A DNA stretch of 64,000 bases from a virus. The stretch is from positions 1 through 64,000 of IMG/VR virus record IMGVR_UViG_3300026557_000003, one strand, 5' to 3'. Of this stretch, positions 1 to 64,000 are shown piece after piece. The number at the start of each line of letters is the position of its first letter. The first letter of the stretch is position 1. The notes beneath the pieces were generated by a model, which worked only from the letters and a program-made list of their open reading frames with translations, searched no databases and was not told where the DNA came from. A program made the position numbers and the translations under genes.

Positions 1-40
1 CGCGCCTTTTATTCTCGCTCAGTTCGTTATTTGCCGCCAT
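1..40 (-). CDS. 5' end of a leftward gene, cut by window edge
   Basis: Only the first 13 codons are visible (MAANNELSENKRR). An AAGGAAAG ribosome site lies a few bases upstream of the ATG. It follows the stop of the next gene directly, so it is the distal member of the leftward small-gene operon. Nothing can be said about function. Confidence 0.5.
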   Translation of the reverse strand, partial: MAANNELSENKRR

Positions 41-42
41 AA

Positions 43-246
43 TTACTTTCCTTTTGTGTGTGAATAAACCTCTGCACTCATTACGAGGGCCCGTTGCATA
101 CACCTAGCACAATAGAGTCGGCCTGCAATGATATTTTCAGGCTCGCTGAAGTTGACTTGCTGATGACACACAACGCAGGCAGTCAAATCATCTATCGTGA
201 GTGGCTCGGCCTCGCGTTGAGTTTTGCAATCGCATCCACGGATCAT
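43..246 (-). CDS. small zinc-ribbon-like protein
   Basis: This 67-residue protein carries an early CDC and two CxxC pairs, CVVC and CARC, spaced as in small treble-clef or zinc-ribbon proteins. It probably binds zinc and may contact DNA or RNA, but no family is recognised. Its ATG lies 8 bases after the stop of the preceding gene, inside the leftward operon of short genes transcribed from about 1625. Partner and pathway are unknown. Confidence 0.6.
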   Translation of the reverse strand: MIRGCDCKTQREAEPLTIDDLTACVVCHQQVNFSEPENIIAGRLYCARCMQRALVMSAEVYSHTKGK

Positions 247-253
247 AAATTCT

Positions 254-415
254 TCAATCCTCTACTAGTCCTTCTTCTGCTTCTCTCTCGCACTCGAAGC
301 AAATGTAAATAGGATTGCCCTGCTCGTCGTTGCCGATATAGTTAGCCTCCTTGGGCAATACCGTGCAGCCACATTCGTCACAGGATACTGAATTACCGCG
401 TGGAATTACTGGCAT
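254..415 (-). CDS. 53-residue zinc-ribbon-like protein
   Basis: The gene reads MPVIPRGN to EEGLVED. It contains CDEC-GC and CFEC clusters, four or five cysteines that fit a single zinc site, and an acidic tail. A GGAGG ribosome site sits just upstream of the ATG, which supports this short gene. It lies between two other short leftward genes with almost no spacing. Function unknown; a zinc-binding accessory protein is the most that can be inferred. Confidence 0.6.
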   Translation of the reverse strand: MPVIPRGNSVSCDECGCTVLPKEANYIGNDEQGNPIYICFECEREAEEGLVED

Positions 416-441
416 AATCCTCCAATCTCTGCCGCTGCGGG

Positions 442-693
442 CTATTCCTTCTCTGTCCGGTCGAGGATGAACTGAAAATCTATTCCCGTAAAATTAACGC
501 CGATAACCTCAAATTTAGAATCTCTGGTTTTCTGGCCGCCGAACTGTTTCAATAGTTGCTTACCAAGCGCTTCTAGTGGCTGGCGTAATCCAGCTTCCTC
601 TATCAGTTCGTCGTTCAGCTCGGCCGTTTTGGAGCCGATAGAACCAGCGAATTGCGTGGGGTCTTCGGTTCGGCCCTCAACATAAACTTTCAT
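442..693 (-). CDS. hypothetical protein, leftward small-gene operon
   Basis: The 83-residue protein has no recognised domain. It is mixed alpha/beta in character, with an acidic N-terminal half and a hydrophobic stretch near residues 60-75. The start is supported by AAGGAAG a few bases upstream. It sits between two cysteine-rich small proteins in the leftward operon. No function is proposed. Confidence 0.55.
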   Translation of the reverse strand: MKVYVEGRTEDPTQFAGSIGSKTAELNDELIEEAGLRQPLEALGKQLLKQFGGQKTRDSKFEVIGVNFTGIDFQFILDRTEKE

Positions 694-704
694 TGTATCT
701 TCCT

Positions 705-971
705 TTATCTGGTCAAATGTTGAAATTCTGTCTCAGCAATCAGATTCTGCCGCCCGCCTCCCGGTACGATCTTCATCACCTGATCAAACGTACACTGAGC
801 GCAGAACGGATCGACAGACGGATGATTACAGCGCAAGCAGGTGTTTTCCAGGCGTTCCTCAATCCACAGGGTATCGCCACACTCGCAGTTGAGCGAGAAT
901 CGACCGTCTGCGTAATCCTGGTCGCTGATCGGCGCAGAATGGTTGCAGGTTTCACAGGTTAGGTGGAGCAT
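705..971 (-). CDS. cysteine-rich zinc-finger protein
   Basis: This 88-residue protein begins MLHLTCETC and contains CETC, CEC, CLRC and CAQC clusters, enough for two zinc sites, with histidines between them. A GGAGG motif lies about 10 bases upstream of the ATG. It resembles small double-zinc-ribbon proteins common in phage early regions, which often modulate host RNA polymerase or bind nucleic acid; that role is inference only. Its stop is 12 bases from the next start. Confidence 0.6.
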   Translation of the reverse strand: MLHLTCETCNHSAPISDQDYADGRFSLNCECGDTLWIEERLENTCLRCNHPSVDPFCAQCTFDQVMKIVPGGGRQNLIAETEFQHLTR

Positions 972-973
972 TG

Positions 974-1228
974 CTACAAAGCCTCCTGGATAGCTATTTT
1001 GAGATTGTGCTTTGTCAGTGTCAGCGTTGGAAGTTCTTTGACCGCGTCGTCGATTTCCGCTGCGGCGTTATCCGCTCTTAAGAAGGCGGCGAACTGAAAA
1101 GCTGGTTTTCCATCTTCGACACGGACAGTCTTCAATAGGGTAAGTGGTATCTCAAATCCCTTTACGCGTTGTTCGCCGCAGTTGGCCACGAGTTTATGTT
1201 CTGTGCCCCATCTTGAATATATTGCCAT
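974..1228 (-). CDS. hypothetical protein (84 aa)
   Basis: The start is placed at the ATG of MAIYSRW because a strong GGAGG lies about 7 bases upstream; a longer open frame extends to 1270 without a ribosome site. The protein is beta-rich and has no cysteines of note apart from one near residue 17. No family recognised. It belongs to the leftward operon. Confidence 0.55.
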   Translation of the reverse strand: MAIYSRWGTEHKLVANCGEQRVKGFEIPLTLLKTVRVEDGKPAFQFAAFLRADNAAAEIDDAVKELPTLTLTKHNLKIAIQEAL

Positions 1229-1262
1229 CGTGATTCCTCCCTGCCGCCGTGATGCGCGGCTG

Positions 1263-1436
1263 CTAAGCATAATAGGTTTCGTACAGATAGCGGTTTACCC
1301 GACCAAGAATCTGCCAGCCTTTGTTATCTTCTGAAAAATCATCGGCAAAGAAAAACTCGCCGATCAATTTCCCCACAAGGTGCCCAGCATCTTTTCTACC
1401 AGCTACCCACGGATCACGTCTTGATTCTGTTGTCAT
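1263..1436 (-). CDS. 57-residue hypothetical protein
   Basis: An ATG at 1436 follows GAGGAGAT. The frame reads MTTESRRDPW to LYETYYA, a compact amphipathic protein rich in aromatic residues. It is the second gene downstream of the leftward promoter and has the tight spacing typical of this operon. Function unknown. Confidence 0.55.
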   Translation of the reverse strand: MTTESRRDPWVAGRKDAGHLVGKLIGEFFFADDFSEDNKGWQILGRVNRYLYETYYA

Positions 1437-1448
1437 TGCGTATCTCCT

Positions 1449-1604
1449 CTATGATTGCTCAATCCTGATCGTTACCTTTTGGAGTGCGGCCCAGAGCGTC
1501 CACGTTTTGATACGCTCGACTGCCTGGGCTATGGTTAGGTCGTAATGTTCCTCTGCTTTGCGCCAACTGTTTGCGATTGTGCGCTGGTAGATGGTTAAAG
1601 TCAT
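1449..1604 (-). CDS. 51-residue hypothetical protein, first gene of leftward operon
   Basis: The gene starts at 1604 with GAAAGGAAA upstream. It encodes a short, mostly helical basic protein (MTLTIYQRTI start, ends RIEQS). Its position directly after the leftward promoter at 1631-1659 makes it the promoter-proximal gene of the cluster. No domain is recognised. Confidence 0.55.
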   Translation of the reverse strand: MTLTIYQRTIANSWRKAEEHYDLTIAQAVERIKTWTLWAALQKVTIRIEQS

Positions 1605-1630
1605 TGTGATTTCCTTTCGACCGAAGCAAT

Positions 1631-1659
1631 GTTATATACCCATCTATTGTTATCGTCAA
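1631..1659 (-). promoter_or_regulatory. leftward sigma70-type promoter
   Basis: On the minus strand TTGACG (1659-1654) and TATAAC (1636-1631) are separated by 17 bases. The start would fall about 20 bases before the first leftward gene. It is back to back with the rightward promoter at 1670-1697, so this 70-base gap is a divergent switch region. Confidence 0.7.
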
Positions 1660-1669
1660 GAAAATAATG

Positions 1670-1697
1670 TTGACAACGAAAAGAATTGGTTTATAAT
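1670..1697 (+). promoter_or_regulatory. perfect-consensus promoter for a leaderless mRNA
   Basis: TTGACA (1670-1675) and TATAAT (1692-1697) match both consensus hexamers, with a 16-base spacer. The ATG of the next gene begins only 7 bases after the -10 hexamer, so transcription should start at or next to the start codon. No Shine-Dalgarno sequence is present. Confidence 0.8.
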
Positions 1698-1704
1698 CGG
1701 CGCT

Positions 1705-1926
1705 ATGAAGAAACAGGAATTTGTTTTTGAGCCCAAAGATGTGCCAGAATGCATTCAACAGGACATCACACCACAGCGAGTTCGACAATTGATTCCTGAA
1801 CTTGGACTCGAAGAAGGTTTGCATTTCAAGCGCTTCGGCCGTTCGGTGATGCTCAGCCTCGAGGGAGTGAACGCTATCAAATGTCGTAATACAAAGCCGG
1901 GGCCGAAGAAAGCAGAGGTCGCGTGA
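1705..1926 (+). CDS. small HTH-like DNA-binding protein, leaderless
   Basis: The 73-residue protein contains a segment (about residues 20-50, TPQRVRQLIPELGL onward) with the look of an excisionase or MerR-type helix-turn-helix, followed by a basic GPKK tail. The start is fixed by the consensus promoter whose -10 ends 7 bases upstream. It overlaps the next gene by 4 bases. Probably a regulator or recombination directionality-type protein; this is inferred from fold-like pattern and position only. Confidence 0.6.
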   Translation: MKKQEFVFEPKDVPECIQQDITPQRVRQLIPELGLEEGLHFKRFGRSVMLSLEGVNAIKCRNTKPGPKKAEVA

Positions 1927-2138
1927 AGACAGAACTAGATAAAGCATTCGATCTTCTTAATGAGAAAACTGTTAATATTAACTTTGCAATGGATTTTCTC
2001 GGGATGTCGAAGCGCGATGTCAGGAAACTGTGTTGCCCTGGGGTCCTCGACACGTATGTCATGGACGATGGCAGTTACCGGATCGTCAGCAAATCTCTGA
2101 ATGCCTACGCAAAGAGCCGGATTGAGAAAATCAAATGA
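1923..2138 (+). CDS. small HTH/excisionase-like protein, GTG start
   Basis: This 71-residue protein starts at a GTG that overlaps the previous stop (GTGA). The central segment INFAMDFLGMSKRDVRKL followed by a YRIVS wing resembles the winged helix-turn-helix of Xis and MerR-like proteins. It is cotranscribed with the preceding HTH-like gene. A regulatory or DNA-architectural role is likely; the target is unknown. Confidence 0.55.
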   Translation: MKTELDKAFDLLNEKTVNINFAMDFLGMSKRDVRKLCCPGVLDTYVMDDGSYRIVSKSLNAYAKSRIEKIK

Positions 2139-2233
2139 AACACGAACATTATTCATCCTCGACAATCGCGCACTCTGATTATGACGCGACGAAAAGGATT
2201 TTGACGATTCAGTTTCGCAGCGGTGGCCTTTAA
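2135..2233 (+). pseudogene. KTSC-domain gene interrupted by a stop
   Basis: The frame overlaps the previous stop by ATGA and runs 32 residues to FRSGGL then TAA. Residues 6-31 match the N-terminal half of the KTSC domain (pattern SSS-I, YD, L-I-F-SGG). The expected second half (pattern VY--L--A---G--F) continues in the -1 frame from about 2224 as MYLEMRKAKP and RRLF. The gene is therefore frame-disrupted here, by decay, sequencing error or, less likely, a programmed -1 shift. KTSC proteins are small and of uncertain function. Confidence 0.55.
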
Positions 2234-2345
2234 CGGAAAAAGGTCGTAGTATGTACCTGGAAATGCGGAAGGCAAAACCCCATAATATCCGGCGTCTTTT
2301 CGGTTCTGATTCGTCCTGCGCCAACACAGCCACGGCAAATAGGTG

Positions 2346-2374
2346 TTTACGCCCTATTCCCAATCGTTTAAAAT
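2346..2374 (+). promoter_or_regulatory. promoter for leaderless DUF5681 gene
   Basis: TTTACG (2346-2351), a 17-base spacer and TAAAAT (2369-2374) precede the ATG at 2382 by exactly 7 bases. That is the same geometry as the promoter at 1670-1697, and no Shine-Dalgarno is present. Confidence 0.6.
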
Positions 2375-2381
2375 CAATCAA

Positions 2382-2867
2382 ATGTCATCTGATGCACAGT
2401 CAATCGGTCGTTACGCAAATCGCTGGCTTCCGGGCGTGTCTGGAAATCCTTTAGGTTCAACGAATGCGCGCACTCCGAATTTGCTTGGTCAACTCAAGAA
2501 AAAGCTATTAGCTGCTGCTGACAGGAAGGCCGCTGAGGGTGATCCGCAATCGCCGTTTCTAGTGCGCGACCAAATCATCAACGAGATGCTGCGACTGGCT
2601 CTTCACAGCAACGACGACCGTGTAAGGTTTGCTGCCATTAAAGAGATATTCGACCGGACTGAAGGCAAGCCCCTTCAGCGTGTCGAGGTTATTGAAAACG
2701 ATCAGCGAGATCGATACCTTTCCTGTATCCAGTTCGTCCGAGACTCGCTTATTAAATCTGGCAAGGAAGTTGACGAGCGGCTGATCCTGGAAGCTGTTTG
2801 CGGAACTTACCCGGAAGCTCGGGAAGTCCTGGCGGATATGTTCGCGGCTGCTGATGGCGCGGGTTAG
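2382..2867 (+). CDS. DUF5681-domain protein, possible small terminase
   Basis: The 161-residue protein starts MSSDAQSIGR. Residues 8-45 carry the DUF5681 pattern (RWLPGVSGNPLGS, then a basic helical stretch). The middle has VRFAAIKEIFDRTEGKP, a signature common in phage proteins annotated as small terminase-like or DNA-binding. It would recognise phage DNA for packaging if it is the small terminase, but it lies 5 kb from the large subunit in a regulator region, so a regulatory role is also possible. The upstream start at 2343 is rejected in favour of the leaderless ATG at 2382. Confidence 0.6.
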   Translation: MSSDAQSIGRYANRWLPGVSGNPLGSTNARTPNLLGQLKKKLLAAADRKAAEGDPQSPFLVRDQIINEMLRLALHSNDDRVRFAAIKEIFDRTEGKPLQRVEVIENDQRDRYLSCIQFVRDSLIKSGKEVDERLILEAVCGTYPEAREVLADMFAAADGAG

Positions 2868-3118
2868 GTTGCATCTTGCTTTATCTCCCAATGAACTGCC
2901 TCGTCTTTACCTACAGCAATGAGTGTTAATTCGTGGCCTGCAAATAAATAGAACGTCTCAAGAATTTCGACGCCTTCACTTGTTCTTATGCGAATCATCT
3001 GATCAGGCGCGCCGTTACTGAAATTCGTAATACATGTTGCGTCTGGTCGCGGCCAAAATCGCAGCAGCAAATATACTGCGACGATCAGTACCAGTGCGAT
3101 GATTACGCTATTGTCCAT
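2864..3118 (-). CDS. small single-pass membrane protein
   Basis: The start is taken at MDNSVII, with AAGGAG upstream, giving 84 residues. Residues 3-22 form one hydrophobic segment (IIALVLIVAVYLLLRF) and the remainder is a soluble beta-rich tail. It therefore resembles a membrane-anchored accessory protein. It converges on the DUF5681 gene with a 4-base tail-to-tail overlap. Function unknown. Confidence 0.55.
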   Translation of the reverse strand: MDNSVIIALVLIVAVYLLLRFWPRPDATCITNFSNGAPDQMIRIRTSEGVEILETFYLFAGHELTLIAVGKDEAVHWEIKQDAT

Positions 3119-3437
3119 CTGATTCGATCTCCTTTGCACAGTCCTCTATTTCCGCTGTGGCCTCGTCGGCACAATCACCAGCATAATTACGAATTATTGG
3201 TATCAGCTGACGCACAATCGCCGCGTCTTTCTCCCGTTGCTCGCGCTGGGCCCGGGCGTTAATCTCATCAGCTAATCCAGAATCAAGTATTGAGGTTGCG
3301 ATAATCGCCAAGCACTTTACGCATAGGCGAGTATTCAACGCCGGATACAGCTTTGCCGGCGTGAAACAAGACTGACAGCGCGCCTCGGGTTGGCCCGTGA
3401 GATTGTCTAGATAACTTCGTTCGATCATTTTGCTCAC
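3108..3437 (-). CDS. zinc-ribbon protein with helical tail, GTG start
   Basis: The 109-residue protein has CQSC and CVKC pairs between residues 21 and 42, a typical zinc ribbon, followed by a long charged helix. GGAG sits 5 bases before the GTG, which favours GTG over the ATG three codons later. It lies between the repressor-like gene and the membrane protein in a leftward operon. Role unknown. Confidence 0.55.
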   Translation of the reverse strand: MSKMIERSYLDNLTGQPEARCQSCFTPAKLYPALNTRLCVKCLAIIATSILDSGLADEINARAQREQREKDAAIVRQLIPIIRNYAGDCADEATAEIEDCAKEIESDGQ

Positions 3438-3445
3438 AATATCTC

Positions 3446-3862
3446 CTACGCTGGATTTCCGCTTACGACCTTGCCTTCGCGGTCCTTGAATAGGTAGTCA
3501 TCTTTGCTAATCGATATGCTCCTGTCTGAAAAAACTAGCACGAGCGTCTCATCAAACGTTCTGAAGTGTGCAGCATCGGCAAACACTGATACCTGAAATC
3601 CATTATTACCAATATATTGAATGCTCTCGTATTCTGGATTCATTTCACGCCGCCCTGCTTGCTCTGGGATGTATACCACGGCGCGACGATACCCCAGATC
3701 GCGCATAATCTGCATTCCTGGTGCTCTCCGTGCCTTCAGAACATCGCTCAGGTAAGAACCGGACACCCCAATTTTTTCGGCATAGGCTTTCTGTGATCCA
3801 GCCTTCGTAACTGCCATCATCAACAAGTTGTAGAAATCCTGCTCAGTTATCTGGTTCTTCAT
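3446..3862 (-). CDS. HTH repressor-like transcription regulator
   Basis: Residues 15-50 form a helix-turn-helix (SQKAYAEKIGVSGSYLSDVLKARR), matching the XRE/Cro class. The remaining part is a beta-rich domain of unknown type rather than a LexA-like peptidase. The gene is leaderless: its -10 ends 6 bases before the ATG. An inverted repeat inside the promoter (3872-3889) is a likely autoregulatory operator. It is the best candidate for a phage regulator controlling the leftward rep region. Classification as lysogenic repressor is inference. Confidence 0.6.
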   Translation of the reverse strand: MKNQITEQDFYNLLMMAVTKAGSQKAYAEKIGVSGSYLSDVLKARRAPGMQIMRDLGYRRAVVYIPEQAGRREMNPEYESIQYIGNNGFQVSVFADAAHFRTFDETLVLVFSDRSISISKDDYLFKDREGKVVSGNPA

Positions 3863-3868
3863 AAATCC

Positions 3869-3897
3869 ATAATACGCATATCAGCGTATCAGGTCAA
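3869..3897 (-). promoter_or_regulatory. repressor promoter with embedded operator dyad
   Basis: On the minus strand TTGACC (3897-3892), a 17-base spacer and TATTAT (3874-3869) end 6 bases before the ATG. The spacer holds the dyad ATACGC-N6-GCGTAT (3872-3877 and 3884-3889), placed so that a bound protein would block polymerase. Confidence 0.65.
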
Positions 3898-4083
3898 ATG
3901 AAAAACATTAATCAAATCCGCGCGCGCAAACCATCCGCCGCGTAAGCAAAAATTCGGTCCTGAGAATTTTTCTGAGTGGGGAAGTTGGTACGCGACAGCG
4001 TTCAACTTCTTGTGACCTTTTTGTGGCGTAAGCCACGATATGACCTTTTAAAAAACGGTACATATTAACTATAACATCTTTGT
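3898..4083. other. gene-free regulatory region with small palindromes
   Basis: No plausible gene is seen. It contains an inverted repeat AAAAATTC/GAATTTTT near 3950-3975, a GTGGC-GTAA-GCCAC hairpin at 4023-4036, two copies of GACCTTTT flanking that hairpin, and an A/T-rich tract at 4048-4080. Together with the repeats at 4084-4183 this looks like a replication-origin or control region. Confidence 0.4.
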
Positions 4084-4183
4084 GGTACGTTTCGGCCCTA
4101 CCCCAGGGCCAGAACGTACCTACTTAAGCAGGGCTGATTCGTACCTACCCTGCGCCGAAAGTAGGGCCAGAACGTACCTACTT
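4084..4183. repeat. repeat cluster, possible replication origin
   Basis: A 21-base direct repeat beginning AGGGCCAGAACG and ending CTACTT occurs at 4105-4125 and 4163-4183. A near-perfect inverted copy of its first 16 bases lies at 4084-4099. A partial copy, CGTACCTAC, is at 4140-4148 and is followed by a CCTAC/GTAGG hairpin. The cluster lies at the 3' edge of a replication-initiator-like gene and next to an A/T-rich tract. Iteron function is inferred. Confidence 0.5.
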
Positions 4184-4609
4184 TTTGCGCGCTTTCCGTG
4201 CCTGAAATGGGGAAACCTTGCCATCCTTCGCGTCGATTTCGGGGAATTCTTTCTTGCAAAGGTCCCCCGTTTCTTCCGAGTACCTTTTAATTGCCTCAAG
4301 CACAGTCGTAACGCCCACGATAAATCGACGGGGTTTCCCTCTGGTAACTGTTGGCTCGGTGATGAATTCAAGATCGAGTAAAATAGACCGTGCCATTTCC
4401 TGTTGTCGTCGAGTGAGTCCGGTTTCTTTCTCCCACTGACGACGGGTTTTCCAAAATTCACCGTTGGGCTGATCGCTGCATTCCCACCAAAACCACGCTT
4501 GGGATAGAAAGATTGTTGCCTCGATTGATTTTGTTAGCTTGAAGAAGATTCGACGGTAACGAACAGAAACGCGGAAATAACGGTCAAAAAACGCTGGCGT
4601 CTGATTCAT
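4178..4609 (-). CDS. winged-helix replication initiator-like protein
   Basis: The 143-residue protein shows a pattern typical of phage winged-helix replication proteins: SIEATIFLSQAWFW, then FWKTRRQWEKETGLTRRQQE, then LLDLEFITEP (about residues 28-85), where helix-turn-helix and wing would lie. The C-terminus is basic. Repeats overlapping and following its 3' end may be its binding sites. It would bind origin DNA and load the replication machinery; a purely transcriptional role is the alternative. Confidence 0.55.
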   Translation of the reverse strand: MNQTPAFFDRYFRVSVRYRRIFFKLTKSIEATIFLSQAWFWWECSDQPNGEFWKTRRQWEKETGLTRRQQEMARSILLDLEFITEPTVTRGKPRRFIVGVTTVLEAIKRYSEETGDLCKKEFPEIDAKDGKVSPFQARKARKK

Positions 4610-4727
4610 TGGCTACACTTCCAATGTGAATTTCGTGTGATGATTGCAGCGAGAATGTGTGTAGTTCATCCTCGCCACAACCCAAAACTCTGTGATCAGC
4701 AGAGCGACACGATTCGCTGATTATACC

Positions 4728-4928
4728 CTACTTCGCGAACAACGCACCCGGTTTTTTGCGGACGCTCACAAGCCGGACGGTCTGCTTGCCAGTGCACCGC
4801 GATTCCTCTTCAATAACGACCTGGATGCCAAGCAAGCCGTAGTTTTTGCGATCAAGAGTCACGGCTAGCGGCTGCCCACATTTTCCGCAGAATAAAGCAT
4901 TCGATGCAGATAATTTGATATTTGGCAA
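4728..4928 (-). CDS. small zinc-binding protein, TTG start
   Basis: The 66-residue frame starts at a TTG without an obvious Shine-Dalgarno. It has one CGKCG knuckle and a second cysteine near residue 45. It is short and weakly supported, but codon pattern and position in the leftward block favour a real gene. Function unknown. Confidence 0.4.
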   Translation of the reverse strand: MPNIKLSASNALFCGKCGQPLAVTLDRKNYGLLGIQVVIEEESRCTGKQTVRLVSVRKKPGALFAK

Positions 4929-4990
4929 GTGTAGTTTCGGCTACATCGTGGTAGTATATCCACACAAGAGACTTTAAGGAGAAATAAATT

Positions 4991-5018
4991 GTGGGTTCGG
5001 GTCCCACCTTTCGCACCA
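4991..5018 (+). other. tRNA 3'-end sequence, possible attP core
   Basis: The stretch has a T-arm (GTGGG, loop TTCGGGT, CCCAC), the seven-base strand CTTTCGC, a discriminator A and CCA, i.e. the exact 3' layout of a tRNA. No matching 5' acceptor (GCGAAAG), D-arm or anticodon arm lies upstream. CTTTCGCACCA ends are common in tRNA-Leu genes. Partial tRNA 3' ends in phages are typical attachment cores. No integrase is visible in the window. The T-loop lacks the usual A58. Confidence 0.45.
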
Positions 5019-5269
5019 AATCTATGGCTGAATACACTGTTAATCAGATAGATAAGATTGTCATCGGGGCGCTACGTGACTGTATCTATCAGCACGGGCC
5101 AATAACACACGAGTGGATTGCTTCAGCAGCCAAAAGAATTACAACGCAGCTTCGCGGAGCGATTAAGAACAAACAAATCACCGAAGAAGACGAGATTCTC
5201 GATCTATTCGACTCGGTTGATGGCAACGGCAAGGAAACGCTACAACGCTTCGGCGAGATATGCCGCTAA
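4991..5269 (+). CDS. hypothetical protein starting inside the tRNA-like end
   Basis: AAGGAG lies 9 bases before a GTG at 4991, giving 92 residues; an internal ATG (MAEYTVNQ, 5024) is the alternative but has no ribosome site. The protein is helical and acidic at its C-terminus, with no recognised domain. The first 11 codons coincide with the tRNA 3'-end sequence, so recombination at that site may have replaced the original N-terminus (inference). Confidence 0.5.
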   Translation: MGSGPTFRTKSMAEYTVNQIDKIVIGALRDCIYQHGPITHEWIASAAKRITTQLRGAIKNKQITEEDEILDLFDSVDGNGKETLQRFGEICR

Positions 5270-5327
5270 CGATCTTTCCCGGAAGCGCAGCCCGACACTG
5301 CACCCGAACGGTAGCGGCTAATCCTGA

Positions 5328-5996
5328 CTACCAACGACTGTAGGGACATTTTCGCGAAGGCAGCCTGGGTATCCTCGCCGCAATTTCTGGATTCCACCCG
5401 GTTCGTATTCTATTTCGAAACATTTCGAAATCTTCCTCTCTAACGTTAAAACGCTTGGCCCATTCCCGCACTCTCAGTGATTCCCCCGCGAATGTAAACG
5501 TTTTGGGCGGATTTGTTTTACGCTTGGTGTTGGTACCACTTAAAATTTCATCAAGACTCTTTCCTCGCTGAATATTCGTCGCGACAACGCTCCTCTTGAG
5601 TCCATGTCGATCACACCATTCAGCTAAACACATCTTTTCGCCATTGCATTCTACGATTCGATTACTCCGTTTATTCCGTGCGTTCTGGGTTCTTGTGGCC
5701 CATCGTAAATTCATCGGCCAACCATTTTCAAGGCACTCTGAACACTGGCCGCAACTATAGTGCCCGTCATTGTCTTTTCTGTCGATCTGCATTGAAGGGT
5801 CTGGTCGAGGACCTACCGTAGAGTAAAAAGCGCCAGCGGAAGAGAGCAAGTAACCACATATCTTGATTCCCCGACCGCCGTAATCTTTCCATTGTGGTTG
5901 GCGCGGATTCAAGCACCGCGTCTTGATGCGGTCCCAGGTTTTAAACTCGGGCGTACCACTCAATCCGTGAATCGTGTTAAAATGAAATTCAGCCAT
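5328..5996 (-). CDS. HNH-type homing endonuclease, YGGRGI family
   Basis: This 222-residue protein starts at MAEFHFNT, set by AAAGGAGA upstream; the longer frame to 6056 would include the leader hairpins. Residues 15-115 carry a phage HNH-like pattern: WDRIKTRCLNP, KDYGGRGIKIC, MQIDRKDNDGHY and NLRWATRTQNARN. Two C-terminal repeats (LAEWCDRHGLKRS and VREWAKRFNVREE) look like NUMOD-type DNA-binding modules. It should nick or cut DNA and move itself. It is antisense to neighbours and has its own promoter and structured leader. Confidence 0.8.
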   Translation of the reverse strand: MAEFHFNTIHGLSGTPEFKTWDRIKTRCLNPRQPQWKDYGGRGIKICGYLLSSAGAFYSTVGPRPDPSMQIDRKDNDGHYSCGQCSECLENGWPMNLRWATRTQNARNKRSNRIVECNGEKMCLAEWCDRHGLKRSVVATNIQRGKSLDEILSGTNTKRKTNPPKTFTFAGESLRVREWAKRFNVREEDFEMFRNRIRTGWNPEIAARIPRLPSRKCPYSRW

Positions 5997-6000
5997 TGAG

Positions 6001-6081
6001 TAAATCTCCTTTACAGATTTATTGAATTGGTAGATCGGCGGAAGGTGCTCAAACACCGCCGCCGATTGTCATATTGTATCA
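6001..6081 (-). promoter_or_regulatory. HNH gene promoter and two-hairpin leader (copy 1)
   Basis: The minus strand has an extended -10 TGA-TACAAT (6081-6073). Six bases later hairpin A begins: ATCGGCGG-GGTG paired with CACC-CCGCCGAT (6066-6034). The linker has CTACCAA. Hairpin B is TAAATCT, a 7-base loop, AGATTTA (6021-6001). The Shine-Dalgarno AAAGGAGA spans its loop and 3' arm, and the ATG is 4 bases beyond. Confidence 0.75.
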
Positions 6082-6102
6082 CGAATTTCGTTGCCTTATA
6101 AT
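6074..6102 (+). promoter_or_regulatory. rightward promoter for the 6111-6310 RNA
   Basis: TTGTAT (6074-6079), a 17-base spacer and TATAAT (6097-6102). It overlaps the -10 of the leftward HNH promoter, so the two may interfere. The first strong hairpin of the downstream RNA starts 8 bases after the -10. Confidence 0.65.
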
Positions 6103-6110
6103 AGCTTTTT

Positions 6111-6310
6111 CCTGGAGATGCGGACTGCCTAACCGCACCCAGGCTGAGGGGCGAAAGCTATCACTCTCTGGGTTCGCTGAATTGGCGAGATAATATAGCG
6201 CCGGGAATTAAACTTAACCGCAACCTATCTATTAAGACAGCCCTCGACGTTTTCTGCAGGGACCAACGCTAATGATTGCAACGCTTAGTTATTAACGTCG
6301 AGGCTGGTCC
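6111..6310 (+). ncRNA. predicted structured RNA with H-type pseudoknot
   Basis: No ORF fits this stretch but pairing is dense. Hairpin 1 is 6111-6143 (CCTGG/CCAGG and TGCGG/CCGCA). Hairpin 2 pairs GCTAT 6157-6161 with ATAGC 6195-6199 and holds an inner TCGC/GCGA stem at 6174-6188. A pseudoknot follows: 10-bp stem 6242-6251 with 6294-6303, and 6-bp stem 6260-6265 with 6305-6310, with a single base between stems. It has its own promoter upstream and lies just ahead of the virion operon. Possible roles are antitermination, a packaging RNA or a decoy; none is shown. I do not recognise a known family. Confidence 0.6.
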
Positions 6311-6317
6311 TTCGGTG

Positions 6318-6391
6318 TGCTATTATCTCTCAGGGGCGTATTCGTCGATCTTAAGTGTACCCTCTAACTATGAACGCTGATGGAGCGCCCC
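6318..6391 (+). promoter_or_regulatory. extended -10 promoter and 5' hairpin leader
   Basis: TGC-TATTAT (6318-6326) is followed 6 bases later by GGGGCG (6333-6338), which can pair with CGCCCC (6386-6391). After the hairpin come CAATCAA and then the GAGG ribosome site of the gene at 6417. The layout mirrors the HNH leaders but lacks a clear second hairpin. Confidence 0.5.
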
Positions 6392-6416
6392 GCAATCAAA
6401 CCCCAGCGAGGTATCG

Positions 6417-6602
6417 ATGGCTTCAATTTCTGTCTTGGTCCTTGATTTCATTCTGTCGGTTATCGTGTTTTTCGGCGGTGGTTGGGCTATCTATAAACGC
6501 GCTCCCGATGGCGTAACTGTAAGTGCAAGTAACGTAGCCGCACTGATCCTGATGATCCTGCTGTTTTTGCAGGTAATGAAGATAATCCAGACTTGTGGTT
6601 AG
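6417..6602 (+). CDS. small two-helix membrane protein
   Basis: The 61-residue protein has two hydrophobic segments, about residues 4-24 (VLVLDFILSVIVFFGGGW) and 38-56 (VAALILMILLFLQVM), with a short charged turn between them. It resembles small phage inner-membrane proteins such as class II holins, but its place ahead of the packaging genes rather than beside an endolysin argues for caution. GAGG precedes the ATG. Confidence 0.55.
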   Translation: MASISVLVLDFILSVIVFFGGGWAIYKRAPDGVTVSASNVAALILMILLFLQVMKIIQTCG

Positions 6603-6649
6603 CGAATTCTATTGAAATCACGCGCCAAATCGGGCAATATGGCGGCTGT

Positions 6650-7039
6650 ATGAGTAAATTTACCATCCACGCAACTTTCGAGGGCGAACACCCAAACGAG
6701 TTGCTTCACACTTTAAGCGGTCTGAATGCACTGATGGAAATACCCTGTGCGCTTGACCGCCTCACAACTGCAGTTAACGAGACGAAGGAGATTCTTATGG
6801 CACTGTCACCAAATATTCAGAAGTTAGTTGACGCATCGACCGCATTGTCATCGGCGGTCAGTACTTTCCTGGCCAATCAGGGTGGTGCGACTGCAACGGC
6901 CGTTCAAGCTGCAATCGACGCAGAGGACACTGATCCGGCAGTGGTGGACGCATTGACGAAACTACAAAACGACATCAAGATTCTTACGCCGGCAGTAGCA
7001 GCGACCACGGCGGCCGTTGCTCCAGTCCAGAACGGGTAA
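6650..7039 (+). CDS. hypothetical alanine-rich protein
   Basis: The protein has 129 residues from the ATG of MSKFTIHA; a TTG at 6593 is an alternative start. The N-terminal third is mixed, and from about residue 45 it is a long amphipathic alanine/threonine-rich helix that could form a coiled coil. It ends just before the terminator at 7069. No family recognised. Confidence 0.5.
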   Translation: MSKFTIHATFEGEHPNELLHTLSGLNALMEIPCALDRLTTAVNETKEILMALSPNIQKLVDASTALSSAVSTFLANQGGATATAVQAAIDAEDTDPAVVDALTKLQNDIKILTPAVAATTAAVAPVQNG

Positions 7040-7068
7040 CAAGTTCGTTCGTGAGGTAACTCCTGCTC

Positions 7069-7096
7069 GCCCCGCGATTTGCGGGGCTTTTTCTTT
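7069..7096 (+). terminator. intrinsic terminator
   Basis: GCCCCGC (7069-7075), a 5-base loop GATTT and GCGGGGC (7081-7087) are followed at once by TTTTTCTTT. The stem is perfect and all G-C. It closes the small operon 6417-7039 and isolates the virion promoter that follows. Confidence 0.9.
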
Positions 7097-7102
7097 GAAC
7101 TG

Positions 7103-7178
7103 TGTTATAGTGCCGTCACGCGCGCGATTCGAGTTGCTCCTGTTGACTAACTTTGCTATGAAAATCGAGTCGCGCGCG
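7103..7178 (+). promoter_or_regulatory. virion-operon promoter with long 5' hairpin
   Basis: TGT-TATAGT (7103-7111) is an extended -10. Seven bases later a hairpin begins: 7119-7132 (CG CGCGCGATTCGA) pairs with 7165-7178 over 14 positions including one G-U, around a 32-base loop. The GGA of a weak ribosome site abuts the 3' arm, 8 bases before the ATG at 7187. The whole leader is one hairpin. Confidence 0.65.
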
Positions 7179-7186
7179 GAAAATCT

Positions 7187-7834
7187 ATGGCAAATCCATT
7201 CACGGTCCATCTAAACGGAAGCGGAAAAGTCGCAACCGGCGCTACGGTCGCTCAAAAGGCGTTCATCGGTGAAGATTGCGTTGTACTTGACGCCTGTGAG
7301 GTCTACGGCGAGTCCGTAATCCGCAAGGGTAGTCAACTATCCGGTGCGTGCAGGGTCTTTGGCGGCGCAGATATTCAGAAATCGCGGCTACACGGCTCAG
7401 TGATTGTGGCCGGCGAGAAGGCTGCAGTTATAAATTCCCTCTTAATTGGCGATATCCTAGTCGCTGACAGTGCCTCGGTTCATAGCTGCGATTTGCGCTG
7501 TGGACCTGGGCAAATAATCAGAATCACTGAAAACGCGCAACTGATGGGAGTTTTGATCTATGGACCGCTGACCGTCAAGGGTGATGCAAAGGTCAGCAAT
7601 TGCGAGCTGTATCCGTCGACCGATATCGTTGAAGGCGAATGGACGAGGCCGCCAAGGGTTGTGCGATCGGTATTCCAATTTAACCTAGTCGAATCAATCA
7701 ACGATAGGATTGTCATCGGCTGTCAGGTTCACTCTCTTGATGTTTGGAAGAAACTCGATCCGAACCGATGGGCGCAATTAGGATTCTCACCTGAAGAACT
7801 AGCCGAATATTCAAGACTCATCAGCGAGTGGTAG
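7187..7834 (+). CDS. hexapeptide-repeat (left-handed beta-helix) protein
   Basis: The 215-residue protein is made of successive short hexad-like turns (for example FIGEDCVVLDACEVYGES, VIRKGSQLSG, SVIVAGEKAAV) over residues 15-150, as in left-handed beta-helix proteins. No acyltransferase active-site histidine pattern is clear, so a structural rather than enzymatic role is likely. Its stop is followed at once by the ATG of the large terminase, so the two are translationally coupled. Virion or packaging accessory role is inferred. Confidence 0.5.
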   Translation: MANPFTVHLNGSGKVATGATVAQKAFIGEDCVVLDACEVYGESVIRKGSQLSGACRVFGGADIQKSRLHGSVIVAGEKAAVINSLLIGDILVADSASVHSCDLRCGPGQIIRITENAQLMGVLIYGPLTVKGDAKVSNCELYPSTDIVEGEWTRPPRVVRSVFQFNLVESINDRIVIGCQVHSLDVWKKLDPNRWAQLGFSPEELAEYSRLISEW

Positions 7835-9916
7835 ATGGCAACAGACGACCTTCGCTCCATTATCGTCGGCCTGGTCGACCAATTCAAGGCTGCGGATCAG
7901 GCTGTTGATCTCTACAAAAGCCTGGAATCCCGCGAAAAAGGCGAAACCTATCTCAGCAGATTAGACGACGCGCTCGCCCGCTGTGCCAATTGTGAGATTC
8001 TTATTGATCTGGCGCAGTCAAAGATTCAACCGCTAATCGACCGCGCAACCAATGACATCGAGCGTCAGGCCCGAGAATATCAGCGTGATTTAATTGGCTG
8101 GCAGCTTCACAGGGCGGCCGAGAGTGCTCAAGAACGCATCGCTCATCTTGCGAGAATCGTCACCCCAGAAGATCAGGCGGCCGAAAAAGAACTCTGCAGA
8201 AAAGACACAAAATACTGGTTCAGATATTACGCATGGTCAACCGACCCAAGACCCGATGCGCCGTTGTCGGTGATGCCGACCGTTCCGTTTCCGTTTCAGG
8301 ATAACTACATCGATTGGTTGGAGTGCACGACATTCGAAGAGCACTCATCCGGACTGGTTGAGAAATCCCGCGATATGGGAGCTACGGTGATCTGGATCGA
8401 ATGGAACGTGAAACACTGGCTGTTTACCGAAGGCTTTTCCTCGTTGCTATCATCGGCGACCGAAGATCTGGTCGACTCGAAGCAGGACCCAGATACCTTA
8501 TTCGAAAAGACGCGGTTTCAGATTCGGATGCTTCCAAAATGGATGCTTCCGGTTGGTTTTGATCCAAACCGACATATGCCGTATATGAATATCGCGAATC
8601 CTGAGAATGGATCAGTTATCACGGGTCAAGCTCCCACTCAGAATATCGGTCGCCAACGTCGACGAACCGTCGCGCTCTGCGATGAATTCGCAAGCTGGCC
8701 GTTTGGCGGATACACGCAACATACAGCAATGTCTCAAACCGTCCGTTGTATGTTCAAGGTCTCATCAGTCAAAGGCAGGCTCAACAAATTCGCTGAAGAG
8801 CGTCACGCTGGTGGTACAAACGTTTTTACGATGGATTGGCGAGAACACCCTTGGAAAGATGATCGATGGTTCAACTCTCTCGATCACGGATACTGCGGTC
8901 CTCGAATGACGACGCAGGAAGTTGCGCAGGAGGTTTCCCGCGATTACGATGCCTCGCAGCCCGGCAAAGTTTTCACCAAGTACAATGAACTCCTGAACGT
9001 CGTCACCTGGAAAGAATTCGCGAGCGTCGCCGTTGGCGCAGTCAATCCAGACACTAATCTTTATCGAATCCCGACTAATTGGTTTTGTGGTCGGGGCCTT
9101 GACTGGGGAGCAACTGACGAGAATCAACACCCAGCAGTATGTATCTGGATCGCCATCGCGGCTGAGAATGCACATCCATCAATTCGAGGCTGCATATTCG
9201 TCTATCGTGAACGGATGTGGAGCGGCGGCCCGACTGTCGGAGAAGTTGCCCGCGAGATTAAAACCGTCGAAGCCGTTGATCACGAGACCGAAAGGATGGT
9301 TCAAAAACGGATCAGTCACGAGCGATCGACGGAACAAAACACGTTTCTGCGCGAACATCGAATGCCCTGGGAAAAATGGCAGACCACCGACAATTGGGGG
9401 CTGTCTGTCATTAATGAATTCCTCGAACCTCGAAAATGGCAGCATCCGTTCAGAGCGGAGCTGTACGGTTCACCGCGTCTGTATCTGATTGTCGCTGATG
9501 ATCAGGGTCAGATGGAAAAGGATCATTCAGGACACGGTGCCGTCGTCGCTGCTCGCGATCAGGACGGACTAAAACGATTAAGAGCCGAGATGCCCGCGTA
9601 TCACTATCCGACAACCGAAGCCGGTAAACCTGTCGGAAAGATGAAGCCTGAGAAGTTCTTCGATGATGCGGTCGATGCATTGCGCGGTGTTGCTGGTCAC
9701 TTCTTCGGGCCAAGCAAAAAGCTATCTGATAACGAACGGATGGAGGCATCATTCCCTGAGCCTTTACGCGCCGAAACCCTGACCCGTGAAATCCGGGATG
9801 GCACAATCGAGGACCTGAACGTCAGGATTATGCAGCGAATCGAAGCGCGCCAGAAATACAAAGAACAGAATACGGGGCGTCGTGGTATACTCGACCGCTA
9901 TAGAGGTGGAAGATGA
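7835..9916 (+). CDS. terL: terminase large subunit
   Basis: The 693-residue protein has the two terminase domains. The ATPase domain carries a Walker A-like EKSRDMGAT at residues 176-184 and a Walker B LCDE at 281-284. The nuclease domain has GLDWGATDE near 422 and the conserved DDAVDALRG near 609. It powers DNA translocation into the prohead and cuts concatemers. About 110 extra N-terminal residues are helical and may hold the small subunit. It starts directly after the beta-helix gene and overlaps the next gene by ATGA. Confidence 0.9.
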   Translation: MATDDLRSIIVGLVDQFKAADQAVDLYKSLESREKGETYLSRLDDALARCANCEILIDLAQSKIQPLIDRATNDIERQAREYQRDLIGWQLHRAAESAQERIAHLARIVTPEDQAAEKELCRKDTKYWFRYYAWSTDPRPDAPLSVMPTVPFPFQDNYIDWLECTTFEEHSSGLVEKSRDMGATVIWIEWNVKHWLFTEGFSSLLSSATEDLVDSKQDPDTLFEKTRFQIRMLPKWMLPVGFDPNRHMPYMNIANPENGSVITGQAPTQNIGRQRRRTVALCDEFASWPFGGYTQHTAMSQTVRCMFKVSSVKGRLNKFAEERHAGGTNVFTMDWREHPWKDDRWFNSLDHGYCGPRMTTQEVAQEVSRDYDASQPGKVFTKYNELLNVVTWKEFASVAVGAVNPDTNLYRIPTNWFCGRGLDWGATDENQHPAVCIWIAIAAENAHPSIRGCIFVYRERMWSGGPTVGEVAREIKTVEAVDHETERMVQKRISHERSTEQNTFLREHRMPWEKWQTTDNWGLSVINEFLEPRKWQHPFRAELYGSPRLYLIVADDQGQMEKDHSGHGAVVAARDQDGLKRLRAEMPAYHYPTTEAGKPVGKMKPEKFFDDAVDALRGVAGHFFGPSKKLSDNERMEASFPEPLRAETLTREIRDGTIEDLNVRIMQRIEARQKYKEQNTGRRGILDRYRGGR
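9883..9891 (+). promoter_or_regulatory. extended -10 element inside terL 3' end
   Basis: TGG-TATACT lies 21 bases before the ATG at 9913, followed by a GAGGTGGAAG ribosome site. It matches the TGN-TATAAT-like form used by other promoters in this genome. It could boost the accessory genes 9913-12709. Confidence 0.4.
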
Positions 9917-10440
9917 GCCGAGAAAAGCAAATAGAGATGGCGAAGGACTTTTGCATTAGCAAAGGAGTCAATCCCGATTTAGTTGATAAGCTGTACGAGG
10001 GTCCTTTCGGTATCGCGGCCGATCAGCCGGAATCATTATTCAGTGCCGAGTTGAAATCAAAGTTTAAGCTACGATCTCAGTTGCCAAAACACGTTGAGGC
10101 CGGTATGCGAATGCTGGTCATTACCGGCGACGTGATCGACATGCACGTCAAGGGCGAGACCGTCGCGAATATGCTTGACCTAATCATTCCACAATTGCCA
10201 GCGGATGTTTTCCTCTGCGATGACCATTACAGCGGCGGGGTCATCTATCCGTTGCCGATGTTCAACGCGGATGGGAGTAGCGGATATTGCGATGCTTACT
10301 GTCTCATTCTCGGAAGTCTTCAATGGAAGAATCCCGGCCCCGGAAAGATGATTCCGATGCTGGACGTGTTTTTCACCAAAGACCCGACAACCTGGGCCGT
10401 AACCGCGAAGGTCGTTGAACGCACTGAAAACGTGAAATAA
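9913..10440 (+). CDS. hypothetical protein downstream of terminase
   Basis: The 175-residue protein has no recognised domain. The N-terminal 60 residues are helical and charged; the remainder is beta-rich with a CDAYC pair near residue 128. It overlaps terL and its own successor by a few bases, so it belongs to the packaging operon. It is expressed with virion genes but need not be structural. Confidence 0.55.
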   Translation: MSREKQIEMAKDFCISKGVNPDLVDKLYEGPFGIAADQPESLFSAELKSKFKLRSQLPKHVEAGMRMLVITGDVIDMHVKGETVANMLDLIIPQLPADVFLCDDHYSGGVIYPLPMFNADGSSGYCDAYCLILGSLQWKNPGPGKMIPMLDVFFTKDPTTWAVTAKVVERTENVK

Positions 10441-10646
10441 TGAAAGTATCAAGGCTAATCGAAATTCTCAAACAGTGCGATCAGGAATTGGAGATTTGGA
10501 GTCATTCAAATAATCACACGGCCGATGAAGATATAAAAGTCCTTATTGTCTCGGATGGCGGCCAAGATTCTTATGTCATCATAGGCAATCCCGAGGATGC
10601 GAGACTGCACGACAACGGCCTGAGGATTCAGAAAAGATATAAATAA
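10440..10646 (+). CDS. small phage protein (MKVSxLIExLK type)
   Basis: The 68-residue protein begins MKVSRLIEILKQCDQEL, a pattern seen in many short phage proteins of unknown function, followed by a beta segment KVLIVSDGG. Start and stop overlap neighbours by one codon or less, a sign of translational coupling. No function is assigned. Confidence 0.5.
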   Translation: MKVSRLIEILKQCDQELEIWSHSNNHTADEDIKVLIVSDGGQDSYVIIGNPEDARLHDNGLRIQKRYK

Positions 10647-10846
10647 TGGAAGAGCGGCTTATCCCTAGTTACGAGGCTCAAATCGCGCATCTGGTCGCGC
10701 GTGGAGTGCTCTATCCGACGAAAGAGGGCAACTGGCCTGTGATGATCTTCCACGATTTCCATTGTCCGTTCTTTCGCGGAAATCAATGCGTTTGTGATGT
10801 GTTGATTGCGCCGATTGCTTATGTTCACAGGGAGAGAATTGTATGA
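10646..10846 (+). CDS. hypothetical protein (66 aa)
   Basis: The protein contains a CPFF and CVCD segment near residues 40-51 that might bind a metal together with H37/H40. It is flanked on both sides by overlapping genes of the packaging operon. No family recognised. Confidence 0.45.
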   Translation: MEERLIPSYEAQIAHLVARGVLYPTKEGNWPVMIFHDFHCPFFRGNQCVCDVLIAPIAYVHRERIV

Positions 10847-11016
10847 GCCAAGCCGTTAAGATTATTCTTCCAGAACCGCCAGTGGGTGCAGATTCGTGGG
10901 ATGTTTACGCAACTCAAGTACTCTACGATTACTCGATATTCGCCAATCTGTCCGATAAAACTATCACCGCAAGTCACGAAGGCGGTTATTTCGATATTAG
11001 TCACCTTGAAGATTGA
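10843..11016 (+). CDS. 57-residue hypothetical protein
   Basis: The ATG overlaps the previous TGA as ATGA after a GGGAGAGA site. The frame runs from MSQAVKIILPEPPVG to ISHLED. It is acidic with no recognised motif. Included because of the coupled start and coding-like composition. Confidence 0.5.
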   Translation: MSQAVKIILPEPPVGADSWDVYATQVLYDYSIFANLSDKTITASHEGGYFDISHLED

Positions 11017-11096
11017 AACCGGTTTAATCGGCGATTGTACGAGCATCGTAGTTTCCAGAACGCGAATCGACTATTAAACTATGCGGAGTGCGAACT

Positions 11097-11561
11097 ATGA
11101 GCGAACGGTTAGAAGCGTTAACGCAGTATCGAAACTTTCAAGCGAAAATAAACAAAATCGTCGTAGTCGGTCCAATCCCACATCCCGACTACGATAAATG
11201 CCCTGACGAATGTGATTCAAAACACGCACACGAGATGATGCGACATCGGGTTGGACAACAGAAAGAATCGATGGAAGGTAGCGCAAGAATCAAGGACCTG
11301 GAGTGCTCAACGCCCGTTGACGACGCGCCGAAACCTATACCAAATGCCGCTGCAGACTTCGGGCCACACGAGTACGGCAAGTACCCTGTCGCCGGGGGGC
11401 CGAGAAAGACACCTAGTGGCGAAATCGCGCAAGACCTGATCTGTGGTCTTGCGATTCGCGATGTCATTGAAATCATCAACTGTCTGAAATTAGCGAAAGG
11501 CGCAACGGAGCAATCGCTGGTTGAGTTCGCCGAACAGATTTTAAGGGAGAAAATATCATGA
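11097..11561 (+). CDS. hypothetical protein with Cys/His cluster
   Basis: The start is taken at the ATG after CGGAG; a GTG three codons earlier is possible. The 154-residue protein has a C/H-rich segment, KCPDECDSKHAHEMMRH (about residues 36-52), which could bind zinc, then a proline-rich linker, and a helical C-terminus. Function unknown. Confidence 0.5.
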   Translation: MSERLEALTQYRNFQAKINKIVVVGPIPHPDYDKCPDECDSKHAHEMMRHRVGQQKESMEGSARIKDLECSTPVDDAPKPIPNAAADFGPHEYGKYPVAGGPRKTPSGEIAQDLICGLAIRDVIEIINCLKLAKGATEQSLVEFAEQILREKIS

Positions 11562-11974
11562 ATCTTCAGGACATTATCAACAGCGTTCGATCTGAGGCGC
11601 GTAAACTCCGCAGCACAATCACAAATGGCGCTCATCCTGAGACACTGAAACAGCATTTCGACACCATTGAATCGCATTTGCAGGAAATGGAGCATCCCGG
11701 CCCGGCCATCGTGGGAATCACACTGGAACGCGCTGTAGAGATACTCAACGAGCGTCAGTATGAAAACTGCGAGTGGGAACGAAGCACAGGTGGTGTCGTG
11801 GGCACTCGATTGAGCGCGGGAGTGTTTGATGAGTTGAGTGTGTTTGCGGCCATTGCTGTTGCTGAAAAACTCGAACGCGAAAACGAGCCGATTCCTGAAA
11901 CGGCAATTCCAGTAGAAAAACCTGTCGTGGTTGAACCTGTTCCCGTCACCGAAAAACTCTCAGGGGAATCATAA
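11558..11974 (+). CDS. hypothetical protein with proline-rich tail
   Basis: The 138-residue protein has a helical N-terminus (residues 1-45), a middle domain, and a C-terminal tail rich in P, V and E (VEKPVVVEPVPVTEK). It overlaps its neighbours by 4 and 1 bases. No domain recognised. Confidence 0.5.
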   Translation: MNLQDIINSVRSEARKLRSTITNGAHPETLKQHFDTIESHLQEMEHPGPAIVGITLERAVEILNERQYENCEWERSTGGVVGTRLSAGVFDELSVFAAIAVAEKLERENEPIPETAIPVEKPVVVEPVPVTEKLSGES

Positions 11975-12156
11975 TGGCATCTGGGAAATCGCTAATTAAA
12001 ACCGAACCGTCACGTGCTCGAAGACCTCTTGTGATGCGAGTCATTAGACCATCCCTGGAGGATCCAAAGAAATCCGTGGCCGTCTCGACCGTTTATAATC
12101 CCGAATATGTGATGTTGAAAACCGGATCGATTCAAAGGAATCCTAACAAGCAATGA
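11974..12156 (+). CDS. basic 60-residue hypothetical protein
   Basis: The protein is strongly basic in its N-terminal half (SRARRPLVMRVIRP) and contains no recognised fold. It overlaps both neighbours. It may bind DNA or a capsid partner by charge, but this is only inference. Confidence 0.45.
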   Translation: MASGKSLIKTEPSRARRPLVMRVIRPSLEDPKKSVAVSTVYNPEYVMLKTGSIQRNPNKQ

Positions 12157-12524
12157 AATACTACGAATCCCTCGGTTTCCTTGCCATATTCGGTCTCGCC
12201 CGCTCAAAACAAGACAGGATACTTGCACTTGAAGATGAACTGCGGGCCGAGCGTGTTGGCCGCGGACTTGACCGCCAGGAATGGACAAAAGAGCGGAATT
12301 CGCTTATAGATGTGATCTTGCGGAAGAACGGAGCGGCGCCGATTCACACAAAACCAGTGATTCAGCCCGAGGTAAAGCAGCACGGCCGGGGTCTGAGCAT
12401 TGTCGAAGAGCGGCGGCTGGATTTACAGAACCAGATGCGACAGGCTTCGGTTGAACAAGAGAAATCAGATTTAGAAAGTTACGGTAGCAAGATTCAAGAG
12501 ATTCTAGCGGAGGAGTTTCAATAA
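12153..12524 (+). CDS. coiled-coil protein upstream of portal
   Basis: The 123-residue protein begins with a short hydrophobic segment (LGFLAIFGLA) and then carries two long charged helices, residues 20-55 and 80-123, with heptad-like spacing. A membrane-tethered or self-associating accessory protein is plausible. Coupled by 4-base overlap to its neighbour. Function unknown. Confidence 0.5.
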   Translation: MKYYESLGFLAIFGLARSKQDRILALEDELRAERVGRGLDRQEWTKERNSLIDVILRKNGAAPIHTKPVIQPEVKQHGRGLSIVEERRLDLQNQMRQASVEQEKSDLESYGSKIQEILAEEFQ

Positions 12525-12709
12525 TGAGTGAAAAACTACTTGATGAGAATCTAGCCGGACGGTCATTTGATCGTGACGGACAACGCCAATTATTCTCGGA
12601 AATCTTCGCGGCCGGCATTCCCGCATTCAATGAGAACGGCGAAGGCGTCATTTTACCGGGAATCCTGGTAAAACCGGAAGAAATCGATCCGGACCCAATG
12701 TTTGACTAA
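12524..12709 (+). CDS. 61-residue hypothetical acidic protein
   Basis: The gene starts by TAATG overlap with the previous one. The protein is acidic and ends PEEIDPDPMFD. It is the last small gene before the portal and has no recognised domain. Confidence 0.45.
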   Translation: MSEKLLDENLAGRSFDRDGQRQLFSEIFAAGIPAFNENGEGVILPGILVKPEEIDPDPMFD

Positions 12710-12733
12710 AACCTGATTCGGAGTTAGACAAGG

Positions 12734-15481
12734 ATGTCGACACCGCCCAATAATTTGCCAAAGGACGGCGCGCACGGTGCAGAACTGCTGCCGTCCGATG
12801 AATATACGCGCCACACGCAGCGACAACTCGTAAAGAAGACAAAGAACCGTCGTAACCCCAAAAATTGGGCGATGGAGTTATTCGCAGCCGTCAATAACAA
12901 CTACATCGGCGAGCGCTGGCCGCGCGTCCTGAAGATGCAGGAATCCCGGAGATTCACTCGTGGCGAACAGCAACTGGCGATCGATCGCCAATCTGGAATC
13001 TGCGAAAACATCCTTACGACTCCGAATAGTGAAGGCAAGTTTATTAGTGCCGACGAAGAATCGGCGTTGCTCACAACTGACCACGTAAGTCCGGCTGTGC
13101 GCGCGGGATTAAAGGAAATTACGGCCAGCAATCCCGAATTCAAAGCTGGAGCGCGCGCAAAGAACCCAAAACCTGAACAGCGAGCACGGGCGCGGGTTGC
13201 CCAAGCTTACATGGATTTCGACGCCGCGATTCATTCCAAACCGTCTGTCCGGCAGGACGAAGCTCTGTTTCAGTTGGTCTGTGGCGAATGGTATAAAGAA
13301 ACCTATTACGACCAGAATGCCGGCGGTCTGATGGACATTACGGATTACGCGATTGTTCCTGGCGTGCCCGAATCCTGGCAGTACCAATGTACAAACTGTC
13401 CGCAAGCAGGCGATGTCAGTGACCTGGTGGACCAAAGTGGAGCGCCTCCAGCCGTTCAATCGCAATACGGGCAACCAGTGGTCAATTCCCAATGTCCCCA
13501 GTGCGGTTCAACGCAATTGGCGGCCTCAAACACACCCGCAACGCCGCCGATGAAGATTCCGAATGGTAGCCACAAAGAACAGGTCGGTCAGCCAGTAAGT
13601 CGATTATTTCCACCTGAAGGCGTTGTTCTCGAATTCACGGCTCGAACGGTTCCGGAGAGTACGTTTTTTTACACTGAAGACCTGATGAGCCGAGCAGTTC
13701 TCGAAGCAATGTATCCGTGGGCTGACATTCCAAGTTCGCCACCATCACCTGTTCTCGTTTTGCAGTATCAACTCGCCCGCGCAACTGGCTCGAACAGCAT
13801 TCCGGGTTATCAAGGCTATGGGGCATCTGGGTATTCTGGACCGTTCGAAAAACTCAGACGCGAACGCCTCTGGCTTGACCCGCCGATGTTTCAGGACATC
13901 GAGATTGATCAGGATATAATTCTCGGTGATCCGCAAAACCCGACCGATACGATTCCCGCGGGCACGAAACTCGGTGACAAGTTTAAAAAGGGATTGCGAC
14001 TCTATAAAGTCGGTGATTGTATCCTCCAATGGTTTGACGAATCGAAGAACGGTCGTTGGGTTTCCTGTGGGTACACCAAAAACATTGACGGTTTCCACTG
14101 TGACGGAATGGTTGAGCGAATAGTTCAGCCTCAGAAACGTTACAACGCGCTGGATACCTTGTCGATGAACAGTGATATGACGTGCAGCGTGCCAATAATC
14201 CTTGGCAAACGAAGCTCGTTCGATATGTCGAAGATGGAAAATCAGCCGGGCTTCAATGCGGTTTACGTTGAAGAGGCTTTCACGGGCGAGGATGTCAATA
14301 AGGCGTTCGTCGTTATTCCGGCCTTGGACGTGTCGGAGCGGGTAAATGAAGACAAGCGAGGAATCGCTGCTGAAATAGAATACATCTCTGGAATGAAAGC
14401 TCAGATTCAGGGAACACACGATCCATCGGTAAAGACATTTGGCGAGGCTGCGATGGAGCGCCAGCAACAGGTCGGATTACTCGCTCCGCCGTGTGACCTG
14501 CGAGCCGAGGCAGAGTCGACGCGAATGTATCAGATGCTTGAACTGCGAAGAAAATATTACGTCAAAGGACAAGACGATTTTCTGGGTGAGTTTGAGGACT
14601 TCGAAATCAAGGCGTTTACTGATCTGAACTATGATATGGCGAAGGAAATCGAGATAACCTATGCGCCTGGCTCGCATATTCCGCGCACGCAACAAGACGT
14701 AAAGATGGACCTGATGACGCTCGCTGGCTTTGGTGGCGTTGCCGGTGGTGCGTTCAATAGTCAGGTCTGGGGTCCAAAGATTCAGGAAATCATCTTCGAA
14801 GCGTTCAATAATCCATACAATGTCGATCAGATTGAGCCGACGAAGCGCAATGCCGAAAAGCGGTTGCAGAAACTTCAGCAGTTTATATTCACGGTCCTGG
14901 CGCGGTCGTTTGACATTACTCAGCCAGTTCCTGATCCACAAATGCAACCAGTCGGCCCACCCGATCAGAACGGACAACCGACAACAGCCCCGACTAATAA
15001 AAAGTACGCAGCTTATCAGGCATTGGTTCAGGAAACGGTTGCCAGAATCAATTTCCAAGGCGACACCGACAACCACGCGGTTTATGTTGCGACCTACACC
15101 GATTGGATGCAAACTGATGACGGGGAATCTGGCCCGATCTTCATTCAGCAATGTGTTTTAGGTCTGAGACAGCGACACGTTGACGCGATTACACAGGCAC
15201 AGGATCAGGCACAGCAGAAACAAATGCAACAGCAGGTTCAACAGGGAATGATCGAAAAAGCTGGCGATGTGATGGATCAGGCAATGAAATCTGACACTGA
15301 GCTTGAAAAAGCCAAACTCGATCACGGTCACGGTGCCGCCAGCCAGGCGGCCGAACAGGCACATGCCGAAACGATGGCGGCGATGCAGCACGGTCACGAT
15401 CAAGCAATGGCCAGCCAGCAACAAGGGCACGAACAACAGATGGCTGAGGCCGAACCCGATGCAGACGATTCAGGTGGCTAG
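12734..15481 (+). CDS. portal protein (large, with zinc-ribbon insertion)
   Basis: The 915-residue protein sits between terminase and scaffold/capsid, the place of the portal, and has the length and helix-rich wing pattern of podovirus portals. Residues about 217-265 contain CTNC and CPQC pairs, so a zinc ribbon seems to be inserted. The last 100 residues are a glutamine/histidine/methionine-rich coiled coil that may form the barrel. It forms the dodecameric DNA channel at the capsid vertex. Assignment rests on position, size and general pattern. Confidence 0.75.
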   Translation: MSTPPNNLPKDGAHGAELLPSDEYTRHTQRQLVKKTKNRRNPKNWAMELFAAVNNNYIGERWPRVLKMQESRRFTRGEQQLAIDRQSGICENILTTPNSEGKFISADEESALLTTDHVSPAVRAGLKEITASNPEFKAGARAKNPKPEQRARARVAQAYMDFDAAIHSKPSVRQDEALFQLVCGEWYKETYYDQNAGGLMDITDYAIVPGVPESWQYQCTNCPQAGDVSDLVDQSGAPPAVQSQYGQPVVNSQCPQCGSTQLAASNTPATPPMKIPNGSHKEQVGQPVSRLFPPEGVVLEFTARTVPESTFFYTEDLMSRAVLEAMYPWADIPSSPPSPVLVLQYQLARATGSNSIPGYQGYGASGYSGPFEKLRRERLWLDPPMFQDIEIDQDIILGDPQNPTDTIPAGTKLGDKFKKGLRLYKVGDCILQWFDESKNGRWVSCGYTKNIDGFHCDGMVERIVQPQKRYNALDTLSMNSDMTCSVPIILGKRSSFDMSKMENQPGFNAVYVEEAFTGEDVNKAFVVIPALDVSERVNEDKRGIAAEIEYISGMKAQIQGTHDPSVKTFGEAAMERQQQVGLLAPPCDLRAEAESTRMYQMLELRRKYYVKGQDDFLGEFEDFEIKAFTDLNYDMAKEIEITYAPGSHIPRTQQDVKMDLMTLAGFGGVAGGAFNSQVWGPKIQEIIFEAFNNPYNVDQIEPTKRNAEKRLQKLQQFIFTVLARSFDITQPVPDPQMQPVGPPDQNGQPTTAPTNKKYAAYQALVQETVARINFQGDTDNHAVYVATYTDWMQTDDGESGPIFIQQCVLGLRQRHVDAITQAQDQAQQKQMQQQVQQGMIEKAGDVMDQAMKSDTELEKAKLDHGHGAASQAAEQAHAETMAAMQHGHDQAMASQQQGHEQQMAEAEPDADDSGG

Positions 15482-15515
15482 ATGTCCCCTTTCGCCCCAC
15501 TCTTATAAAAATCTG

Positions 15516-15544
15516 TTGACTTAACGGTTTAACTGTACGATTAT
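15516..15544 (+). promoter_or_regulatory. promoter ahead of scaffold and capsid genes
   Basis: TTGACT (15516-15521), a 17-base spacer and GATTAT (15539-15544). The leader of about 95 bases contains CTCAACCAA at 15563-15571, a motif also found in other leaders of this genome, and a weak GGTCTC/GAGA-CC stem. A separate promoter here would raise scaffold and capsid output. Confidence 0.5.
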
Positions 15545-15645
15545 CCCTCACATAGCAAGGTCTCAACCAATTCCAATCGTCTTACGGTGTTTCGAGAGCC
15601 AACTCTGTAACAATGGACGCCGCAGACGAGCCAAGATGAGACTGA

Positions 15646-17019
15646 ATGAACCTTGATGAAACTACAGCCGTAGCGAACCGTGATTCGCAGGCGCTTACAA
15701 CGCCGGCCTCGACTAGCCAAGCCTTAAGTACCCCTGACAGTGGGTCATCTGTCATCACCGCCGATCAAGCAGCTATCAACCTATCACCCGAAGAGATTCA
15801 AAAACTTCCGGTTCCACAATTCAGGAAGCAATACGATCTTGTCAAAGGTGAGGCAGCTCAGTGGAAAGCAAAGCACGATGAACTAGCTATTCAACTTGGC
15901 GAGTTTACCGAGATTGCCGAATGGGTTGACGAAGCCGGGGGTAAACCTTACCTTCAGCAAGCGGCGGAAGTATCGAACCTGATGACCAATTCGGACGCCT
16001 GGCAGCAACGCGCGGGTGAACCCGATGATGTCTATGGACGGCGCAGATATGCGTCACTCCAAAAACTGTTCGATCAAATGTACGCGATCAGTCCGACTAA
16101 CGCGCCAACAATGGTAGCCGCCACAAGCGACTATTATGGGCAGGCGAGTTATAAAATCTTCATTGATACCTTCTTTGGTGCTCCACCAACCGATGCGCAA
16201 CTGGAAGCCCATCACGCTTTTGTTGCCAACGGTTATCAACTTCAGGCCGCTCCGACGACCGACTCCGATGTCCTTCCGCCGTATTGCTATGCAATGGATG
16301 AGTACGGACAGAAGGTCGAAATCCCGGAAAACGTTGCGTATTTCCGCTCAGAAAAACGCAGGGAACAACGGGAGAAACAAAAGGAACAGCAGGAAAAGCA
16401 GGCGCTGAAAAAGCAGGTGGAGAGCCTGTCTAACGGTCAGGTCAAAAAGACTGAAGTTGACAAGCAGGCCGAAGGTGCTGGTCGCGAACAGAAGTTTAGA
16501 GAGCAGGTCTTGTCACCGGTTGACGAGATAGTGTCGAAAATCTATCCGACTAAAACGCTGCAGACCGAAGGTAAGATGCGGCAGTTACGGTCGTGGATTG
16601 ATTCACACATTAAAGAAACCGTCGGTGACGAACTGGATAAGCAATTGGCAAACGCGCGCGCTGGCGGCGGACAGGCGCTTATCGCAGAAGGCAAACTCTC
16701 AAGGCTTCAAGCAAAAATAAGGCTTGGGGCTGGTGAAATCGCTGCTAAATGGTGCAATATCGAAAACATCGATAGCGACGTGATCCAGGCTCAATTAACC
16801 ACGGTCAAAACGGCAAACGCGGAACCGTCAACCCAGGCGGGGCTTTCCAATACCGTTCCATCGCGACCGGATCGAAAGGCGGTCGATGCGAGCGGAAAAC
16901 GTCTTTATGAGGATGGATATAGTAAGAAATGGGTCGAGGATGCCTCTGCTCATCGACAGAAGTATATGCACCTGTATCCGAACGAGAAAGCCTATATGGA
17001 CGCGACAACCCAGCGTTAG
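15646..17019 (+). CDS. scaffolding-like protein
   Basis: The 457-residue protein lies directly before the capsid gene. It is hydrophilic, with a low-complexity N-terminus, a highly charged coiled coil around residues 225-265 (KRREQREKQKEQQEKQ) and a basic C-terminal region, all typical of prohead scaffold proteins. It would direct coat assembly and leave before DNA entry. No protease motif is visible. The ribosome site is weak. Confidence 0.65.
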   Translation: MNLDETTAVANRDSQALTTPASTSQALSTPDSGSSVITADQAAINLSPEEIQKLPVPQFRKQYDLVKGEAAQWKAKHDELAIQLGEFTEIAEWVDEAGGKPYLQQAAEVSNLMTNSDAWQQRAGEPDDVYGRRRYASLQKLFDQMYAISPTNAPTMVAATSDYYGQASYKIFIDTFFGAPPTDAQLEAHHAFVANGYQLQAAPTTDSDVLPPYCYAMDEYGQKVEIPENVAYFRSEKRREQREKQKEQQEKQALKKQVESLSNGQVKKTEVDKQAEGAGREQKFREQVLSPVDEIVSKIYPTKTLQTEGKMRQLRSWIDSHIKETVGDELDKQLANARAGGGQALIAEGKLSRLQAKIRLGAGEIAAKWCNIENIDSDVIQAQLTTVKTANAEPSTQAGLSNTVPSRPDRKAVDASGKRLYEDGYSKKWVEDASAHRQKYMHLYPNEKAYMDATTQR

Positions 17020-17071
17020 CGTAGACGGTCGGACACGGAAGTCCGGGCGGCGATAACAAGGATGTTTCATT

Positions 17072-18340
17072 ATGGCAGTTGACTCAACGGCGATTACGCC
17101 GATAACCCTCGAAGAGGTTCAGATGGAGGTTCGCAATCAGGCGAACGAATCCAGCCACACCTATCCAAAGTTCAAAGACTCAGACCGTAGACCTGTAAAC
17201 GTCCGCGGCACGTTCATCCCAATGCTGATGAGACTCAACGGCACTCTTGGCGGCGGCGCTGAAGGTGGCCAATACGCTGACCCTGGTGGAAGTGAATGGG
17301 CGCGCGCCACAGCGACCTACAAACGGTTCTGGATGGCATCGCTGTTCACAAATGACGCGCTCGAATCGACCGATATGATGGTCCAGCAGACACTCCAGAA
17401 CTCGATGATCAACGATGCCGCAGCAATTGCGGTCCAGCGCGACATTATGATTTTTGGTGATGGCACGGGCACGAGAGCCACGGTTCTGAGCGTCTCTGGC
17501 GCTTCTGTGACGTTCACTGATCCGATGGGCAATTCGCTATTCCTGAAGGGCGGCAAGTTTGAATTCCGTTCGCCTTCTGGAACTCTGCGAGTCGGTGTCA
17601 CCTATTACAAATGCACAAGCACGACCGCCGGCAACGTCGCGGGATTTGACAACAACATCGACGGTTCGGTCATCGCTGGCGATATAATGATCTACAAAGG
17701 GATGTATAACCTGGAGTATTTCGGGCTTGCTTATCACGTCAACAGTTCGACGGCCCGCACCTATCAGGGAATCGACACCTCGACTGTTCCGGCGAGTTAT
17801 CTGCCGCGAACCGAAGATGCGCTCGGCAAAATGCTCAATATCTCGTTGATGCAGCGCAACAAGAAAGCGCTGACCTACAAGAAGGGTGTCGACGCAAAAG
17901 TGCCGCCGTGCTATTGGTTCTTCCCGACCGCCCAGTGTGATGCTTACCTGGCGCTTGGTCAGACCCTTGGTGCAAACGTCTCGTCGTTGAAACGATTTGG
18001 CGCTGGTGATGCCAATTTCGATCCTCAATTTCAGACGATTTCCTATGCCGGTGAACTGATCGACGAAGACGAGAAACAGCCAGCCGATACTGTTTACTAC
18101 ACTCACGAGGGGCTGTTACAGCGGTATCCCCTACGCGAGTTGGGACTGCAAAGACGTGGCGCTGACGCCGAAGGTCTGATGCTGATCCCCGGTTTCGACA
18201 ATACCGGCGCTGGTAACTGGTTCGACAAGTCACAGTACGTCAATATCTGGAAGGAAGACTTCGGATCGGCCGCGCCTTCGCGAGCCGTGAAGATTTTCAA
18301 TCTCGGATTTGCAGGACTGCCGATTCCTTCACAGGTATAA
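17072..18340 (+). CDS. major capsid protein (N4-gp56-like)
   Basis: The 422-residue protein has the size and order of a major capsid protein and a pattern familiar from N4 gp56-type coats: an extended N-terminus, QRDIMIFGDGTGTRA near residues 122-137, and a long beta-rich C-terminal half. It follows the scaffold gene with a GGATG ribosome site region. It forms the icosahedral shell. Subfamily assignment is tentative; the capsid role is well supported by context. Confidence 0.75.
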   Translation: MAVDSTAITPITLEEVQMEVRNQANESSHTYPKFKDSDRRPVNVRGTFIPMLMRLNGTLGGGAEGGQYADPGGSEWARATATYKRFWMASLFTNDALESTDMMVQQTLQNSMINDAAAIAVQRDIMIFGDGTGTRATVLSVSGASVTFTDPMGNSLFLKGGKFEFRSPSGTLRVGVTYYKCTSTTAGNVAGFDNNIDGSVIAGDIMIYKGMYNLEYFGLAYHVNSSTARTYQGIDTSTVPASYLPRTEDALGKMLNISLMQRNKKALTYKKGVDAKVPPCYWFFPTAQCDAYLALGQTLGANVSSLKRFGAGDANFDPQFQTISYAGELIDEDEKQPADTVYYTHEGLLQRYPLRELGLQRRGADAEGLMLIPGFDNTGAGNWFDKSQYVNIWKEDFGSAAPSRAVKIFNLGFAGLPIPSQV

Positions 18341-19150
18341 ATGGTCAACGCGATCGCACAATACGAGGCAGAGCTCCACCGGTTACGGAATCAACCGCGA
18401 CCGTATCTGCCTCCGTGGTTTCAACCTGAGTTAACCCGGATCGGAGGGATTGACAGTCTCTCCGGTCAGCCTTTACGCAAAATAGTCTGGGGTCAATCTG
18501 TCGAAGCTATGAAAATGGCGCTCAAAGACAAACACGTAAACGACCTGATTGTCGATCTCGATAACCAAAAAGAGGGATTGTTCGCGTTCAAACAAGCGCC
18601 AGTTGAGATCGAATGGCGACCAAAATATCCCGGCTACCTAGCGGAACAGACTTTCAGAGTTACCGATGACGAGTTATTGATCGAACAGGTGGTCCATCGG
18701 GCCGAGATGATTCCGCGTGATCGATACTATATCGAGAAATTCATTCCGGTGTCGAAGATACCGCGGGATGTCTGGGAAATCGAATGGCGGTTCTATGTCG
18801 ATCCTGAAACTGGTATCAAGGAAGATGTGATGGGGCCGTTTCCGATAGATGGGCAGTACGTCGAATGGATGTGCCTGGAAAATCCACAGACCAAAGAGAT
18901 GTGGGAGCCAAACCGGCTCGTCCTTGAAGAAGTGGCGCGTAAGTTAGACTGGGAGCACCGATTCGATTCAATGTCGCCGCGTCAGTTATTGAAACTGAAA
19001 CACAGTATTGAGAAATCTCAGCAAGAACAGCGAGACCTGCGTTGCATTGAAAGATTGTCCCGGATTATGAAAGAGCATCATCGCAGACGAACAACGACGA
19101 CTGTTAACGTCCTGACCGACCGCTGCGCATCGTCAATAGTCACCCTATAA
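18341..19150 (+). CDS. hypothetical protein downstream of capsid
   Basis: The 269-residue protein starts immediately after the capsid stop (TAAATG). It is rich in W, Y and charged residues, with a basic helical C-terminal 60 residues. No family recognised. Position suggests a capsid-associated or head-completion protein. Confidence 0.55.
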   Translation: MVNAIAQYEAELHRLRNQPRPYLPPWFQPELTRIGGIDSLSGQPLRKIVWGQSVEAMKMALKDKHVNDLIVDLDNQKEGLFAFKQAPVEIEWRPKYPGYLAEQTFRVTDDELLIEQVVHRAEMIPRDRYYIEKFIPVSKIPRDVWEIEWRFYVDPETGIKEDVMGPFPIDGQYVEWMCLENPQTKEMWEPNRLVLEEVARKLDWEHRFDSMSPRQLLKLKHSIEKSQQEQRDLRCIERLSRIMKEHHRRRTTTTVNVLTDRCASSIVTL

Positions 19151-19159
19151 AGGAAAAAT

Positions 19160-20221
19160 ATGAGTTCACAGTTGTTAGATTTCACACCGAAGCCCCGACC
19201 GGGAGTCTACTCGGACACTCAGCAAGTGGTTATCGAGGATGCCCGCACACGCTATCTATACCTTGCGTTTAATCCGCAGGTTGGCGGCGTACTCGACATT
19301 CGGGAATTGAAGTGTTACGCGACGAAAATACCCCAGCGATTCATAACGCTGATCGCCCGGCATTCGTATCCTGATTATTCGCTGAGACCGGAAGAGCTCG
19401 AAAGCTATATGGCGGCTTCCGAGATGGATCCAGTCGGTTTCCACTGGCGGCCAAAGGCGATCCTACCCCAGGTGCAGGACATACTCAGACAGTACCGGAC
19501 ACTAAAGATGGTGGAACTTCAGACGCCGCTCAAATACGGTGTTCAGCATCTTCCGATGGGCTGGACGATGGAGCATTCAGTTAGTCTGATCAACGAGATT
19601 ATCCATTTTCCTGTCAACGGCGAATCGGTTGATGAACTTCCCTACGAAGAATTTGGTCGTCATTTGTCGGCCGAAGTGCCGCGCCGTCTAAATCTAGCCG
19701 TCAGCCGTGAGTGCGTACCCGATCCGCAAGGTGAGAAGACGCGATTGCCGGAGAAGCTGAAAACAATTGGTTTGGAAATCATTGAAGAGTTGATTAACGC
19801 TCTTGACGGTTCTCGTGCATACGCTGAGAGCGAAATCAAAGCAGCGATAAAAGAGATTGATGGAAGGGGCAAGGATCAGCAGGGTCAGGGTGCAATAGAT
19901 GACACCCAGGCGCGGTGTTTCTGGTTTCTGGGCAAACCGACACCGGTTGAACGTCAAATGGAATTTGGCCGCGAAGATAAAGGCTCAATGTTTCAGGATG
20001 TTATCGGAACGATACGTGATGGTTTTAGCAACCTGAGAGGCAATGCACCGGTCGTTGAGGTCGTCGAGGATGAAGAGAAGAAGCAAAAGGACGCTATGGA
20101 GATGGCTCGTCAGATGGCAAAAATGGCAATGGAAGAGCTTTTGGCGAGCGGTGAATACGTCAAGGCTCAGCCAAAACCGGCAGCGCCGACACAGCCAAAT
20201 AAACCGCAGTCAGGTAAATAA
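19160..20221 (+). CDS. hypothetical virion-region protein with helical tail
   Basis: The 353-residue protein has a mixed N-terminal domain and a long charged helix near residues 305-335 (DEEKKQKDAMEMARQMAKMA), then a proline/lysine tail. AAGGAAAA precedes the ATG. It lies among head-assembly genes; role unknown. Confidence 0.55.
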   Translation: MSSQLLDFTPKPRPGVYSDTQQVVIEDARTRYLYLAFNPQVGGVLDIRELKCYATKIPQRFITLIARHSYPDYSLRPEELESYMAASEMDPVGFHWRPKAILPQVQDILRQYRTLKMVELQTPLKYGVQHLPMGWTMEHSVSLINEIIHFPVNGESVDELPYEEFGRHLSAEVPRRLNLAVSRECVPDPQGEKTRLPEKLKTIGLEIIEELINALDGSRAYAESEIKAAIKEIDGRGKDQQGQGAIDDTQARCFWFLGKPTPVERQMEFGREDKGSMFQDVIGTIRDGFSNLRGNAPVVEVVEDEEKKQKDAMEMARQMAKMAMEELLASGEYVKAQPKPAAPTQPNKPQSGK

Positions 20222-20931
20222 TGGGTACAGTTCCGCAATCAGCAATTGATAGTCGTGTCAGGCTGTGGCTTGGTAACATAACCGAAGTCCAGCTTCAGTC
20301 GACGATTTTGCACATGCATCGTGAAGACGTGATGGCTTTTCACGTTGCGGAACTAGACCTATCTCATCAGAACCATCGGACTCAGAAGACAACCGTTAAT
20401 CTGCAGATATGGAAACGCGATTATACAATGCCTACGGCGTTTGCAAACCCGGTATTGGCCCGTATTAGATTTCCACAGTTCGGTCGGCGGAAATGTAACT
20501 GGATGCCCGTCGATATCGTCAATTTCGATATGATTCCGGAGCGTGAGAACTCAAACTATATGTCTTGCGGGTTTTTTGGGGCCGACAATCAGATGCGGCT
20601 CTCGTGGTCCCCGGAAACGATTGCCGAGATGGAGATTTACTATCAGAATCTGATGTTGCCAGATAAGCTAGCGACTTCGGCGATTCCGATAGCCGATGTT
20701 TTCGCCGGGATGACCACCGCCGAGATTGCATTTAGATGCTTGCCGGCCGCAAAGATTCCAGATAGCGAGAAAGAGCAGTACAAAGAGGTCATAGTCGAGG
20801 CCCTTGAAGAGTGGAAACCGATCTTTAGCAAATTAATGAATCGTGCGCCTAACCAGTCGAGCCCAAGGCGCACCGCATTTGGGCGTGGTCGTTTTAACTT
20901 TGGGCCAGGAAGCGTAGGCTATTATGACTAA
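20221..20931 (+). CDS. hypothetical head or connector protein
   Basis: The 236-residue protein has no recognised domain. It overlaps the previous stop by one base and ends with a glycine/arginine/phenylalanine-rich tail (GRGRFNFGPG). It may be a head-completion protein by position. Confidence 0.5.
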   Translation: MGTVPQSAIDSRVRLWLGNITEVQLQSTILHMHREDVMAFHVAELDLSHQNHRTQKTTVNLQIWKRDYTMPTAFANPVLARIRFPQFGRRKCNWMPVDIVNFDMIPERENSNYMSCGFFGADNQMRLSWSPETIAEMEIYYQNLMLPDKLATSAIPIADVFAGMTTAEIAFRCLPAAKIPDSEKEQYKEVIVEALEEWKPIFSKLMNRAPNQSSPRRTAFGRGRFNFGPGSVGYYD

Positions 20932-20951
20932 CGCTTTACTGGAGGTGACCC

Positions 20952-21641
20952 ATGCCTAACCCGACGGCAGACTTCACCGTTGCCCGTAATCTGGTTTATG
21001 AGCAGTTGAATACTGCGTCTGTCACTGCTGGTGTCTGGAATGAAAATGATGCGGCCGACCCAAGATGGCAGCAAGCCTCGATTGATGCCGGAATTGTGAA
21101 CGCAGATTTCAGAGTCGCAACGATGATCTGCAACACCGCTGGTCATCCGAAAGAGAACTACTACCAGGCGACTTCCGGAAATCTCAATTACGGCGATCCG
21201 ACGCCAGTCGATATGATCGGTCCTGTTCGTGCGGTCAATATCAAAGGCGCTGATAACGTCACACGCCTTGGTCGCCCGACTGAGACCGACTGGATTGACT
21301 TCTTCAACGCAGACGCGGCAAAGACCTTTGGTGGTCCGGCTTTCACCGACAGGTATTATCAGTTGATCGACGGTCACGTGTACTTTAGCGGAACGTCTGC
21401 GCAACTCAAATACTGCACCGTTTCACGTGGAACAGCTGCGGTTAATGGATTAATTTCACCCCCAGAGTTTATCGACACGATTATCCTTCTGGCGCTGTTA
21501 TCGCCGCTGATGAAGGAACAGGATTTCATGGAAGCCGCCACGTTTTTCCAGAAACAGGCGGAGCTACACATTCAGATTATCACTGGCGGTGGCTCAATTG
21601 TGCCGCCTATCACTTTATTGCAACAAAGACAGGCAGCTTGA
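20952..21641 (+). CDS. putative head-tail adaptor-like protein
   Basis: The 229-residue protein has a strong GGAGG site. Its C-terminal 65 residues contain PPEFIDTIILLALLSPLMKE and a helical stretch, a layout similar to the gene at 24484 and to helical connector proteins that bind under the portal. Adaptor function is inferred from position and helix pattern. Confidence 0.45.
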   Translation: MPNPTADFTVARNLVYEQLNTASVTAGVWNENDAADPRWQQASIDAGIVNADFRVATMICNTAGHPKENYYQATSGNLNYGDPTPVDMIGPVRAVNIKGADNVTRLGRPTETDWIDFFNADAAKTFGGPAFTDRYYQLIDGHVYFSGTSAQLKYCTVSRGTAAVNGLISPPEFIDTIILLALLSPLMKEQDFMEAATFFQKQAELHIQIITGGGSIVPPITLLQQRQAA

Positions 21642-21654
21642 TAAGGAGTAGAAG

Positions 21655-21960
21655 ATGGGAATCACAGCGGGGGCTTTTGGAGAGCAAGATACAGTTACCG
21701 TCGCTCGGGTAGGTCAGACTGGGGGTACGCCAGTTGCGCTTTGCACGGCGAAACCCAATCGCAAAATCCTGACTTTTAAAAATGAGGGTAGTGTAAAGGC
21801 GTGGATCGGCAAGGCCAGCACGATAACCACCGCAGCGGGATCGTTCTCCATCGCAGTTGGAGCGGTGCAGAACTTCACGGGTGAGGACGCACAGGGAGCG
21901 TGGTGGCTTATCACCGATAGCGGCACCTGTGATATTGCCGTAATCGAAGGTGTAGCTTAA
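21655..21960 (+). CDS. small beta-rich virion protein
   Basis: The 101-residue protein is mostly beta, with repeated G/A/T-rich strands and an AGSFSIAVGAVQNF segment that recalls small capsid decoration or tail proteins with an immunoglobulin-like fold. AAGGAGTAGA precedes the ATG. A decoration-protein role is a guess. Confidence 0.45.
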   Translation: MGITAGAFGEQDTVTVARVGQTGGTPVALCTAKPNRKILTFKNEGSVKAWIGKASTITTAAGSFSIAVGAVQNFTGEDAQGAWWLITDSGTCDIAVIEGVA

Positions 21961-21989
21961 TTCGCGGTCAGAAAAGGGAGTGAAACAAA

Positions 21990-22571
21990 ATGGGAATCTC
22001 AACAGCGCCGTCAGTATCGGCAAGCGTCACTAGTACATTACAGTCCGGGTCGGCAGTTGCTGGTAAATTTGGCATCGATCAAACTACTCCGGGAAGTACA
22101 AACCTAGTCGAAGCGGCAAACATCCCCGCAAATATCGCTGTCACGCCGACCGTCAGTACGAGTCCGGCATATTCGTCAGGTGATGCCGTGGGCGGTCTTC
22201 AGGTATTAACCGGTGCTATTCGTCTCAACGCCGGAACATCGCTTCTTCGTTCGATAACCATCACCGATAAGGGCAATCAGAAGGTCGCCTTTGACATCAT
22301 TTTCTTCAACGCTGCCCCGACAGCCCCGACTGATAATGCGGCATACGCGACACTGGGGACGGATATCGCCAAAGTTGTTGGCCGGGTCCGAATCCTGACA
22401 ACCGACTATGATACGGTCAACTCCATCGGGCTCGCGAGTCAGTTGAATATCGGATTGGTGATGGCATCGGGCGCGACTCAAAATCTGTGGGCGATTGTGG
22501 TCACAACCGGAACGCCGACTTACGCGAGCACGACCGACCTGACATTTACTTACAACTTCGAACAGAATTAA
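21990..22571 (+). CDS. beta-rich virion protein
   Basis: The 193-residue protein is rich in S, T, A and G with alternating hydrophobics, typical of a beta-sandwich structural protein. GGGAG lies before the ATG. It lies between the small beta protein and the fibre genes. No family recognised. Confidence 0.5.
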   Translation: MGISTAPSVSASVTSTLQSGSAVAGKFGIDQTTPGSTNLVEAANIPANIAVTPTVSTSPAYSSGDAVGGLQVLTGAIRLNAGTSLLRSITITDKGNQKVAFDIIFFNAAPTAPTDNAAYATLGTDIAKVVGRVRILTTDYDTVNSIGLASQLNIGLVMASGATQNLWAIVVTTGTPTYASTTDLTFTYNFEQN

Positions 22572-22579
22572 GAGGCGCA

Positions 22580-22960
22580 ATGCCCTACGTTTATTTCACT
22601 ATCGACATCGCCGCAGATGGGCCGTTCAATCTCGGTAAGATTTTGACGGCCGCTGCGTCCAATTCAATCACCGGTTTGACGATCCGGAACGCGCCACAAA
22701 AGGACATATCGAATCAGTATATTACTGTTCAGCATAGTCCTCGTAGCGCGGCGAATGTGATCGGCCTGGCCGACAACAACTCGCTCGTGGTTAATGCGGA
22801 CGGCGGTAATTACGCGACTGATTTCTACGCGCGGTTGCTCCGTCGTGGCGAAGTCGAGCCACTTTTCCCGACAATGGGCAACTCGATTCACCCGCAGGAC
22901 TGGTGGATCAACTCGGACATCAACGGGGCGATTATCTGTCTATTCTGGCAACTCTATTAG
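22580..22960 (+). CDS. beta-rich structural protein (126 aa)
   Basis: The start is taken at the ATG after AGAGGCGCA. The protein (MPYVYFTIDI start) is beta-rich and ends in a hydrophobic IICLFWQLY. It is probably a tail or decoration component given its neighbours. No recognised family. Confidence 0.5.
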   Translation: MPYVYFTIDIAADGPFNLGKILTAAASNSITGLTIRNAPQKDISNQYITVQHSPRSAANVIGLADNNSLVVNADGGNYATDFYARLLRRGEVEPLFPTMGNSIHPQDWWINSDINGAIICLFWQLY

Positions 22961-22972
22961 TTATGGTGACCT

Positions 22973-24484
22973 GTGAAAAGACTCTTCCTGCTACTGCTTT
23001 TCTCGCTTATCCTCGGTGGGGCCGTCGATGCTCAGACGGCCTCCATCTTGTTTGGTGGACCAACTGCCGGTAAACCTTCCAGTTGTAGTATCTCAGGTGG
23101 CCCTGATATCTATGTTGACACAACAACCCACACAGTATTTGTATGCAAAAGCTCGGGCGTTTGGGGGAATGGGTTTTCAATCGATGGCGCCAGCGGCGGA
23201 ATAACAAACTCCGCGGGAAATAATGTCATCACCAAATCGGATGGCACAAATATCGTGGCGTCTGGTTTAAGCGACAATGGTACGACGATAACCGCGGCTG
23301 AAACCCTAGCCCTGGGAACAAATAGCTTGACGATGACCGGTTCGCTGGGTGCTACTGGCGCGCGATTAACCAAGGGCTGGTTTACTGATCTTCAGGTCAC
23401 TAATGCAATCGCCGGGAGCGTCACGGGAAACGCTGCGAATATCACTGGAAATCTCGCGGTTGCCAATCTCAACTCCGGTACATCTGCATCATCGTCGACG
23501 TTCTGGCGTGGTGACGGCACGTGGGCTACACCGACTGCCGGTTCTCCCGGTGGCTCAAATACGCAGCTTCAATATAACAATTCCTCGGCCTTTGGTGGCA
23601 TCTCAGGTGCGACCACGGACGGGACGACGTTAACTGCCGTTAGTCCGATTATCCTGAACATTGCCCCGGCTGCAGACTTCACCATCACCCAGAACACCAA
23701 TAAGACGCCATTTAAGTCCGTCAATACGGCAGCGGCCAATAACACCTTAACTCTGAGTGGTGGCCAAACTTGGCTAGGAACGGCAACAGGCGGTTACAAG
23801 CTCGATGTTCGAGATACGACCGCAACGTCTATTGTTCATTTTTCACAGGGTAACGCCGATTCCGGTGGTTATCTCGTCAATAATGCCGCGGACAACGCCT
23901 ATATGACCGCTGGAGCGAATCTAAACGCGGCGGGGTCAAGCTGGGTTGCGAAGTCCACGACGGCCGTTCTCTTTGGGGCAAATGGTGGAGTCACCACAAT
24001 TTATCAGGACACAGGATTGACTGCTGGAAATAACTATACCCCAACCGCCAGATTTTCGATTGGAACGACCGGTATCATCACATTCAATACTACAAATTAT
24101 GCGAGTTGTACGGCTCTTACAACCACGGCCGGCGGAGTAGTTAGCTGCACCGCATCTGATGCCCGCCTGAAACAGGATTTCCAGCGATTCAACAACGGTC
24201 TTGATTCAATCCGAAAAGTCAATCCGACGATATACAAATGGCGCGAAGGCACGATGTATTCTGACGGCGGCAAGGTCCACCTTGGATTAGTAGCGCAAAA
24301 TGCAAGGGCCGCAAATCCATTATTTGTATCCGAGCAGGGTAATGGAACTCTACAACTTGAACCGACAGCGATTCAGGCAGCGTCCATCTCAGCAATCCAA
24401 GAACTAGACAAGAAGATCACGGCATTAACTGCGCTGATCGAGGCGCAGCAAAAGGAAATCAACAAACTGCGCCACAGGAAATAA
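22973..24484 (+). CDS. tail fibre with signal peptide and S74 chaperone domain
   Basis: The 503-residue protein starts at GTG after GGTGA. Residues 1-21 form a Sec signal peptide with likely cleavage after VDA. The middle is a long G/T/N-rich fibre. Residues about 390-503 match the intramolecular chaperone of endosialidase (peptidase S74): SDARLKQDF with the autocleavage serine, then a NPTIYKW strand, LGLVAQNA and a C-terminal coiled coil. The chaperone trimerises the fibre and cuts itself off. The signal peptide is odd for a virion protein. Confidence 0.8.
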   Translation: MKRLFLLLLFSLILGGAVDAQTASILFGGPTAGKPSSCSISGGPDIYVDTTTHTVFVCKSSGVWGNGFSIDGASGGITNSAGNNVITKSDGTNIVASGLSDNGTTITAAETLALGTNSLTMTGSLGATGARLTKGWFTDLQVTNAIAGSVTGNAANITGNLAVANLNSGTSASSSTFWRGDGTWATPTAGSPGGSNTQLQYNNSSAFGGISGATTDGTTLTAVSPIILNIAPAADFTITQNTNKTPFKSVNTAAANNTLTLSGGQTWLGTATGGYKLDVRDTTATSIVHFSQGNADSGGYLVNNAADNAYMTAGANLNAAGSSWVAKSTTAVLFGANGGVTTIYQDTGLTAGNNYTPTARFSIGTTGIITFNTTNYASCTALTTTAGGVVSCTASDARLKQDFQRFNNGLDSIRKVNPTIYKWREGTMYSDGGKVHLGLVAQNARAANPLFVSEQGNGTLQLEPTAIQAASISAIQELDKKITALTALIEAQQKEINKLRHRK

Positions 24485-25065
24485 TGACGACGACCTTAAC
24501 AACTGAATCAATCTGCTTAATCGCGCTTTCGCGAATCAGCCCTAGCGGTCAAAAGGGTGATCCGCTACACGCGTTATTGCGTGGAAACCTACCTGCGGCT
24601 CTGAATACACTTGCCACGCGGGTTTCGATGGATGGCCGTCGTCGTCTGCTTTCGCGTGAGTTTGACTTTACGATTGATGGCCCGACCCAGAGCGTTGACC
24701 TGTCGCCTGCAACATCAGCGAACGAACCGTTGTTGTTGCCATACGATCCGAGCAACGGAAACTATCTACCGTTTACGGCCTGTCGAATAGCCGGAATCGA
24801 CGCCTATATGATTGCTGATCGACAAGGACTCGCAATCAAAGAACTGGACGATGGCTATCTCTATTACGCGATTGAGTCACAGAAACTTTATCTTAATTCG
24901 CAGACGCCTTTGACCGGTCAAGTGGTAGTCACCGGTAGTTTTATTCCGGCAATCGACCTGACAACCGAGACGATGCCGACGCTACCGCCAGAATTCGAGG
25001 ATGACATTGTTGCATTACTAGTTGAAACGTTTATGAGTGCCCAACAAGGGCAACAGGCGGCATAA
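24484..25065 (+). CDS. putative tail/adaptor protein
   Basis: The 193-residue protein overlaps the fibre gene by one base. It begins with helical TTESICLIALSRIS and ends with PPEFEDDIVALLVETFMSAQQ, resembling the C-terminus of the protein at 20952. These patterns occur in podovirus head-tail connector proteins; the match is weak. Confidence 0.45.
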   Translation: MTTTLTTESICLIALSRISPSGQKGDPLHALLRGNLPAALNTLATRVSMDGRRRLLSREFDFTIDGPTQSVDLSPATSANEPLLLPYDPSNGNYLPFTACRIAGIDAYMIADRQGLAIKELDDGYLYYAIESQKLYLNSQTPLTGQVVVTGSFIPAIDLTTETMPTLPPEFEDDIVALLVETFMSAQQGQQAA

Positions 25066-25094
25066 GATCATAAGGACGTGATTGGAGGACATGG

Positions 25095-25670
25095 ATGTCC
25101 GAAGATTCGCAATTCGATATTCCGGAATACATCAAGAAACGCTTTGAAGGCGACGAACTGAAGGCCGTGCAAGAGGAACAGGCGCGGTTGCGGTCGAGAT
25201 ATGGCTACGACGCCAATAGAATCCGGACAATGAGCCGGGTTCAACGAGATTTTGAACACAATGAGCGGGAGGTCTTGCTTGCGTCGGAGATGCTTGGCGT
25301 TCTATTAAAGGAATCGCCTTTGCCAGAAGCTGAGATTACTTTTCAGCGACGCCGATTGTCGGAGGCGCTCTGGCGAACGGGAAAACTCGAAGAAGCTCTG
25401 ATCGCCGCTGCGGACAAAGCGCAATTCGACAAGGTTCTAGCAATTAAGGCGGCGGTTGAATCGGACGATCTCGAAGTCTGCAACTGTGAGGACGCTAAAC
25501 ACAAGGGTCTAAATATCACACGATACGCGACAAAGACCCATATCTTTTCACCGAAACACGGCAAGATAATGCCGATGAAGCAGTGCTCGATATGCGGCCA
25601 TTTGAATTGCTGTGGGAATATTCCGGCTAGGCCAAAAGACTCAATCCTTCGCCAAGGAGTCGTTAGATAA
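25095..25670 (+). CDS. hypothetical protein with C-terminal zinc cluster
   Basis: The 191-residue protein is helical and charged for 130 residues, then has CNCE, CSICGH and CCG cysteines (residues 133-178), probably one or two zinc sites. Its end overlaps the 3' end of the convergent HNH gene by 8 bases. Virion association is inferred from location only. Confidence 0.5.
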
Positions 25671-26196
25671 CATGAGCCCAAGCCAATCTTCTTATAACTC
25701 TACTGATCACGCTGGCGTCCATTCCGACTATGCCCGCGATGTCCACACATTTCATTCCGGTTGCCGCCATAGCTCTAACTTCTCGGACTTTTTCCGGACA
25801 CAGTTTCGCCTGTGGAAGTGCGGTACCCATGCCGCGTTTATGTCCCGGGAGGTCAAATGCCCCGCGTTTTTTCTTGGCGCAATCGACAGAATTATCTCTG
25901 GGCGTACCAAGAAAGAGATGCGCCGGGTTCACGCATCTAGGCACATCGCATCGGTGAAGAACGCAAAGAGAAGGCCAGCACTGATGTTCCAGAAAATACG
26001 AGAGACGACTTGCGATAACGCCTCGCCTACCAATCATCATGCCTCCGTATTCCATTCGACCAGAAATGCGTTTGGCACCGGTCCATCGCCAACAGTCGCC
26101 TTGCGGGCCATAGCCGGGTGTTTTGTCAACCTTTGCCCAAAATCTATCAATATGCTTTTCGGTTACGATGGGTTGTTGTATGTTAACAGCGGTCAT
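25663..26196 (-). CDS. HNH endonuclease (HNH_3 type)
   Basis: The 177-residue protein has an N-terminal [18 protein letters not shown] motif, the HNH core [20 protein letters not shown] (residues 79-98), and a C-terminal helix-turn-helix ([19 protein letters not shown]). It should bind a specific site and nick or cut DNA, promoting its own spread. It fits exactly between two rightward virion genes in antisense orientation and has its own promoter and leader. Confidence 0.85.
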
Positions 26197-26201
26197 AGTG
26201 C

Positions 26202-26300
26202 GAATCTCCTTATTAGATTCCTGCCTTGGCTAGGACTGTTGAGGTATTTCCGTATCTCGGCAGTCCGTTTCTATTATAGACATTATCGTATTACCGTCAA
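26202..26300 (-). promoter_or_regulatory. HNH gene promoter and two-hairpin leader (copy 2)
   Basis: The minus strand has TTGACG (26300-26295), 16 bases, TATAAT (26278-26273). Six bases later hairpin A pairs GGACTG with CAGTCC (26266-26233), with an inner GAG/CTC stem. The linker holds TAGCCAA. Hairpin B is GAATC, a 9-base loop with AAGGA, GATTC (26220-26202). The ATG follows 5 bases on. Confidence 0.75.
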
Positions 26301-26319
26301 TCATTTAAGTGAGGTGTAA

Positions 26320-28362
26320 TTGGGCGCACCGTGGAGCATTCCAATCAATTTCGAAGGCGGCTTTATCGGGCAGGAGATAACACCTGACGCCGTCAGTTCG
26401 AATCATCTGATCTCGCCTAGTCAGAACCTTCTCTATAGCGTCCTCGGTCAACTGGAAAGCTTTCAGGGCTGCATCGCTGGTCTTACGAATGTCGGTGGTC
26501 CCCAGATTCAGACCGTCGGCGATACCTGGGTAACTCTCAATGGTGGAACGGCTGCATACTATACCGGTAAGTCAATCTGGTTCAACGGCGGCTCTGGTCC
26601 GGTAAAAACTCCCAATCCATCAAACCCGGCGGCAATCGTCACCCTTGGGACGAATAGCAGTATCCTGCAAGTTGCGGTCTTAAAGAACGGTGTCTATCAA
26701 ACGGCATTACAGGCCGGATTAAGTGCTCCTGATGCGCCGGTTCTTGCTGGCCTCGCAACTCCTGGCGTCGGGTTCACCGGAAAGAATACCGGTACATTTG
26801 CGGCCGAGATAAGCAAGATCAGAATCACTACTGGCGCTGAGAGTAATCCAAGCCCACCATCGAATGTGGTCGCTGTCACCGCGCAATCGATCAGTATCCA
26901 AATTGACGGCCCACCGGTTGACGGAACGACCGGTTACAACGTCTATGTGACTGCCAATGGATTTGCCGAGAGTGGTCCTTTTTTGATTCTGCTGCAAATT
27001 CAGGAGGTCGATCTGACTGATAATGGAACAGGATCGATCACGATTGCGACAAAAAACTACACGGCATTAACCGGTCACGTTTACACCGCAAATGATGTTG
27101 GCAAACAGATTATTATCGGTGGGACGTTCACAACCGTAATCGATACCGTTACCGATGCGACCCATATTATTGTTCACGACAATGCACCTGGAACGGTCGT
27201 AGGCGCGGCGACGGTCATCAATGCTTTTCTGAATGGTGTCCCACGTGCTATCGAGATTGAATGGTCGGATGGTGAATTGATCCTGAGCCAGACTCCACCG
27301 ATAGACCACGATCCGCCGCCGTCTGGCACTTCCTGCGCGGCCATCGGTAACGTGATGAATGTCGGTGGTTGCTACTCTGGTGTCGGTTGGGCCTGCTCGG
27401 ATGCCGGGCAACCTGAAGCCTTTAACCCCGACAACGTTTCGTTTCTATCAGAGCCTTTACAGTTTCCGTTAGGACGCCCACAAGACGGATTTATATATCT
27501 CGTCTGTGCGAATTCGATAAGTGCTGCTGTCTATACTGGTGCTGTCAATGGTCCGCCTGTGATGGTGAGGCAGATTTGGGACCGGGTAGGTTGTGCCGGG
27601 TTTGCATCGGCCGCAATATTTGCGAAGACCCTTTATCTGTTTACGAATGGCAAGAAGATCGCGCGAATCGATCCAAATGGAAATCTTGATTACGAATTCT
27701 CAAAACCGATCAATGCCGAGATCGCAAGTTGGGATGCATCGAAAGTTGTCGTCGGCTATAGCGATGAGCGACAGGCAATGTGTTTTATTCATAATCAGGA
27801 AATACTCTGTTTCCATATGAACCTACCAAACGGTCGCGGCGGGATGGGCAGATGGTCAACACCATTAAATCTTGCGGCTGTCACCGGTTCGGGGAACCCG
27901 ACTGGTAATATCACAGGTGCGTACACGAACGCCGGAAAACTCTATTTGCTGGCTTTTGAATCCGCCAATTACAATATTTATAAGTTCGATGAATCGGGGG
28001 CAGGTGTCAGTACCTGGTTCTTTACAACCGGTTGGCAAACAGCCTCAGGCGGTCTTGCGCCCGCTGAAGGTTTTCGCGGAACTAGAATCAGTCAGGACCT
28101 AAAGACGACAAAGAAGATTCTCTTGGATTACTCGAGCTCGACTGATATTGCGCTGGCTGGTGGTATCTATAATTTCAATCTCGGGACGGGCGCGTTTGTG
28201 CGCCCGATTTCAACGACCCTGCCGCACGCCAAGAGAATATCAAAATGGATGCGGGCAAACATTAAAGCCGGTCGGATATTCGCGGTCAATTTTGGAGGTA
28301 CTGGCGCGGGTCAAAAGTTTTATGCACTCGAAGTGGAAGGGGTAAGCAGTCGGATTCACTGA
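26320..28362 (+). CDS. tail structural protein, TTG start
   Basis: The 680-residue protein starts at TTG after GAGGTG. It is beta-rich throughout, with G/T/N-rich strands and fibronectin-like segments near residues 160-220 and 225-290. It is followed by another long beta-rich protein. A tail hub, nozzle or fibre-attachment role is likely from size and order, but no family is recognised. The RBS lies next to the divergent HNH promoter. Confidence 0.6.
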   Translation: MGAPWSIPINFEGGFIGQEITPDAVSSNHLISPSQNLLYSVLGQLESFQGCIAGLTNVGGPQIQTVGDTWVTLNGGTAAYYTGKSIWFNGGSGPVKTPNPSNPAAIVTLGTNSSILQVAVLKNGVYQTALQAGLSAPDAPVLAGLATPGVGFTGKNTGTFAAEISKIRITTGAESNPSPPSNVVAVTAQSISIQIDGPPVDGTTGYNVYVTANGFAESGPFLILLQIQEVDLTDNGTGSITIATKNYTALTGHVYTANDVGKQIIIGGTFTTVIDTVTDATHIIVHDNAPGTVVGAATVINAFLNGVPRAIEIEWSDGELILSQTPPIDHDPPPSGTSCAAIGNVMNVGGCYSGVGWACSDAGQPEAFNPDNVSFLSEPLQFPLGRPQDGFIYLVCANSISAAVYTGAVNGPPVMVRQIWDRVGCAGFASAAIFAKTLYLFTNGKKIARIDPNGNLDYEFSKPINAEIASWDASKVVVGYSDERQAMCFIHNQEILCFHMNLPNGRGGMGRWSTPLNLAAVTGSGNPTGNITGAYTNAGKLYLLAFESANYNIYKFDESGAGVSTWFFTTGWQTASGGLAPAEGFRGTRISQDLKTTKKILLDYSSSTDIALAGGIYNFNLGTGAFVRPISTTLPHAKRISKWMRANIKAGRIFAVNFGGTGAGQKFYALEVEGVSSRIH

Positions 28363-29873
28363 TGTCCAGTTTTGCAATACCATTAGGTGATAACTTCGCA
28401 CAGACGCTACAGGAAAGGGCGCTGCTCGACCACCTGACGACCGCACTTGCCTCGGGCAATATTCAGGCGTTTGCTCAGGCTGTAGCTGCGGCGCTGACCT
28501 CTGGTGTAATCGTCAACCTGCTACGTAATAGCGATCTGAATACCTCGGACGCCGGTCGTCGTGGATTTACTTATTCAATCGGTGGTGGTGCGGTAAACGA
28601 TGCTGCGAACGTCTGCGCATTTTGGTATGCGCCTGGAAGCGCGGCGGCCGGTCCTTTTGTTGACAGCGTGACGGCAACAGAGAGTCCTGATGCCATCGCG
28701 GCCGTCAAGTACGTTTCTGACGGCGCAATCAGTACTGGAAGCCCTCACGCGCTTTCGATGGTGACCGCAACTTTTCTCGCCTCGGATGTCGGTAGGGCTG
28801 TCTGGATTGATGGCGCATTGGGGGGCGCGCCACTTATAACAACCATTTCAGCCTTTACCGATAGCACGCATGTAACTGTTACAGCGGCGGCGACCTCGAC
28901 TGTTTCAGGAAAACTTGTGCGCATCTACAACGCAGGGGCCAGCACCGTCTGGAATTTACCAAAAGGCTACGTCGAATGGGGTGGCGCTTTTACACTAATG
29001 AGTCCGCTGGAAAAGAACTTCGTCAGGCCCGGCGTGGCAAACAGTATTTTTATCATTGGTAGCGTCAGGCTCAATCCGGACACAGGCGCGTTACCGCTCA
29101 CCGACGGCTACCGAGTTCGAGTTTCCTGCTGGGATAACACCGCAGGACAGGTGAAGATAATCGAAGGCGCGCCAATTCCGATTTCAGCGGCTCTTATTCG
29201 TGGTGCTGGCGCGGTCACACGAAAGTATATTGTTAAATACTTTACGGCCGCCGGGGATTTCTGGTTTTCGGATGCGGTGTCACCTGTGGCTGTTACGTCG
29301 ACTCCTGACCCTACGGCGGTCGATCCGGGACAAGTGGAAGTTACATTTCCGACCTATCCAGGGGTACGGACATATGAGGTTTATCGGTCTGATTCAGTTG
29401 CCGGTTTCAGTAACTTCTACCGGATCGCCACTGAGTCGACCGGGATAAGCAGCGCTCAGGATGTTGGTGGCAGATTTGAAGGACCGTATACTATCGCGGC
29501 AAAGAACTGGCGAGCGCAGGCGTTTGCGGCCGGGGTCATCGGCTCTGGCTGGTCACCGATAAGCTTCCATATCTTAACACCGGCGACATACAACCTGGGC
29601 ATAACGGCAGCAAATTCACAATGGCTACGATTCGATATTGTGGATGCGAGCGGTGCTGTTGTTTCGATACCACCGTGGACGCTTAATTTCGACTTCGCCG
29701 GGTTTAGTTATGCGTCAGGAAAATGGCAGATGTCGGCCTCGGATCAACAGGCGGCCGGGGACTTCGAATCGAAAAGTCCCTCGCCTTCCGGGGGTATTCC
29801 GTCTGGCGGCGGTGGCGATCCGGGCGGTGGTGGATCGATCGGGCGTGGCGGCAATCAAGACCTTGGGTTCTAA
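28362..29873 (+). CDS. tail fibre or appendage protein
   Basis: The 503-residue protein has a helical N-terminus (residues 1-55), then alternating beta-rich domains, one of which (about 270-350, VTRKYIVKYFTAAG to YEVYRS) looks fibronectin type III-like, and a glycine-rich C-terminus. It overlaps its neighbour by one base. Appendage role is inferred. Confidence 0.55.
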   Translation: MSSFAIPLGDNFAQTLQERALLDHLTTALASGNIQAFAQAVAAALTSGVIVNLLRNSDLNTSDAGRRGFTYSIGGGAVNDAANVCAFWYAPGSAAAGPFVDSVTATESPDAIAAVKYVSDGAISTGSPHALSMVTATFLASDVGRAVWIDGALGGAPLITTISAFTDSTHVTVTAAATSTVSGKLVRIYNAGASTVWNLPKGYVEWGGAFTLMSPLEKNFVRPGVANSIFIIGSVRLNPDTGALPLTDGYRVRVSCWDNTAGQVKIIEGAPIPISAALIRGAGAVTRKYIVKYFTAAGDFWFSDAVSPVAVTSTPDPTAVDPGQVEVTFPTYPGVRTYEVYRSDSVAGFSNFYRIATESTGISSAQDVGGRFEGPYTIAAKNWRAQAFAAGVIGSGWSPISFHILTPATYNLGITAANSQWLRFDIVDASGAVVSIPPWTLNFDFAGFSYASGKWQMSASDQQAAGDFESKSPSPSGGIPSGGGGDPGGGGSIGRGGNQDLGF

Positions 29874-29877
29874 AGGA

Positions 29878-30387
29878 TTAAATATGCGTCCAGTTTTCTC
29901 CGCGAAGAATATGTGCAATCTCACTTCTACTCAAATTGAATTTGATCGCAAGCTGGCGTCTCGACAGCAGGCCTCCAAGGCTACGTATTTCGCGCACCGC
30001 CTCTTCTGTTGTCTTTGCCATTCCATGATTAGAACCTCTACGAAGTCTATTTCTAACTCTCGCGTCTTCTGCGTTCTCAGCCGCCGTTCCTTCGCGAAGA
30101 TGATCTGGATTAACGCAATTTTTAATATCACAGCCATGGAGCACGTACAATTCAGGCCATTTATTGTAAGCAATGCGATAAGAAGCTACGTGCGCTCCTA
30201 CCTGGACTTTTCGAAATTGAATCTTGCCGGGTTGAATCCCGGCCTTCATTTTTGGACGGCGATTGCCAGTTTTCCATTTCCAGCAAGTGCCCCACGGGCC
30301 GTATCCGGTGGACTTATCAACCTTTGTCCAGAAATAGTTAATATCCTTGTCGGTGAGTTGAAGGCGGTTTATATTATCAGTAGCCAT
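29878..30387 (-). CDS. HNH endonuclease (HNH_3 type)
   Basis: The start is at MATDN, because the Shine-Dalgarno GAAAGGTAGA lies just upstream; the frame extends 7 codons further but would cover that site. The 169 residues carry FWTKVDKSTGYGPWGTCW, the HNH core LYVLHGCDIKNCVNPDHL, and a C-terminal HTH (RRQLAIKFNLSRSEIAHIL) ending WTHI. It lies antisense between virion genes, 4 bases after the upstream stop. Confidence 0.85.
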   Translation of the reverse strand: MATDNINRLQLTDKDINYFWTKVDKSTGYGPWGTCWKWKTGNRRPKMKAGIQPGKIQFRKVQVGAHVASYRIAYNKWPELYVLHGCDIKNCVNPDHLREGTAAENAEDARVRNRLRRGSNHGMAKTTEEAVREIRSLGGLLSRRQLAIKFNLSRSEIAHILRGENWTHI

Positions 30388-30390
30388 TTC

Positions 30391-30467
30391 TTGAAATCTA
30401 CCTTTCAATTTTGGTTAGAGGCTTCGGGTTGCAGAAACAACTCGGGGCCTCATCGTGCATTATAGCA
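30391..30467 (-). promoter_or_regulatory. HNH gene promoter and two-hairpin leader (copy 3)
   Basis: The minus strand has the extended -10 TGC-TATAAT (30467-30459). Seven bases later hairpin A pairs 30451-30438 with 30431-30418 (11 of 14 positions). The linker is TAACCAA. Hairpin B is TTGAAA, loop GGTAGA, TTTCAA (30408-30391), with the Shine-Dalgarno in the loop and the ATG 3 bases later. Confidence 0.75.
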
Positions 30468-30482
30468 CGGAAGGAGTGTATT

Positions 30483-31076
30483 TTGGGCTCGGGCAATGAT
30501 CAAGCAAAACAATTAGCGAACAAAGCCGATACTTCATCGGTAACGACGCTTGACAACTCGACCTTTAATCCGCTTGCCAAAGCTGGAATTGACAGGGCTG
30601 GCACTGATCTTCAGAATATTCAGGCCGGTAAGTTCGGGAGCCTGCCACTTGTTCAGGCGGTCAATCAGGCGGCGAACAGGTTGAAATCGTGGAATCCGGC
30701 CCCAATGGGTGATGCTGCGCTGGCCGCCGGTGCGAGCGGGCAAGGTGGGTATGCGACCGCAGAGGACTCCTATCGTCGGAGATTACAGGACCGGGCCGTT
30801 AGCGACCTGATGCCACAGGCGGTGGAGGCTGAGCGGAATTATTCGAGTTCCATATTATACCCTGGGGCGCAGGGTGAATCGGCTTATGATTTAGCCAAGG
30901 CTGCTGGCTACGCGGGCGCGGGAGGCCAAGCTGCAAATTTGTACAATCTGGAATCGAATAACGGGTTCTGGAATCATCTGACGAACTCACTTGGCCAGAG
31001 TCTCGGCCAAAGTCTTGGCGGCGTCAGTGGTAGCTACAATAGCGGAAACGGCCAGTTCACGGGTGGCTTTGGTTAA
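30483..31076 (+). CDS. virion-associated protein, TTG start
   Basis: AAGGAG lies 6 bases before a TTG at 30483, giving 197 residues (GSGNDQAKQLANK onward). The protein is A/G/N/Q-rich, mostly helical, ending in repeated LGQSLGQSLGG. This resembles small internal ejection proteins of podoviruses. The longer frame from 30411 runs into the HNH leader and is rejected. Role inferred. Confidence 0.55.
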   Translation: MGSGNDQAKQLANKADTSSVTTLDNSTFNPLAKAGIDRAGTDLQNIQAGKFGSLPLVQAVNQAANRLKSWNPAPMGDAALAAGASGQGGYATAEDSYRRRLQDRAVSDLMPQAVEAERNYSSSILYPGAQGESAYDLAKAAGYAGAGGQAANLYNLESNNGFWNHLTNSLGQSLGQSLGGVSGSYNSGNGQFTGGFG

Positions 31077-31780
31077 AGAATATGCTTCCACGTTTCACGT
31101 CTAACAACATTTCGGATGGTGGCGGGGCTTACACCGTATCGCTTCCCCTGTGCGTAAAGAGAGCATATCGCTGCGTTCTGGCGTATCTCTCTAACATCCT
31201 TTTCAGTCAGACGCGCAAAGCAATGCAATTCGCCCCTCGCTGGCCTTTGCTGGCTTGCTGCATTGGTGGCGTCTTCGACATGTTTCCAGGTCTGACATTT
31301 AATGATCCTCTTTGCAGTACAGGCTGCAACGCTGAACCTACGACCTATTTCTTCGTAACTCAATCGCGGAAAAAGCGAACGAAGTTCTGTTATTTCGACC
31401 TCTGTAAGTGTTGTGTTGTAATTATCTTCTCCCCGTATCCCGCGGCCCTTCGCTGCCATATCAGCACTATTCTCAGCGTTCGTGCCCTTGAAAAGGTGTG
31501 CGGGATTAACGCAGGAACGGTTATCGCAGTGATGGCAAACGAGCAATTTTGGCCATTCGTGAAAATGAACCATAAAGGAGAATCGGTGGGCTCCTACTAT
31601 TCTCCTTGGAATGCCTCGTTGTATGATCGCCAGACTTCCGTATCCTTGATTGCCAATAGTGCCAGTCCACGACCAGCAATCTCCGTCAGGACCAAAACCC
31701 GGCGTTTTGTCAACTCTTTCCCAGAACATTTTAAGATGCTTGTCGGTAAACACCGGTGGGTTTATATTAGTCGAAGCCAT
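31073..31780 (-). CDS. HNH endonuclease with duplicated C-terminal HTH
   Basis: The start is at MASTN after GAAAGGTGA. The 235 residues contain FWERVDKTPGFGPDGDCW, the HNH core [18 protein letters not shown] (about 82-100), then two tandem HTH-like repeats, each beginning with an R/T-L-T-E element and ending W-K-H. The duplication is unlike the other HNH genes and may lengthen the recognised site. It overlaps the upstream virion gene by 4 bases, antisense. Confidence 0.85.
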   Translation of the reverse strand: MASTNINPPVFTDKHLKMFWERVDKTPGFGPDGDCWSWTGTIGNQGYGSLAIIQRGIPRRIVGAHRFSFMVHFHEWPKLLVCHHCDNRSCVNPAHLFKGTNAENSADMAAKGRGIRGEDNYNTTLTEVEITELRSLFPRLSYEEIGRRFSVAACTAKRIIKCQTWKHVEDATNAASQQRPARGELHCFARLTEKDVREIRQNAAICSLYAQGKRYGVSPATIRNVVRRETWKHIL

Positions 31781-31783
31781 ATT

Positions 31784-31860
31784 CTGAATCACCTTTCAGT
31801 TTGTTGGTTAGAGCCGCTGCGGACATTTAGCGTGTCCGCGCGGCTTGCTGTATTTTAACA
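31784..31860 (-). promoter_or_regulatory. HNH gene promoter and two-hairpin leader (copy 4)
   Basis: The minus strand has the extended -10 TGT-TAAAAT (31860-31852). Seven bases later hairpin A begins: GCCGC-GCGGACA with TGTCCGC-GCGGC (31844-31813), 12 bp and one bulge. The linker is TAACCAA. Hairpin B is CTGAA, loop AGGTGA, TTCAG (31799-31784). The ATG follows 3 bases later. Confidence 0.8.
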
Positions 31861-31878
31861 CAGATTTGGAGTTTGATT

Positions 31879-32559
31879 TTGCTTATTACCATTCAGGGTG
31901 ACACGATTCCAAATTGGCAGCCTCTAAATCCAACTGTGGAAATGCGGATATTTGCCAATGATGCGTTTGTAACCGACGAAGGTGTACTCATACAGCCTGG
32001 GCCATTGTTCTACCAAGCCGTGGAATGCACTCCGAATCTAACGCTCAAAACATTAGCCTATCCGACCTTTACAATTGAGGCAACTACTAACGGCACACCA
32101 AACAACCAGACCTACAGTTTCCTATTTTATTCAGGCCCCGGAGTCAACGGCCGTCCAATCAACGGCGGTCAGTTCGTGGGATTCCAAAACCTGCCCGTTC
32201 CTTTCGCTCCGACGACTACGACACTCGCAGCGCTCGAAATTAGTGCCGGTCAGTTTTTCCCGCCTGGGTGGTCGATTGATGAAGCCCTAATCAGTGCGCT
32301 ACAGGCCCAGCAATCATCGGTTACGTTTCCTGCGAATAATCCGACACCATCCGTATTCAATCGCGAGAACTTCATAACCGCAAATACGCAGACAACGAAT
32401 TACACCAATTTTTTGAATCCGTATAATGGCCAACGGATTGAGATTCTCGTTAATGATATTTTCACGTCCATTTTCGGGACGCAGTTTAATCAAGGGACGG
32501 TCGTCGGACTCCGTTTCGATCTTGGTCAATGGTACTTCACTGGATTTCAAACCAACTAA
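31879..32559 (+). CDS. hypothetical virion protein, TTG start
   Basis: GGAG lies 7 bases before a TTG at 31879 (an in-frame TTG at 31873 is the alternative). The 226-residue protein is beta-rich and polar and has no cysteine-rich or catalytic motif. It stands just before the signal-peptide-bearing tail proteins and is probably a tail component. Confidence 0.5.
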   Translation: MLITIQGDTIPNWQPLNPTVEMRIFANDAFVTDEGVLIQPGPLFYQAVECTPNLTLKTLAYPTFTIEATTNGTPNNQTYSFLFYSGPGVNGRPINGGQFVGFQNLPVPFAPTTTTLAALEISAGQFFPPGWSIDEALISALQAQQSSVTFPANNPTPSVFNRENFITANTQTTNYTNFLNPYNGQRIEILVNDIFTSIFGTQFNQGTVVGLRFDLGQWYFTGFQTN

Positions 32560-32561
32560 TT

Positions 32562-33806
32562 ATGAAAAAACTATTACTTTTGCTCACGTTCTTCTTTGCG
32601 TTTACAGTCTTGGCCGAGGCCCAATTCTCAACCCCTATCCAGTCTGGCCCGACGCCGATAGGTATACACTGCACTCCGAATCCCCAGTTAACTCCTTTCT
32701 TCGTCCGTACCTCGGACTGGCAAACCTTTGTCTGTACCGCGCTCGACACCTGGACGCCGACAAGTGGCGGCGGGGGAGGTGGTGGAATATCGACGATTAA
32801 CGGTAGCGGCATAGCGGCTCAGATCATTCAAGGTACGGCGGTAGGCGGTCCGAATGTATCGTCAGTCGCAGGGGTAACCACGATTAGTAATCCATCGGCT
32901 GGAGCGGCGACGGCAGGTATCGTAACGGCTGGAACGCAGATCATCGATGGCGCAAAGACGTTAACTGGCGCTACGACCGTTACAAATGCAACGGTTAATA
33001 GTTTGAATGTTGGCCCAACTGGGGCGACCAATCCAGCGTTTTCGGTAGACTCCAGTCCAACGGTAGGATTTGGCCTGGGTGGCATTCAAGTCATAGGTGG
33101 CACAAACGGCTCAAACCCGACCATTCAGGTAGTTTCCCCACTGTCGCCGACCGGACTTAATATAAACACCCTTGGAGCATCTGGAATTACTTTTCAGGTT
33201 AACGGGGTAAACACTTTTACCGTTGGCCCTGCCGCAATTTCAACCCACGGCTCGATGACGATGTTCGCTCCGAATGCTTCGATTCTAATGCAGGGCTCGA
33301 CCTCTGGAAGCTCAACGATCATCCCGCAGGCAATTGCCGGAAATTATACGTTTCAGCTTCCGAATGCTAATCCGGCCGTCGGTCAGAATGTATACGTGGC
33401 TGGATTTTCCGCTGGCATAGTAACGCTTGGCTATCAGAACTCCGGTGGGGTAACGGCATCACCTTATGATCTTGGCGCGGAATGGGACGCCATACCGACG
33501 GCCTCACAGGAGATGCTTCATTTTGTAGCCAACCGGTCATTTACGTTGGCTGTCACCGGCTCAACCTGCCACTCGAACTTTGCGGCAACCGCTCAGGCGG
33601 ATTTTGTCGTTCAGTATTGTCCGTCAGGTGTGTCATGTATAAGCAAGGGTACTTTACGGTTTGCGGCTACCGGTGTCTTTTGCTCCGTAGTTAGTCCGGT
33701 ATCGGTTACCGTGTCATCGGGTGATGTTGTAAAGATCATCGCACCGGCCAGCCCAGACGGGACTCTATCTAATGTAACTTTTACCTTGAAAGGAACAGTG
33801 CCTTAA
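32562..33806 (+). CDS. secreted-type fibre protein with signal peptide
   Basis: The start is the ATG of MKKLLLLLTFFFAFTVLAEA, two bases after the previous stop, with no Shine-Dalgarno, so translation is probably coupled. Residues 1-20 are a Sec signal peptide, with cleavage after AEA. The rest is a G/T/S/N-rich beta fibre with a polyglycine run near residue 70 and a C-terminal globular domain with several cysteines. Likely a tail fibre or adhesin. Confidence 0.6.
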   Translation: MKKLLLLLTFFFAFTVLAEAQFSTPIQSGPTPIGIHCTPNPQLTPFFVRTSDWQTFVCTALDTWTPTSGGGGGGGISTINGSGIAAQIIQGTAVGGPNVSSVAGVTTISNPSAGAATAGIVTAGTQIIDGAKTLTGATTVTNATVNSLNVGPTGATNPAFSVDSSPTVGFGLGGIQVIGGTNGSNPTIQVVSPLSPTGLNINTLGASGITFQVNGVNTFTVGPAAISTHGSMTMFAPNASILMQGSTSGSSTIIPQAIAGNYTFQLPNANPAVGQNVYVAGFSAGIVTLGYQNSGGVTASPYDLGAEWDAIPTASQEMLHFVANRSFTLAVTGSTCHSNFAATAQADFVVQYCPSGVSCISKGTLRFAATGVFCSVVSPVSVTVSSGDVVKIIAPASPDGTLSNVTFTLKGTVP

Positions 33807-35911
33807 TGCGTTTTGCAAGTTTAATTCTCAAGCGAATCATATTTCTATCTATTCTCCTTTTCGTCGCATCTATTCTTGCGATGGCGCAGCCATATAATGG
33901 AACACTTCATGGGACGCCGGTTTTTGGCCCGGCCAAGTTTAGCAACGGTCTAACATCTGTCACCGATGCGAATTACCTATCGCTGCCATCTGGCGTATTC
34001 AATTTCAGTTCGTCCAGTAGTTGGGCGCTTGAGGCATGGTTAAAAACAACGGGTTCGTCCACTGGCGTAGCTATAGCGTCTGGCTCACTTGGCGATATTG
34101 CACCGGGCCAGCCGTCTTTTTGGTTCGGTACTTCGGGCGGTAATTTCGTTTTAAATATCACCGGAAGCGGGGCATTTACAGGGACTCTTGACAGTGGAAT
34201 CGCCATCAACGATGGGGCTTTCCATCATTGTGCAATATCGGTGAACGGGGGAACGACTATCAAATTGTACGTCGACGGGGTCCTGGGAAATACTTTCACC
34301 GGCGTAGTGACCACTATGGTTCACACAAATGGATTGATTGGACGGTATACAGTGACTTCATTCGCCTGGAATAGCGCGATAGATGAAATCGCTGTCTGGG
34401 GTTCAAATAAATATCCCGTGGCCTTCACTCCACCATCAAGTCCATACGTCGGAACAGAATCTAATCTGATCGCACTTTATCATCTTCAGGCAAATGGGGT
34501 TGATTCGTCTACGCCTCCTGGGATTTCCGCGTCACCAAATCAGATCGTTATCAGTACCACAGGAAATTCTGTGGTTTTGACCGGTATTACGACTACATGG
34601 ACGCCTGGCACACCGGGGACACCTACGTTTACATTGTCTGGTGGTACAGGTGCGTCCATTACAGCCCAGACAATAGCGAGCGGAACCAGTGCCACATTAA
34701 CAATAACGGCCGGAAGTGCGCTCGGAGTTTTGACGATTACAGACCCAAGCACCGGATTTACCACAACCGTTACGGTTGTTTCAACTCCGTCAACCTCCAC
34801 AATTCCAATGAGCGATCCCGGAATCATATTTAGTCCGTACAACTGGAATGTCACGGGTGGAACTGCGAATACAGTCAATCCAGGTGCGTATTTTAGGACG
34901 ATATTCAACGGTACGCAGGTATCGCTAAACTTCACGACCAGTGCGGATTCGTCACCTTATCCTCAATTATGGGCACGGGTCGATAACCAATATTGGCAAC
35001 AGATCGTACTGACGGCCGGTAATCCACAAGTCCTGATAACGTCAAGTCTTCAGAACCGGAAGCATCTCGTGGAAGTTGTGGTCAAATCAACTTCCTATAG
35101 TGGCGTTGACAGGTGGAGTGGACCGCAAACCATAGTTACGGTCACGGGAATCGTCGTTGATTATCTTACAACTCTCTCGCTACCGATTCGCAAAACCAAG
35201 AATATTCTGATATACGGAGATTCCATTACCGAAGGATTGTTGAGCAAGAATAACACTGCCTCGGGTCAGCCAGATCAAAGCGATATCCTTGGTTGCTATT
35301 CCTATGCGCTATCGACTGCCGTGGACGCTGAGGTTGGCATTGTGGCATTCGGGGGAACGGGGCTGCTTACCAGTTTTGCAGGCGTGCCAGCCCTGACATC
35401 TTCTTACAATCTAATTTACAACGGGGCATCGAGAGTTTTTACGCCCGCGCCTGATTTGGTGATTTACAATGAGGGCACAAATGACGGCTCAAGTATCGTC
35501 ACTGCTTACGGCACGGTTGTTAGTGCGATTCTCGCTGCGGCTCCGAACGCGAAACAGTTACTTCTTATTCCATTCAACAATAGCCACGCCTCTGACATTG
35601 CGACCGTTGTAACCAATGCGGGAAATCCAAAGGTCACATCACAGTCGACCGTGGGCTGGTTTAACTCGTCAGATTCAAGCGACGGTTTGCACCCCTACGA
35701 TTATTCGCACGTCGGCCTAATTGCTCCGAAACTGTTTCCGGTTGTGATGGCGCTTCTTTATCCGTCGACCTGTTTAAACCGCGTGCGAACAATTAGGATT
35801 ATCGCCGAATTGACGCTACCAAGAGGGCACGGCCGTGTTTTTCAGGGTAACCCACGAATCCCAGACTGCCAATGCTTTATCGTTGGCACGGTGGATCCGG
35901 TTACGTGGTAG
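33806..35911 (+). CDS. tail spike: signal peptide, LamG and SGNH hydrolase
   Basis: The 701-residue protein has a signal peptide (1-28, cleavage after AMA), a LamG/concanavalin-like domain (about 50-215, WALEAWLKTTG and IKLYVDGVLG), a Pro/Thr-rich linker, and an SGNH hydrolase domain from about 465: GDSITEG (block I), EGTNDG (block III) and DGLHPYDYSH (Asp-His of block V). It probably deacetylates or cleaves host surface glycans during adsorption. It overlaps the previous stop by one base. Confidence 0.8.
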   Translation: MRFASLILKRIIFLSILLFVASILAMAQPYNGTLHGTPVFGPAKFSNGLTSVTDANYLSLPSGVFNFSSSSSWALEAWLKTTGSSTGVAIASGSLGDIAPGQPSFWFGTSGGNFVLNITGSGAFTGTLDSGIAINDGAFHHCAISVNGGTTIKLYVDGVLGNTFTGVVTTMVHTNGLIGRYTVTSFAWNSAIDEIAVWGSNKYPVAFTPPSSPYVGTESNLIALYHLQANGVDSSTPPGISASPNQIVISTTGNSVVLTGITTTWTPGTPGTPTFTLSGGTGASITAQTIASGTSATLTITAGSALGVLTITDPSTGFTTTVTVVSTPSTSTIPMSDPGIIFSPYNWNVTGGTANTVNPGAYFRTIFNGTQVSLNFTTSADSSPYPQLWARVDNQYWQQIVLTAGNPQVLITSSLQNRKHLVEVVVKSTSYSGVDRWSGPQTIVTVTGIVVDYLTTLSLPIRKTKNILIYGDSITEGLLSKNNTASGQPDQSDILGCYSYALSTAVDAEVGIVAFGGTGLLTSFAGVPALTSSYNLIYNGASRVFTPAPDLVIYNEGTNDGSSIVTAYGTVVSAILAAAPNAKQLLLIPFNNSHASDIATVVTNAGNPKVTSQSTVGWFNSSDSSDGLHPYDYSHVGLIAPKLFPVVMALLYPSTCLNRVRTIRIIAELTLPRGHGRVFQGNPRIPDCQCFIVGTVDPVTW

Positions 35912-35914
35912 AAT
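35906..35914 (+). promoter_or_regulatory. extended -10 promoter before ejection-protein genes
   Basis: TGG-TAGAAT is followed by a short leader with CTCAACCAA (35927-35935) directly before GGGAG and the ATG at 35946. The motif is shared with other leaders in the window. Confidence 0.4.
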
Positions 35915-35945
35915 CTGGCGTCCGAACTCAACCAAGGGAGTATCT

Positions 35946-36317
35946 ATGAAACGATTGATTGGGATGATAATCCTCTGTGTGATGGCGGGAATACCACTGT
36001 GTTTCTTACAGAATCATCTTGTGAAGGCGCAAGCACAGACAAAGGACATTGCGACCGATAAAAAACCGGCCGCCGTGACGCCGTTCACAATAGAGGAAAG
36101 CTATGTGTTGACCGACTCTGAGAAAACGAAACTCGCACAGGACAGGATCATCGATGAACTGAACGACAAATTGGCAGTCGCAGTGTTCACGAGGAAGGCC
36201 GCAATTAATCAGTTCAACGAGATCGCTGCGAAATATCCTGGCGAGGTATTTACCAAATCGAAGAACGGTTTATACGAAGGCCACCGCCCGCCGACAGAAG
36301 CCGAAAAAGGTAAGTAA
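35946..36317 (+). CDS. small exported protein
   Basis: The start is at MKRLIGMIIL after AAGGGAG; the frame extends upstream to 35835 but that part overlaps the spike gene. Residues 1-30 form a signal peptide or anchor, with a KAQA-Q cleavage site. The mature 93 residues are charged and helical. Position next to the ejection proteins suggests a virion or periplasmic role. No family recognised. Confidence 0.5.
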   Translation: MKRLIGMIILCVMAGIPLCFLQNHLVKAQAQTKDIATDKKPAAVTPFTIEESYVLTDSEKTKLAQDRIIDELNDKLAVAVFTRKAAINQFNEIAAKYPGEVFTKSKNGLYEGHRPPTEAEKGK

Positions 36318-37870
36318 TGTCAAGTTACGCAATGCCGCCGAGTGTCACAGCCGCGCTACAGGCAGGACTAGCCGCGCGAAAACAGCAGTCGAGCGAGAGC
36401 GACGGTGATATTCCGCCGTCTGAGATTCAGGACTACTCAGCGCCGGAACAACCGGTTAACTTCCCTTTTAATGGACGCTCGGTCTCTGGTCCGCCACAGC
36501 AAATGCAGCCCGGTCCGATGGCTGATCAACCTGCGTACTCAGGGCCGCCGGTCAACAGGCAGGCAATTGCTGCGCTCGCACAACCTTCAACGTCGGCGGT
36601 AGCAAGACCGATGGGCGAGAACTTGTCAGATGGCACTGACGCTCCGGCGAATGCTCCGCAACAGGCAGGGCCGCCTCCACCGAATATGGCTGTCCCGACA
36701 CTCAACGACCCTAATTTGCCACACACGTCGTTAAATACTTTAAACAATGGTACGCCAAAACCGAACCTACAGGACGACAAGTATCAGCAAATGGGCCGGG
36801 GCGCATCGATGAAAAGCATCTTCCTGAACTCGGTAATGAATCACGGGCTGGCTGGTCTTGTGCCTGGCGCGATCGGTGCAGTCGTTGGGGCGCTTGATCC
36901 AAGTATGGGGCGACAGAATGCCTACAATATCGACAATCAACGCTGGCTCAATAGCAAGATGGCGGAAGAGAAGGTTAAACAGGAAGACCCGTACTACCAG
37001 TCACAGTTGAAAGTAGCTACGCAAGGAAGTGAGATTCCCAGTCAGGTTGAAAAGTATAATCTTGAACAGAAGATCAATTATGGATTGCGCGGTGATTATC
37101 TAAAACAGCAGGGGCAGCAACGCCTGAACGAAATTGCGGCTCGCGGTCTAAATCAAAAGACAGCGATAGAAACGCGGCAGTCCCTTAAGAATACCGGCGA
37201 TCTTGATGGACTTACCGCCCTTTATACCGGAATGATCGATCCTGACACCGGCCAAAAGTTCACAGCCGACGAAGCGGCTCAGCAGGCGAAAGCGGATATT
37301 TTGGATCAGAAGACAGCAAAGACCGAAAAACTTTGGTCGCAGCAAAATCTTGCGGATAGTCGCGCGGCACAGGTAGATGCGATAACAAAGAATCTGCCGC
37401 AGAAGTTCAAGGACCTCCACGACAGGCTTACCGGGTTTCTGCAAAATGTTCAGACGAATAAGGAACGCTTGGAACTCCAAAAAGGTAACGCTGCCGACCG
37501 TGCCGAGAATCAGCGCCAATTGCGACAGGGGACGGCGCTCCAAAGCGAAGTGAATATCCTTGAGAACGACCACAAGGCGCAAAACGCGATTGTTAACAAT
37601 CCGTATAACCAGACACCCGACAAGAAACCTTTGGTTGACGCTGCCAATAAGCGAATTCAGGAAATCAATTCTCGCCTCGACGAGATAACCCAACAGCGAC
37701 TCGAAACCGCAGGCGCTCCCGGCAAAGGACAGAAGGCGACGAAACCCGGCGGTCCCACGCTCTCTACTGGTCACAAAGCGGGTGACACCGTGAAAGTCGG
37801 TGGCAAAGATGTTAGAATCACAAAGGTTCATCCAGACGGAAAAACATTTGACTACGAAGCAATTCCATAA
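36317..37870 (+). CDS. internal virion (ejection) protein
   Basis: The 517-residue protein has a Pro/Gln-rich N-terminal 150 residues, one hydrophobic G/A-rich segment near 175-195 (GLAGLVPGAIGAVVGAL) and a long Gln/Asn-rich helical region. This matches podovirus internal proteins that leave the capsid with DNA. It overlaps both neighbours by one base, including the giant transglycosylase protein. Confidence 0.6.
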   Translation: MSSYAMPPSVTAALQAGLAARKQQSSESDGDIPPSEIQDYSAPEQPVNFPFNGRSVSGPPQQMQPGPMADQPAYSGPPVNRQAIAALAQPSTSAVARPMGENLSDGTDAPANAPQQAGPPPPNMAVPTLNDPNLPHTSLNTLNNGTPKPNLQDDKYQQMGRGASMKSIFLNSVMNHGLAGLVPGAIGAVVGALDPSMGRQNAYNIDNQRWLNSKMAEEKVKQEDPYYQSQLKVATQGSEIPSQVEKYNLEQKINYGLRGDYLKQQGQQRLNEIAARGLNQKTAIETRQSLKNTGDLDGLTALYTGMIDPDTGQKFTADEAAQQAKADILDQKTAKTEKLWSQQNLADSRAAQVDAITKNLPQKFKDLHDRLTGFLQNVQTNKERLELQKGNAADRAENQRQLRQGTALQSEVNILENDHKAQNAIVNNPYNQTPDKKPLVDAANKRIQEINSRLDEITQQRLETAGAPGKGQKATKPGGPTLSTGHKAGDTVKVGGKDVRITKVHPDGKTFDYEAIP

Positions 37871-40800
37871 TGCTGACAGGCACGGCCGATATTTCAGAGA
37901 TTGACGATCCGCAATCGGCTACCCCTCCGTCTGCACCGAAAACCCAGACTGCGACAGTTGACGACATTGATACTGAATCGGTGAAAGACCCGCGAACACT
38001 TGTCCGACGATATGCGCCTGACTATGGACTAGACCCCGACTTTGCTGAAAAGGTAGCCGATAGAGAATCGATTCACTTCAAACCAAGTGTCACGTCTGGA
38101 AAGGAATTATCACCCGCGAATGCCATCGGGACGATGCAGTTACTCAGCGATACCGCGAAAACGGAAGGCGTCAATCCCTATAATCTTCACGACAATATCA
38201 AAGGTGGATTGTCTTACCTGAAAAAGCAGATTGACGAATTCGGCGATCAGCGATTGGCCTTGGCGGCCTACAATGCAGGGCCGGGAGTCGTGCGCGACTT
38301 CAGGGATGGTACGAATACATCGGGTAAGAATCCAAATCGTAGAGTTACTGGCGGTATCCCACCGTTCAAGGAAACACAGGATTATGTCGATGCGATCTCT
38401 CCTGTTCAAAGGGGCACAGCGACCGTTGACCAGATCGACAGTCAAACCCCGACATCGGGAACGGCAACAGTCGATCAGATAAGCACAGAAGCCCCGACGG
38501 TCAACGTAGGCGCTCCTAGTCGTCCAGTAGTGAATGCACCGACTGACAGCTTTGACATTCGCCGTAATTTGCCAAAGGATAAACCCGTCGCTGATTCGTT
38601 TGATATTCGGAAGAACCTGCCGCGTGATAGGCAGATTACATCGACAGTTCCAACGACCGCACAGACATTCGATGCTCTCAACAATCCAGGTCCAGGACAG
38701 GAAGTATCGAATATTACTGGACAGCCAATTAAATCGGTGGCTCAGCAAGCACAGTCTGCGCGTGATTTCACAACGAATCAGATACTCCGTCATCGGCAAG
38801 CTGACATTGGCGCTCCAGTCGAAAAACAGCGGCTGCAAATGCTGGCCGCACTATCGCCAGAAGACAAATTGAAAACCGCCAATCAAATCGCGAGCCAGCG
38901 ACCATTGACGACCGAAGAACAGGCGGCCCTTGGTATTAGTCCGCATTATGCATCAACGCTTTTCAGCGCGGGTGCGCGAGAGATCGATTATGGACTGGCC
39001 GGTGCTGCGAGACTGGCACAAGCGCCGTTCGGTGGAGCGAAGCCCGGTGAATCCCCGTCTTTGCTTGAAGAATTCCAGTCTGGCGCAACGCACGCCGCAG
39101 AGCAAATGCAGCGACAGATTAACCGTGAAGGCGTTCGCGGCCTGAGCGGTGAATTGACTGAGGATGTCGGCGCGCTCGCCCCTGACATCGCCGGAACGGT
39201 CGCCTTACCGGAAAGCAAAATCGCACAGGTTCTATACTGGGGCGCGGTGGGTGGACTTAAGACCGCTGGCCGTGGAGGAAGTGCGACCGACATAGCGACA
39301 AGCGCAGCCACAAATGCCGCATTACCGTCGATTCTACATGGCACAGCCGAATTACCGATTGTTCAGCGTGTTCTTGGCAGTGGCGGCTTGATGTCGACAA
39401 TTACACTCGCGCAAGGTGGTGACCTAAACGCTATCGGTAAATCCTTCATCCTTGGTGGGTTGATGGGTATTCCGGGCGGCGAACGGCCACCGGATGATAT
39501 ATTGGCGAAAGCAACCAATTCACCCGAGCTTCAGGAAGCCGTAATCGAGCACGCGAAAAACCCGTCCGCTGAAACCTTTGATAACGTAGCCAAAACCGCA
39601 GAGAAAGCCGGACTTGATGCTTACGAGGCTCAAAAGTTCGCGACCAATGTTGACAGCTTGAAATCGGCGTCGTCTCCCACTCCTGAAGGTGCAAAGCCTG
39701 CTCCACTGGAGAATACCACGACGCCAATAAGCCCAAAACCTACGGAGGAAACCAATGCCGAAAATCTACGGGGAAGCCAAAAAATATTACCAGAAGAAGG
39801 GCAAATCGGAGCAGGAAGCGAAATCAATCGCAGCGGCGATAACGCAGAAATACGGCAGCCCAGCGGACAGGGCCGAACTGGAGAAGGACGCCCAGGCAGC
39901 ACGGAAGAAGAAATAAAGCCGCCAGGGATTGGGCAGATTTTCGACTATCGCAATCAGCGATACCGCGTCGATAGTGTTGATGACGAGCATATTCGCGCAA
40001 CTGACCTCTCCGGCAAAGAGGGAATGCGAGTGTTCACGCGCGAGGATTTTGATCGAGTAACGAACATACCCGGAAAGAAGATACCGACAGGGGAAGAGCA
40101 ACGACAATCAGAGGTAAAATCCAATGAACAAGCTACCGAACGGCTATCAAGTGCGCCCAATTTCGACCACGAAGTTAAAACCGTATCCGATGCCCTCAAC
40201 GATGACAACCATCCCTTCAGCCAGGCCCTTGACCGCATCGCCGGGGGTGACACGTCCGATGGAGCAATCAATGCCGCTCGCACAGCCGCAACGGGACTCG
40301 ACGAATCAAGCGTCAACGATGCAATCGACGGAGCAACCCGCCTCGCCAATAAACAACCGACAGAAAATCCTGAACCACGTACTAGCGAGAATCCAGCAGC
40401 GCAAGAAGGCGTGGGGAAATCCAGTGGGCCAGTAGGTATCAAGAATCGCATAACTGATGCTGAACGCGAAGCACAAGGCCAGCCGCCTGTCGATACTTCC
40501 GATCAGAAACGGTCATTCGATCAGGTTGTCGAAGCTGGCAAGGCCGCCGTCGATGATGGTCGCATCAATCCCGGTCAACTCGCGGAACGGATAGCAGCTA
40601 AGCCGCGGCCGTTAACGCCGGAAGAGACGGCATCGCTCCTTTACCACAAAACGCAGTTGCTCAACCACGAAGATTCGATAATGAAGGAATTGCGCGAAAA
40701 CCGTAATAGCGACAATCCCGATATCGATAAAGAAATCGACGCTCGCGGACGGCTACAGGCGGCTCAAGAACAACTCGACACGGCCCGGGTGGCCAGTCGC

Positions 40801-43656
40801 AAATCAGGATACGAACAAGGTCTGGGGCTGGCAATCCGTCGCATAATGATGAAGCGCGATTACTCATTGTCACGGATGATCGAGCGCGCCGAAGCTGCAA
40901 ATAAAGGAAAACCGATTTCGGCACAGGATAAAATTGACCTCGAAAAACTGCGCGACACAATAATTAAGCGCGAAGAACAATATAAAGAATATGACGAGCG
41001 CAAGTCTAAAGGTGAGGCTGGCAAGACCATAACCGAGATTCGCAGGGAAGCATCGGCAGAACGAAAGGCCGGACGGACGGTAAAACGCTCAACTCTCGAC
41101 GGTGAATTCGCGTCACAGAAAAACGCACTCGCGAAACTATTCAAAATGGATAGCGGCGGGTCACGTAAAGGACTTGGCGGTCCTGAGGCTGGTGCCGTTG
41201 ATCCTGAGTTGCTGACACTCCCGGTTGAAGCATTGAACATCTTGCGTCAGATGGCGCGCAACCGACTAGAGGCCGGATTGACAACCGTTGATGGTGTTGT
41301 CGATTCAATCCACGAGGCTGTTGTCGATGTGATGGGCGGCGTTACCAAGCGACAAATCCGCGATTTAATCTCCGGCTATGGGAAGACCTCGAAACCGAAC
41401 CCTGAAGCCCTGGCAGTGGCAATGCGCGAACTCACAGCCGGGATGCGCGACGTTTCAGCCGAAGAGGATATATTGAGCGGCAAAGCACCGGAGCGGTCAG
41501 GTTATCAGCGCGGACCAATGACACCAGAAGCCCGAGCGCGAAGACAGCGAATTAATCAGTTGATGCGCGAACACGGTATTGAAATTGAGCGTTCTGGCCG
41601 TAGCCCCGAAGAACAGCAGAAATCGGCATTGGATGGTGTAAAGACTAGGTTAAAAAACGCGATTGATGACTTACAGCGACAAATCGACGCTGGCGAGAAA
41701 CCGTCGAAACGGACACCCGTACCGCGCGACGAAGAGGCAAAAGCGTTACAGGCAAAACGCGATGACCTGGCGCAAACTCTTCAGGATATAAATGGTCCTC
41801 GAAAGATGACAGACGCCCAACGCCTCGATATGGCAAAGGGCGCGGCCAAGAAAGCAATCGACGAATATCAGCGCCGTATCGATCAGAAAGACTTTGCAGC
41901 TAAACAATCCGGCAAGGTTTCCGACCCCGAACTGGACGCCCTGAAAGCCAAGCGGGATGCGCTGAAAACCGATTATCAAAAGCTCGCCGATGCTGACCCG
42001 GCCGTACAGGCGAAACGTGATTCCGCGAAACTTGACCAATTAAAAACCCGGATGCAGCAACGGCTCGATAGCCTGAAACAGCAAACAGCAACCGGAAACT
42101 TCTACCGCAACGCCCAGGGAAAACTGACGACCTCAAAACCGCGTGTGCCTTTTGCCGGACTGGATCCCGAAGCGCAGGAAATCAAGGCGAACGTTGAAAA
42201 AGCGCAAGACGCAGCGGACGCGAAAATTAAATCTATCGAACTGGCGAACCGTTCAATACCCGAAAAGATAATGGATTCGGCCGCGAAGATTCGCCGGTTT
42301 ATTGTCCTGTCATCGGCAACGGCGGTTGAGAAACTAACGGCTGCCGGCGCAGCCCGACAGATCAGCGACCCGATAGAATCAGCAATCGGTGGCGCAATCA
42401 GTAAGACACCGGGATTACGTGACATAGCTGCAAAAGCACCACGAGAGGGCGCGTTCAAGCCATCGGTTGAAGCTCAAGCATCGGCTCTCTATATCAAAAA
42501 GATGCTCGACCTTTCGCGGTTCAAAGAGACGCTGAAAACTGGCAAAGGTAAACTCGACCTGATTCACGGCGGCAAAGAATATTTCGACAGCGACAGCAAA
42601 ACCGACCGAATACTAGGTTTCTACAATCGATTGCACGCGGCGTTAAAAGAGCCGGTAAAGGAAGCTGAATTCTTTAGATCGACGCAGTACAGGACCGATC
42701 AGGCGATTCGACAGGGACTTGATGTTACCGATGCGAAAGTCCGGGACAGCATCGCGGCTCAGGCGTATCTGGACGCCAACCGCAAGGTGTTTATGAATCC
42801 GAACTTTGTCACCGATGCCTATACCGGGGCAATCAACAAACTCCAAAGCAGCGACCGCCTGGACGCGAAAGCAATGGCAACCGTGATGAAAGTCCTGTTC
42901 CCGGTTGTTCGCGTTCCGACTAATTACCTGGCTGAAACTTCGAGTTATTCACCTATTGGATTCGCGAAGGCCGCAACGACCTTACTTCGCAAAGGCATCA
43001 AAGACCTATCGCCCGAAGATGCCGATTATGTGATGCGAAACCTCAAAAAGGGATTGATCGGCACGGCAGCAATGGGCATTGGCGCTGGGCTCTCGCATAA
43101 CTTCGGTGGTTTCTACACTCAGGGAAACTACAGCACGCCGCAGGATATGAAGGCCGGGGAAATTAAAGTATTCGGTGTCAACGTCCCGCGATTGTTCCTG
43201 CATCATCCATTAATCGAAGCTATGCAGGCTGGCGCGACATTTGCCCACCTGCATAATGAAAGACAGGAAGGCAAGCTATCATCGTTGTTTGATACTTCAA
43301 TCGCGTTGTCAGAGGAACAGCCTTTCATCGGTGAGACAATAAGAAACGTTCACGCACTCGAAAAGGATAAGCGAGCGCCCGCAGCCGGGCAATTGGTAGG
43401 TGGACTGGTAACACCACCAGGCCTGCGCAGAATCGCCAACATTCTCGACCCGAAGACACCGACCAGCGTAATGATGAAGTTACTGCAAACCGGCGGACTG
43501 CAATCAGCCGACCCGATGTACCGACCACCCAAGACGTTTGGCGAAGGGTTTGAGTCGGGCCTGCCGTCGTTCATTCCATACATCAATCGCAAGAATATCC
43601 CGGCGAAGGCAATCCCGCCAAGCAGGCCCCCGCGACCCGAGAAACCGGCGCGGTAA
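37870..43656 (+). CDS. giant internal virion protein with transglycosylase domain
   Basis: The 1928-residue protein starts with a lytic transglycosylase (SLT) domain at about 45-150: catalytic glutamate in DRES (E66), IGTMQLLS and LALAAYNAGPGVV. Next come low-complexity linkers, long charged coiled coils (900-1500) and a C-terminal region (1500-1928) with hydrophobic segments. The plan is that of T7 gp16-type ejection proteins, which open peptidoglycan and form a DNA conduit. Parts of its gene (39755-39916, 40124-40435) may also code in a second frame. Confidence 0.8.
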   Translation: MLTGTADISEIDDPQSATPPSAPKTQTATVDDIDTESVKDPRTLVRRYAPDYGLDPDFAEKVADRESIHFKPSVTSGKELSPANAIGTMQLLSDTAKTEGVNPYNLHDNIKGGLSYLKKQIDEFGDQRLALAAYNAGPGVVRDFRDGTNTSGKNPNRRVTGGIPPFKETQDYVDAISPVQRGTATVDQIDSQTPTSGTATVDQISTEAPTVNVGAPSRPVVNAPTDSFDIRRNLPKDKPVADSFDIRKNLPRDRQITSTVPTTAQTFDALNNPGPGQEVSNITGQPIKSVAQQAQSARDFTTNQILRHRQADIGAPVEKQRLQMLAALSPEDKLKTANQIASQRPLTTEEQAALGISPHYASTLFSAGAREIDYGLAGAARLAQAPFGGAKPGESPSLLEEFQSGATHAAEQMQRQINREGVRGLSGELTEDVGALAPDIAGTVALPESKIAQVLYWGAVGGLKTAGRGGSATDIATSAATNAALPSILHGTAELPIVQRVLGSGGLMSTITLAQGGDLNAIGKSFILGGLMGIPGGERPPDDILAKATNSPELQEAVIEHAKNPSAETFDNVAKTAEKAGLDAYEAQKFATNVDSLKSASSPTPEGAKPAPLENTTTPISPKPTEETNAENLRGSQKILPEEGQIGAGSEINRSGDNAEIRQPSGQGRTGEGRPGSTEEEIKPPGIGQIFDYRNQRYRVDSVDDEHIRATDLSGKEGMRVFTREDFDRVTNIPGKKIPTGEEQRQSEVKSNEQATERLSSAPNFDHEVKTVSDALNDDNHPFSQALDRIAGGDTSDGAINAARTAATGLDESSVNDAIDGATRLANKQPTENPEPRTSENPAAQEGVGKSSGPVGIKNRITDAEREAQGQPPVDTSDQKRSFDQVVEAGKAAVDDGRINPGQLAERIAAKPRPLTPEETASLLYHKTQLLNHEDSIMKELRENRNSDNPDIDKEIDARGRLQAAQEQLDTARVASRKSGYEQGLGLAIRRIMMKRDYSLSRMIERAEAANKGKPISAQDKIDLEKLRDTIIKREEQYKEYDERKSKGEAGKTITEIRREASAERKAGRTVKRSTLDGEFASQKNALAKLFKMDSGGSRKGLGGPEAGAVDPELLTLPVEALNILRQMARNRLEAGLTTVDGVVDSIHEAVVDVMGGVTKRQIRDLISGYGKTSKPNPEALAVAMRELTAGMRDVSAEEDILSGKAPERSGYQRGPMTPEARARRQRINQLMREHGIEIERSGRSPEEQQKSALDGVKTRLKNAIDDLQRQIDAGEKPSKRTPVPRDEEAKALQAKRDDLAQTLQDINGPRKMTDAQRLDMAKGAAKKAIDEYQRRIDQKDFAAKQSGKVSDPELDALKAKRDALKTDYQKLADADPAVQAKRDSAKLDQLKTRMQQRLDSLKQQTATGNFYRNAQGKLTTSKPRVPFAGLDPEAQEIKANVEKAQDAADAKIKSIELANRSIPEKIMDSAAKIRRFIVLSSATAVEKLTAAGAARQISDPIESAIGGAISKTPGLRDIAAKAPREGAFKPSVEAQASALYIKKMLDLSRFKETLKTGKGKLDLIHGGKEYFDSDSKTDRILGFYNRLHAALKEPVKEAEFFRSTQYRTDQAIRQGLDVTDAKVRDSIAAQAYLDANRKVFMNPNFVTDAYTGAINKLQSSDRLDAKAMATVMKVLFPVVRVPTNYLAETSSYSPIGFAKAATTLLRKGIKDLSPEDADYVMRNLKKGLIGTAAMGIGAGLSHNFGGFYTQGNYSTPQDMKAGEIKVFGVNVPRLFLHHPLIEAMQAGATFAHLHNERQEGKLSSLFDTSIALSEEQPFIGETIRNVHALEKDKRAPAAGQLVGGLVTPPGLRRIANILDPKTPTSVMMKLLQTGGLQSADPMYRPPKTFGEGFESGLPSFIPYINRKNIPAKAIPPSRPPRPEKPAR
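39755..39916 (+). CDS. nested small gene inside the ejection-protein gene
   Basis: A 53-residue frame (+1 relative to the large gene) starts at an ATG that has GGAGG 5 bases upstream. It reads as a basic, helical, low-hydrophobicity protein: MPKIYGEAKKYYQKKGKS, then a helix with QKYGS, ending in RKKK. The YY-x-KKGKS-xx-EAK pattern resembles small lysine-rich phage proteins. The overlapping part of the host protein is a low-complexity linker, which leaves freedom for a second frame. Function unknown. Confidence 0.55.
   Translation: MPKIYGEAKKYYQKKGKSEQEAKSIAAAITQKYGSPADRAELEKDAQAARKKK
40124..40435 (+). CDS. possible second nested ORF
   Basis: A 103-residue ORF in the same +1 frame as the nested gene at 39755 starts MNKLPNGYQVRP, with AGAGG about 8 bases upstream of the ATG. 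Its C-terminus is basic. Composition is S/T/P/Q-rich, so it may be only a by-product of the linker it overlaps. Confidence 0.3.
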   Translation: MNKLPNGYQVRPISTTKLKPYPMPSTMTTIPSARPLTASPGVTRPMEQSMPLAQPQRDSTNQASTMQSTEQPASPINNRQKILNHVLARIQQRKKAWGNPVGQ

Positions 43657-43678
43657 TTCATTGAACCGCTTTTGATTT
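43650..43678 (+). terminator. probable intrinsic terminator of virion operon
   Basis: GCGGT (43650-43654), a 10-base loop and ACCGC (43665-43669) are followed by TTTTGATTT. The stem overlaps the stop codon of the giant protein. It is modest in strength but well placed at the end of the 36-kb virion block. Confidence 0.5.
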
Positions 43679-43715
43679 CCCGCCGAATAATTTCACGATT
43701 ATTTTAATTTGGTGC

Positions 43716-43745
43716 TTGACATACAAGTCCTATATAGCGTACAAG
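43716..43745 (+). promoter_or_regulatory. promoter for leaderless RHH-like gene
   Basis: TTGACA (43716-43721), an 18-base spacer and TACAAG (43740-43745), with the ATG exactly 7 bases later. The -10 is weaker than elsewhere but the geometry equals that at 1670 and 2346. It opens the early/replication block. Confidence 0.55.
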
Positions 43746-43752
43746 TACGCCT

Positions 43753-43956
43753 ATGGAAAAAGACATAAGAAAAACCATAAAGGTATCTGAGGGCGCGCAC
43801 GTCGCTATAAAACTCGCGGCTGCGTACTCACAGGAAACGATTAGCGATATGCTATTTCGGCTGTCAAAGGCTGAGATCGTGGTGCGGTCACGGGAGCGTG
43901 TGGCGAACGGCAAGCCAGCAAAGAAAGCGAAGGTGGCAAATGGACGCAAGGGTTAG
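43753..43956 (+). CDS. ribbon-helix-helix-like regulator, leaderless
   Basis: The 67-residue protein begins MEKDIRKTIKVSEGAHVAIKLAAAYSQETISDML, the strand-helix-helix pattern of CopG/Arc-type repressors, followed by a basic tail (KPAKKAKVANGRKG). It is the first gene after the early promoter and overlaps the next gene. It may bind operators in this region and control early transcription. Confidence 0.6.
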   Translation: MEKDIRKTIKVSEGAHVAIKLAAAYSQETISDMLFRLSKAEIVVRSRERVANGKPAKKAKVANGRKG

Positions 43957-44362
43957 GCGAGCAGTCGCTGCGGCTGAGCCGGGCAAGATCAACGTCAAGC
44001 TGTGGGCGCTGGTGATCGCAACGATAGAGGCGAATGGAAAGAAGTACGATCAGGATAAGATTGGTGACGAAAAGCCGCTATGTAAATCGCCTGCGTGCCA
44101 GGCCGGGTGGTGTCAGTATCTCGTGGATGGTTTTATTGCGGGGGATACGTTGGGTCGCGCACAGGATTTATTGCGACTTGAAGACCGTATTCCGTTTGGT
44201 ATATTTTTTGGCGGACAGTACGATGCGGTGAAAAACTGTCTTGTTGACGTGACCGCCAAAACAATCCGGGCTGAAGTAAATCGCTATTTGGGAAACAGGG
44301 GATATAGCAGGCTAGGCAAGGTCAGACCAGTCCAGTTAGCCGCAAGAAGAGGAAATAGATGA
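43940..44362 (+). CDS. hypothetical early protein
   Basis: The start is the ATG at 43940 with AAGGTGG upstream; a longer frame to 43898 overlaps the regulator gene. The 140-residue protein contains CKSPACQAGWC (residues 53-63), which may be a small metal site, and an otherwise helical fold. No family recognised. Confidence 0.5.
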   Translation: MDARVRRAVAAAEPGKINVKLWALVIATIEANGKKYDQDKIGDEKPLCKSPACQAGWCQYLVDGFIAGDTLGRAQDLLRLEDRIPFGIFFGGQYDAVKNCLVDVTAKTIRAEVNRYLGNRGYSRLGKVRPVQLAARRGNR

Positions 44363-44415
44363 GCAAGCGCAAAGGCATCTCACCCGAGTGCATCAGGAAA
44401 ATCATCGCGGCGTGA
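44359..44415 (+). CDS. 18-residue peptide, possible decayed gene
   Basis: An ATGA overlap with the previous stop opens MSKRKGISPECIRKIIAA, which ends at TGA. The same frame continues for 12 basic residues after the stop. It may be a truncated remnant or a real micro-peptide. Support is weak. Confidence 0.25.
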   Translation: MSKRKGISPECIRKIIAA

Positions 44416-44447
44416 GTAAAGCGGGCGGCGAAGATTAGGAGCGGGAA

Positions 44448-44735
44448 ATGTTAAAGCATTATGTCGAACTGGATTATCCGGGAACATTCTTTCCCGAAAC
44501 CAAAGTGAAGGAAATCGCATCGCGCGAAGATTTCCAGCCGCCATTCGGTAAGGGGCTGTACGCCTTCGCATTCTTTGATCGTGAAGAGGTCGAGTTGAAC
44601 GGCGAAAAGCTAACCAGCGCAGCAAAGAATCGCCTGCTGGATAATGCCCGTATCAATGGATGGGACATACTGGTTCTCTGCCCTGCTGGCAATTGGCAGC
44701 CCCTTCAAGAGGGCGAATCGTTAATTGAGACATAG
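44448..44735 (+). CDS. hypothetical early protein (95 aa)
   Basis: TAGGAGCGGG precedes the ATG. The protein is soluble, mixed alpha/beta, with PPFGKGLYAFAFFD in the middle and an acidic C-terminus. Function unknown; part of the early operon. Confidence 0.5.
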   Translation: MLKHYVELDYPGTFFPETKVKEIASREDFQPPFGKGLYAFAFFDREEVELNGEKLTSAAKNRLLDNARINGWDILVLCPAGNWQPLQEGESLIET

Positions 44736-44740
44736 AGATT

Positions 44741-44801
44741 CCCGGCACCCAACGCGCTTCTCGTCTTGGGAGAGCGGGATTCGCCGGACCAGGGTGTCGG
44801 G
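44741..44801 (+). other. structured intergenic RNA segment
   Basis: A 10-bp stem (CCCGGCACCC 44741-44750 with GGGTGTCGGG 44792-44801, one G-U) encloses a second stem, CGCTTCTC with GAGAGCG (44755-44762 with 44770-44776, one bulge). The ribosome site of the gene at 44823 follows. It is not a tRNA. Confidence 0.45.
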
Positions 44802-44822
44802 AAAGATTGGAGAGGTAGCACG

Positions 44823-45083
44823 ATGGGCGAATATACCGGTATCTACGAGTTGACCTCTTTGAACTTGACCGGCCTTGGCGGCCCGATGGGCACCGAACGC
44901 GTTACGGCAAACTGGCGGCGATTCTATGGCAGCTTTGAAGACGCAAAGTCAGCGGCCCAAAAAGATTATGTGCGCGGCGAAATTCACTGGCACTATAAGG
45001 CCGGCGGCTGTTCCTCGGGTGATTTAGGATATGTTGCATACGCAATTAGCGAGATTTGCACGGAGAAATCAGATGAAAAATAG
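44823..45083 (+). CDS. hypothetical early protein (86 aa)
   Basis: The start is set at the ATG after GGAGAGG; the frame open upstream runs through the intergenic stem. The protein (MGEYTGIYEL start) is mixed alpha/beta with glycine-rich turns. No family recognised. Confidence 0.5.
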   Translation: MGEYTGIYELTSLNLTGLGGPMGTERVTANWRRFYGSFEDAKSAAQKDYVRGEIHWHYKAGGCSSGDLGYVAYAISEICTEKSDEK

Positions 45084-45372
45084 CAACGGCGAACTCCACA
45101 TCAAGAAATCATCCTCAGCGTTCGACACCTTGCAGTTCGCGAAGGCCGGCGATCACGAGATAGTTTTCGTTGAACCAGAGGATGGTGATCAGGTTGTAAT
45201 CGCGACCGCCGACTTGGGCGACTCCTGGCAACGGTTGATCGACGACTGCGAGCGGGACCTGCAACGGATCGATAGCACCTTGGGCTTGCGGGATCAGGTT
45301 GTCGTGCTGGATAAGCGAGTCGATAACGCGATTGAGCGCGCGGATAAGCTGGCAAAGGAAATTACTTACTGA
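45073..45372 (+). CDS. hypothetical acidic early protein (99 aa)
   Basis: The start is at MKNSNGEL, overlapping the previous gene by 11 bases. The first half is beta-rich; residues 55-99 form a long charged helix. No recognised domain. Confidence 0.5.
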   Translation: MKNSNGELHIKKSSSAFDTLQFAKAGDHEIVFVEPEDGDQVVIATADLGDSWQRLIDDCERDLQRIDSTLGLRDQVVVLDKRVDNAIERADKLAKEITY

Positions 45373-45376
45373 ATTT

Positions 45377-45448
45377 AGCGGCGGTCCAGCACCGGAGAAA
45401 GTCGCAAGGCGTCGAGTACCCCGTCGAACGTTGGAACAAGCCGCCGCT
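45377..45448 (+). other. structured intergenic RNA segment
   Basis: AGCGGCGG (45377-45384) pairs perfectly with CCGCCGCT (45441-45448), enclosing TCCA/TGGA pairing and two CGTCGA copies. The GGAGG ribosome site of the gene at 45466 follows 7 bases later. Possibly a stability or translation element. Confidence 0.4.
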
Positions 45449-45465
45449 GATTATTGGAGGATAAA

Positions 45466-45645
45466 ATGGATTATGTGCTTGCTTCGGAATTCAGCCCAAA
45501 CGAATTGGCTAAAAGTGTAGAGCGTTATTTCGAGGCCGGATTTAAGCTATACGGCAATCCGTTTGCCGTGGTCCAGACGCACCCGCATCCTCTTCAAGGG
45601 GACATGATGGTGTTTTGTCAGGCTTTAACAAGAGAAAGAAAATAA
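45466..45645 (+). CDS. 59-residue hypothetical protein
   Basis: GGAGG lies 5 bases before the ATG of MDYVLASEF. The protein resembles short phage proteins with a helical N-terminus and a VVQTHPHP strand. Function unknown; directly upstream of the ATPase gene. Confidence 0.5.
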   Translation: MDYVLASEFSPNELAKSVERYFEAGFKLYGNPFAVVQTHPHPLQGDMMVFCQALTRERK

Positions 45646-45654
45646 GGAGCAGCA

Positions 45655-47022
45655 ATGAAAGAACAAAAGGAACTGCGGGTAACACGGCTGTCGATTAAAA
45701 ATATCCTGGGGATCCAGAGTCTTGAAATCAGGCCGGACAGAAGCATTACCGTGATAAACGGCGAGAATGCCAGCGGTAAGACCTCGCTGATTCAGGCAAT
45801 TCAGTCGATTTTCAAAGGTGGCAACGATGGCTCGCTCTTAAAAGTCGGTGCTGATAAAGGCGAGATCGTTCTTGAGCTAAACGATGGCGTAAAGATCGAA
45901 CGAACGGTTACGGCCAATAAGTCTGCGACGATGATTACGCACCCGGAATTTGGGCAAATATCGAAGCCGGCCGCGTTTCTCGAATTGCTGATCGACAAAC
46001 TTGGAACGAACCCTATCGACTTCCTGACGGCCCCAGCGAAGATGCGCGTCCAGTTGTTGCTGGAAGCAATGCCGATTAAATTGGATAACGACCTGATTGA
46101 GCCGATCATCGGGCACAAGGTTGACCCGCTGGACACAAACGCCCTAGAACTGATCGACCGCGAAAGCAAGCGGTTCTATGACGACCGGACGGGTGTCAAC
46201 CGGGTAGCCAAAGAGAAGCGGGCGACGATCCTTCAGATGAAGCAGACGCTGCCAGAAGATGCAGAGGATACCGATTGGGCGCGTATCGTCGTGGCCACCG
46301 AAGGCAGTCTTGCCCTTGTAAGCCAGAGCGTTCAGATGAAAATCGACGCCATAATTACCGATATGGACGTCGAGAAAGATACAGCGCGTGGCACCCAAGC
46401 TGTTCTTTGTGGCGAGATTGATTCGAGACTTGAGGCCGAAATCGCCAGGCTACGGCTCGACGCAGAGGCCAAAAAGGATGAAATCAGAGCCGACACAGCA
46501 ACGAGTCTGGATAGGATTCATCGGTCAACGCAGGAAAGCGTTGATAAACTGCGAATGGACGCCGCGCCAGAAGTCCAGAAACTGACCGGAAAGCTGGCTG
46601 TCGCCCGTGAGAACCTTACCAATCAGTCGAAGATCAACCAAACCAAAGAGTACATCAAGACTCTCGGTGAAGAAGCGACCAAGGCCGAAGCGCAGTCCGA
46701 CAAAGACACCAAGACAATCGAGGCGCTGGCCAACCTGAAAACCAAGCTTTTGAACGACCTGCCGATTAAAGGCGTCGAGGTCAAAGACGGTGAACTGTTC
46801 GTCGATTCAATCCCGTTCGATAGAGTCAATGAAGCGCGGAAGGTAGAGATTGCGATTCAGATTGCGGGACTCAGAAGCGGCAAGTTACCGCTGATTATTG
46901 TAGACGGTCTGGAACGTCTCGACAGTAAGACATTCGAGGCATTCAAGAAGCACGCGGCGAAGTCCAAGGTCCAGATGATCGTAACGCGGGTGTCAGATTC
47001 GGCGCTCGCAGTGGAGGCGTAA
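45655..47022 (+). CDS. RecF/SMC-like AAA ATPase
   Basis: The 455-residue protein has a Walker A GENASGKT (residues 36-43), a central coiled coil (about 190-360), and a C-terminal Walker B LIIVDGLERLD (D417) followed by a MIVTRVSD strand. This is the head-coil-head plan of RecF/RecN/Rad50-type ATPases, shortened. With the Cas4-like nuclease and probable annealing protein downstream it likely forms a phage recombination-replication module acting on DNA ends or forks. AAGGAGCA precedes the ATG. Confidence 0.75.
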   Translation: MKEQKELRVTRLSIKNILGIQSLEIRPDRSITVINGENASGKTSLIQAIQSIFKGGNDGSLLKVGADKGEIVLELNDGVKIERTVTANKSATMITHPEFGQISKPAAFLELLIDKLGTNPIDFLTAPAKMRVQLLLEAMPIKLDNDLIEPIIGHKVDPLDTNALELIDRESKRFYDDRTGVNRVAKEKRATILQMKQTLPEDAEDTDWARIVVATEGSLALVSQSVQMKIDAIITDMDVEKDTARGTQAVLCGEIDSRLEAEIARLRLDAEAKKDEIRADTATSLDRIHRSTQESVDKLRMDAAPEVQKLTGKLAVARENLTNQSKINQTKEYIKTLGEEATKAEAQSDKDTKTIEALANLKTKLLNDLPIKGVEVKDGELFVDSIPFDRVNEARKVEIAIQIAGLRSGKLPLIIVDGLERLDSKTFEAFKKHAAKSKVQMIVTRVSDSALAVEA

Positions 47023-47225
47023 TGCAGGTACAAATAACAAGCTACAAATGCGATTTACAAAATTGTCCGAATGTAACCGATGGCAAGGGACTGGACGGTT
47101 ATGTTCAGTTAACTCAGTTTGCGTTTTACTACCATAATCGCGGCAATGAAGTTCGGCAGGGCGGCGAAAAACACTTTTGCTGCAAAGACCACTTTATGCA
47201 ATGGATAGACCGGCAGGTCGGATAA
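47022..47225 (+). CDS. small Cys/His-rich protein
   Basis: The 67-residue protein has C10, C15, C50, C51 and H54 in a YKCDLQNCP and FCCKDHF pattern, likely one zinc site. Its start overlaps the ATPase stop (TAATG). It lies inside the recombination module; role unknown. Confidence 0.5.
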   Translation: MQVQITSYKCDLQNCPNVTDGKGLDGYVQLTQFAFYYHNRGNEVRQGGEKHFCCKDHFMQWIDRQVG

Positions 47226-47236
47226 AAGGAGCAATC

Positions 47237-47551
47237 GTGGTTCACACAATCCAAAGACCTAGCGGCGGGTGCGAGTTTGATGACCAATCAAAGCCTACGG
47301 CAGTCGCTGAGTATTATGATGATATAAGCCTTGGTAACGATTCAGGCTTTATTATCGACTGTTCGGGCGATCACAAGGGACCGCCGATTCGTGTTATCGT
47401 AGTTAATCCCCGGCTGGAATGGGACGGTGATCGCCACAATATTGATTACGACAAGATCACATACGAGGATGGCGAAAAGATAGATGACATCGTTGACGAC
47501 ACCTATCACGACGCCATCATGCAGGAAGTCAAAAACTGTATAACTACATAA
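47237..47551 (+). CDS. hypothetical acidic protein, GTG start
   Basis: AAAGGAGCAATC precedes a GTG at 47237, giving 104 residues. The protein is strongly acidic with many D and Y residues and could mimic DNA or bind a partner, but no family is recognised. It lies between the ATPase and nuclease genes. Confidence 0.5.
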   Translation: MVHTIQRPSGGCEFDDQSKPTAVAEYYDDISLGNDSGFIIDCSGDHKGPPIRVIVVNPRLEWDGDRHNIDYDKITYEDGEKIDDIVDDTYHDAIMQEVKNCITT

Positions 47552-47562
47552 GGAGCAATCAA

Positions 47563-48429
47563 ATGTCGAATCCCATTCCCGACGAACAGGGAATCATTGA
47601 AAAGCCGGGGTTAAAACCTCAGTTACATATCTCAGCATTGAACATGTTGAATTTTTGTGGAGAGCAGTTCAGGCGTCGGTATATCCTGAAAGAGAAGCGA
47701 CCGCCCGGTGTTGCGATGATCGTGGGCACGGCCGCCGATAGATCAGTCACCCGCAATCTTCAGAGCAAGCTGGATACGAATCAGTTATTGCCACTCGCTC
47801 AAGTGAAGCAAATCGCGGCTGATACTCTCAATGCTGAGTGGCAGAACTCTGTCGCGCTTGACGCTGACGAACTAGTCCAGGGAATCGAAAGAGTCAAAGG
47901 CGAAGCAATTGATAAAGCTGTCAGGCTTTCATCTCTTCACGCAACGGAATTAGCCCCAAAGCTACAGCCAACGCACGTACAACGACAATGGACACTGGAT
48001 ATAGTCGGCTACGATATGAGTCTTGCCGGCACGATCGATGTTCAGGAAGGCTCGGATTCAGTCAGGGACACAAAGACCAAAGGCAAAAGCCCCAGTGAAG
48101 ATATCGTGCACCACGATCATCAGTTGACCGCCTATGCGATGGCGGCAAAAGTTATTGACGGTAAAGTGCCGGAACAGGTGACGCTTGATTGCATGGTCGA
48201 TAACAAGACGCCAATCTTAAAGGTCTACAAATCAACCCGTAACGAGAAAGACTTCCAGGCGTTTTTGGCCCGCGTCGAGAATGCCATCGTTGCACTTCAG
48301 AAGGGTGTATTCGTTCCGGCAAAGCAAACAGACTTTCTTTGCAGTCCTAAATATTGCGGGTTTTTTAGTTCATGTAAATTCGTTATGCAGCCGAAATCCG
48401 TTTCAGTCCCAAGCAATTTTAACGTCTGA
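47563..48429 (+). CDS. Cas4/AddB-like PD-(D/E)XK nuclease
   Basis: The 288-residue protein has catalytic residues D159 (GTIDVQ) and D169-T-K171 (VRDTKTK) of the PD-(D/E)XK fold. One N-terminal cysteine (FCGEQ) and three C-terminal ones (CSPKYCGFFSSC) match the iron-sulphur cluster arrangement of Cas4 and AddB. It should resect DNA ends, 5'-3' in Cas4-like proteins, to make substrate for the annealing protein encoded next. AAGGAGCA is its ribosome site. Confidence 0.75.
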   Translation: MSNPIPDEQGIIEKPGLKPQLHISALNMLNFCGEQFRRRYILKEKRPPGVAMIVGTAADRSVTRNLQSKLDTNQLLPLAQVKQIAADTLNAEWQNSVALDADELVQGIERVKGEAIDKAVRLSSLHATELAPKLQPTHVQRQWTLDIVGYDMSLAGTIDVQEGSDSVRDTKTKGKSPSEDIVHHDHQLTAYAMAAKVIDGKVPEQVTLDCMVDNKTPILKVYKSTRNEKDFQAFLARVENAIVALQKGVFVPAKQTDFLCSPKYCGFFSSCKFVMQPKSVSVPSNFNV

Positions 48430-48445
48430 TTTTAAGGAGCAACCA

Positions 48446-49585
48446 GTGAGTAAACAAATAGCAACCGAAGATACCGCCCTCGTAACTCGCAATGAATTTT
48501 CCAGTGAGCTTGCGCCAACCAGTTCGGCTGCAGAAAAGCAATTCGAGATTCAATCGGCAATCATTATTGCGAATCGTTTTCCGCGCAATGAAGATGTTGC
48601 GCTAATAAAGTTGATGAAATCCTGCGATAGACTGTCTTTCGCGGAAGACGCAGAGTATGAATTCCCGCGTGCTGGAACCCAGATAATCGGCCCGAGTGTC
48701 CACTTAGCAAGAGAAAGCGCGCGGTGCTGGGGTAATATTCGATACGGTGTTGACATCATCCGTGACGATGAAAACAGCCGTCAGATTCGCGGATGGGCGT
48801 GGGATCTGGAAACAAATATCAAGGTCACGTCCGAAGATGATTTTGCAAAGTCAATCTACCGTAAAAATGGTGGCTGGCAGAAACCGGATGAACGCGACCT
48901 GCGGGAGTTGACCAACCGAAAGGGTGCGATACTCGAACGCAACTGCATTCTCAAGATCATCCCAAAAGACTTTATCGAGGATGCCCGAACGCGATGCAAT
49001 GAGACGATTAAGAAAGGAATCAAAAACGATCCTGAGACCGCACGTAAACGACTGATCGTATCTTTCAGCGCGATTGGTGTAACACCGGAAATGCTGGAAA
49101 ACTATCTTCAACATCCGATAGCGAATTCAAGCCCGGCTGAAATCGAGAAGTTGCGTAAGGTCTATTCGTCGATTAAGGATGGCAACTCGACGTGGCAAGA
49201 ATATACGAGTCCAGCGAAGAAAGAACCTGAAAAAGGTTCAATCAACATCACGGACCTGAAACCCGGCACGGAAGAGAATCGCGGCCACGGCAACGACAAT
49301 CTCGACCAGGCGGCAAAGGAAAAGATCATCAATAACATTCCTGATACTGGCATTGCTGAGATTGCCCGAGGGAAATCAGAGCCAGCGGCCGCCTGCTCCG
49401 ACGAACTATACGCCTCAATGATCGATACCATCGCGGCGGCAAAGGAAGTTCTGAGCGAGAAGAAAATCACGGATACGATTAGAAACTACACTGGTCCTAA
49501 TCGAAAGAAAGAGGACCTCAAGAATGATGAGGTTCAGTTGCTCATCAAGTCGCTAAATGACGCGGTGGCGAAGGCGCAGAAGTAA
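48446..49585 (+). CDS. probable single-strand annealing/recombination protein
   Basis: A GTG start follows AAGGAGCAACCA; the longer frame from 48281 overlaps the nuclease. The 379-residue protein has a central conserved-looking domain (about 60-215: GPSVHLARESARCWGN, TNRKGAILERNCILKIIP) and a Lys/Glu-rich tail. It sits next to the nuclease, as RecT- or Erf-like annealing proteins do. Family identity is not certain. Confidence 0.5.
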   Translation: MSKQIATEDTALVTRNEFSSELAPTSSAAEKQFEIQSAIIIANRFPRNEDVALIKLMKSCDRLSFAEDAEYEFPRAGTQIIGPSVHLARESARCWGNIRYGVDIIRDDENSRQIRGWAWDLETNIKVTSEDDFAKSIYRKNGGWQKPDERDLRELTNRKGAILERNCILKIIPKDFIEDARTRCNETIKKGIKNDPETARKRLIVSFSAIGVTPEMLENYLQHPIANSSPAEIEKLRKVYSSIKDGNSTWQEYTSPAKKEPEKGSINITDLKPGTEENRGHGNDNLDQAAKEKIINNIPDTGIAEIARGKSEPAAACSDELYASMIDTIAAAKEVLSEKKITDTIRNYTGPNRKKEDLKNDEVQLLIKSLNDAVAKAQK

Positions 49586-49822
49586 CGAGATTCGTAAGGG
49601 CGCAGCAGTAGTCCCTGTCGCTGTGGTACGTCGCCTTTGGGCGTAGAGCAAGGCCAAAGTAGGAGTCGGGCAACCGATATACCGAGAAGGTCTCAGGGAT
49701 GAACACGAGTGTGAAGCGCTGCAAGGCAAACGCCGCTGATGCCCACCATAAATGAAATGGCGTGACTTTGCCGGTGGGAGAGAAACCGGCCTAATGTTGA
49801 GGGTCAACGGAAAGGCGCAGCA
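49586..49822 (+). other. 237-base gene-free stretch with dense pairing
   Basis: No gene is seen. Stems include CTTTGG/CCAAAG (49635-49659), TCGG-GCAA-CCGA near 49667-49678 with a GNRA loop, CCCACC/GGTGGG (49742-49778) and GCCGGT/ACCGGC (49770-49790). The last two share bases and would be alternatives. It may be a leader or noncoding RNA for the exonuclease gene. Confidence 0.4.
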
Positions 49823-50503
49823 ATGAATTTTAATCCACACGAACAAGACTCTGAAACTCAAATCGCAATGGCAGAAGCTAGAAAGACAATGCTAAAGACG
49901 AACAAAATTACTGTTTTCGATATTGAGATTATCAAAGCAATTCCTGACCGCAATCAGGAGAATGACCCGACTATTAAATATTGCGGCGGCTGGCAGGATC
50001 ACGCCGGAATGGGTATCTCAGTTATCGGAGCATATTCATACGCAGATGACCGTTATCGGGTTTTCCTCAAAGACAACTTTGGGCTATTCGAGGACCTGTT
50101 GCACGAATCAGATATTGTTGTGAGCTTCAACGGTCTAGCATTCGATAACCGCGTATTGGAAGCCTGTGGCATCAACCCGCCAGACGCGACAACCTACGAT
50201 CTGTTGGTCGAAACCTGGGCTGCCGCTGGACTCGCGCCGAAGTTCAATTATAAGACACACGGCGGCTTTGGTCTTGACGCCGTATGTTCTGCGAATTTCG
50301 ATCTGAACAAGACTGGACACGGCGCACTTGCCCCCGTCCAATGGCAACAAGGCAAATACGGACACGTCATTGATTACTGTCTCGAAGACGTAAGATTAAC
50401 CAAAAAACTGTTCGACCTGGCCACGGCGGGGCCAATCAAGAACCCGAAATCCGCAATTGGTGGAAGTTATTTGATGTTGCGGGATCCATTTATCGTGAAA
50501 TGA
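49823..50503 (+). CDS. DEDD-type 3'-5' exonuclease-like protein
   Basis: The 226-residue protein has the first exonuclease motif FDIE (D33, E35), a middle NGLAFDNRVLE motif and a C-terminal YCLEDVRLTKKL, matching RNase H-fold DEDD exonucleases of the YprB/DnaQ kind. It may proofread, process recombination intermediates or degrade RNA. GGAAAGG lies upstream of the ATG. The HNH cassette follows immediately. Confidence 0.7.
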   Translation: MNFNPHEQDSETQIAMAEARKTMLKTNKITVFDIEIIKAIPDRNQENDPTIKYCGGWQDHAGMGISVIGAYSYADDRYRVFLKDNFGLFEDLLHESDIVVSFNGLAFDNRVLEACGINPPDATTYDLLVETWAAAGLAPKFNYKTHGGFGLDAVCSANFDLNKTGHGALAPVQWQQGKYGHVIDYCLEDVRLTKKLFDLATAGPIKNPKSAIGGSYLMLRDPFIVK

Positions 50504-50522
50504 TCGATTATATGCTTACTTA

Positions 50523-50606
50523 TGCTAGAATAAGGTCGAGTCGAAAAGACGTTACCAGCGCCCTTTCGACTCTCACCTATACCACTCGTAACATAAGGAG
50601 CACGAG
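50523..50606 (+). promoter_or_regulatory. HNH gene promoter and two-hairpin leader (copy 5)
   Basis: The extended -10 TGC-TAGAAT (50523-50531) is followed after 6 bases by hairpin A: GAGTCGAAA 50538-50546 with TTTCGACTC 50564-50572, 9 bp perfect. The linker holds TCACCTA. Hairpin B is CTCGT (50585-50589), a 12-base loop with AAGGAG, ACGAG (50602-50606). The ATG lies 4 bases later. Confidence 0.8.
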
Positions 50607-50610
50607 CAAT

Positions 50611-51183
50611 ATGGCTGTCGATAAATATACCATACTCGCCAATCTACCATCTTCCGTGGTTGATCGTTTCTGGAAAAAGGTCGATAAACAGAATGGACCG
50701 ATCCTTATGCACTGTTCTCGTCTCGGCCGTTGCTGGCAGTGGTTCGGAGACAGGAATCAGGGCGGCTACGGTAGTATGAGGCTTGGTTCTTCTTCTTGGG
50801 CGGCACGTGCCCGTGCGCATATTATTTCATGTGCCATCGACAGAAACGGAATACCAGAAGGCTCTCTGGTCCTGCATAAATGTGATAACCCCTCATGCGT
50901 AAGGCCTAGTCATTTATGGCCCGGCTCGCAACGCGAAAACGTGGCAGACATGATGGCAAAGAAGCGGGACCGCCGCCCTGGTTCCAGATCAGGCGTTGCT
51001 GTGAATTATTCTCGCGGCGAGGATCGTCACAATGCTCATTGCACGGAAGCGATCGTGCTGGCCATGCGAGCGGATTATATTCCCGGCGTTTTTGGCTGCA
51101 ACAAGATAGCAAAAAAATATAACGTAGTATGCCGAGATGTCGTTGCTCGTATTATCAGGAGAGAAATATGGAAGCATATTTAG
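50611..51183 (+). CDS. HNH endonuclease (HNH_3 type)
   Basis: The start is at MAVDKYTIL, 4 bases after the leader stem; the upstream frame to 50500 would cover the whole leader. The 190 residues have FWKKVDKQNGP, the HNH core LVLHKCDNPSCVRPSHLW and a C-terminal HTH ending W-K-H-I. This copy is codirectional with its neighbours, unlike those in the virion block. Confidence 0.85.
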   Translation: MAVDKYTILANLPSSVVDRFWKKVDKQNGPILMHCSRLGRCWQWFGDRNQGGYGSMRLGSSSWAARARAHIISCAIDRNGIPEGSLVLHKCDNPSCVRPSHLWPGSQRENVADMMAKKRDRRPGSRSGVAVNYSRGEDRHNAHCTEAIVLAMRADYIPGVFGCNKIAKKYNVVCRDVVARIIRREIWKHI

Positions 51184-51340
51184 ACGCACGTCTACTACGC
51201 CGTCACCATTCCACCGGGGCACGACGCTAAGGCAGATCGAATCCGCGCGCTAGGAATGGTGCAGATATTCAGGTGCGAGCGCGTGGCGAAGGTCAGGGAT
51301 GTTGACCGGGAGTTACACCGGATGGTTCGTCGAGGTTGAT
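51184..51340. other. gene-free stretch with two stems
   Basis: CACCATTCC (51204-51212) pairs with GGAATGGTG (51253-51261), 9 bp perfect, and GGTCA (51291-51295) pairs with TGACC (51303-51307). No ORF fits. It runs into the tRNA-like segment at 51344 and may be part of one structured RNA or a decayed tRNA cluster. Confidence 0.35.
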
Positions 51341-51343
51341 ATG

Positions 51344-51429
51344 GCACGGGTGGCTGTAATGTAACAGTGTCGCGGTGCACCTTAAAAACAGGAGCGGAAA
51401 TCTCAGTTCGAGTCTGAGCCCGTGCCCCA
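51344..51429 (+). tRNA. tRNA-like element, anticodon arm degenerate
   Basis: A perfect acceptor stem (GCACGGG 51344-51350 with CCCGTGC 51419-51425), discriminator C and encoded CCA, a T-arm (CTCAG, TTCGAGT, CTGAG) and a D-like stem (GCTG/CAGT) are present. The 33 bases between D- and T-arms do not give a canonical anticodon arm: the best stem, CACCT/AGGAG, has a mismatch and its loop lacks U33. It is probably a decayed tRNA or a tRNA mimic, so no amino acid is assigned. Confidence 0.5.
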
Positions 51430-51445
51430 AAAGGAACGGATAAAT

Positions 51446-51649
51446 ATGCCTGAGTCACGGCGCGAAGATGAGTACATGGAGTAGTTCGGCGACGATGAAG
51501 AACACGGCGATCCTTTCTGTTATACCTGCTACGGACGCGGATTTGTAGTTAGATGCGTCGATGATATTTGCCACGGCAGCGACGAAGGCTGCATTCACGG
51601 CGACGGAAATGTACCGTGCCCGGACTGTAGCAGGAGGGAATGGGATTAA
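51446..51649 (+). pseudogene. zinc-finger gene with in-frame TAG
   Basis: The frame opens MPESRREDEYME after GGAACGG, meets TAG at 51482-51484, and continues without break for 54 codons to TAA. The downstream part holds CYTCYGRG, CVDDIC, C-IHGDG and CPDC, matching a DnaJ-like phage zinc-finger family, so it was clearly coding. No alternative start lies between the TAG and the first cysteine. Either a nonsense mutation or amber readthrough applies. The last codons overlap the next ATG. Confidence 0.6.
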
Positions 51650-52476
51650 TGGCTGAAACGAAAATCGAATGGGCGACATATACATTTAATCCGTGGTTGG
51701 GTTGTACCAAGGTGTCACCCGCCTGCACGCATTGCTATGCCGAATCGTGGGCAAAACGGAGCGGGCTGGTTCAGTGGGGTGATAATCCAAGGCGCAAAAC
51801 AACAGATCAATATTGGCGTCAGCCTTTGAAATGGAACGAGTTGGCTAAAAGTGCGACTGTGAGGCCACGTGTTTTCTGCGCATCATTAGCTGACGTATTT
51901 GAGACAAATGAAGAGGTCGCCCCTTGGCGCAAAGAGTTTTTCAATCTGATTAGTAAGACTCCGAACCTTGATTGGCTTCTACTAACAAAGCGCCCTGAAA
52001 ATATTCGCGCAATGCTACCGAATGATTGGGGTATGGGGTATCCGAATATCTGGCTTGGTGCGACAGTTGAGAATCAGGAATATGCAGATAAGCGAATTCC
52101 GAACTTATTAGAGATCGACGCAAAAGTTTACTTTGTTTCCTGTGAGCCCCTATTGGGCGAGTTGAATTTAGAGCAATATCTTTATAATCGCTACCAGATG
52201 GGTGGAGCGCGACCGATGTATAATCAGGTCAATTGGGTTATTTGTGGTGGTGAGAGCGGTCCTGGCGCACGCCCGATGCACCCGGCTTGGGCTCGGTCAC
52301 TCCAAGCTCAATGCGAGGCCGCTACTGTTCCTTTCCATTTTAAGCAATGGGGCGAATTTAGCCCGAACGTCTTAGGTATTAACGATTCGGTCCCACCTTC
52401 GAGAATAGGCAAGAAAGCTGCGGGCCGAATACTCGACGGTCGAACGTGGGATGAATTGCCAGCGGTAGCCAAATGA
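51649..52476 (+). CDS. DUF5131 (Gp37/Gp68) family protein
   Basis: The start is at MAETKIEW, overlapping the previous stop (TAATG), with AGGAGGG upstream. The 275-residue protein opens with the family signature WNPW-like NPWLGCTKVSPACTHCYAESWAKR, whose three cysteines resemble a radical-SAM cluster motif, then has VFCASLADVFE and WVICGGESGPGARPM. The family is common in phages and mobile elements; its reaction is not established to my knowledge. Confidence 0.8.
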   Translation: MAETKIEWATYTFNPWLGCTKVSPACTHCYAESWAKRSGLVQWGDNPRRKTTDQYWRQPLKWNELAKSATVRPRVFCASLADVFETNEEVAPWRKEFFNLISKTPNLDWLLLTKRPENIRAMLPNDWGMGYPNIWLGATVENQEYADKRIPNLLEIDAKVYFVSCEPLLGELNLEQYLYNRYQMGGARPMYNQVNWVICGGESGPGARPMHPAWARSLQAQCEAATVPFHFKQWGEFSPNVLGINDSVPPSRIGKKAAGRILDGRTWDELPAVAK

Positions 52477-52601
52477 TCACAATCCTACTCGCTCTTATCG
52501 CCATCGCCGCAATCTTCAAAATCAGGAAGGTACTTTGCCGCGATACCCGAATGAGCAGCACCACGGCCCAATGGATCGACGAAGATTGTGAGCCATTATG
52601 A
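52473..52601 (+). CDS. 42-residue membrane peptide
   Basis: ATGA overlap with the previous gene. Residues 1-17 (MITILLALIAIAAIFKI) form one membrane helix, then a basic and acidic tail. Coupled to both neighbours by overlaps. Function unknown. Confidence 0.45.
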   Translation: MITILLALIAIAAIFKIRKVLCRDTRMSSTTAQWIDEDCEPL

Positions 52602-52777
52602 ATCCTGTAACGAGTCAATGGAAACCGCCACGCTGGTCGCCATTTCGTCAGATTCGCGATTGGTTTGATAGGCGAACGATCAATAAGGCGCTGTCACGCC
52701 CTAGGCCGCATCGTGATTATGGCAACGCGCCTTTTGAAGTGCCGGTGCTAACACAGGAGAAGATCGATGCCCGATAA
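52598..52777 (+). CDS. 59-residue basic hypothetical protein
   Basis: ATGA overlap with the previous gene gives MNPVTSQWKPPRW to KIDAR. The protein is rich in R, P and W. No domain recognised. Its end overlaps the next start by 11 bases. Confidence 0.45.
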   Translation: MNPVTSQWKPPRWSPFRQIRDWFDRRTINKALSRPRPHRDYGNAPFEVPVLTQEKIDAR

Positions 52778-53168
52778 TAAACCCACAACCGAAGTCTCGA
52801 TTACCAATGACGCGGCCGAATGGCTGGAGTCGAGGAACGAACTGGTGGTTAGTCAACTGGACGCTGCCGATCTTGCCGATTGTTTTTACGATTCGCAGCC
52901 TATACTTGACGGGCTAACCGCTGCATATAAACGTGGCCGGGATGATGCGAATGCGCTGACCGCCAAGGACGCAAAAGAGAAAGATCGGGAAGTCAGCCAG
53001 ATGGCGGCTCAGGTGCAGGAACTAAAGGCCACGCTTGACACGATGAAATACTGGATGGCTATCGACAAATGCGACTGTGATACCGAGCGCAAGGACGGCC
53101 ACACGGTTAGAATGGACTACCCCAAATCGCTTGAACTGGATTGGCATCTCGAAGATTGCTATTATTAA
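52767..53168 (+). CDS. hypothetical protein with coiled coil
   Basis: The 133-residue protein has an acidic N-terminus, a coiled coil near residues 65-98 (AKEKDREVSQMAAQVQEL) and a C-terminal CDCD and C motif. CAGGAG lies upstream of the ATG. No family recognised. Confidence 0.5.
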   Translation: MPDNKPTTEVSITNDAAEWLESRNELVVSQLDAADLADCFYDSQPILDGLTAAYKRGRDDANALTAKDAKEKDREVSQMAAQVQELKATLDTMKYWMAIDKCDCDTERKDGHTVRMDYPKSLELDWHLEDCYY

Positions 53169-53202
53169 TACCGCCTGATGCAGTTGAACGCAGGGTGAAA
53201 CG

Positions 53203-53334
53203 ATGATCAAATGGCTCATCTGCTACTTTTTCCATCGCGAATATTGGCGATATTCTCCCCGGTGGATGGACACGGTTGACTATGGCTGCCACAAGCCCGG
53301 ATGCGGGCGTAGGTGGGAAAAGAAAGTAGGCTAA
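53203..53334 (+). CDS. 43-residue aromatic/cysteine protein
   Basis: The frame reads MIKWLICYFF to WEKKVG, rich in W/Y/F and with CHKPGC, possibly metal-binding. CAGGGTG precedes the ATG. The next gene starts 2 bases after its stop. Function unknown. Confidence 0.45.
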   Translation: MIKWLICYFFHREYWRYSPRWMDTVDYGCHKPGCGRRWEKKVG

Positions 53335-53335
53335 A

Positions 53336-53743
53336 GTGGGCTGGACCGATCAGGAATTCGAAGATTTCCGCGCGAAGTCGAAATTGTTTGCCAGCGCCAA
53401 GCCCCCAAAGCGCGGCCATAGATCGAAGGAAAAGGAAACCCTCGGGCGATACCTAATGACCCATGGAACGACCTGGGCGCTCGAACATCGATTTCACCCC
53501 GTCCGGCTGTGGCGATTTGACTGGGCGATTACTTCGTTGAAGATCGCTGTTGAGTTTGAGGGTGGTGTATTCATTCCCAAGGGTGGCGGCCATACAAAAG
53601 GAATGGATTACTCGAAAGATTGTGAGAAATACTCAGAAGCAGCAATTCTCGGCTGGCTGGTCGTTAGATGTACAGCGCCGATGATTCGAAGCGGGCTGGC
53701 GTTTGACTTGATCGAGCGGGCTATTAAGGCCAGACAGAAGTAA
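53336..53743 (+). CDS. PD-(D/E)XK-type nuclease-like protein
   Basis: A GTG start follows the previous stop. In the 135-residue protein, RFDWAI and IAVEFEGG (about residues 63-80) look like the D and E-x-G part of a Vsr/DUF559-type restriction-fold nuclease, and VVRCTAP forms the next strand. It might act as a repair endonuclease or junction resolvase. The assignment rests on motif pattern only. Confidence 0.5.
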   Translation: MGWTDQEFEDFRAKSKLFASAKPPKRGHRSKEKETLGRYLMTHGTTWALEHRFHPVRLWRFDWAITSLKIAVEFEGGVFIPKGGGHTKGMDYSKDCEKYSEAAILGWLVVRCTAPMIRSGLAFDLIERAIKARQK

Positions 53744-53833
53744 TCCCGCGTGTAGATCAACTGAGCACGGCAACCCCGCGCGGGCCGCGATCTGCTTCTG
53801 AGGGAGATAACTAATTGATTTTATGGACATTTA

Positions 53834-53919
53834 TGTTAACATGGATGCGAATCAGGGAGATGTTTTGAGCGTCTCCCTGGCTCTAATCAAATCGACGAAC
53901 CTGTAAGGAGATTCGCATC
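53834..53919 (+). promoter_or_regulatory. HNH gene promoter and structured leader (copy 6)
   Basis: The extended -10 TGT-TAACAT (53834-53842) is followed by GATGCGAATC (53844-53853), hairpin A AGGGAGA/TCTCCCT (53854-53878), a TAATCAA linker, AAGGAG, and GATTCGCATC (53910-53919), which pairs perfectly with 53844-53853. Here the arm beside the start codon pairs with the 5' end and encloses hairpin A. The ATG follows one base later. Confidence 0.7.
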
Positions 53920-53920
53920 A

Positions 53921-54562
53921 ATGACTGAGAACAAATCTAACATAATTCCTGAGGAACAAGAAGAGTGGCGATGGGTCAAGGGTTTTGAAGGTAGATATGA
54001 AGTTTCGAATATGGGGCACGTCAGATCATACGTGAAACATGGATACGGGATTGATCTTTCTCCTGTGCCGATGCGTATTCTTTGTGGTGGCCTCACTAGT
54101 GGGTATATTCAGGTTGATTTGTCAAAGGGTGATCGAGTACGTCACCCTTTTCGCATACATGTTCTAGTTGCTGCTGCTTTTCTAGGGGATTGTCCCGATA
54201 GGCATCAGGTCAATCATAAAAATTGGAATAAGACGGACAATCGCCTCGATAATCTTGAGTATCTTACATCCCAGGGCAACACCTTGCATAGTAGGCCGCG
54301 AAGAAGAGGCCAGTGTGGAACACGGATCGGAAGCGCAAAACTAAAAGAGAGCGATATTCCGGTCATTAAGTCGCTACGTGCTCAAGGTTTTACGTATAAA
54401 ATGATCGGTGATCGGTTCTTGGTATCAGAATCAGCAATTGGCCATATTGTTTTAGGCCGCCACTGGAAGCACGTACGAGAAGATGGCAAAATAGTTCTTC
54501 CCACTGGGCGTACCGTCCGGGGAGAAAGTCGCGCGAAGAAACCGGAAGCGAGGGTAGCTTGA
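53921..54562 (+). CDS. NUMOD4-HNH homing endonuclease
   Basis: The 213-residue protein begins with a NUMOD4-like domain (EEWRWVKGFEGRYEVSNMGHVRS), then the HNH core IHVLVAAAF, HQVNHKNWNKTDNRLDNLEYLT, as in I-HmuI-type enzymes, and a C-terminal HTH (TYKMIGDRFLVSESAIGHIV). It should nick DNA site-specifically. It is codirectional with its neighbours. Confidence 0.85.
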   Translation: MTENKSNIIPEEQEEWRWVKGFEGRYEVSNMGHVRSYVKHGYGIDLSPVPMRILCGGLTSGYIQVDLSKGDRVRHPFRIHVLVAAAFLGDCPDRHQVNHKNWNKTDNRLDNLEYLTSQGNTLHSRPRRRGQCGTRIGSAKLKESDIPVIKSLRAQGFTYKMIGDRFLVSESAIGHIVLGRHWKHVREDGKIVLPTGRTVRGESRAKKPEARVA

Positions 54563-54747
54563 TGGCTAATAAAAAGGTCGCGGCATCTGAAGGCGTCCAG
54601 CCTGGCCAGCGATGGAATTATAAGCACGGTGTAATCAGAATTATGGCCGTCAGTGGTAGCTACGCAATGGTTCGTCGTCCGCGGGGAGTGCCGTTCGTGG
54701 TATTGAAAAAGGACCTTCAATCGGAGTGGTCAGTCTACGAGAGTTGA
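54562..54747 (+). CDS. 61-residue hypothetical protein
   Basis: The start is the ATG overlapping the HNH stop; a TTG one codon earlier is possible. The protein is basic and beta-rich (WNYKHGVIRIMAVSG), with an SH3-like strand pattern. Function unknown. Confidence 0.45.
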   Translation: MANKKVAASEGVQPGQRWNYKHGVIRIMAVSGSYAMVRRPRGVPFVVLKKDLQSEWSVYES

Positions 54748-54782
54748 ATAAATCGCGTAGAAATCTTCCAACGGCACAAGTT

Positions 54783-54980
54783 TTGACTTGTAATGAATCG
54801 TTGTTTTATGCATAATCGGGGCGTCCTGAAAAGGATGCTGGTTTAGCGGCCGGCTCGGTAGAAAGAAGAAAGCAATTTAACTTCAGCGAAGCCTTATCGG
54901 GTTTGTCGTTGCCAGTGTCTTTTCTTCTTTCGGGACACCGCTAAACGGCACGACCAATCCGATAAGGCTTTCTTGTTTTT
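54783..54980 (+). promoter_or_regulatory. structured leader: attenuator or pseudoknot before replication operon
   Basis: TTGACT (54783) and CATAAT (54811-54816) may form an upstream promoter, although spacing is long. A GAAA-loop hairpin follows at 54821-54838. Then GTTTAGCGG (54841-54849) pairs with CCGCTAAAC (54938-54946), and an 11-bp stem joins 54861-54871 with 54921-54931. An interleaved stem of about 18 positions, 54891-54908 with 54951-54968, ends in TTTCTTGTTTTT, like an intrinsic terminator. The two folds either alternate or form a pseudoknot. GGAGG of the next gene follows. Confidence 0.65.
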
Positions 54981-54990
54981 GGAGGTAAAG

Positions 54991-55248
54991 ATGCACAACT
55001 ACAATCACAACATTTGCGGAAAGTGCGGGCACCGATATGCAGATCACGCGCCAGTTTTCCTGAATCATACCGATGTTTGTAAGTATCAAAGCTGCGGTTG
55101 CCAATCCTTTCAAGAAACCGCTGTGGTTCGAACGCTGTCACCGTTAAACCAGACCCGCCAACAGAATCGATTTTCAATTAGCAGGCAATTCTATGTCAAC
55201 AAAACCTGCATTTATCACGAAGCGGATGTTTGTTATGCCGCTGTCTGA
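54991..55248 (+). CDS. small zinc-finger protein
   Basis: The start is the ATG after GGAGGTAAAG. The 85-residue protein has CGKCGHRYADH and CKYQSCGC, a C4 or C3H site, in its first 45 residues. The C-terminal part overlaps the next gene and may be less constrained. It follows directly on the attenuator-like leader, so its expression and that of the replication genes may be conditional. Confidence 0.55.
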   Translation: MHNYNHNICGKCGHRYADHAPVFLNHTDVCKYQSCGCQSFQETAVVRTLSPLNQTRQQNRFSISRQFYVNKTCIYHEADVCYAAV

Positions 55249-55711
55249 TCACGTCGATTCCCTCTACGAACAGATCGTCCGGGGCAATGCGTGGGATCCG
55301 GCCAACGAAAAGACCGCCGAATTCCGCGACTTCCTTTACGACGAAATCAAGTCGATTGCCTGGCATCTTCAACGCGATTTAGTCAAAGGCGCCGAACGCG
55401 GGATGGAAGAGGTTTTAGGCACTATCTGTGATCCTGACTACGAAAAACTTAAACGCCAGCAACGGCGCGATGACCGCGAAAAACAGAAGCAAAAGTTTGA
55501 GCTGGAACGACTCGAACGCGAGCGGAAAGATCTGGAAGGTCCGACCGCAGAGGAAAAGCTGCAACAGGTCAAGGCCCTCAAGTCCAGTCTTGAATATCAC
55601 AGGCAAAAGTTTTACGACACAAAGGCGGCAATCGAACGCCTTGAGACTGAAGGCTTGCCGGGGTTGAAACTCGTCAAACCAGCAGACGATACGATTATGT
55701 AGCAGGCAATT
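55179..55711 (+). repeat. 12-base direct repeat flanking a gene
   Basis: TAGCAGGCAATT occurs at 55179-55190, just before the ATG at 55193, and at 55700-55711, across the stop of the same gene. It may be a duplicated regulatory element or the scar of an insertion. Confidence 0.4.
55193..55702 (+). CDS. coiled-coil protein of replication operon
   Basis: The 169-residue protein has a mixed N-terminal 80 residues and a long charged coiled coil (about 85-155, KLKRQQRRDDREKQKQKFEL). It overlaps the end of the zinc-finger gene. It may serve as a loader or scaffold for replication, but only context suggests this. Confidence 0.5.
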   Translation: MSTKPAFITKRMFVMPLSDHVDSLYEQIVRGNAWDPANEKTAEFRDFLYDEIKSIAWHLQRDLVKGAERGMEEVLGTICDPDYEKLKRQQRRDDREKQKQKFELERLERERKDLEGPTAEEKLQQVKALKSSLEYHRQKFYDTKAAIERLETEGLPGLKLVKPADDTIM

Positions 55712-55783
55712 TCATTGCGCGGCTGCAAAGCGCCTTCTTTTGAAGACGGCTCAGGCGGGCAGAGAATGTGAGGAATCTCCGGT

Positions 55784-56566
55784 TTGTCACACAAGCTCAG
55801 TTCTGCCCTATGGGACTTGGATATAGACGGGCCAGAGCGCGAAGTTCTATCAGTTCTCTGTTACTACGCTGACGACGACGGGACGAATTGTTATCCTGGA
55901 ATGGTGCTTCTTATCTGGAAACTGGGTAAATCAGAAAGTCAAACACAACGGATTTTGAAGCGTCTTGAGGGTCGCGGAATCGTCACAATAGTTCAACGTG
56001 GATTAGGTCGGGGCAACGGAAGCGAGTACACTTTGGACCTATCAAAAATAAATCCCAAAGAAAATTGTCCAATAAAAAAACCCCGCATTCAGGCCATAAA
56101 ACCTACTATTCAGGAAATAAAACCTAGCATCGGGGAAATAAAACCCCCTATCCAGGATACGGAAAAGGTAGCATCCAGCACTGGCACGAAAGTTGCGGAT
56201 TCTAAGGAATTCTTATTACCCAAGGGAATAGACCGTAAAGAACTACCACAGGAAGAGCCTGACGCAGCGAGCACCGAAGATCTGATTTGGATTTTCCGAG
56301 ACGAATTCCAGCGGCTTAAAAAACTACCCTACCGCAATAGCGTCAACGATCAGGTTGCGATTGTCACGATGCAGCGGTTTTACAATCCCTCGATTGACGA
56401 CTGGAGAAAAACCCTTAAAAACTATTTTGCCACGCCAAACGACCGGCACTGGATTGGCGATCTTTGCGACCATTACGACACGTATTTTGTCAATGCCTTG
56501 GATAAGTATCGAAAGCCTGTAGAAGCTAAAAATGCTCCTGGAAAGCCGAAGAGGGCGGCGGTATGA
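55784..56566 (+). CDS. winged-helix replication protein, TTG start
   Basis: The 260-residue protein starts at TTG. Residues 1-80 match the HTH_36 winged helix (ALWDLDIDGPEREVLSVLCYYADDDG, CYPGMVLLIWKLGKSESQTQRILKRLEGRG). A linker carries four 7-residue repeats with an I-x-x-IKP core (about 103-130). The C-terminal 90 residues resemble DnaD-type helicase-loading domains. It overlaps the primase-helicase start and probably recruits that enzyme to the origin. Confidence 0.6.
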   Translation: MSHKLSSALWDLDIDGPEREVLSVLCYYADDDGTNCYPGMVLLIWKLGKSESQTQRILKRLEGRGIVTIVQRGLGRGNGSEYTLDLSKINPKENCPIKKPRIQAIKPTIQEIKPSIGEIKPPIQDTEKVASSTGTKVADSKEFLLPKGIDRKELPQEEPDAASTEDLIWIFRDEFQRLKKLPYRNSVNDQVAIVTMQRFYNPSIDDWRKTLKNYFATPNDRHWIGDLCDHYDTYFVNALDKYRKPVEAKNAPGKPKRAAV

Positions 56567-58341
56567 AACTCTACGAAATCGTTAGAATCTTCGATGCTAA
56601 AAAGGCTGGCAAAGAATTTAAGGCCAAATGCCCGGCCCACAACGACAGCACGCCTTCACTGTCGATAACTCAGGGTAACGATGGTGTAGTTATGATCTGC
56701 CATGCTGGATGCGATACTGATTCCGTACTGGCGAGCAAGGGGCTGAACGCGTCCGATCTTTTTGAATCAAACTCCACTGTTGCGATTTCCGATCATCAGC
56801 GGGCGGTGAAAAAGAAATTCAAGATGCCGGAATATAAACCTGTCGAGCTCGCACTTGACGAAAAAGTAATCGCCTGGTTTGAGACGCGCGGGATTACTGA
56901 CGAGGTTTTACTGGCAAACAAGATCGAATACCGCAAAGTCTGGATGCCGCAAGTTGAGGGCGAAGTAGGCGCGATCTGTTTTCCGTACTTCCGGGACGGC
57001 GAAGTCGTGAATGTTAAATACCGCGCTCGTGGCAAACATTTCAAAATGGAAAAGGGCGCGGAACTGGTTCTCTACGGACTGGACCGGATCCAAGCGGGCG
57101 AACCGCTTTATTGGGTCGAAGGCGAAGTTGACGCGCTCTCTTTGGATGTCGCCGAATATACGAACAGGGTGTCCGTTCCAAACGGTGCTGGCGGTGGCGC
57201 ATCGAAGGATTACGAACGGGGGTTGTCCTATCTTGCCAGTTCACAGGTTCAGCTTGAATCGATTGACCGTCACATAATCGCGGTCGATAACGATATTGCC
57301 GGACGTGGCCTGCAGAACGAATTGATCAGGCGATTAGGTCCAGAAAAGTGCTTTACCGTTGCGTGGCCGAAAGACTGCAAAGACGCAAACGATGTGCTGA
57401 TGACCTATGGCGTCGATATTTTGAAAGAATGCTTGGCCGACGTTCAACCAGTTCCAGTTGCTGGAATCTACAGCATTAAGGACATTGAAGACGATATTGT
57501 CGGCCTGTACTACAAACCATTGCCGGGCGGCGAGTATCCCGGAACGGACAATCTGGCGAAGTTCTACCGACCGCGTGCGGGTGAATGGACTCTCGTTACG
57601 GGAATACCATCGTCGGGCAAATCGCGCTGGGTAGGCTGGCACGTCGTCCAATTAGCAAAGAGCCTGGGTTGGCAATTCGCGATTTGCTCACCGGAGCATC
57701 AGCCACTTCAGCGACACGCAGCGGAATTGATTTCGTGCTTTAACGGAATGCCTTTTCGTGAAGGCCCGAACGAGCGAATGTCCGCCGAGCAGCTAAACCA
57801 GGGTATCGATTGGCTCGATAAACACTTTTCTTTTTTGCTGCCAGACGACGAAATGACAATCGAAAGAATATTAGAACTTTCGCGAGTTGAGGTTTTCAGG
57901 CGTGGAATCAAGGGACTTGTGGTCGATCCCTGGAACGAATTCGACCATACCAGACCAAAGGGAATGAGCCTGACCGAATACGTGGGAAAGACTCTAATTA
58001 AAATCCGACAGTTTGCGCGGCGTCATCAAGTCCATGTCTGGGTCGTGGCGCATCCCCAGAAGCTACAGAAAGACAAAGACGGCGAATACCCAGTACCGAC
58101 GCCATACGACGTGTCTGATAGCGCCCACTGGTACAACAAACCAGATATGGCGCTGACGGTCCACCGGGATAAGCTGGACGATTCCAAAGCCGTCGATATT
58201 CACATTCAGAAAGTTCGCTTTGAAGAAAACGGGCACATCGGTGTTGCGGAAATGTTCTTCAACAAACTCAACGGTCAGTATTCAGACGAAGCCCCAGGGC
58301 AGAGGTTTTTACAATATGGTAGAGACGATGAAAGCAATTGA
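56563..58341 (+). CDS. primase-helicase (T7 gp4/Twinkle-like)
   Basis: The 592-residue protein has an N-terminal zinc finger (C23, H26, C46, C50), a Toprim primase domain with VEGEVDAL (E186) and AVDNDIAG (D242, D244), and a RecA-fold helicase with Walker A GIPSSGKS (347-354) and Walker B VVDPWNEFDH (near 454). It unwinds and primes lagging-strand DNA at the phage fork. No DNA polymerase gene is in this window, so the phage either encodes it elsewhere or uses the host enzyme. Confidence 0.9.
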   Translation: MKLYEIVRIFDAKKAGKEFKAKCPAHNDSTPSLSITQGNDGVVMICHAGCDTDSVLASKGLNASDLFESNSTVAISDHQRAVKKKFKMPEYKPVELALDEKVIAWFETRGITDEVLLANKIEYRKVWMPQVEGEVGAICFPYFRDGEVVNVKYRARGKHFKMEKGAELVLYGLDRIQAGEPLYWVEGEVDALSLDVAEYTNRVSVPNGAGGGASKDYERGLSYLASSQVQLESIDRHIIAVDNDIAGRGLQNELIRRLGPEKCFTVAWPKDCKDANDVLMTYGVDILKECLADVQPVPVAGIYSIKDIEDDIVGLYYKPLPGGEYPGTDNLAKFYRPRAGEWTLVTGIPSSGKSRWVGWHVVQLAKSLGWQFAICSPEHQPLQRHAAELISCFNGMPFREGPNERMSAEQLNQGIDWLDKHFSFLLPDDEMTIERILELSRVEVFRRGIKGLVVDPWNEFDHTRPKGMSLTEYVGKTLIKIRQFARRHQVHVWVVAHPQKLQKDKDGEYPVPTPYDVSDSAHWYNKPDMALTVHRDKLDDSKAVDIHIQKVRFEENGHIGVAEMFFNKLNGQYSDEAPGQRFLQYGRDDESN

Positions 58342-58927
58342 AACCGTATACCGTGGAATCAATTTTCGGTCGCGCAACGAAGCTCGGTGGGCGGTCTTTA
58401 TGGATCAACTCGGAATTCCGTTTGAATATGAACCTGAGGGTTTTGAGTTGAACGGTTTGCGTTATCTTCCCGATTTCTATCTAACCGATCAGAAGATTTG
58501 GGCCGAAGTGAAATCCCAGTTACCGAATGAAACCGAGAAAGAGAAAGCTGTTCGTTTGGTCAACGAAAGTGGGCTGGCGCTGGTTTTCCTGATATTCTCG
58601 CACGGCCGCGCCGAATCAATTGAACATTCCGGCGGCCCGTTCTATCCACCAAGCTCGAAAGATCGTCACCCGCAACTGGCGGTTTGGCAAAACTGCATTG
58701 GCTGTAAAGCGTTCTCGGTCGGCCCATATGCACCGGCAGCTGGATTTGAATGCTGGAATTGTGGACTCAAACTGACGAGCGAACAGGTTTTAGAATTGGC
58801 CGATAAGGGGCAAGAGGTTTTCGACGAGACGATCCTGGCTGACGCGTTCACAGTTGCAAGACAGGCGCGTTTTGAATTCGGGGAAACCCCACACGGATTA
58901 CCGCCTGTGGATCGAGAAGGCGTTTGA
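58316..58927 (+). CDS. PD-(D/E)XK-like protein with zinc knuckle
   Basis: The start is the ATG at 58316 (MVETMKAIE; 58328 is an alternative), overlapping the helicase end. The 203 residues show a restriction-like pattern, INFRSRNEARWAVFMDQLG, LPDFYL and IWAEVKSQ (E-x-K), followed by CIGC and CWNC zinc knuckles. It likely cuts or binds DNA. An open +1 frame at its 3' end, ending at 58976, suggests its tail may have shifted frame. Confidence 0.6.
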   Translation: MVETMKAIETVYRGINFRSRNEARWAVFMDQLGIPFEYEPEGFELNGLRYLPDFYLTDQKIWAEVKSQLPNETEKEKAVRLVNESGLALVFLIFSHGRAESIEHSGGPFYPPSSKDRHPQLAVWQNCIGCKAFSVGPYAPAAGFECWNCGLKLTSEQVLELADKGQEVFDETILADAFTVARQARFEFGETPHGLPPVDREGV

Positions 58928-58972
58928 CGCGATCAACGCGAAGGTCGAGAAGGTGCAGGAAGGAATGCCGTT

Positions 58973-60709
58973 TTGAGTGCATACTATAACGAGTTTGATC
59001 CACAAAAGGCGGCTTGGTTACGTGAGTTGATCAAACGGAAACTAATAGCGGACGGAGAAGTTGATGAACGTTCAATCGAAGATGTCTTACCAGCCGATGT
59101 TGCTGGGTTTCGACAATGCCACTGGTTCGCCGGCGTCGGAATCTGGTCCTATGCTTTGCGAAACGCAGGTTGGGGTGATGACAGAGCCGTGTGGACTGCC
59201 AGTTGTCCTTGCCAGCCTTTCAGCACCGCCGGGCTCGGAGAAGGAACCAGCGACGAACGGCACCTCTGGCCTGCATTCTTCAAACTCGTCGATGCCTGCC
59301 GACCGCCAGTCTTATTTGGGGAGCAGGTCGCGAGTAGTCACGTCGTCGGACGGGCATCGGGTGATTTTGATTACCTGCGGGGTTTGTCAGACCGAGAAGA
59401 GTTGCGAAGAATTTCGGACGCATGGATCCCGGCGGAGATTTCGCGGTACGTGCAAGGACTGCCAGAACGAACAAGAGCGCAAGAGGCGATTAGTAAACGA
59501 GACGCGGACATCTGGTCAGCGCAAAGATTGGCGGCGGAAGAATCGGGCATCGGCATTGGTCTCTTCAGCCAGATGCAGAGCGCGTACAGCCGGACTTCAA
59601 TTCGATCTGGATACCGAGAACATACAAACGAGGATCGATGCTGGACGATGCGAATTAACGGGGATTCATTTCGACCTGGATGGCGATTGGAACAGCCCAT
59701 CACTGGACAGGATAGACCCGAACGGCGGCTACACAGCCGACAATATCAGGGTAATTATTACAGCCCTGAATGTGATGATGAACAAGTGGGGAGCGGGGCG
59801 AGTCTTGGTTATTGCGGATGCTATGCGCCAGAAAACAGCTATTCGACAGGCGAGCGAGAACTTGACGCGCTCTTTGCAGGAGAAATTAAAACAGACGACG
59901 GACAGGCTTGGTTCGACCTTGTTTCGGCTGACCTGGAAGGAGCAGGTTACGCCCTCGGGTCGTGTATTACCCCTGCTGCGGGCGTCGGCGCTCCCCATAT
60001 CCGACACCGTGTTTTCTTCATGGCCGACTCCCAGAGCGAACGATGCGGAAAAGCATGGGAACGTAGCGGACGGCCCGTGCAACGGTTTGGTGGCAGCGGC
60101 GAATCTGACGAGTTGGCCAACACCGACAGCGAACAATTACGAAATCAAGGACGAAGAGAAACTGAACCAGCGCCGGATTGCTTGCAAGGAACGGAATGGC
60201 AACGGGAACGGATTCGGTTACACGCTAGCCCAGGCTGCAATGTTGACGGGATGGGCAACGCCCCGGAGTCAGGAAATAGACGAGATACCGGAGAAGCGAC
60301 AAGAGAGGAATGCGAGACATTTGGCAGTGGGGAAGATGAAGGGGATTGGGACCGCGAACCTTTCAACACAAGTCAAGCTGGCATCTTGGACGACTCCGGC
60401 GGAGCGAGACTACAAGGATACGCTGGGAATGGCAACGGTGGGAATCGACCCCGACGGCTCGGAGCGATCACGACTGGATCAGCTACCGAGGCAGGCCCAG
60501 TTAACGGATTCTGGCGAGACGCAGAGTGGGTTTACTGCCGACCAGAGCCAAGATACCCCGAAGGAAGTTATCGGGCAATTAGACCCGGCTCATCCCCGCT
60601 GGTTAATGGCGCTCCCGCCCGAATGGTGCGATTGCGCGGTTATGGCGATGGAATCAATGCAGAAGTCGCCAAAGAATTCATAAAGGCATATCTGGATTGT
60701 GTAGATTGA
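58973..60709 (+). CDS. dcm: C5-cytosine DNA methyltransferase with inserted segment
   Basis: The 578-residue protein starts at TTG. Motif I WFAGVG (51-56), the catalytic SCPCQPFS (P79-C80-Q81), FGEQVASS and, later, AGVGAPHIRHR, EWVYC and VNGAPARMVRLRGYG define a 5-methylcytosine transferase. Between FGEQVASS (ends 59338) and WFDLVSADLEG (from 59909) about 190 residues have no family match and coincide with an HNH domain in the other frame. Activity may be lost or kept. It would methylate phage DNA against host restriction. Confidence 0.8.
   Translation: MSAYYNEFDPQKAAWLRELIKRKLIADGEVDERSIEDVLPADVAGFRQCHWFAGVGIWSYALRNAGWGDDRAVWTASCPCQPFSTAGLGEGTSDERHLWPAFFKLVDACRPPVLFGEQVASSHVVGRASGDFDYLRGLSDREELRRISDAWIPAEISRYVQGLPERTRAQEAISKRDADIWSAQRLAAEESGIGIGLFSQMQSAYSRTSIRSGYREHTNEDRCWTMRINGDSFRPGWRLEQPITGQDRPERRLHSRQYQGNYYSPECDDEQVGSGASLGYCGCYAPENSYSTGERELDALFAGEIKTDDGQAWFDLVSADLEGAGYALGSCITPAAGVGAPHIRHRVFFMADSQSERCGKAWERSGRPVQRFGGSGESDELANTDSEQLRNQGRRETEPAPDCLQGTEWQRERIRLHASPGCNVDGMGNAPESGNRRDTGEATREECETFGSGEDEGDWDREPFNTSQAGILDDSGGARLQGYAGNGNGGNRPRRLGAITTGSATEAGPVNGFWRDAEWVYCRPEPRYPEGSYRAIRPGSSPLVNGAPARMVRLRGYGDGINAEVAKEFIKAYLDCVD
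59064..60683 (+). CDS. dual-coded WPTP-repeat protein with HNH insertion
   Basis: This 539-residue ORF lies in the +1 frame relative to the methyltransferase, with GGAG 6 bases before its ATG. Residues 1-90 and 280-539 have a non-random pattern: GSTLFRLTWKEQVTPSGR, several W-P/A/T-TP repeats, and HPRWLMALPPEWCDCA. I recall similar proteins overlapping phage methyltransferase genes. Residues about 95-275 are an HNH nuclease domain: CGVC and CKDC knuckles, RCELTGIHFD, SLDRIDPNGGYTADNIRVI. Product role unknown. Confidence 0.7.
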   Translation: MNVQSKMSYQPMLLGFDNATGSPASESGPMLCETQVGVMTEPCGLPVVLASLSAPPGSEKEPATNGTSGLHSSNSSMPADRQSYLGSRSRVVTSSDGHRVILITCGVCQTEKSCEEFRTHGSRRRFRGTCKDCQNEQERKRRLVNETRTSGQRKDWRRKNRASALVSSARCRARTAGLQFDLDTENIQTRIDAGRCELTGIHFDLDGDWNSPSLDRIDPNGGYTADNIRVIITALNVMMNKWGAGRVLVIADAMRQKTAIRQASENLTRSLQEKLKQTTDRLGSTLFRLTWKEQVTPSGRVLPLLRASALPISDTVFSSWPTPRANDAEKHGNVADGPCNGLVAAANLTSWPTPTANNYEIKDEEKLNQRRIACKERNGNGNGFGYTLAQAAMLTGWATPRSQEIDEIPEKRQERNARHLAVGKMKGIGTANLSTQVKLASWTTPAERDYKDTLGMATVGIDPDGSERSRLDQLPRQAQLTDSGETQSGFTADQSQDTPKEVIGQLDPAHPRWLMALPPEWCDCAVMAMESMQKSPKNS

Positions 60710-60727
60710 AATAGAAAAGGAGCACGA

Positions 60728-61657
60728 ATGAAAGACAAAATCGAGGATTACGAATATAAGCATAAGATCAAGGATTCCGAGCTTGTGGAAATCGGCGCTA
60801 ACCTGGCGCACGTGTCGCAGGAAGAATTCGATTTCTTTGAAGAACGGCGAAGTGTTTATGCCGATTTCAAAGAGCGCGCTGATAGCTTCAAAGAGCGGCG
60901 AAAACGCCTAACCGAAGAATACAACAGCGGTTATCGAAAAGAAATCATCAAGGTTCGGGCTGAACCACACCCGGAAAGTGGTGAGGCGTGGCTATACAAA
61001 GCCGGAACGAATATTAGGATGGGAAGTAGGCCGATTACCGAAGATGAACGGCAAGGCACTCTTAAATTTGACGCACTCATCGAACCGTCGAAGAATGAGG
61101 ATACCAAGGCCGTCCTGAAAAAGTCGAAGAAGAGTAGTGCGGAAAACGTTGCAGGATTCTTCGCCTCAGATGAGGGAGAAAAAGAAGCAGCGGACGACGG
61201 CGACGAAAATCACTACGGGCCGAACGGTGATGGCACAACGCCTGGATTCTTCCATCAGAACGAGGAAACCGGTGTTACCGCTGAGATCGGCGAGATCGAA
61301 TCTGGCGGCGAGACCTTCCCGAAAAAGTCAATCACCGAAACGAAGATCAAGTTCCCCGATGAACTTTACTTTGGCGCTGCGATCAAAGTTGTCGGACAGC
61401 CGGGCGACTTCCACTACGGCTGGCGCATCTCATCGACCAAATCCCCAAAGGCCGGTGATGCTATCTCGGTGTACGTTGACGGCGTTATTTATACCGATTA
61501 TGCCGCAATGGTCGAACAGGCCGGCCGCGCGATGATTCATGCGCTAGTGACTAACCCGCGATTCAAGACGATGGCAGGCGAGCGAGTCTCGCAGATCACC
61601 AAGATTATCGAGGACTTCTGCGCGCCTGAGCGGGCGGAGGCGGTGGCTGCGGATTAA
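60728..61657 (+). CDS. hypothetical early protein (309 aa)
   Basis: The protein has a charged helical N-terminus (residues 1-75), an acidic low-complexity middle and a beta-rich C-terminal domain (about 190-295). AAGGAGCA is its ribosome site. Function unknown; phage proteins of this plan near nucleases may be single-strand DNA-associated, but that is only a guess. Confidence 0.5.
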   Translation: MKDKIEDYEYKHKIKDSELVEIGANLAHVSQEEFDFFEERRSVYADFKERADSFKERRKRLTEEYNSGYRKEIIKVRAEPHPESGEAWLYKAGTNIRMGSRPITEDERQGTLKFDALIEPSKNEDTKAVLKKSKKSSAENVAGFFASDEGEKEAADDGDENHYGPNGDGTTPGFFHQNEETGVTAEIGEIESGGETFPKKSITETKIKFPDELYFGAAIKVVGQPGDFHYGWRISSTKSPKAGDAISVYVDGVIYTDYAAMVEQAGRAMIHALVTNPRFKTMAGERVSQITKIIEDFCAPERAEAVAAD

Positions 61658-61658
61658 T

Positions 61659-62174
61659 ATGAGCGCTCAACCGAAAATCCAGCTAACAGAAGCGGCTATT
61701 CAGGACCTGTTATATTTCCATTGTGTGAGCAAGGGTCATATCTTGGTCAACCCGAATAGCTGCGTCTTTGGCTGGGAGTCCGATTTCGTGTCAGTGACCA
61801 AGAATCTGATGGTCCACGAATTCGAGATTAAAATCAGCAAGAGCGATTTCAAGGCCGACGCGAAGAAGGAGAAGTCGGCGCTGATGATCGATCCGGTCAA
61901 GATTTATTATCCAGACCTACCGCGCCACCGTATAGAAGTGACGGTCCGACGACCAAATTACTTTTATTACGTCGTGCCGCAAGGGATGATCACGCCGGAA
62001 GAAGTCCCTGATTATGCGGGGCTGATCTACGCCTGCCCTTGGTATGATAAAGGGAGATTGAGAATCGCGAAGAAGGTCCGGCGCATCCACGATCAACCGA
62101 TTGACCAGCATCAGGTTTTACAGTTAACCAGATCGGTGATGTACCGTTACTGGCGACAGCGATTGAAAGGTTGA
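61659..62174 (+). CDS. MmcB-like PD-(D/E)XK nuclease
   Basis: The 171-residue protein has the pattern of MmcB/DUF-type restriction-fold proteins: a helical start, WESDFVSVT, then EFEIKISKSDFKAD (E-x-K) and ADAKK, followed by YYVVPQGM. It probably nicks or processes DNA in repair or recombination. It starts one base after the previous stop region. Confidence 0.65.
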   Translation: MSAQPKIQLTEAAIQDLLYFHCVSKGHILVNPNSCVFGWESDFVSVTKNLMVHEFEIKISKSDFKADAKKEKSALMIDPVKIYYPDLPRHRIEVTVRRPNYFYYVVPQGMITPEEVPDYAGLIYACPWYDKGRLRIAKKVRRIHDQPIDQHQVLQLTRSVMYRYWRQRLKG

Positions 62175-62178
62175 GAGA

Positions 62179-62382
62179 ATGATGCCTATCGAATTAACCG
62201 GATGCCCAAATCCTGAATGCACAGACTCGCATCCGGTGATGTTCACCAATCCCGAGAAGCACAAGATGTGGAACTATCGCGTTGAATGCTTCCTCGGTTG
62301 TCACGCGGCTGGTCCTGGCGCTGAAACCCCGGAAGAGGCCGCGCGGCTGTGGGCGCTGTGCAGCGAAAAGAATTGTAAATAG
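62179..62382 (+). CDS. Lar-like restriction alleviation protein
   Basis: The 67-residue protein shows the Lar family layout: LTGCPNPEC zinc knuckle, YRVECFLGCHAAGPG and a C-terminal EEAARLWALC helix. Rac-prophage Lar relieves type I restriction. Placed near the methyltransferase, it suggests an anti-restriction pair. The second ATG at 62182 is an alternative start. Confidence 0.65.
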   Translation: MMPIELTGCPNPECTDSHPVMFTNPEKHKMWNYRVECFLGCHAAGPGAETPEEAARLWALCSEKNCK

Positions 62383-62393
62383 TTAAACCGTCG

Positions 62394-62402
62394 TGTTAGT
62401 AT
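62394..62402 (+). promoter_or_regulatory. extended -10 promoter before holin-like gene
   Basis: TGT-TAGTAT lies 29 bases before the ATG at 62432, followed by GGAGG. It matches the extended -10 style of other promoters in the window. It may begin a separate late or lysis transcript. Confidence 0.4.
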
Positions 62403-62431
62403 TCCCCCATCAGTCTGACCCCGGAGGCTCG

Positions 62432-62878
62432 ATGGACACGCCAAGTCAACTCACTTTGGAATCGACACTGCGATCGGCGGCCTTGGTCCTCCTCTCGGAG
62501 TTAGGCGGCTGGTATGCGAAAAAGTATGGTGTTGAGTTATCTCCGGCAATCACAAGTCTGCTACAACACGATATGGTGCCGTTCGTGATACCGGCCTTGG
62601 CGCTCTCGCTTTCAAGCTGGTGGTCGCATCGCAAGACCAAAGAAGCGTCAATAAAAATCGACACCGGCGCTGTGTTAGCTGGGATTTCAAACAGCGATCT
62701 GAATGCTATCGCTGGACTGGCGCAACAACTGAAGGCTGATCCGGCAGTCTCAGTCAATACCAACGCCGATGCGATCAAGTTGGCGATTCAACGGGCGCTG
62801 AGTGCCCAGGCTGCGATGCCGCAAGCTACAATCAAAGAAGCGGTCGCTGTGGTGAGCTCGAATAAGGGAGTGATTTAG
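62432..62878 (+). CDS. holin-like membrane protein
   Basis: GGAGG precedes the ATG, giving 148 residues. One clear hydrophobic segment at about residues 50-66 (MVPFVIPALALSLSSWW) is followed by basic HRKTK, with a weaker one at 12-22. The C-terminal half is soluble and helical. Position before a lipoprotein fits a lysis cassette, but no endolysin is visible in the window. Confidence 0.45.
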   Translation: MDTPSQLTLESTLRSAALVLLSELGGWYAKKYGVELSPAITSLLQHDMVPFVIPALALSLSSWWSHRKTKEASIKIDTGAVLAGISNSDLNAIAGLAQQLKADPAVSVNTNADAIKLAIQRALSAQAAMPQATIKEAVAVVSSNKGVI

Positions 62879-62880
62879 TT

Positions 62881-63654
62881 ATGTATACTCACGCGCAAAA
62901 CCTTAATGAAGACCGTCTTGGGAAAATCAAAGGTTCGATTCTGCGTCATGGTCGCTGCTGGTTTCATTTCGGCAAAGACCGTTGCGTCGGCTTCGAATGG
63001 AATCTGTTCAAATGGCGCGGACTCCGTTTTGACATCGGCTTGGCGCATTATGATTGCGCGCTGTCAATAAGCGTAGCGTTCCTTTTCTTTTCTCTCCACG
63101 CGCACCTGGATCATTATCAGCTTGAAAACTGGATACAGGACAAAACGAAGCGCAAAGACGAAACCTATGGCAGTGGCCGGGAGATTGGCTTTCACACCCA
63201 CGAGTGGGCGCTGTGGTGGTTTCTCTGGTCTGATCCGATGTGTTCGGCCAGCAAAGATCCGTGGTACGTTCGCACGCACAAATTCGAGCCGCGAGAAATC
63301 CTTTTTGGCGATATTAAATGCTCGTATGAGTTGATCGCACAGGAGCGGATTAAGATCGCGATGCCCGAATCGGTTTACGAAGGAACTTGTAAGATCGAAC
63401 TCGTTACCCGTAAACGCCCGCGCTCTCCTTTTAAAGACCAATTCTATCGTGCCGACATGGATATTCCCAAAGGAATTCCGCATCCTGGTAAGGGTGAAAA
63501 TTCATGGGATTGCGGCGAAGATGCAACGTTCGGACTTTCCTGTCAGGCGTCATCGGTTGAAGAAGCAACAGCAAAACTAATTGAATCGGTTTTGAAATCG
63601 CGGCGAAGGTACGGTGGTAAAGACTGGGTGCCGCAAGAATTTAAGACCGCATAA
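62881..63654 (+). CDS. hypothetical protein (257 aa)
   Basis: The protein is rich in W, F, H and K. A hydrophobic stretch at residues 58-73 (CALSISVAFLFFSLHA) is too short to be a sure membrane helix. I do not recognise a family, though proteins of this composition are frequent in phages. GGGAG lies upstream of the ATG. Confidence 0.5.
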   Translation: MYTHAQNLNEDRLGKIKGSILRHGRCWFHFGKDRCVGFEWNLFKWRGLRFDIGLAHYDCALSISVAFLFFSLHAHLDHYQLENWIQDKTKRKDETYGSGREIGFHTHEWALWWFLWSDPMCSASKDPWYVRTHKFEPREILFGDIKCSYELIAQERIKIAMPESVYEGTCKIELVTRKRPRSPFKDQFYRADMDIPKGIPHPGKGENSWDCGEDATFGLSCQASSVEEATAKLIESVLKSRRRYGGKDWVPQEFKTA

Positions 63655-63664
63655 AGGAAACTAT

Positions 63665-64000
63665 ATGAAACCTATTCGCAAATCTACGCTCGCCATCCTT
63701 TGCGCCGCTGTCGTGATGCAGTCGAGCTGTGGCGGCCCAAAGCCGTCAACCGGTGTCCCTGAGCCGCCCCTGGTTACGGCGGCGCGTGTCTCTGACGAAG
63801 AGGCGCATACGCTATATCAACTATCGAACCTGGTAGGCGATCTCAATAGACAGGGGTTGCTCAGCAAAGAAAAGACCCACAAAGTCGACCTATTGTTATT
63901 GAAAGCTGCCCGTGATACGAAGACGTTTAATACCAACGCCCGGCTATTCACGACTTTTGACGCGACGAACAAAAAGGCGCTGTTCGATCTCGGCAAGCAA
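63665..64000 (+). CDS. lipoprotein, 3' end beyond window
   Basis: AAAGGAAA precedes the ATG. Residues 1-20 are a lipoprotein signal (basic MKPIRK, hydrophobic core, lipobox-like QSSC with the lipidated cysteine near 20), then a Pro-rich stretch and a helical domain. It resembles outer-membrane spanin subunits or small phage lipoproteins. The frame is open to the window end after 112 codons. Confidence 0.6.
   Translation, partial: MKPIRKSTLAILCAAVVMQSSCGGPKPSTGVPEPPLVTAARVSDEEAHTLYQLSNLVGDLNRQGLLSKEKTHKVDLLLLKAARDTKTFNTNARLFTTFDATNKKALFDLGKQ

Follow-up and report, generated by a model that had tools for sequence, protein, structure and literature searches.

Selfish HNH Endonuclease Genes of a Phage Probably Carry Their Own SymR-Like Antisense Off-Switch

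Introduction

The restraint of free-standing homing endonucleases is known chiefly from T4-like phages, through sense-strand hairpins and autorepression. Antisense RNAs that base-pair with the ribosome sites of mobile-element genes are known elsewhere, among them FinP, directed against traJ, and RNA-OUT of IS10; the R1162-like antisense RNA is a regulator of plasmid replication. In the T4-type leaders, hairpins that sequester the ribosome-binding site keep the expression of I-TevI, segB, and mobE low or timed, and the hairpin of I-TevI forms only on transcripts begun further upstream (PMC2988022). The closest described system is SymR, the experimentally demonstrated antisense RNA of the E. coli gene symE, with which it constitutes a type I toxin-antitoxin pair (Kawano et al. 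2007, PMC1891008); a silent mutation of its -10 element showed that this promoter drives a translation-repressing RNA, the main action of SymR being on translation (PMC1891008).

The HNH Genes and Their Shared 5' Unit

The window, that is, the whole stretch of 64,000 nucleotides of viral DNA analysed here, contains six HNH endonuclease genes, designated below by their starts (HNH proteins being counted by Pfam and PHROGs): on the minus strand a gene of the phrog_3377 type (5328..5996; E 5e-42) and HNH_3 genes at 25663..26196 (E 5e-5, slightly below the curated Pfam cut-off and above it in another run), 29878..30387, and 31073..31780; on the plus strand a further Pfam HNH_3 gene (50611..51183) and a gene matching both NUMOD4 and HNH_3 (53921..54562). 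All six are mobile elements, four being mutually homologous; a megablast comparison of 20 kb of the window with named phages gave no match.

The earlier note had described one 5' unit, with covarying stems, common to all six genes, and this description is borne out at each of the starts. A sense -10 element opens the unit, being TACAAT in gene 5996 (6073..6078, minus strand), TATAAT in 26196 (26273..26278, minus) and in 30387 (30459..30464, minus), TAAAAT in 31780 (31852..31857, minus), TAGAAT in 50611 (50526..50531, plus), and TAACAT in 53921 (53837..53842, plus); it is TGN-extended with the exception of 26196, which has TTGACG upstream. Hairpin A starts about 6-7 nt past this element in five copies and about 10 nt past it in 53921; the Shine-Dalgarno lies within hairpin B, and the ATG follows a few nucleotides downstream. 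The sense linkers of the six copies read CTACCAA, TAGCCAA, CTAACCAA (twice), TCACCTA, and CTAATCAA. The 53921 copy has an imperfect hairpin B (GAA/TTC, a C-A mismatch, then CT/AG) and, alone among the six, an extra long-range sense complement. A pairing of the CCA of the sense linker with the mRNA start codon was considered and dropped, since the same bases pair better in the antisense fold.

When R1, a covariance model built from 20 curated leaders, was applied to the 64 kb with all filters off, credible matches arose solely at HNH leaders, five of them with E values from 1e-9 to 9e-3. No non-HNH gene has the unit, which in this phage is specific to HNH genes; the 53921 leader, which was outside the training set, scored 9.2 bits. 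The matches of a further model, R2, on the 69-kb record are likewise the six HNH starts only.

The Predicted Antisense RNA Genes

As judged from promoter position, structure, and strand, all of which can be read in the sequence, the HNH 5' unit is equivalent to SymR in position, promoter, and fold. According to the MG1655 annotation, SymR is about 77 nt long and starts opposite base 3 of codon 2, with its -10 element inside the open reading frame at a spacing of 7; the window copies are alike, an antisense -10 (TANNNT) lying within the frame 6-7 nt before a predicted start opposite codon 2 in six of the six genes. Across the wider collection this element accompanies 38 of 42 leader-positive genes versus 1 of 55 leaderless HNH genes (p 2e-22), the antisense -35 signal being weak overall.

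Four putative antisense genes lie on the plus strand. The one facing gene 5996 (5978..6075; R2 26.7 bits, E 3.9e-5) has its -10, TAAAAT, at 5978-5983 and its predicted start at 5991, followed by a first stem-loop, SL1 (hairpin B), at 6001-6021, a second, SL2 (hairpin A), at 6034-6066, and a tail to about 6075. For gene 26196 (26179..26275; 22.5 bits) the corresponding features are TATGTT at 26179-26184, a start at 26191, SL1 at 26202-26220, and SL2 at 26233-26266; for gene 30387 (30369..30460; 35.9 bits, E 1.8e-7), TATATT at about 30370-30375, a start at 30382, SL1 at about 30391-30408, and SL2 at about 30418-30451; for gene 31780 (31762..31855; 21.8 bits, a copy outside the model), TATATT at about 31763-31768, a start at 31775, SL1 at 31784-31799, and SL2 at 31812-31845. 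On the minus strand, the candidate against gene 50611 (50529..50629; 32.6 bits) has a TGN-extended TATATT at 50624-50629, a predicted start at 50616, SL1 at 50585-50606, and SL2 at 50538-50572, and that against gene 53921 (53840..53939; 18.7 bits, E 0.004, also outside the model) has a TGN-extended TAGATT at 53934-53939, a start at 53926, SL1 at about 53896-53915, and SL2 at about 53853-53879.

The predicted RNA, of about 75 nt, is composed of an anti-Shine-Dalgarno stem-loop, a conserved UUGGUUAG linker, and a terminator-like hairpin. The linker pairs with the 5' end of the same RNA, and changes in the two are compensatory; the same architecture is found in SymR, whose 5' end pairs with a UGRUUAG linker, whose loop faces the Shine-Dalgarno, and which ends in a terminal hairpin. 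Copy 50611 deviates, its 5'-end/linker helix having just three of five pairs in the register tested. Past hairpin A the antisense strand is enriched in U; in the window copies, overlap with the sense -10 makes for weak U-tracts. The predicted duplex energies range from -130 to -161 kcal/mol for cognate pairs and from -30 to -67 kcal/mol for non-cognate ones.

Which Strand Folds

Covariation of the stems is pronounced: they are 98.1% paired, versus 57% after shuffling, with two-sided change at 11 of 11 pairs, in alignments padded to equal length (MAFFT alone misplaced hairpin B). In the curated set the pairing is 96% versus 54% after shuffling, a figure that is partly circular, the stems having been placed by hand; among 100 non-redundant copies, the majority of which were found via sequence anchors alone, hairpins A and B are each present in 97%, as compared with 22% (A) and 38% (B) of shuffled leaders.

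The earlier note had placed these hairpins in the HNH mRNA, where they might present the ribosome site or protect the 5' end. Such a structured leader, in which hairpin A would guard the 5' end and hairpin B present or temper the ribosome site without any antisense RNA, would fit the presence of a sense -10 shortly before hairpin A (7.1 versus 1.1 per position), the start of a hairpin near the predicted sense start in the six copies, and the Shine-Dalgarno in hairpin B; it is nevertheless quite improbable. The stems of the 100 copies hold 155 sense A-C mismatches, which are G-U wobbles on the antisense strand, versus 19 sense G-U pairs; the corresponding controls are 441:398 for random places and 563:283 for shuffled leaders. 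The more stable fold is that of the antisense strand in all but one of 95 copies (94 of 95), and the antisense promoter, found at fixed spacing within the frame, has no explanation under an mRNA leader. On this sequence evidence, the conserved structure is that of the strand opposite the HNH mRNA. In the T4-type leaders, too, a structured RNA covers the region of the ribosome site in homing endonuclease genes of phages, but there the hairpin sits in the sense mRNA; the window units, whose structure fits the antisense strand, do not belong with these RBS-sequestering leaders.

Distribution and Relation to Described Families

More widely, 32 of 274 Gammaproteobacterial genomes (at a strict cut-off) and at least 120 viral contigs contain the module, which lies upstream not only of HNH genes but also of SymE, recombinase, RadC, and other genes, non-nucleases included; the protein families that it precedes are unrelated, as are the phages and bacteria that have it. 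When phages were searched by BLASTN with sense and consensus leaders, most matches were weak and at chance level, but the consensus leaders led to a copy in Enterobacter phage CobraSix, where we place the HNH start at codon 20 of the annotated gene PQD12_gp10. The unit is absent from ten named phages with HNH homologues and from one record chosen on a weak BLASTN match; NUMOD4-type relatives of 53921 have no clear unit, L022 being borderline at 15 bits.

The earlier note recognised no described family in the unit, and Rfam reports nothing in the window at gathering score; the unit nevertheless resembles a described system, symE/SymR, and R2 finds SymR itself at 19.3 bits and with matching -10 spacing. 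The Rfam symR model (RF01809) gives no window match at gathering score and, with E values up to 10 allowed, none in five of the window's leader loci, and L322 and L324 match it below threshold. The same two null results hold for the R1162-like model (RF00043), which also describes an antisense RNA, some 75 nt long, and shows weak sub-threshold matches on SymE-type leaders. FinP has two stem-loops, as do the window units; both FinP/traJ and IS10 RNA-OUT differ from them in sequence and in their partners, FinO and Hfq.

Proposed Mechanism and Remaining Alternatives

We consider it probable, with good confidence, that each HNH gene has a SymR-like cis-antisense RNA gene over its translation start, pairing of the RNA blocking ribosome binding. 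A promoter on the opposite strand, within the first HNH codons, would produce the RNA of about 75 nt from opposite codon 2; its 5' end, AGCCA, would pair with the UGGUU linker, enclosing a stem-loop with an anti-Shine-Dalgarno loop, and the second, terminator-like hairpin would follow. Complementarity between this RNA and the 5' end of the HNH mRNA would be complete, with the mRNA transcribed from the convergent promoter directly upstream. The predicted RNA most likely blocks translation of the endonuclease, which would be repressed in proportion to phage genome number, and a brief burst of endonuclease may occur when the element enters a cell without antisense RNA; transcription, repression, and entry burst are what we infer. 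The target in the window is a phage HNH endonuclease, that of SymR is symE. In type I toxin-antitoxin systems an antisense RNA represses a toxin gene in cis, and an antisense RNA is predicted here for each HNH gene.

As the sense and antisense -10 elements are opposed and about 90 nt apart, antisense transcription might act through transcriptional interference, RNA pairing being unimportant; this is about as improbable as the mRNA leader, since interference requires no conserved RNA structure, and stems, linker, and 5'-end pairing are all conserved, while SymR works mainly on translation (PMC1891008). Still less probable is that the hairpins are DNA palindromes, serving as autorepression operators for the endonuclease or as mimics of its homing site: I-TevI and its relatives are able to bind their own promoter regions (PMC2988022), but here stem sequences vary while pairing is kept, a DNA site cannot explain a one-strand G-U preference, and the unit precedes non-nucleases too. 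Finally, a functionless leader shared through common ancestry, conceivable for six mobile genes of which four are homologous, is highly improbable given the covariation counts and their controls, stems that differ in sequence and still pair, and the fact that phages and bacteria unrelated to one another have the unit ahead of proteins from unrelated families.

Implications

An antisense module would account for stems that vary yet still pair: sense and antisense RNAs would arise from a single DNA segment, so that the sequence of a stem may drift as long as its arms still match, and any one of the six copies should regulate itself alone. The prediction is that every element has a regulatory RNA of its own and that cross-talk among these RNAs is slight. 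The module would also explain why the proteins begin with MA-, many with an N-terminal MAxx(D/H/N)S motif, since the embedded antisense promoter would dictate these codons.

A search of the open literature for antisense RNAs directed at HNH or homing endonucleases yielded nothing relevant; if the proposal is correct, free-standing homing endonucleases would be subject to a control principle that is new for them, an antisense switch lying at the start of every such gene, and SymR would be no isolated case but one member of a widespread module. We are somewhat inclined to believe that SymR belongs to a superfamily, large but so far unrecognised, of portable control modules based on antisense RNA, which selfish or accessory genes (homing endonucleases, SymE, recombinases, RadC, ArdC-like, and others) have recruited in Proteobacteria as well as in phages; in the latter the module may serve as a copy-number sensor, allowing a burst of endonuclease on entry and then a self-specific shut-off as genomes multiply.

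The two-hairpin unit of the HNH genes

The virus record is 69,197 bp long, of which the window covers 64 kb, and a megablast search with 20 kb of the window found no match to a named phage. The six HNH genes of the window, starting at 5996(-), 26196(-), 30387(-), 31780(-), 50611(+) and 53921(+), fall into no fewer than three types (HNH_3, NUMOD4+HNH_3 and the phrog_3377 type). The 5' unit which the earlier note had described on all six (hairpin A, a linker, and hairpin B with the Shine-Dalgarno) was indeed found at 6/6 starts, and within this phage it is confined to HNH genes, the credible matches of R1, a covariance model of 20 curated sense leaders, lying at HNH genes alone. R2, an antisense-strand model of 57 sequences which includes one Klebsiella symE copy and from whose training set 31780 and 53921 were left out, matches the 69-kb record exactly six times, each at an HNH start; the E-values of both models are rough, owing to a shortened calibration.

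The strand carrying the structure

Where one strand has a G-U pair the other has A-C, which is unable to pair. When stems were located by a score giving G-U and A-C equal weight, the sense-reading stems of 100 non-redundant copies held 155 A-C vs 19 G-U, compared with 441 to 398 at randomly chosen positions of these contigs by the same method and 563 to 283 in shuffled leaders (p = 5e-12 against the shuffled ratio). The antisense fold is the more stable in 94/95 copies, while random segments are split 152 to 141; from this stability and the A-C/G-U asymmetry it follows that the conserved structure is that of an antisense RNA, predicted to be encoded opposite the HNH start. The stem covariation previously claimed is also recovered in the 57-sequence antisense alignment, with 98.1% of cells paired (57% when shuffled), two-sided changes in 11/11 pairs, and pairing falling to about 44% when the partner is slid by one column; since the stems of this alignment were placed by the author, independent support comes from the strand asymmetry, from the fold energies and from the hairpin frequencies, the last being 97% and 97% in the copies vs 22% and 38% in shuffled leaders.

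The predicted antisense promoter and its RNA

In 6/6 window genes a -10 hexamer TANNNT lies within the ORF on the strand opposite the HNH gene, and its end precedes the codon 2 complement by 6 or 7 nt. Among 42 leader-positive genes, gathered independently of this promoter, 38 carry it, or 39 counting 26196, whose TATGTT at spacing 6 went unscored solely through a shifted model end; the controls gave 1/55 leaderless HNH genes (Fisher's test, 2e-22; near-duplicates among the 42 inflate n, not the contrast), 3/46 anchor hits without leader (one of these, L217, probably being a genuine member), and 30/223 other ATGGC ORFs with a Shine-Dalgarno. Spacings 6 and 7 fall in different codon frames, so that constraint on the amino acids fails to account for the signal; a TGN extension is present in 26 copies, and the -35 signal is weak.

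The predicted RNA starts with AGCCAU, followed by a 5-7 bp stem with an anti-Shine-Dalgarno loop, the linker UUGGUUAG, a longer hairpin and a U-enriched stretch. AGCCA pairs with UGGUU of the linker, and the double change AGUCA/UGAUU occurs in 53921, in two loci from other records (L216, L438) and in SymR, the antisense RNA of E. coli symE. Downstream of the longer hairpin 4.1 U are found in 8 nt vs 2.0 expected, the 3' end being the weakest part of the prediction, as the U-tracts and the sense -10 share bases in the window copies.

Relationship to symE/SymR

The toxin SymE and its antisense RNA SymR, whose gene lies opposite the symE start, form a type I system. The look at the other strand was prompted by sub-threshold matches of the Rfam symR model to two leaders from other records, L322 and L324. 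In MG1655 symE starts at 4579840 and symR at 4579835, so that SymR begins across from codon 2, at its third base, in agreement with the start predicted for the HNH units; R2 detects SymR end to end at 19.3 bits, with TAGAAT at spacing 7. The likeness extends to start position, -10 spacing and overall architecture. This TAGAAT overlaps the site of two silent changes, CATTCT to CACTCC, which abolished SymR (PMC1891008). Rfam symR does not match the window units, which are therefore named SymR-like rather than members of that family. In L320, L322 and L324, sub-threshold matches of RF00043 (R1162-like antisense RNA) and RF01809 (symR) overlap, which suggests that the two families may be relatives of, or complementary to, each other.

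Distribution and associated genes

Searches with HNH proteins and with a sequence pattern revealed the unit in unrelated viral contigs, and a stringent pattern found eight loci in bacterial genomes, among them a Klebsiella symE, a remnant of symE, and two loci in Dyella that share this leader. Pfam assigned, among 95 downstream genes, 37 HNH_3, 3 SymE, 2 resolvases, 2 Cpn10 and one each of GIY-YIG, RadC, Rha, KilAC and DnaN; 12 downstream genes match phrog_3377. At seven loci (L204, L206, L226, L241, L256, L362, L370) the unit precedes non-HNH phage genes, with Cpn10-like, DnaN-like, helicase-like, serine recombinase and unknown products. A strong match is present in 32/274 Gammaproteobacterial genomes, where the genes read downstream include, as judged by the author from their sequences, SymE-like, RadC-like, ArdC-like and many small ORFs, and a Pusillimonas plasmid with phage genes holds two copies. 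Of the HNH relatives of 31780, about 60 once redundancy is removed, four loci carry the unit (one of them twice), which is therefore recurrent, but far from universal.

It is absent from ten named phages with HNH homologues; the one named phage carrying it is Enterobacter phage vB_EclS_CobraSix (NC_071003.1), at HNH gene PQD12_gp10 (40.6 bits). The annotated start of this gene falls within hairpin A (L476, about 7681-7738), and translation probably begins at codon 20, 19 codons downstream. Two Dyella genomes contain 12 R2 matches each (L419, L420, L422, L423, L425, L426, L428, L429); the copies read precede short, poorly conserved ORFs starting MxxPDHTA, and look like a multicopy sRNA family with a dispensable protein.

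Other features of the window and its relatives

Only 53921 has an exact 10-bp complement, GATGCGAATC/GATTCGCATC, at 53843-53852 and 53910-53919, which would cover the ribosome site solely on transcripts begun upstream of the gene's own promoter, resembling T4 I-TevI in hiding it on such transcripts. In L009 (1400-1485), the locus of an HNH relative of 53921, a -10 is followed by two crossing helices, TGTGATCG/CGATCACA and GTATGC/GCATAC, which may form a pseudoknot; the unit was not found there by R1 across the record or by R2 at the locus. A cytosine methyltransferase gene (58973-60709(+), 578 aa) matches phrog_363 profile positions 9-315 of 327 over residues 1-576, so that about 260 residues seem to be inserted, recalling the reported ShiLan insertion, which hides an HNH within a phage methylase (PMC11855218).

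Proposed action

A search of the open literature, which takes in few subscription journals, turned up no description of an antisense RNA to a homing endonuclease. By analogy with SymR, the RNA would pair with the start of the HNH mRNA and block its translation. The duplexes predicted for the six antisense RNAs, at -130 to -161 kcal/mol with their own leaders vs -30 to -67 with the others, are consistent with self-specific control. The sense promoter is supported by 7.1 vs 1.1 TANNNT per position and, as it faces the antisense promoter, interference between the two may add to the effect.
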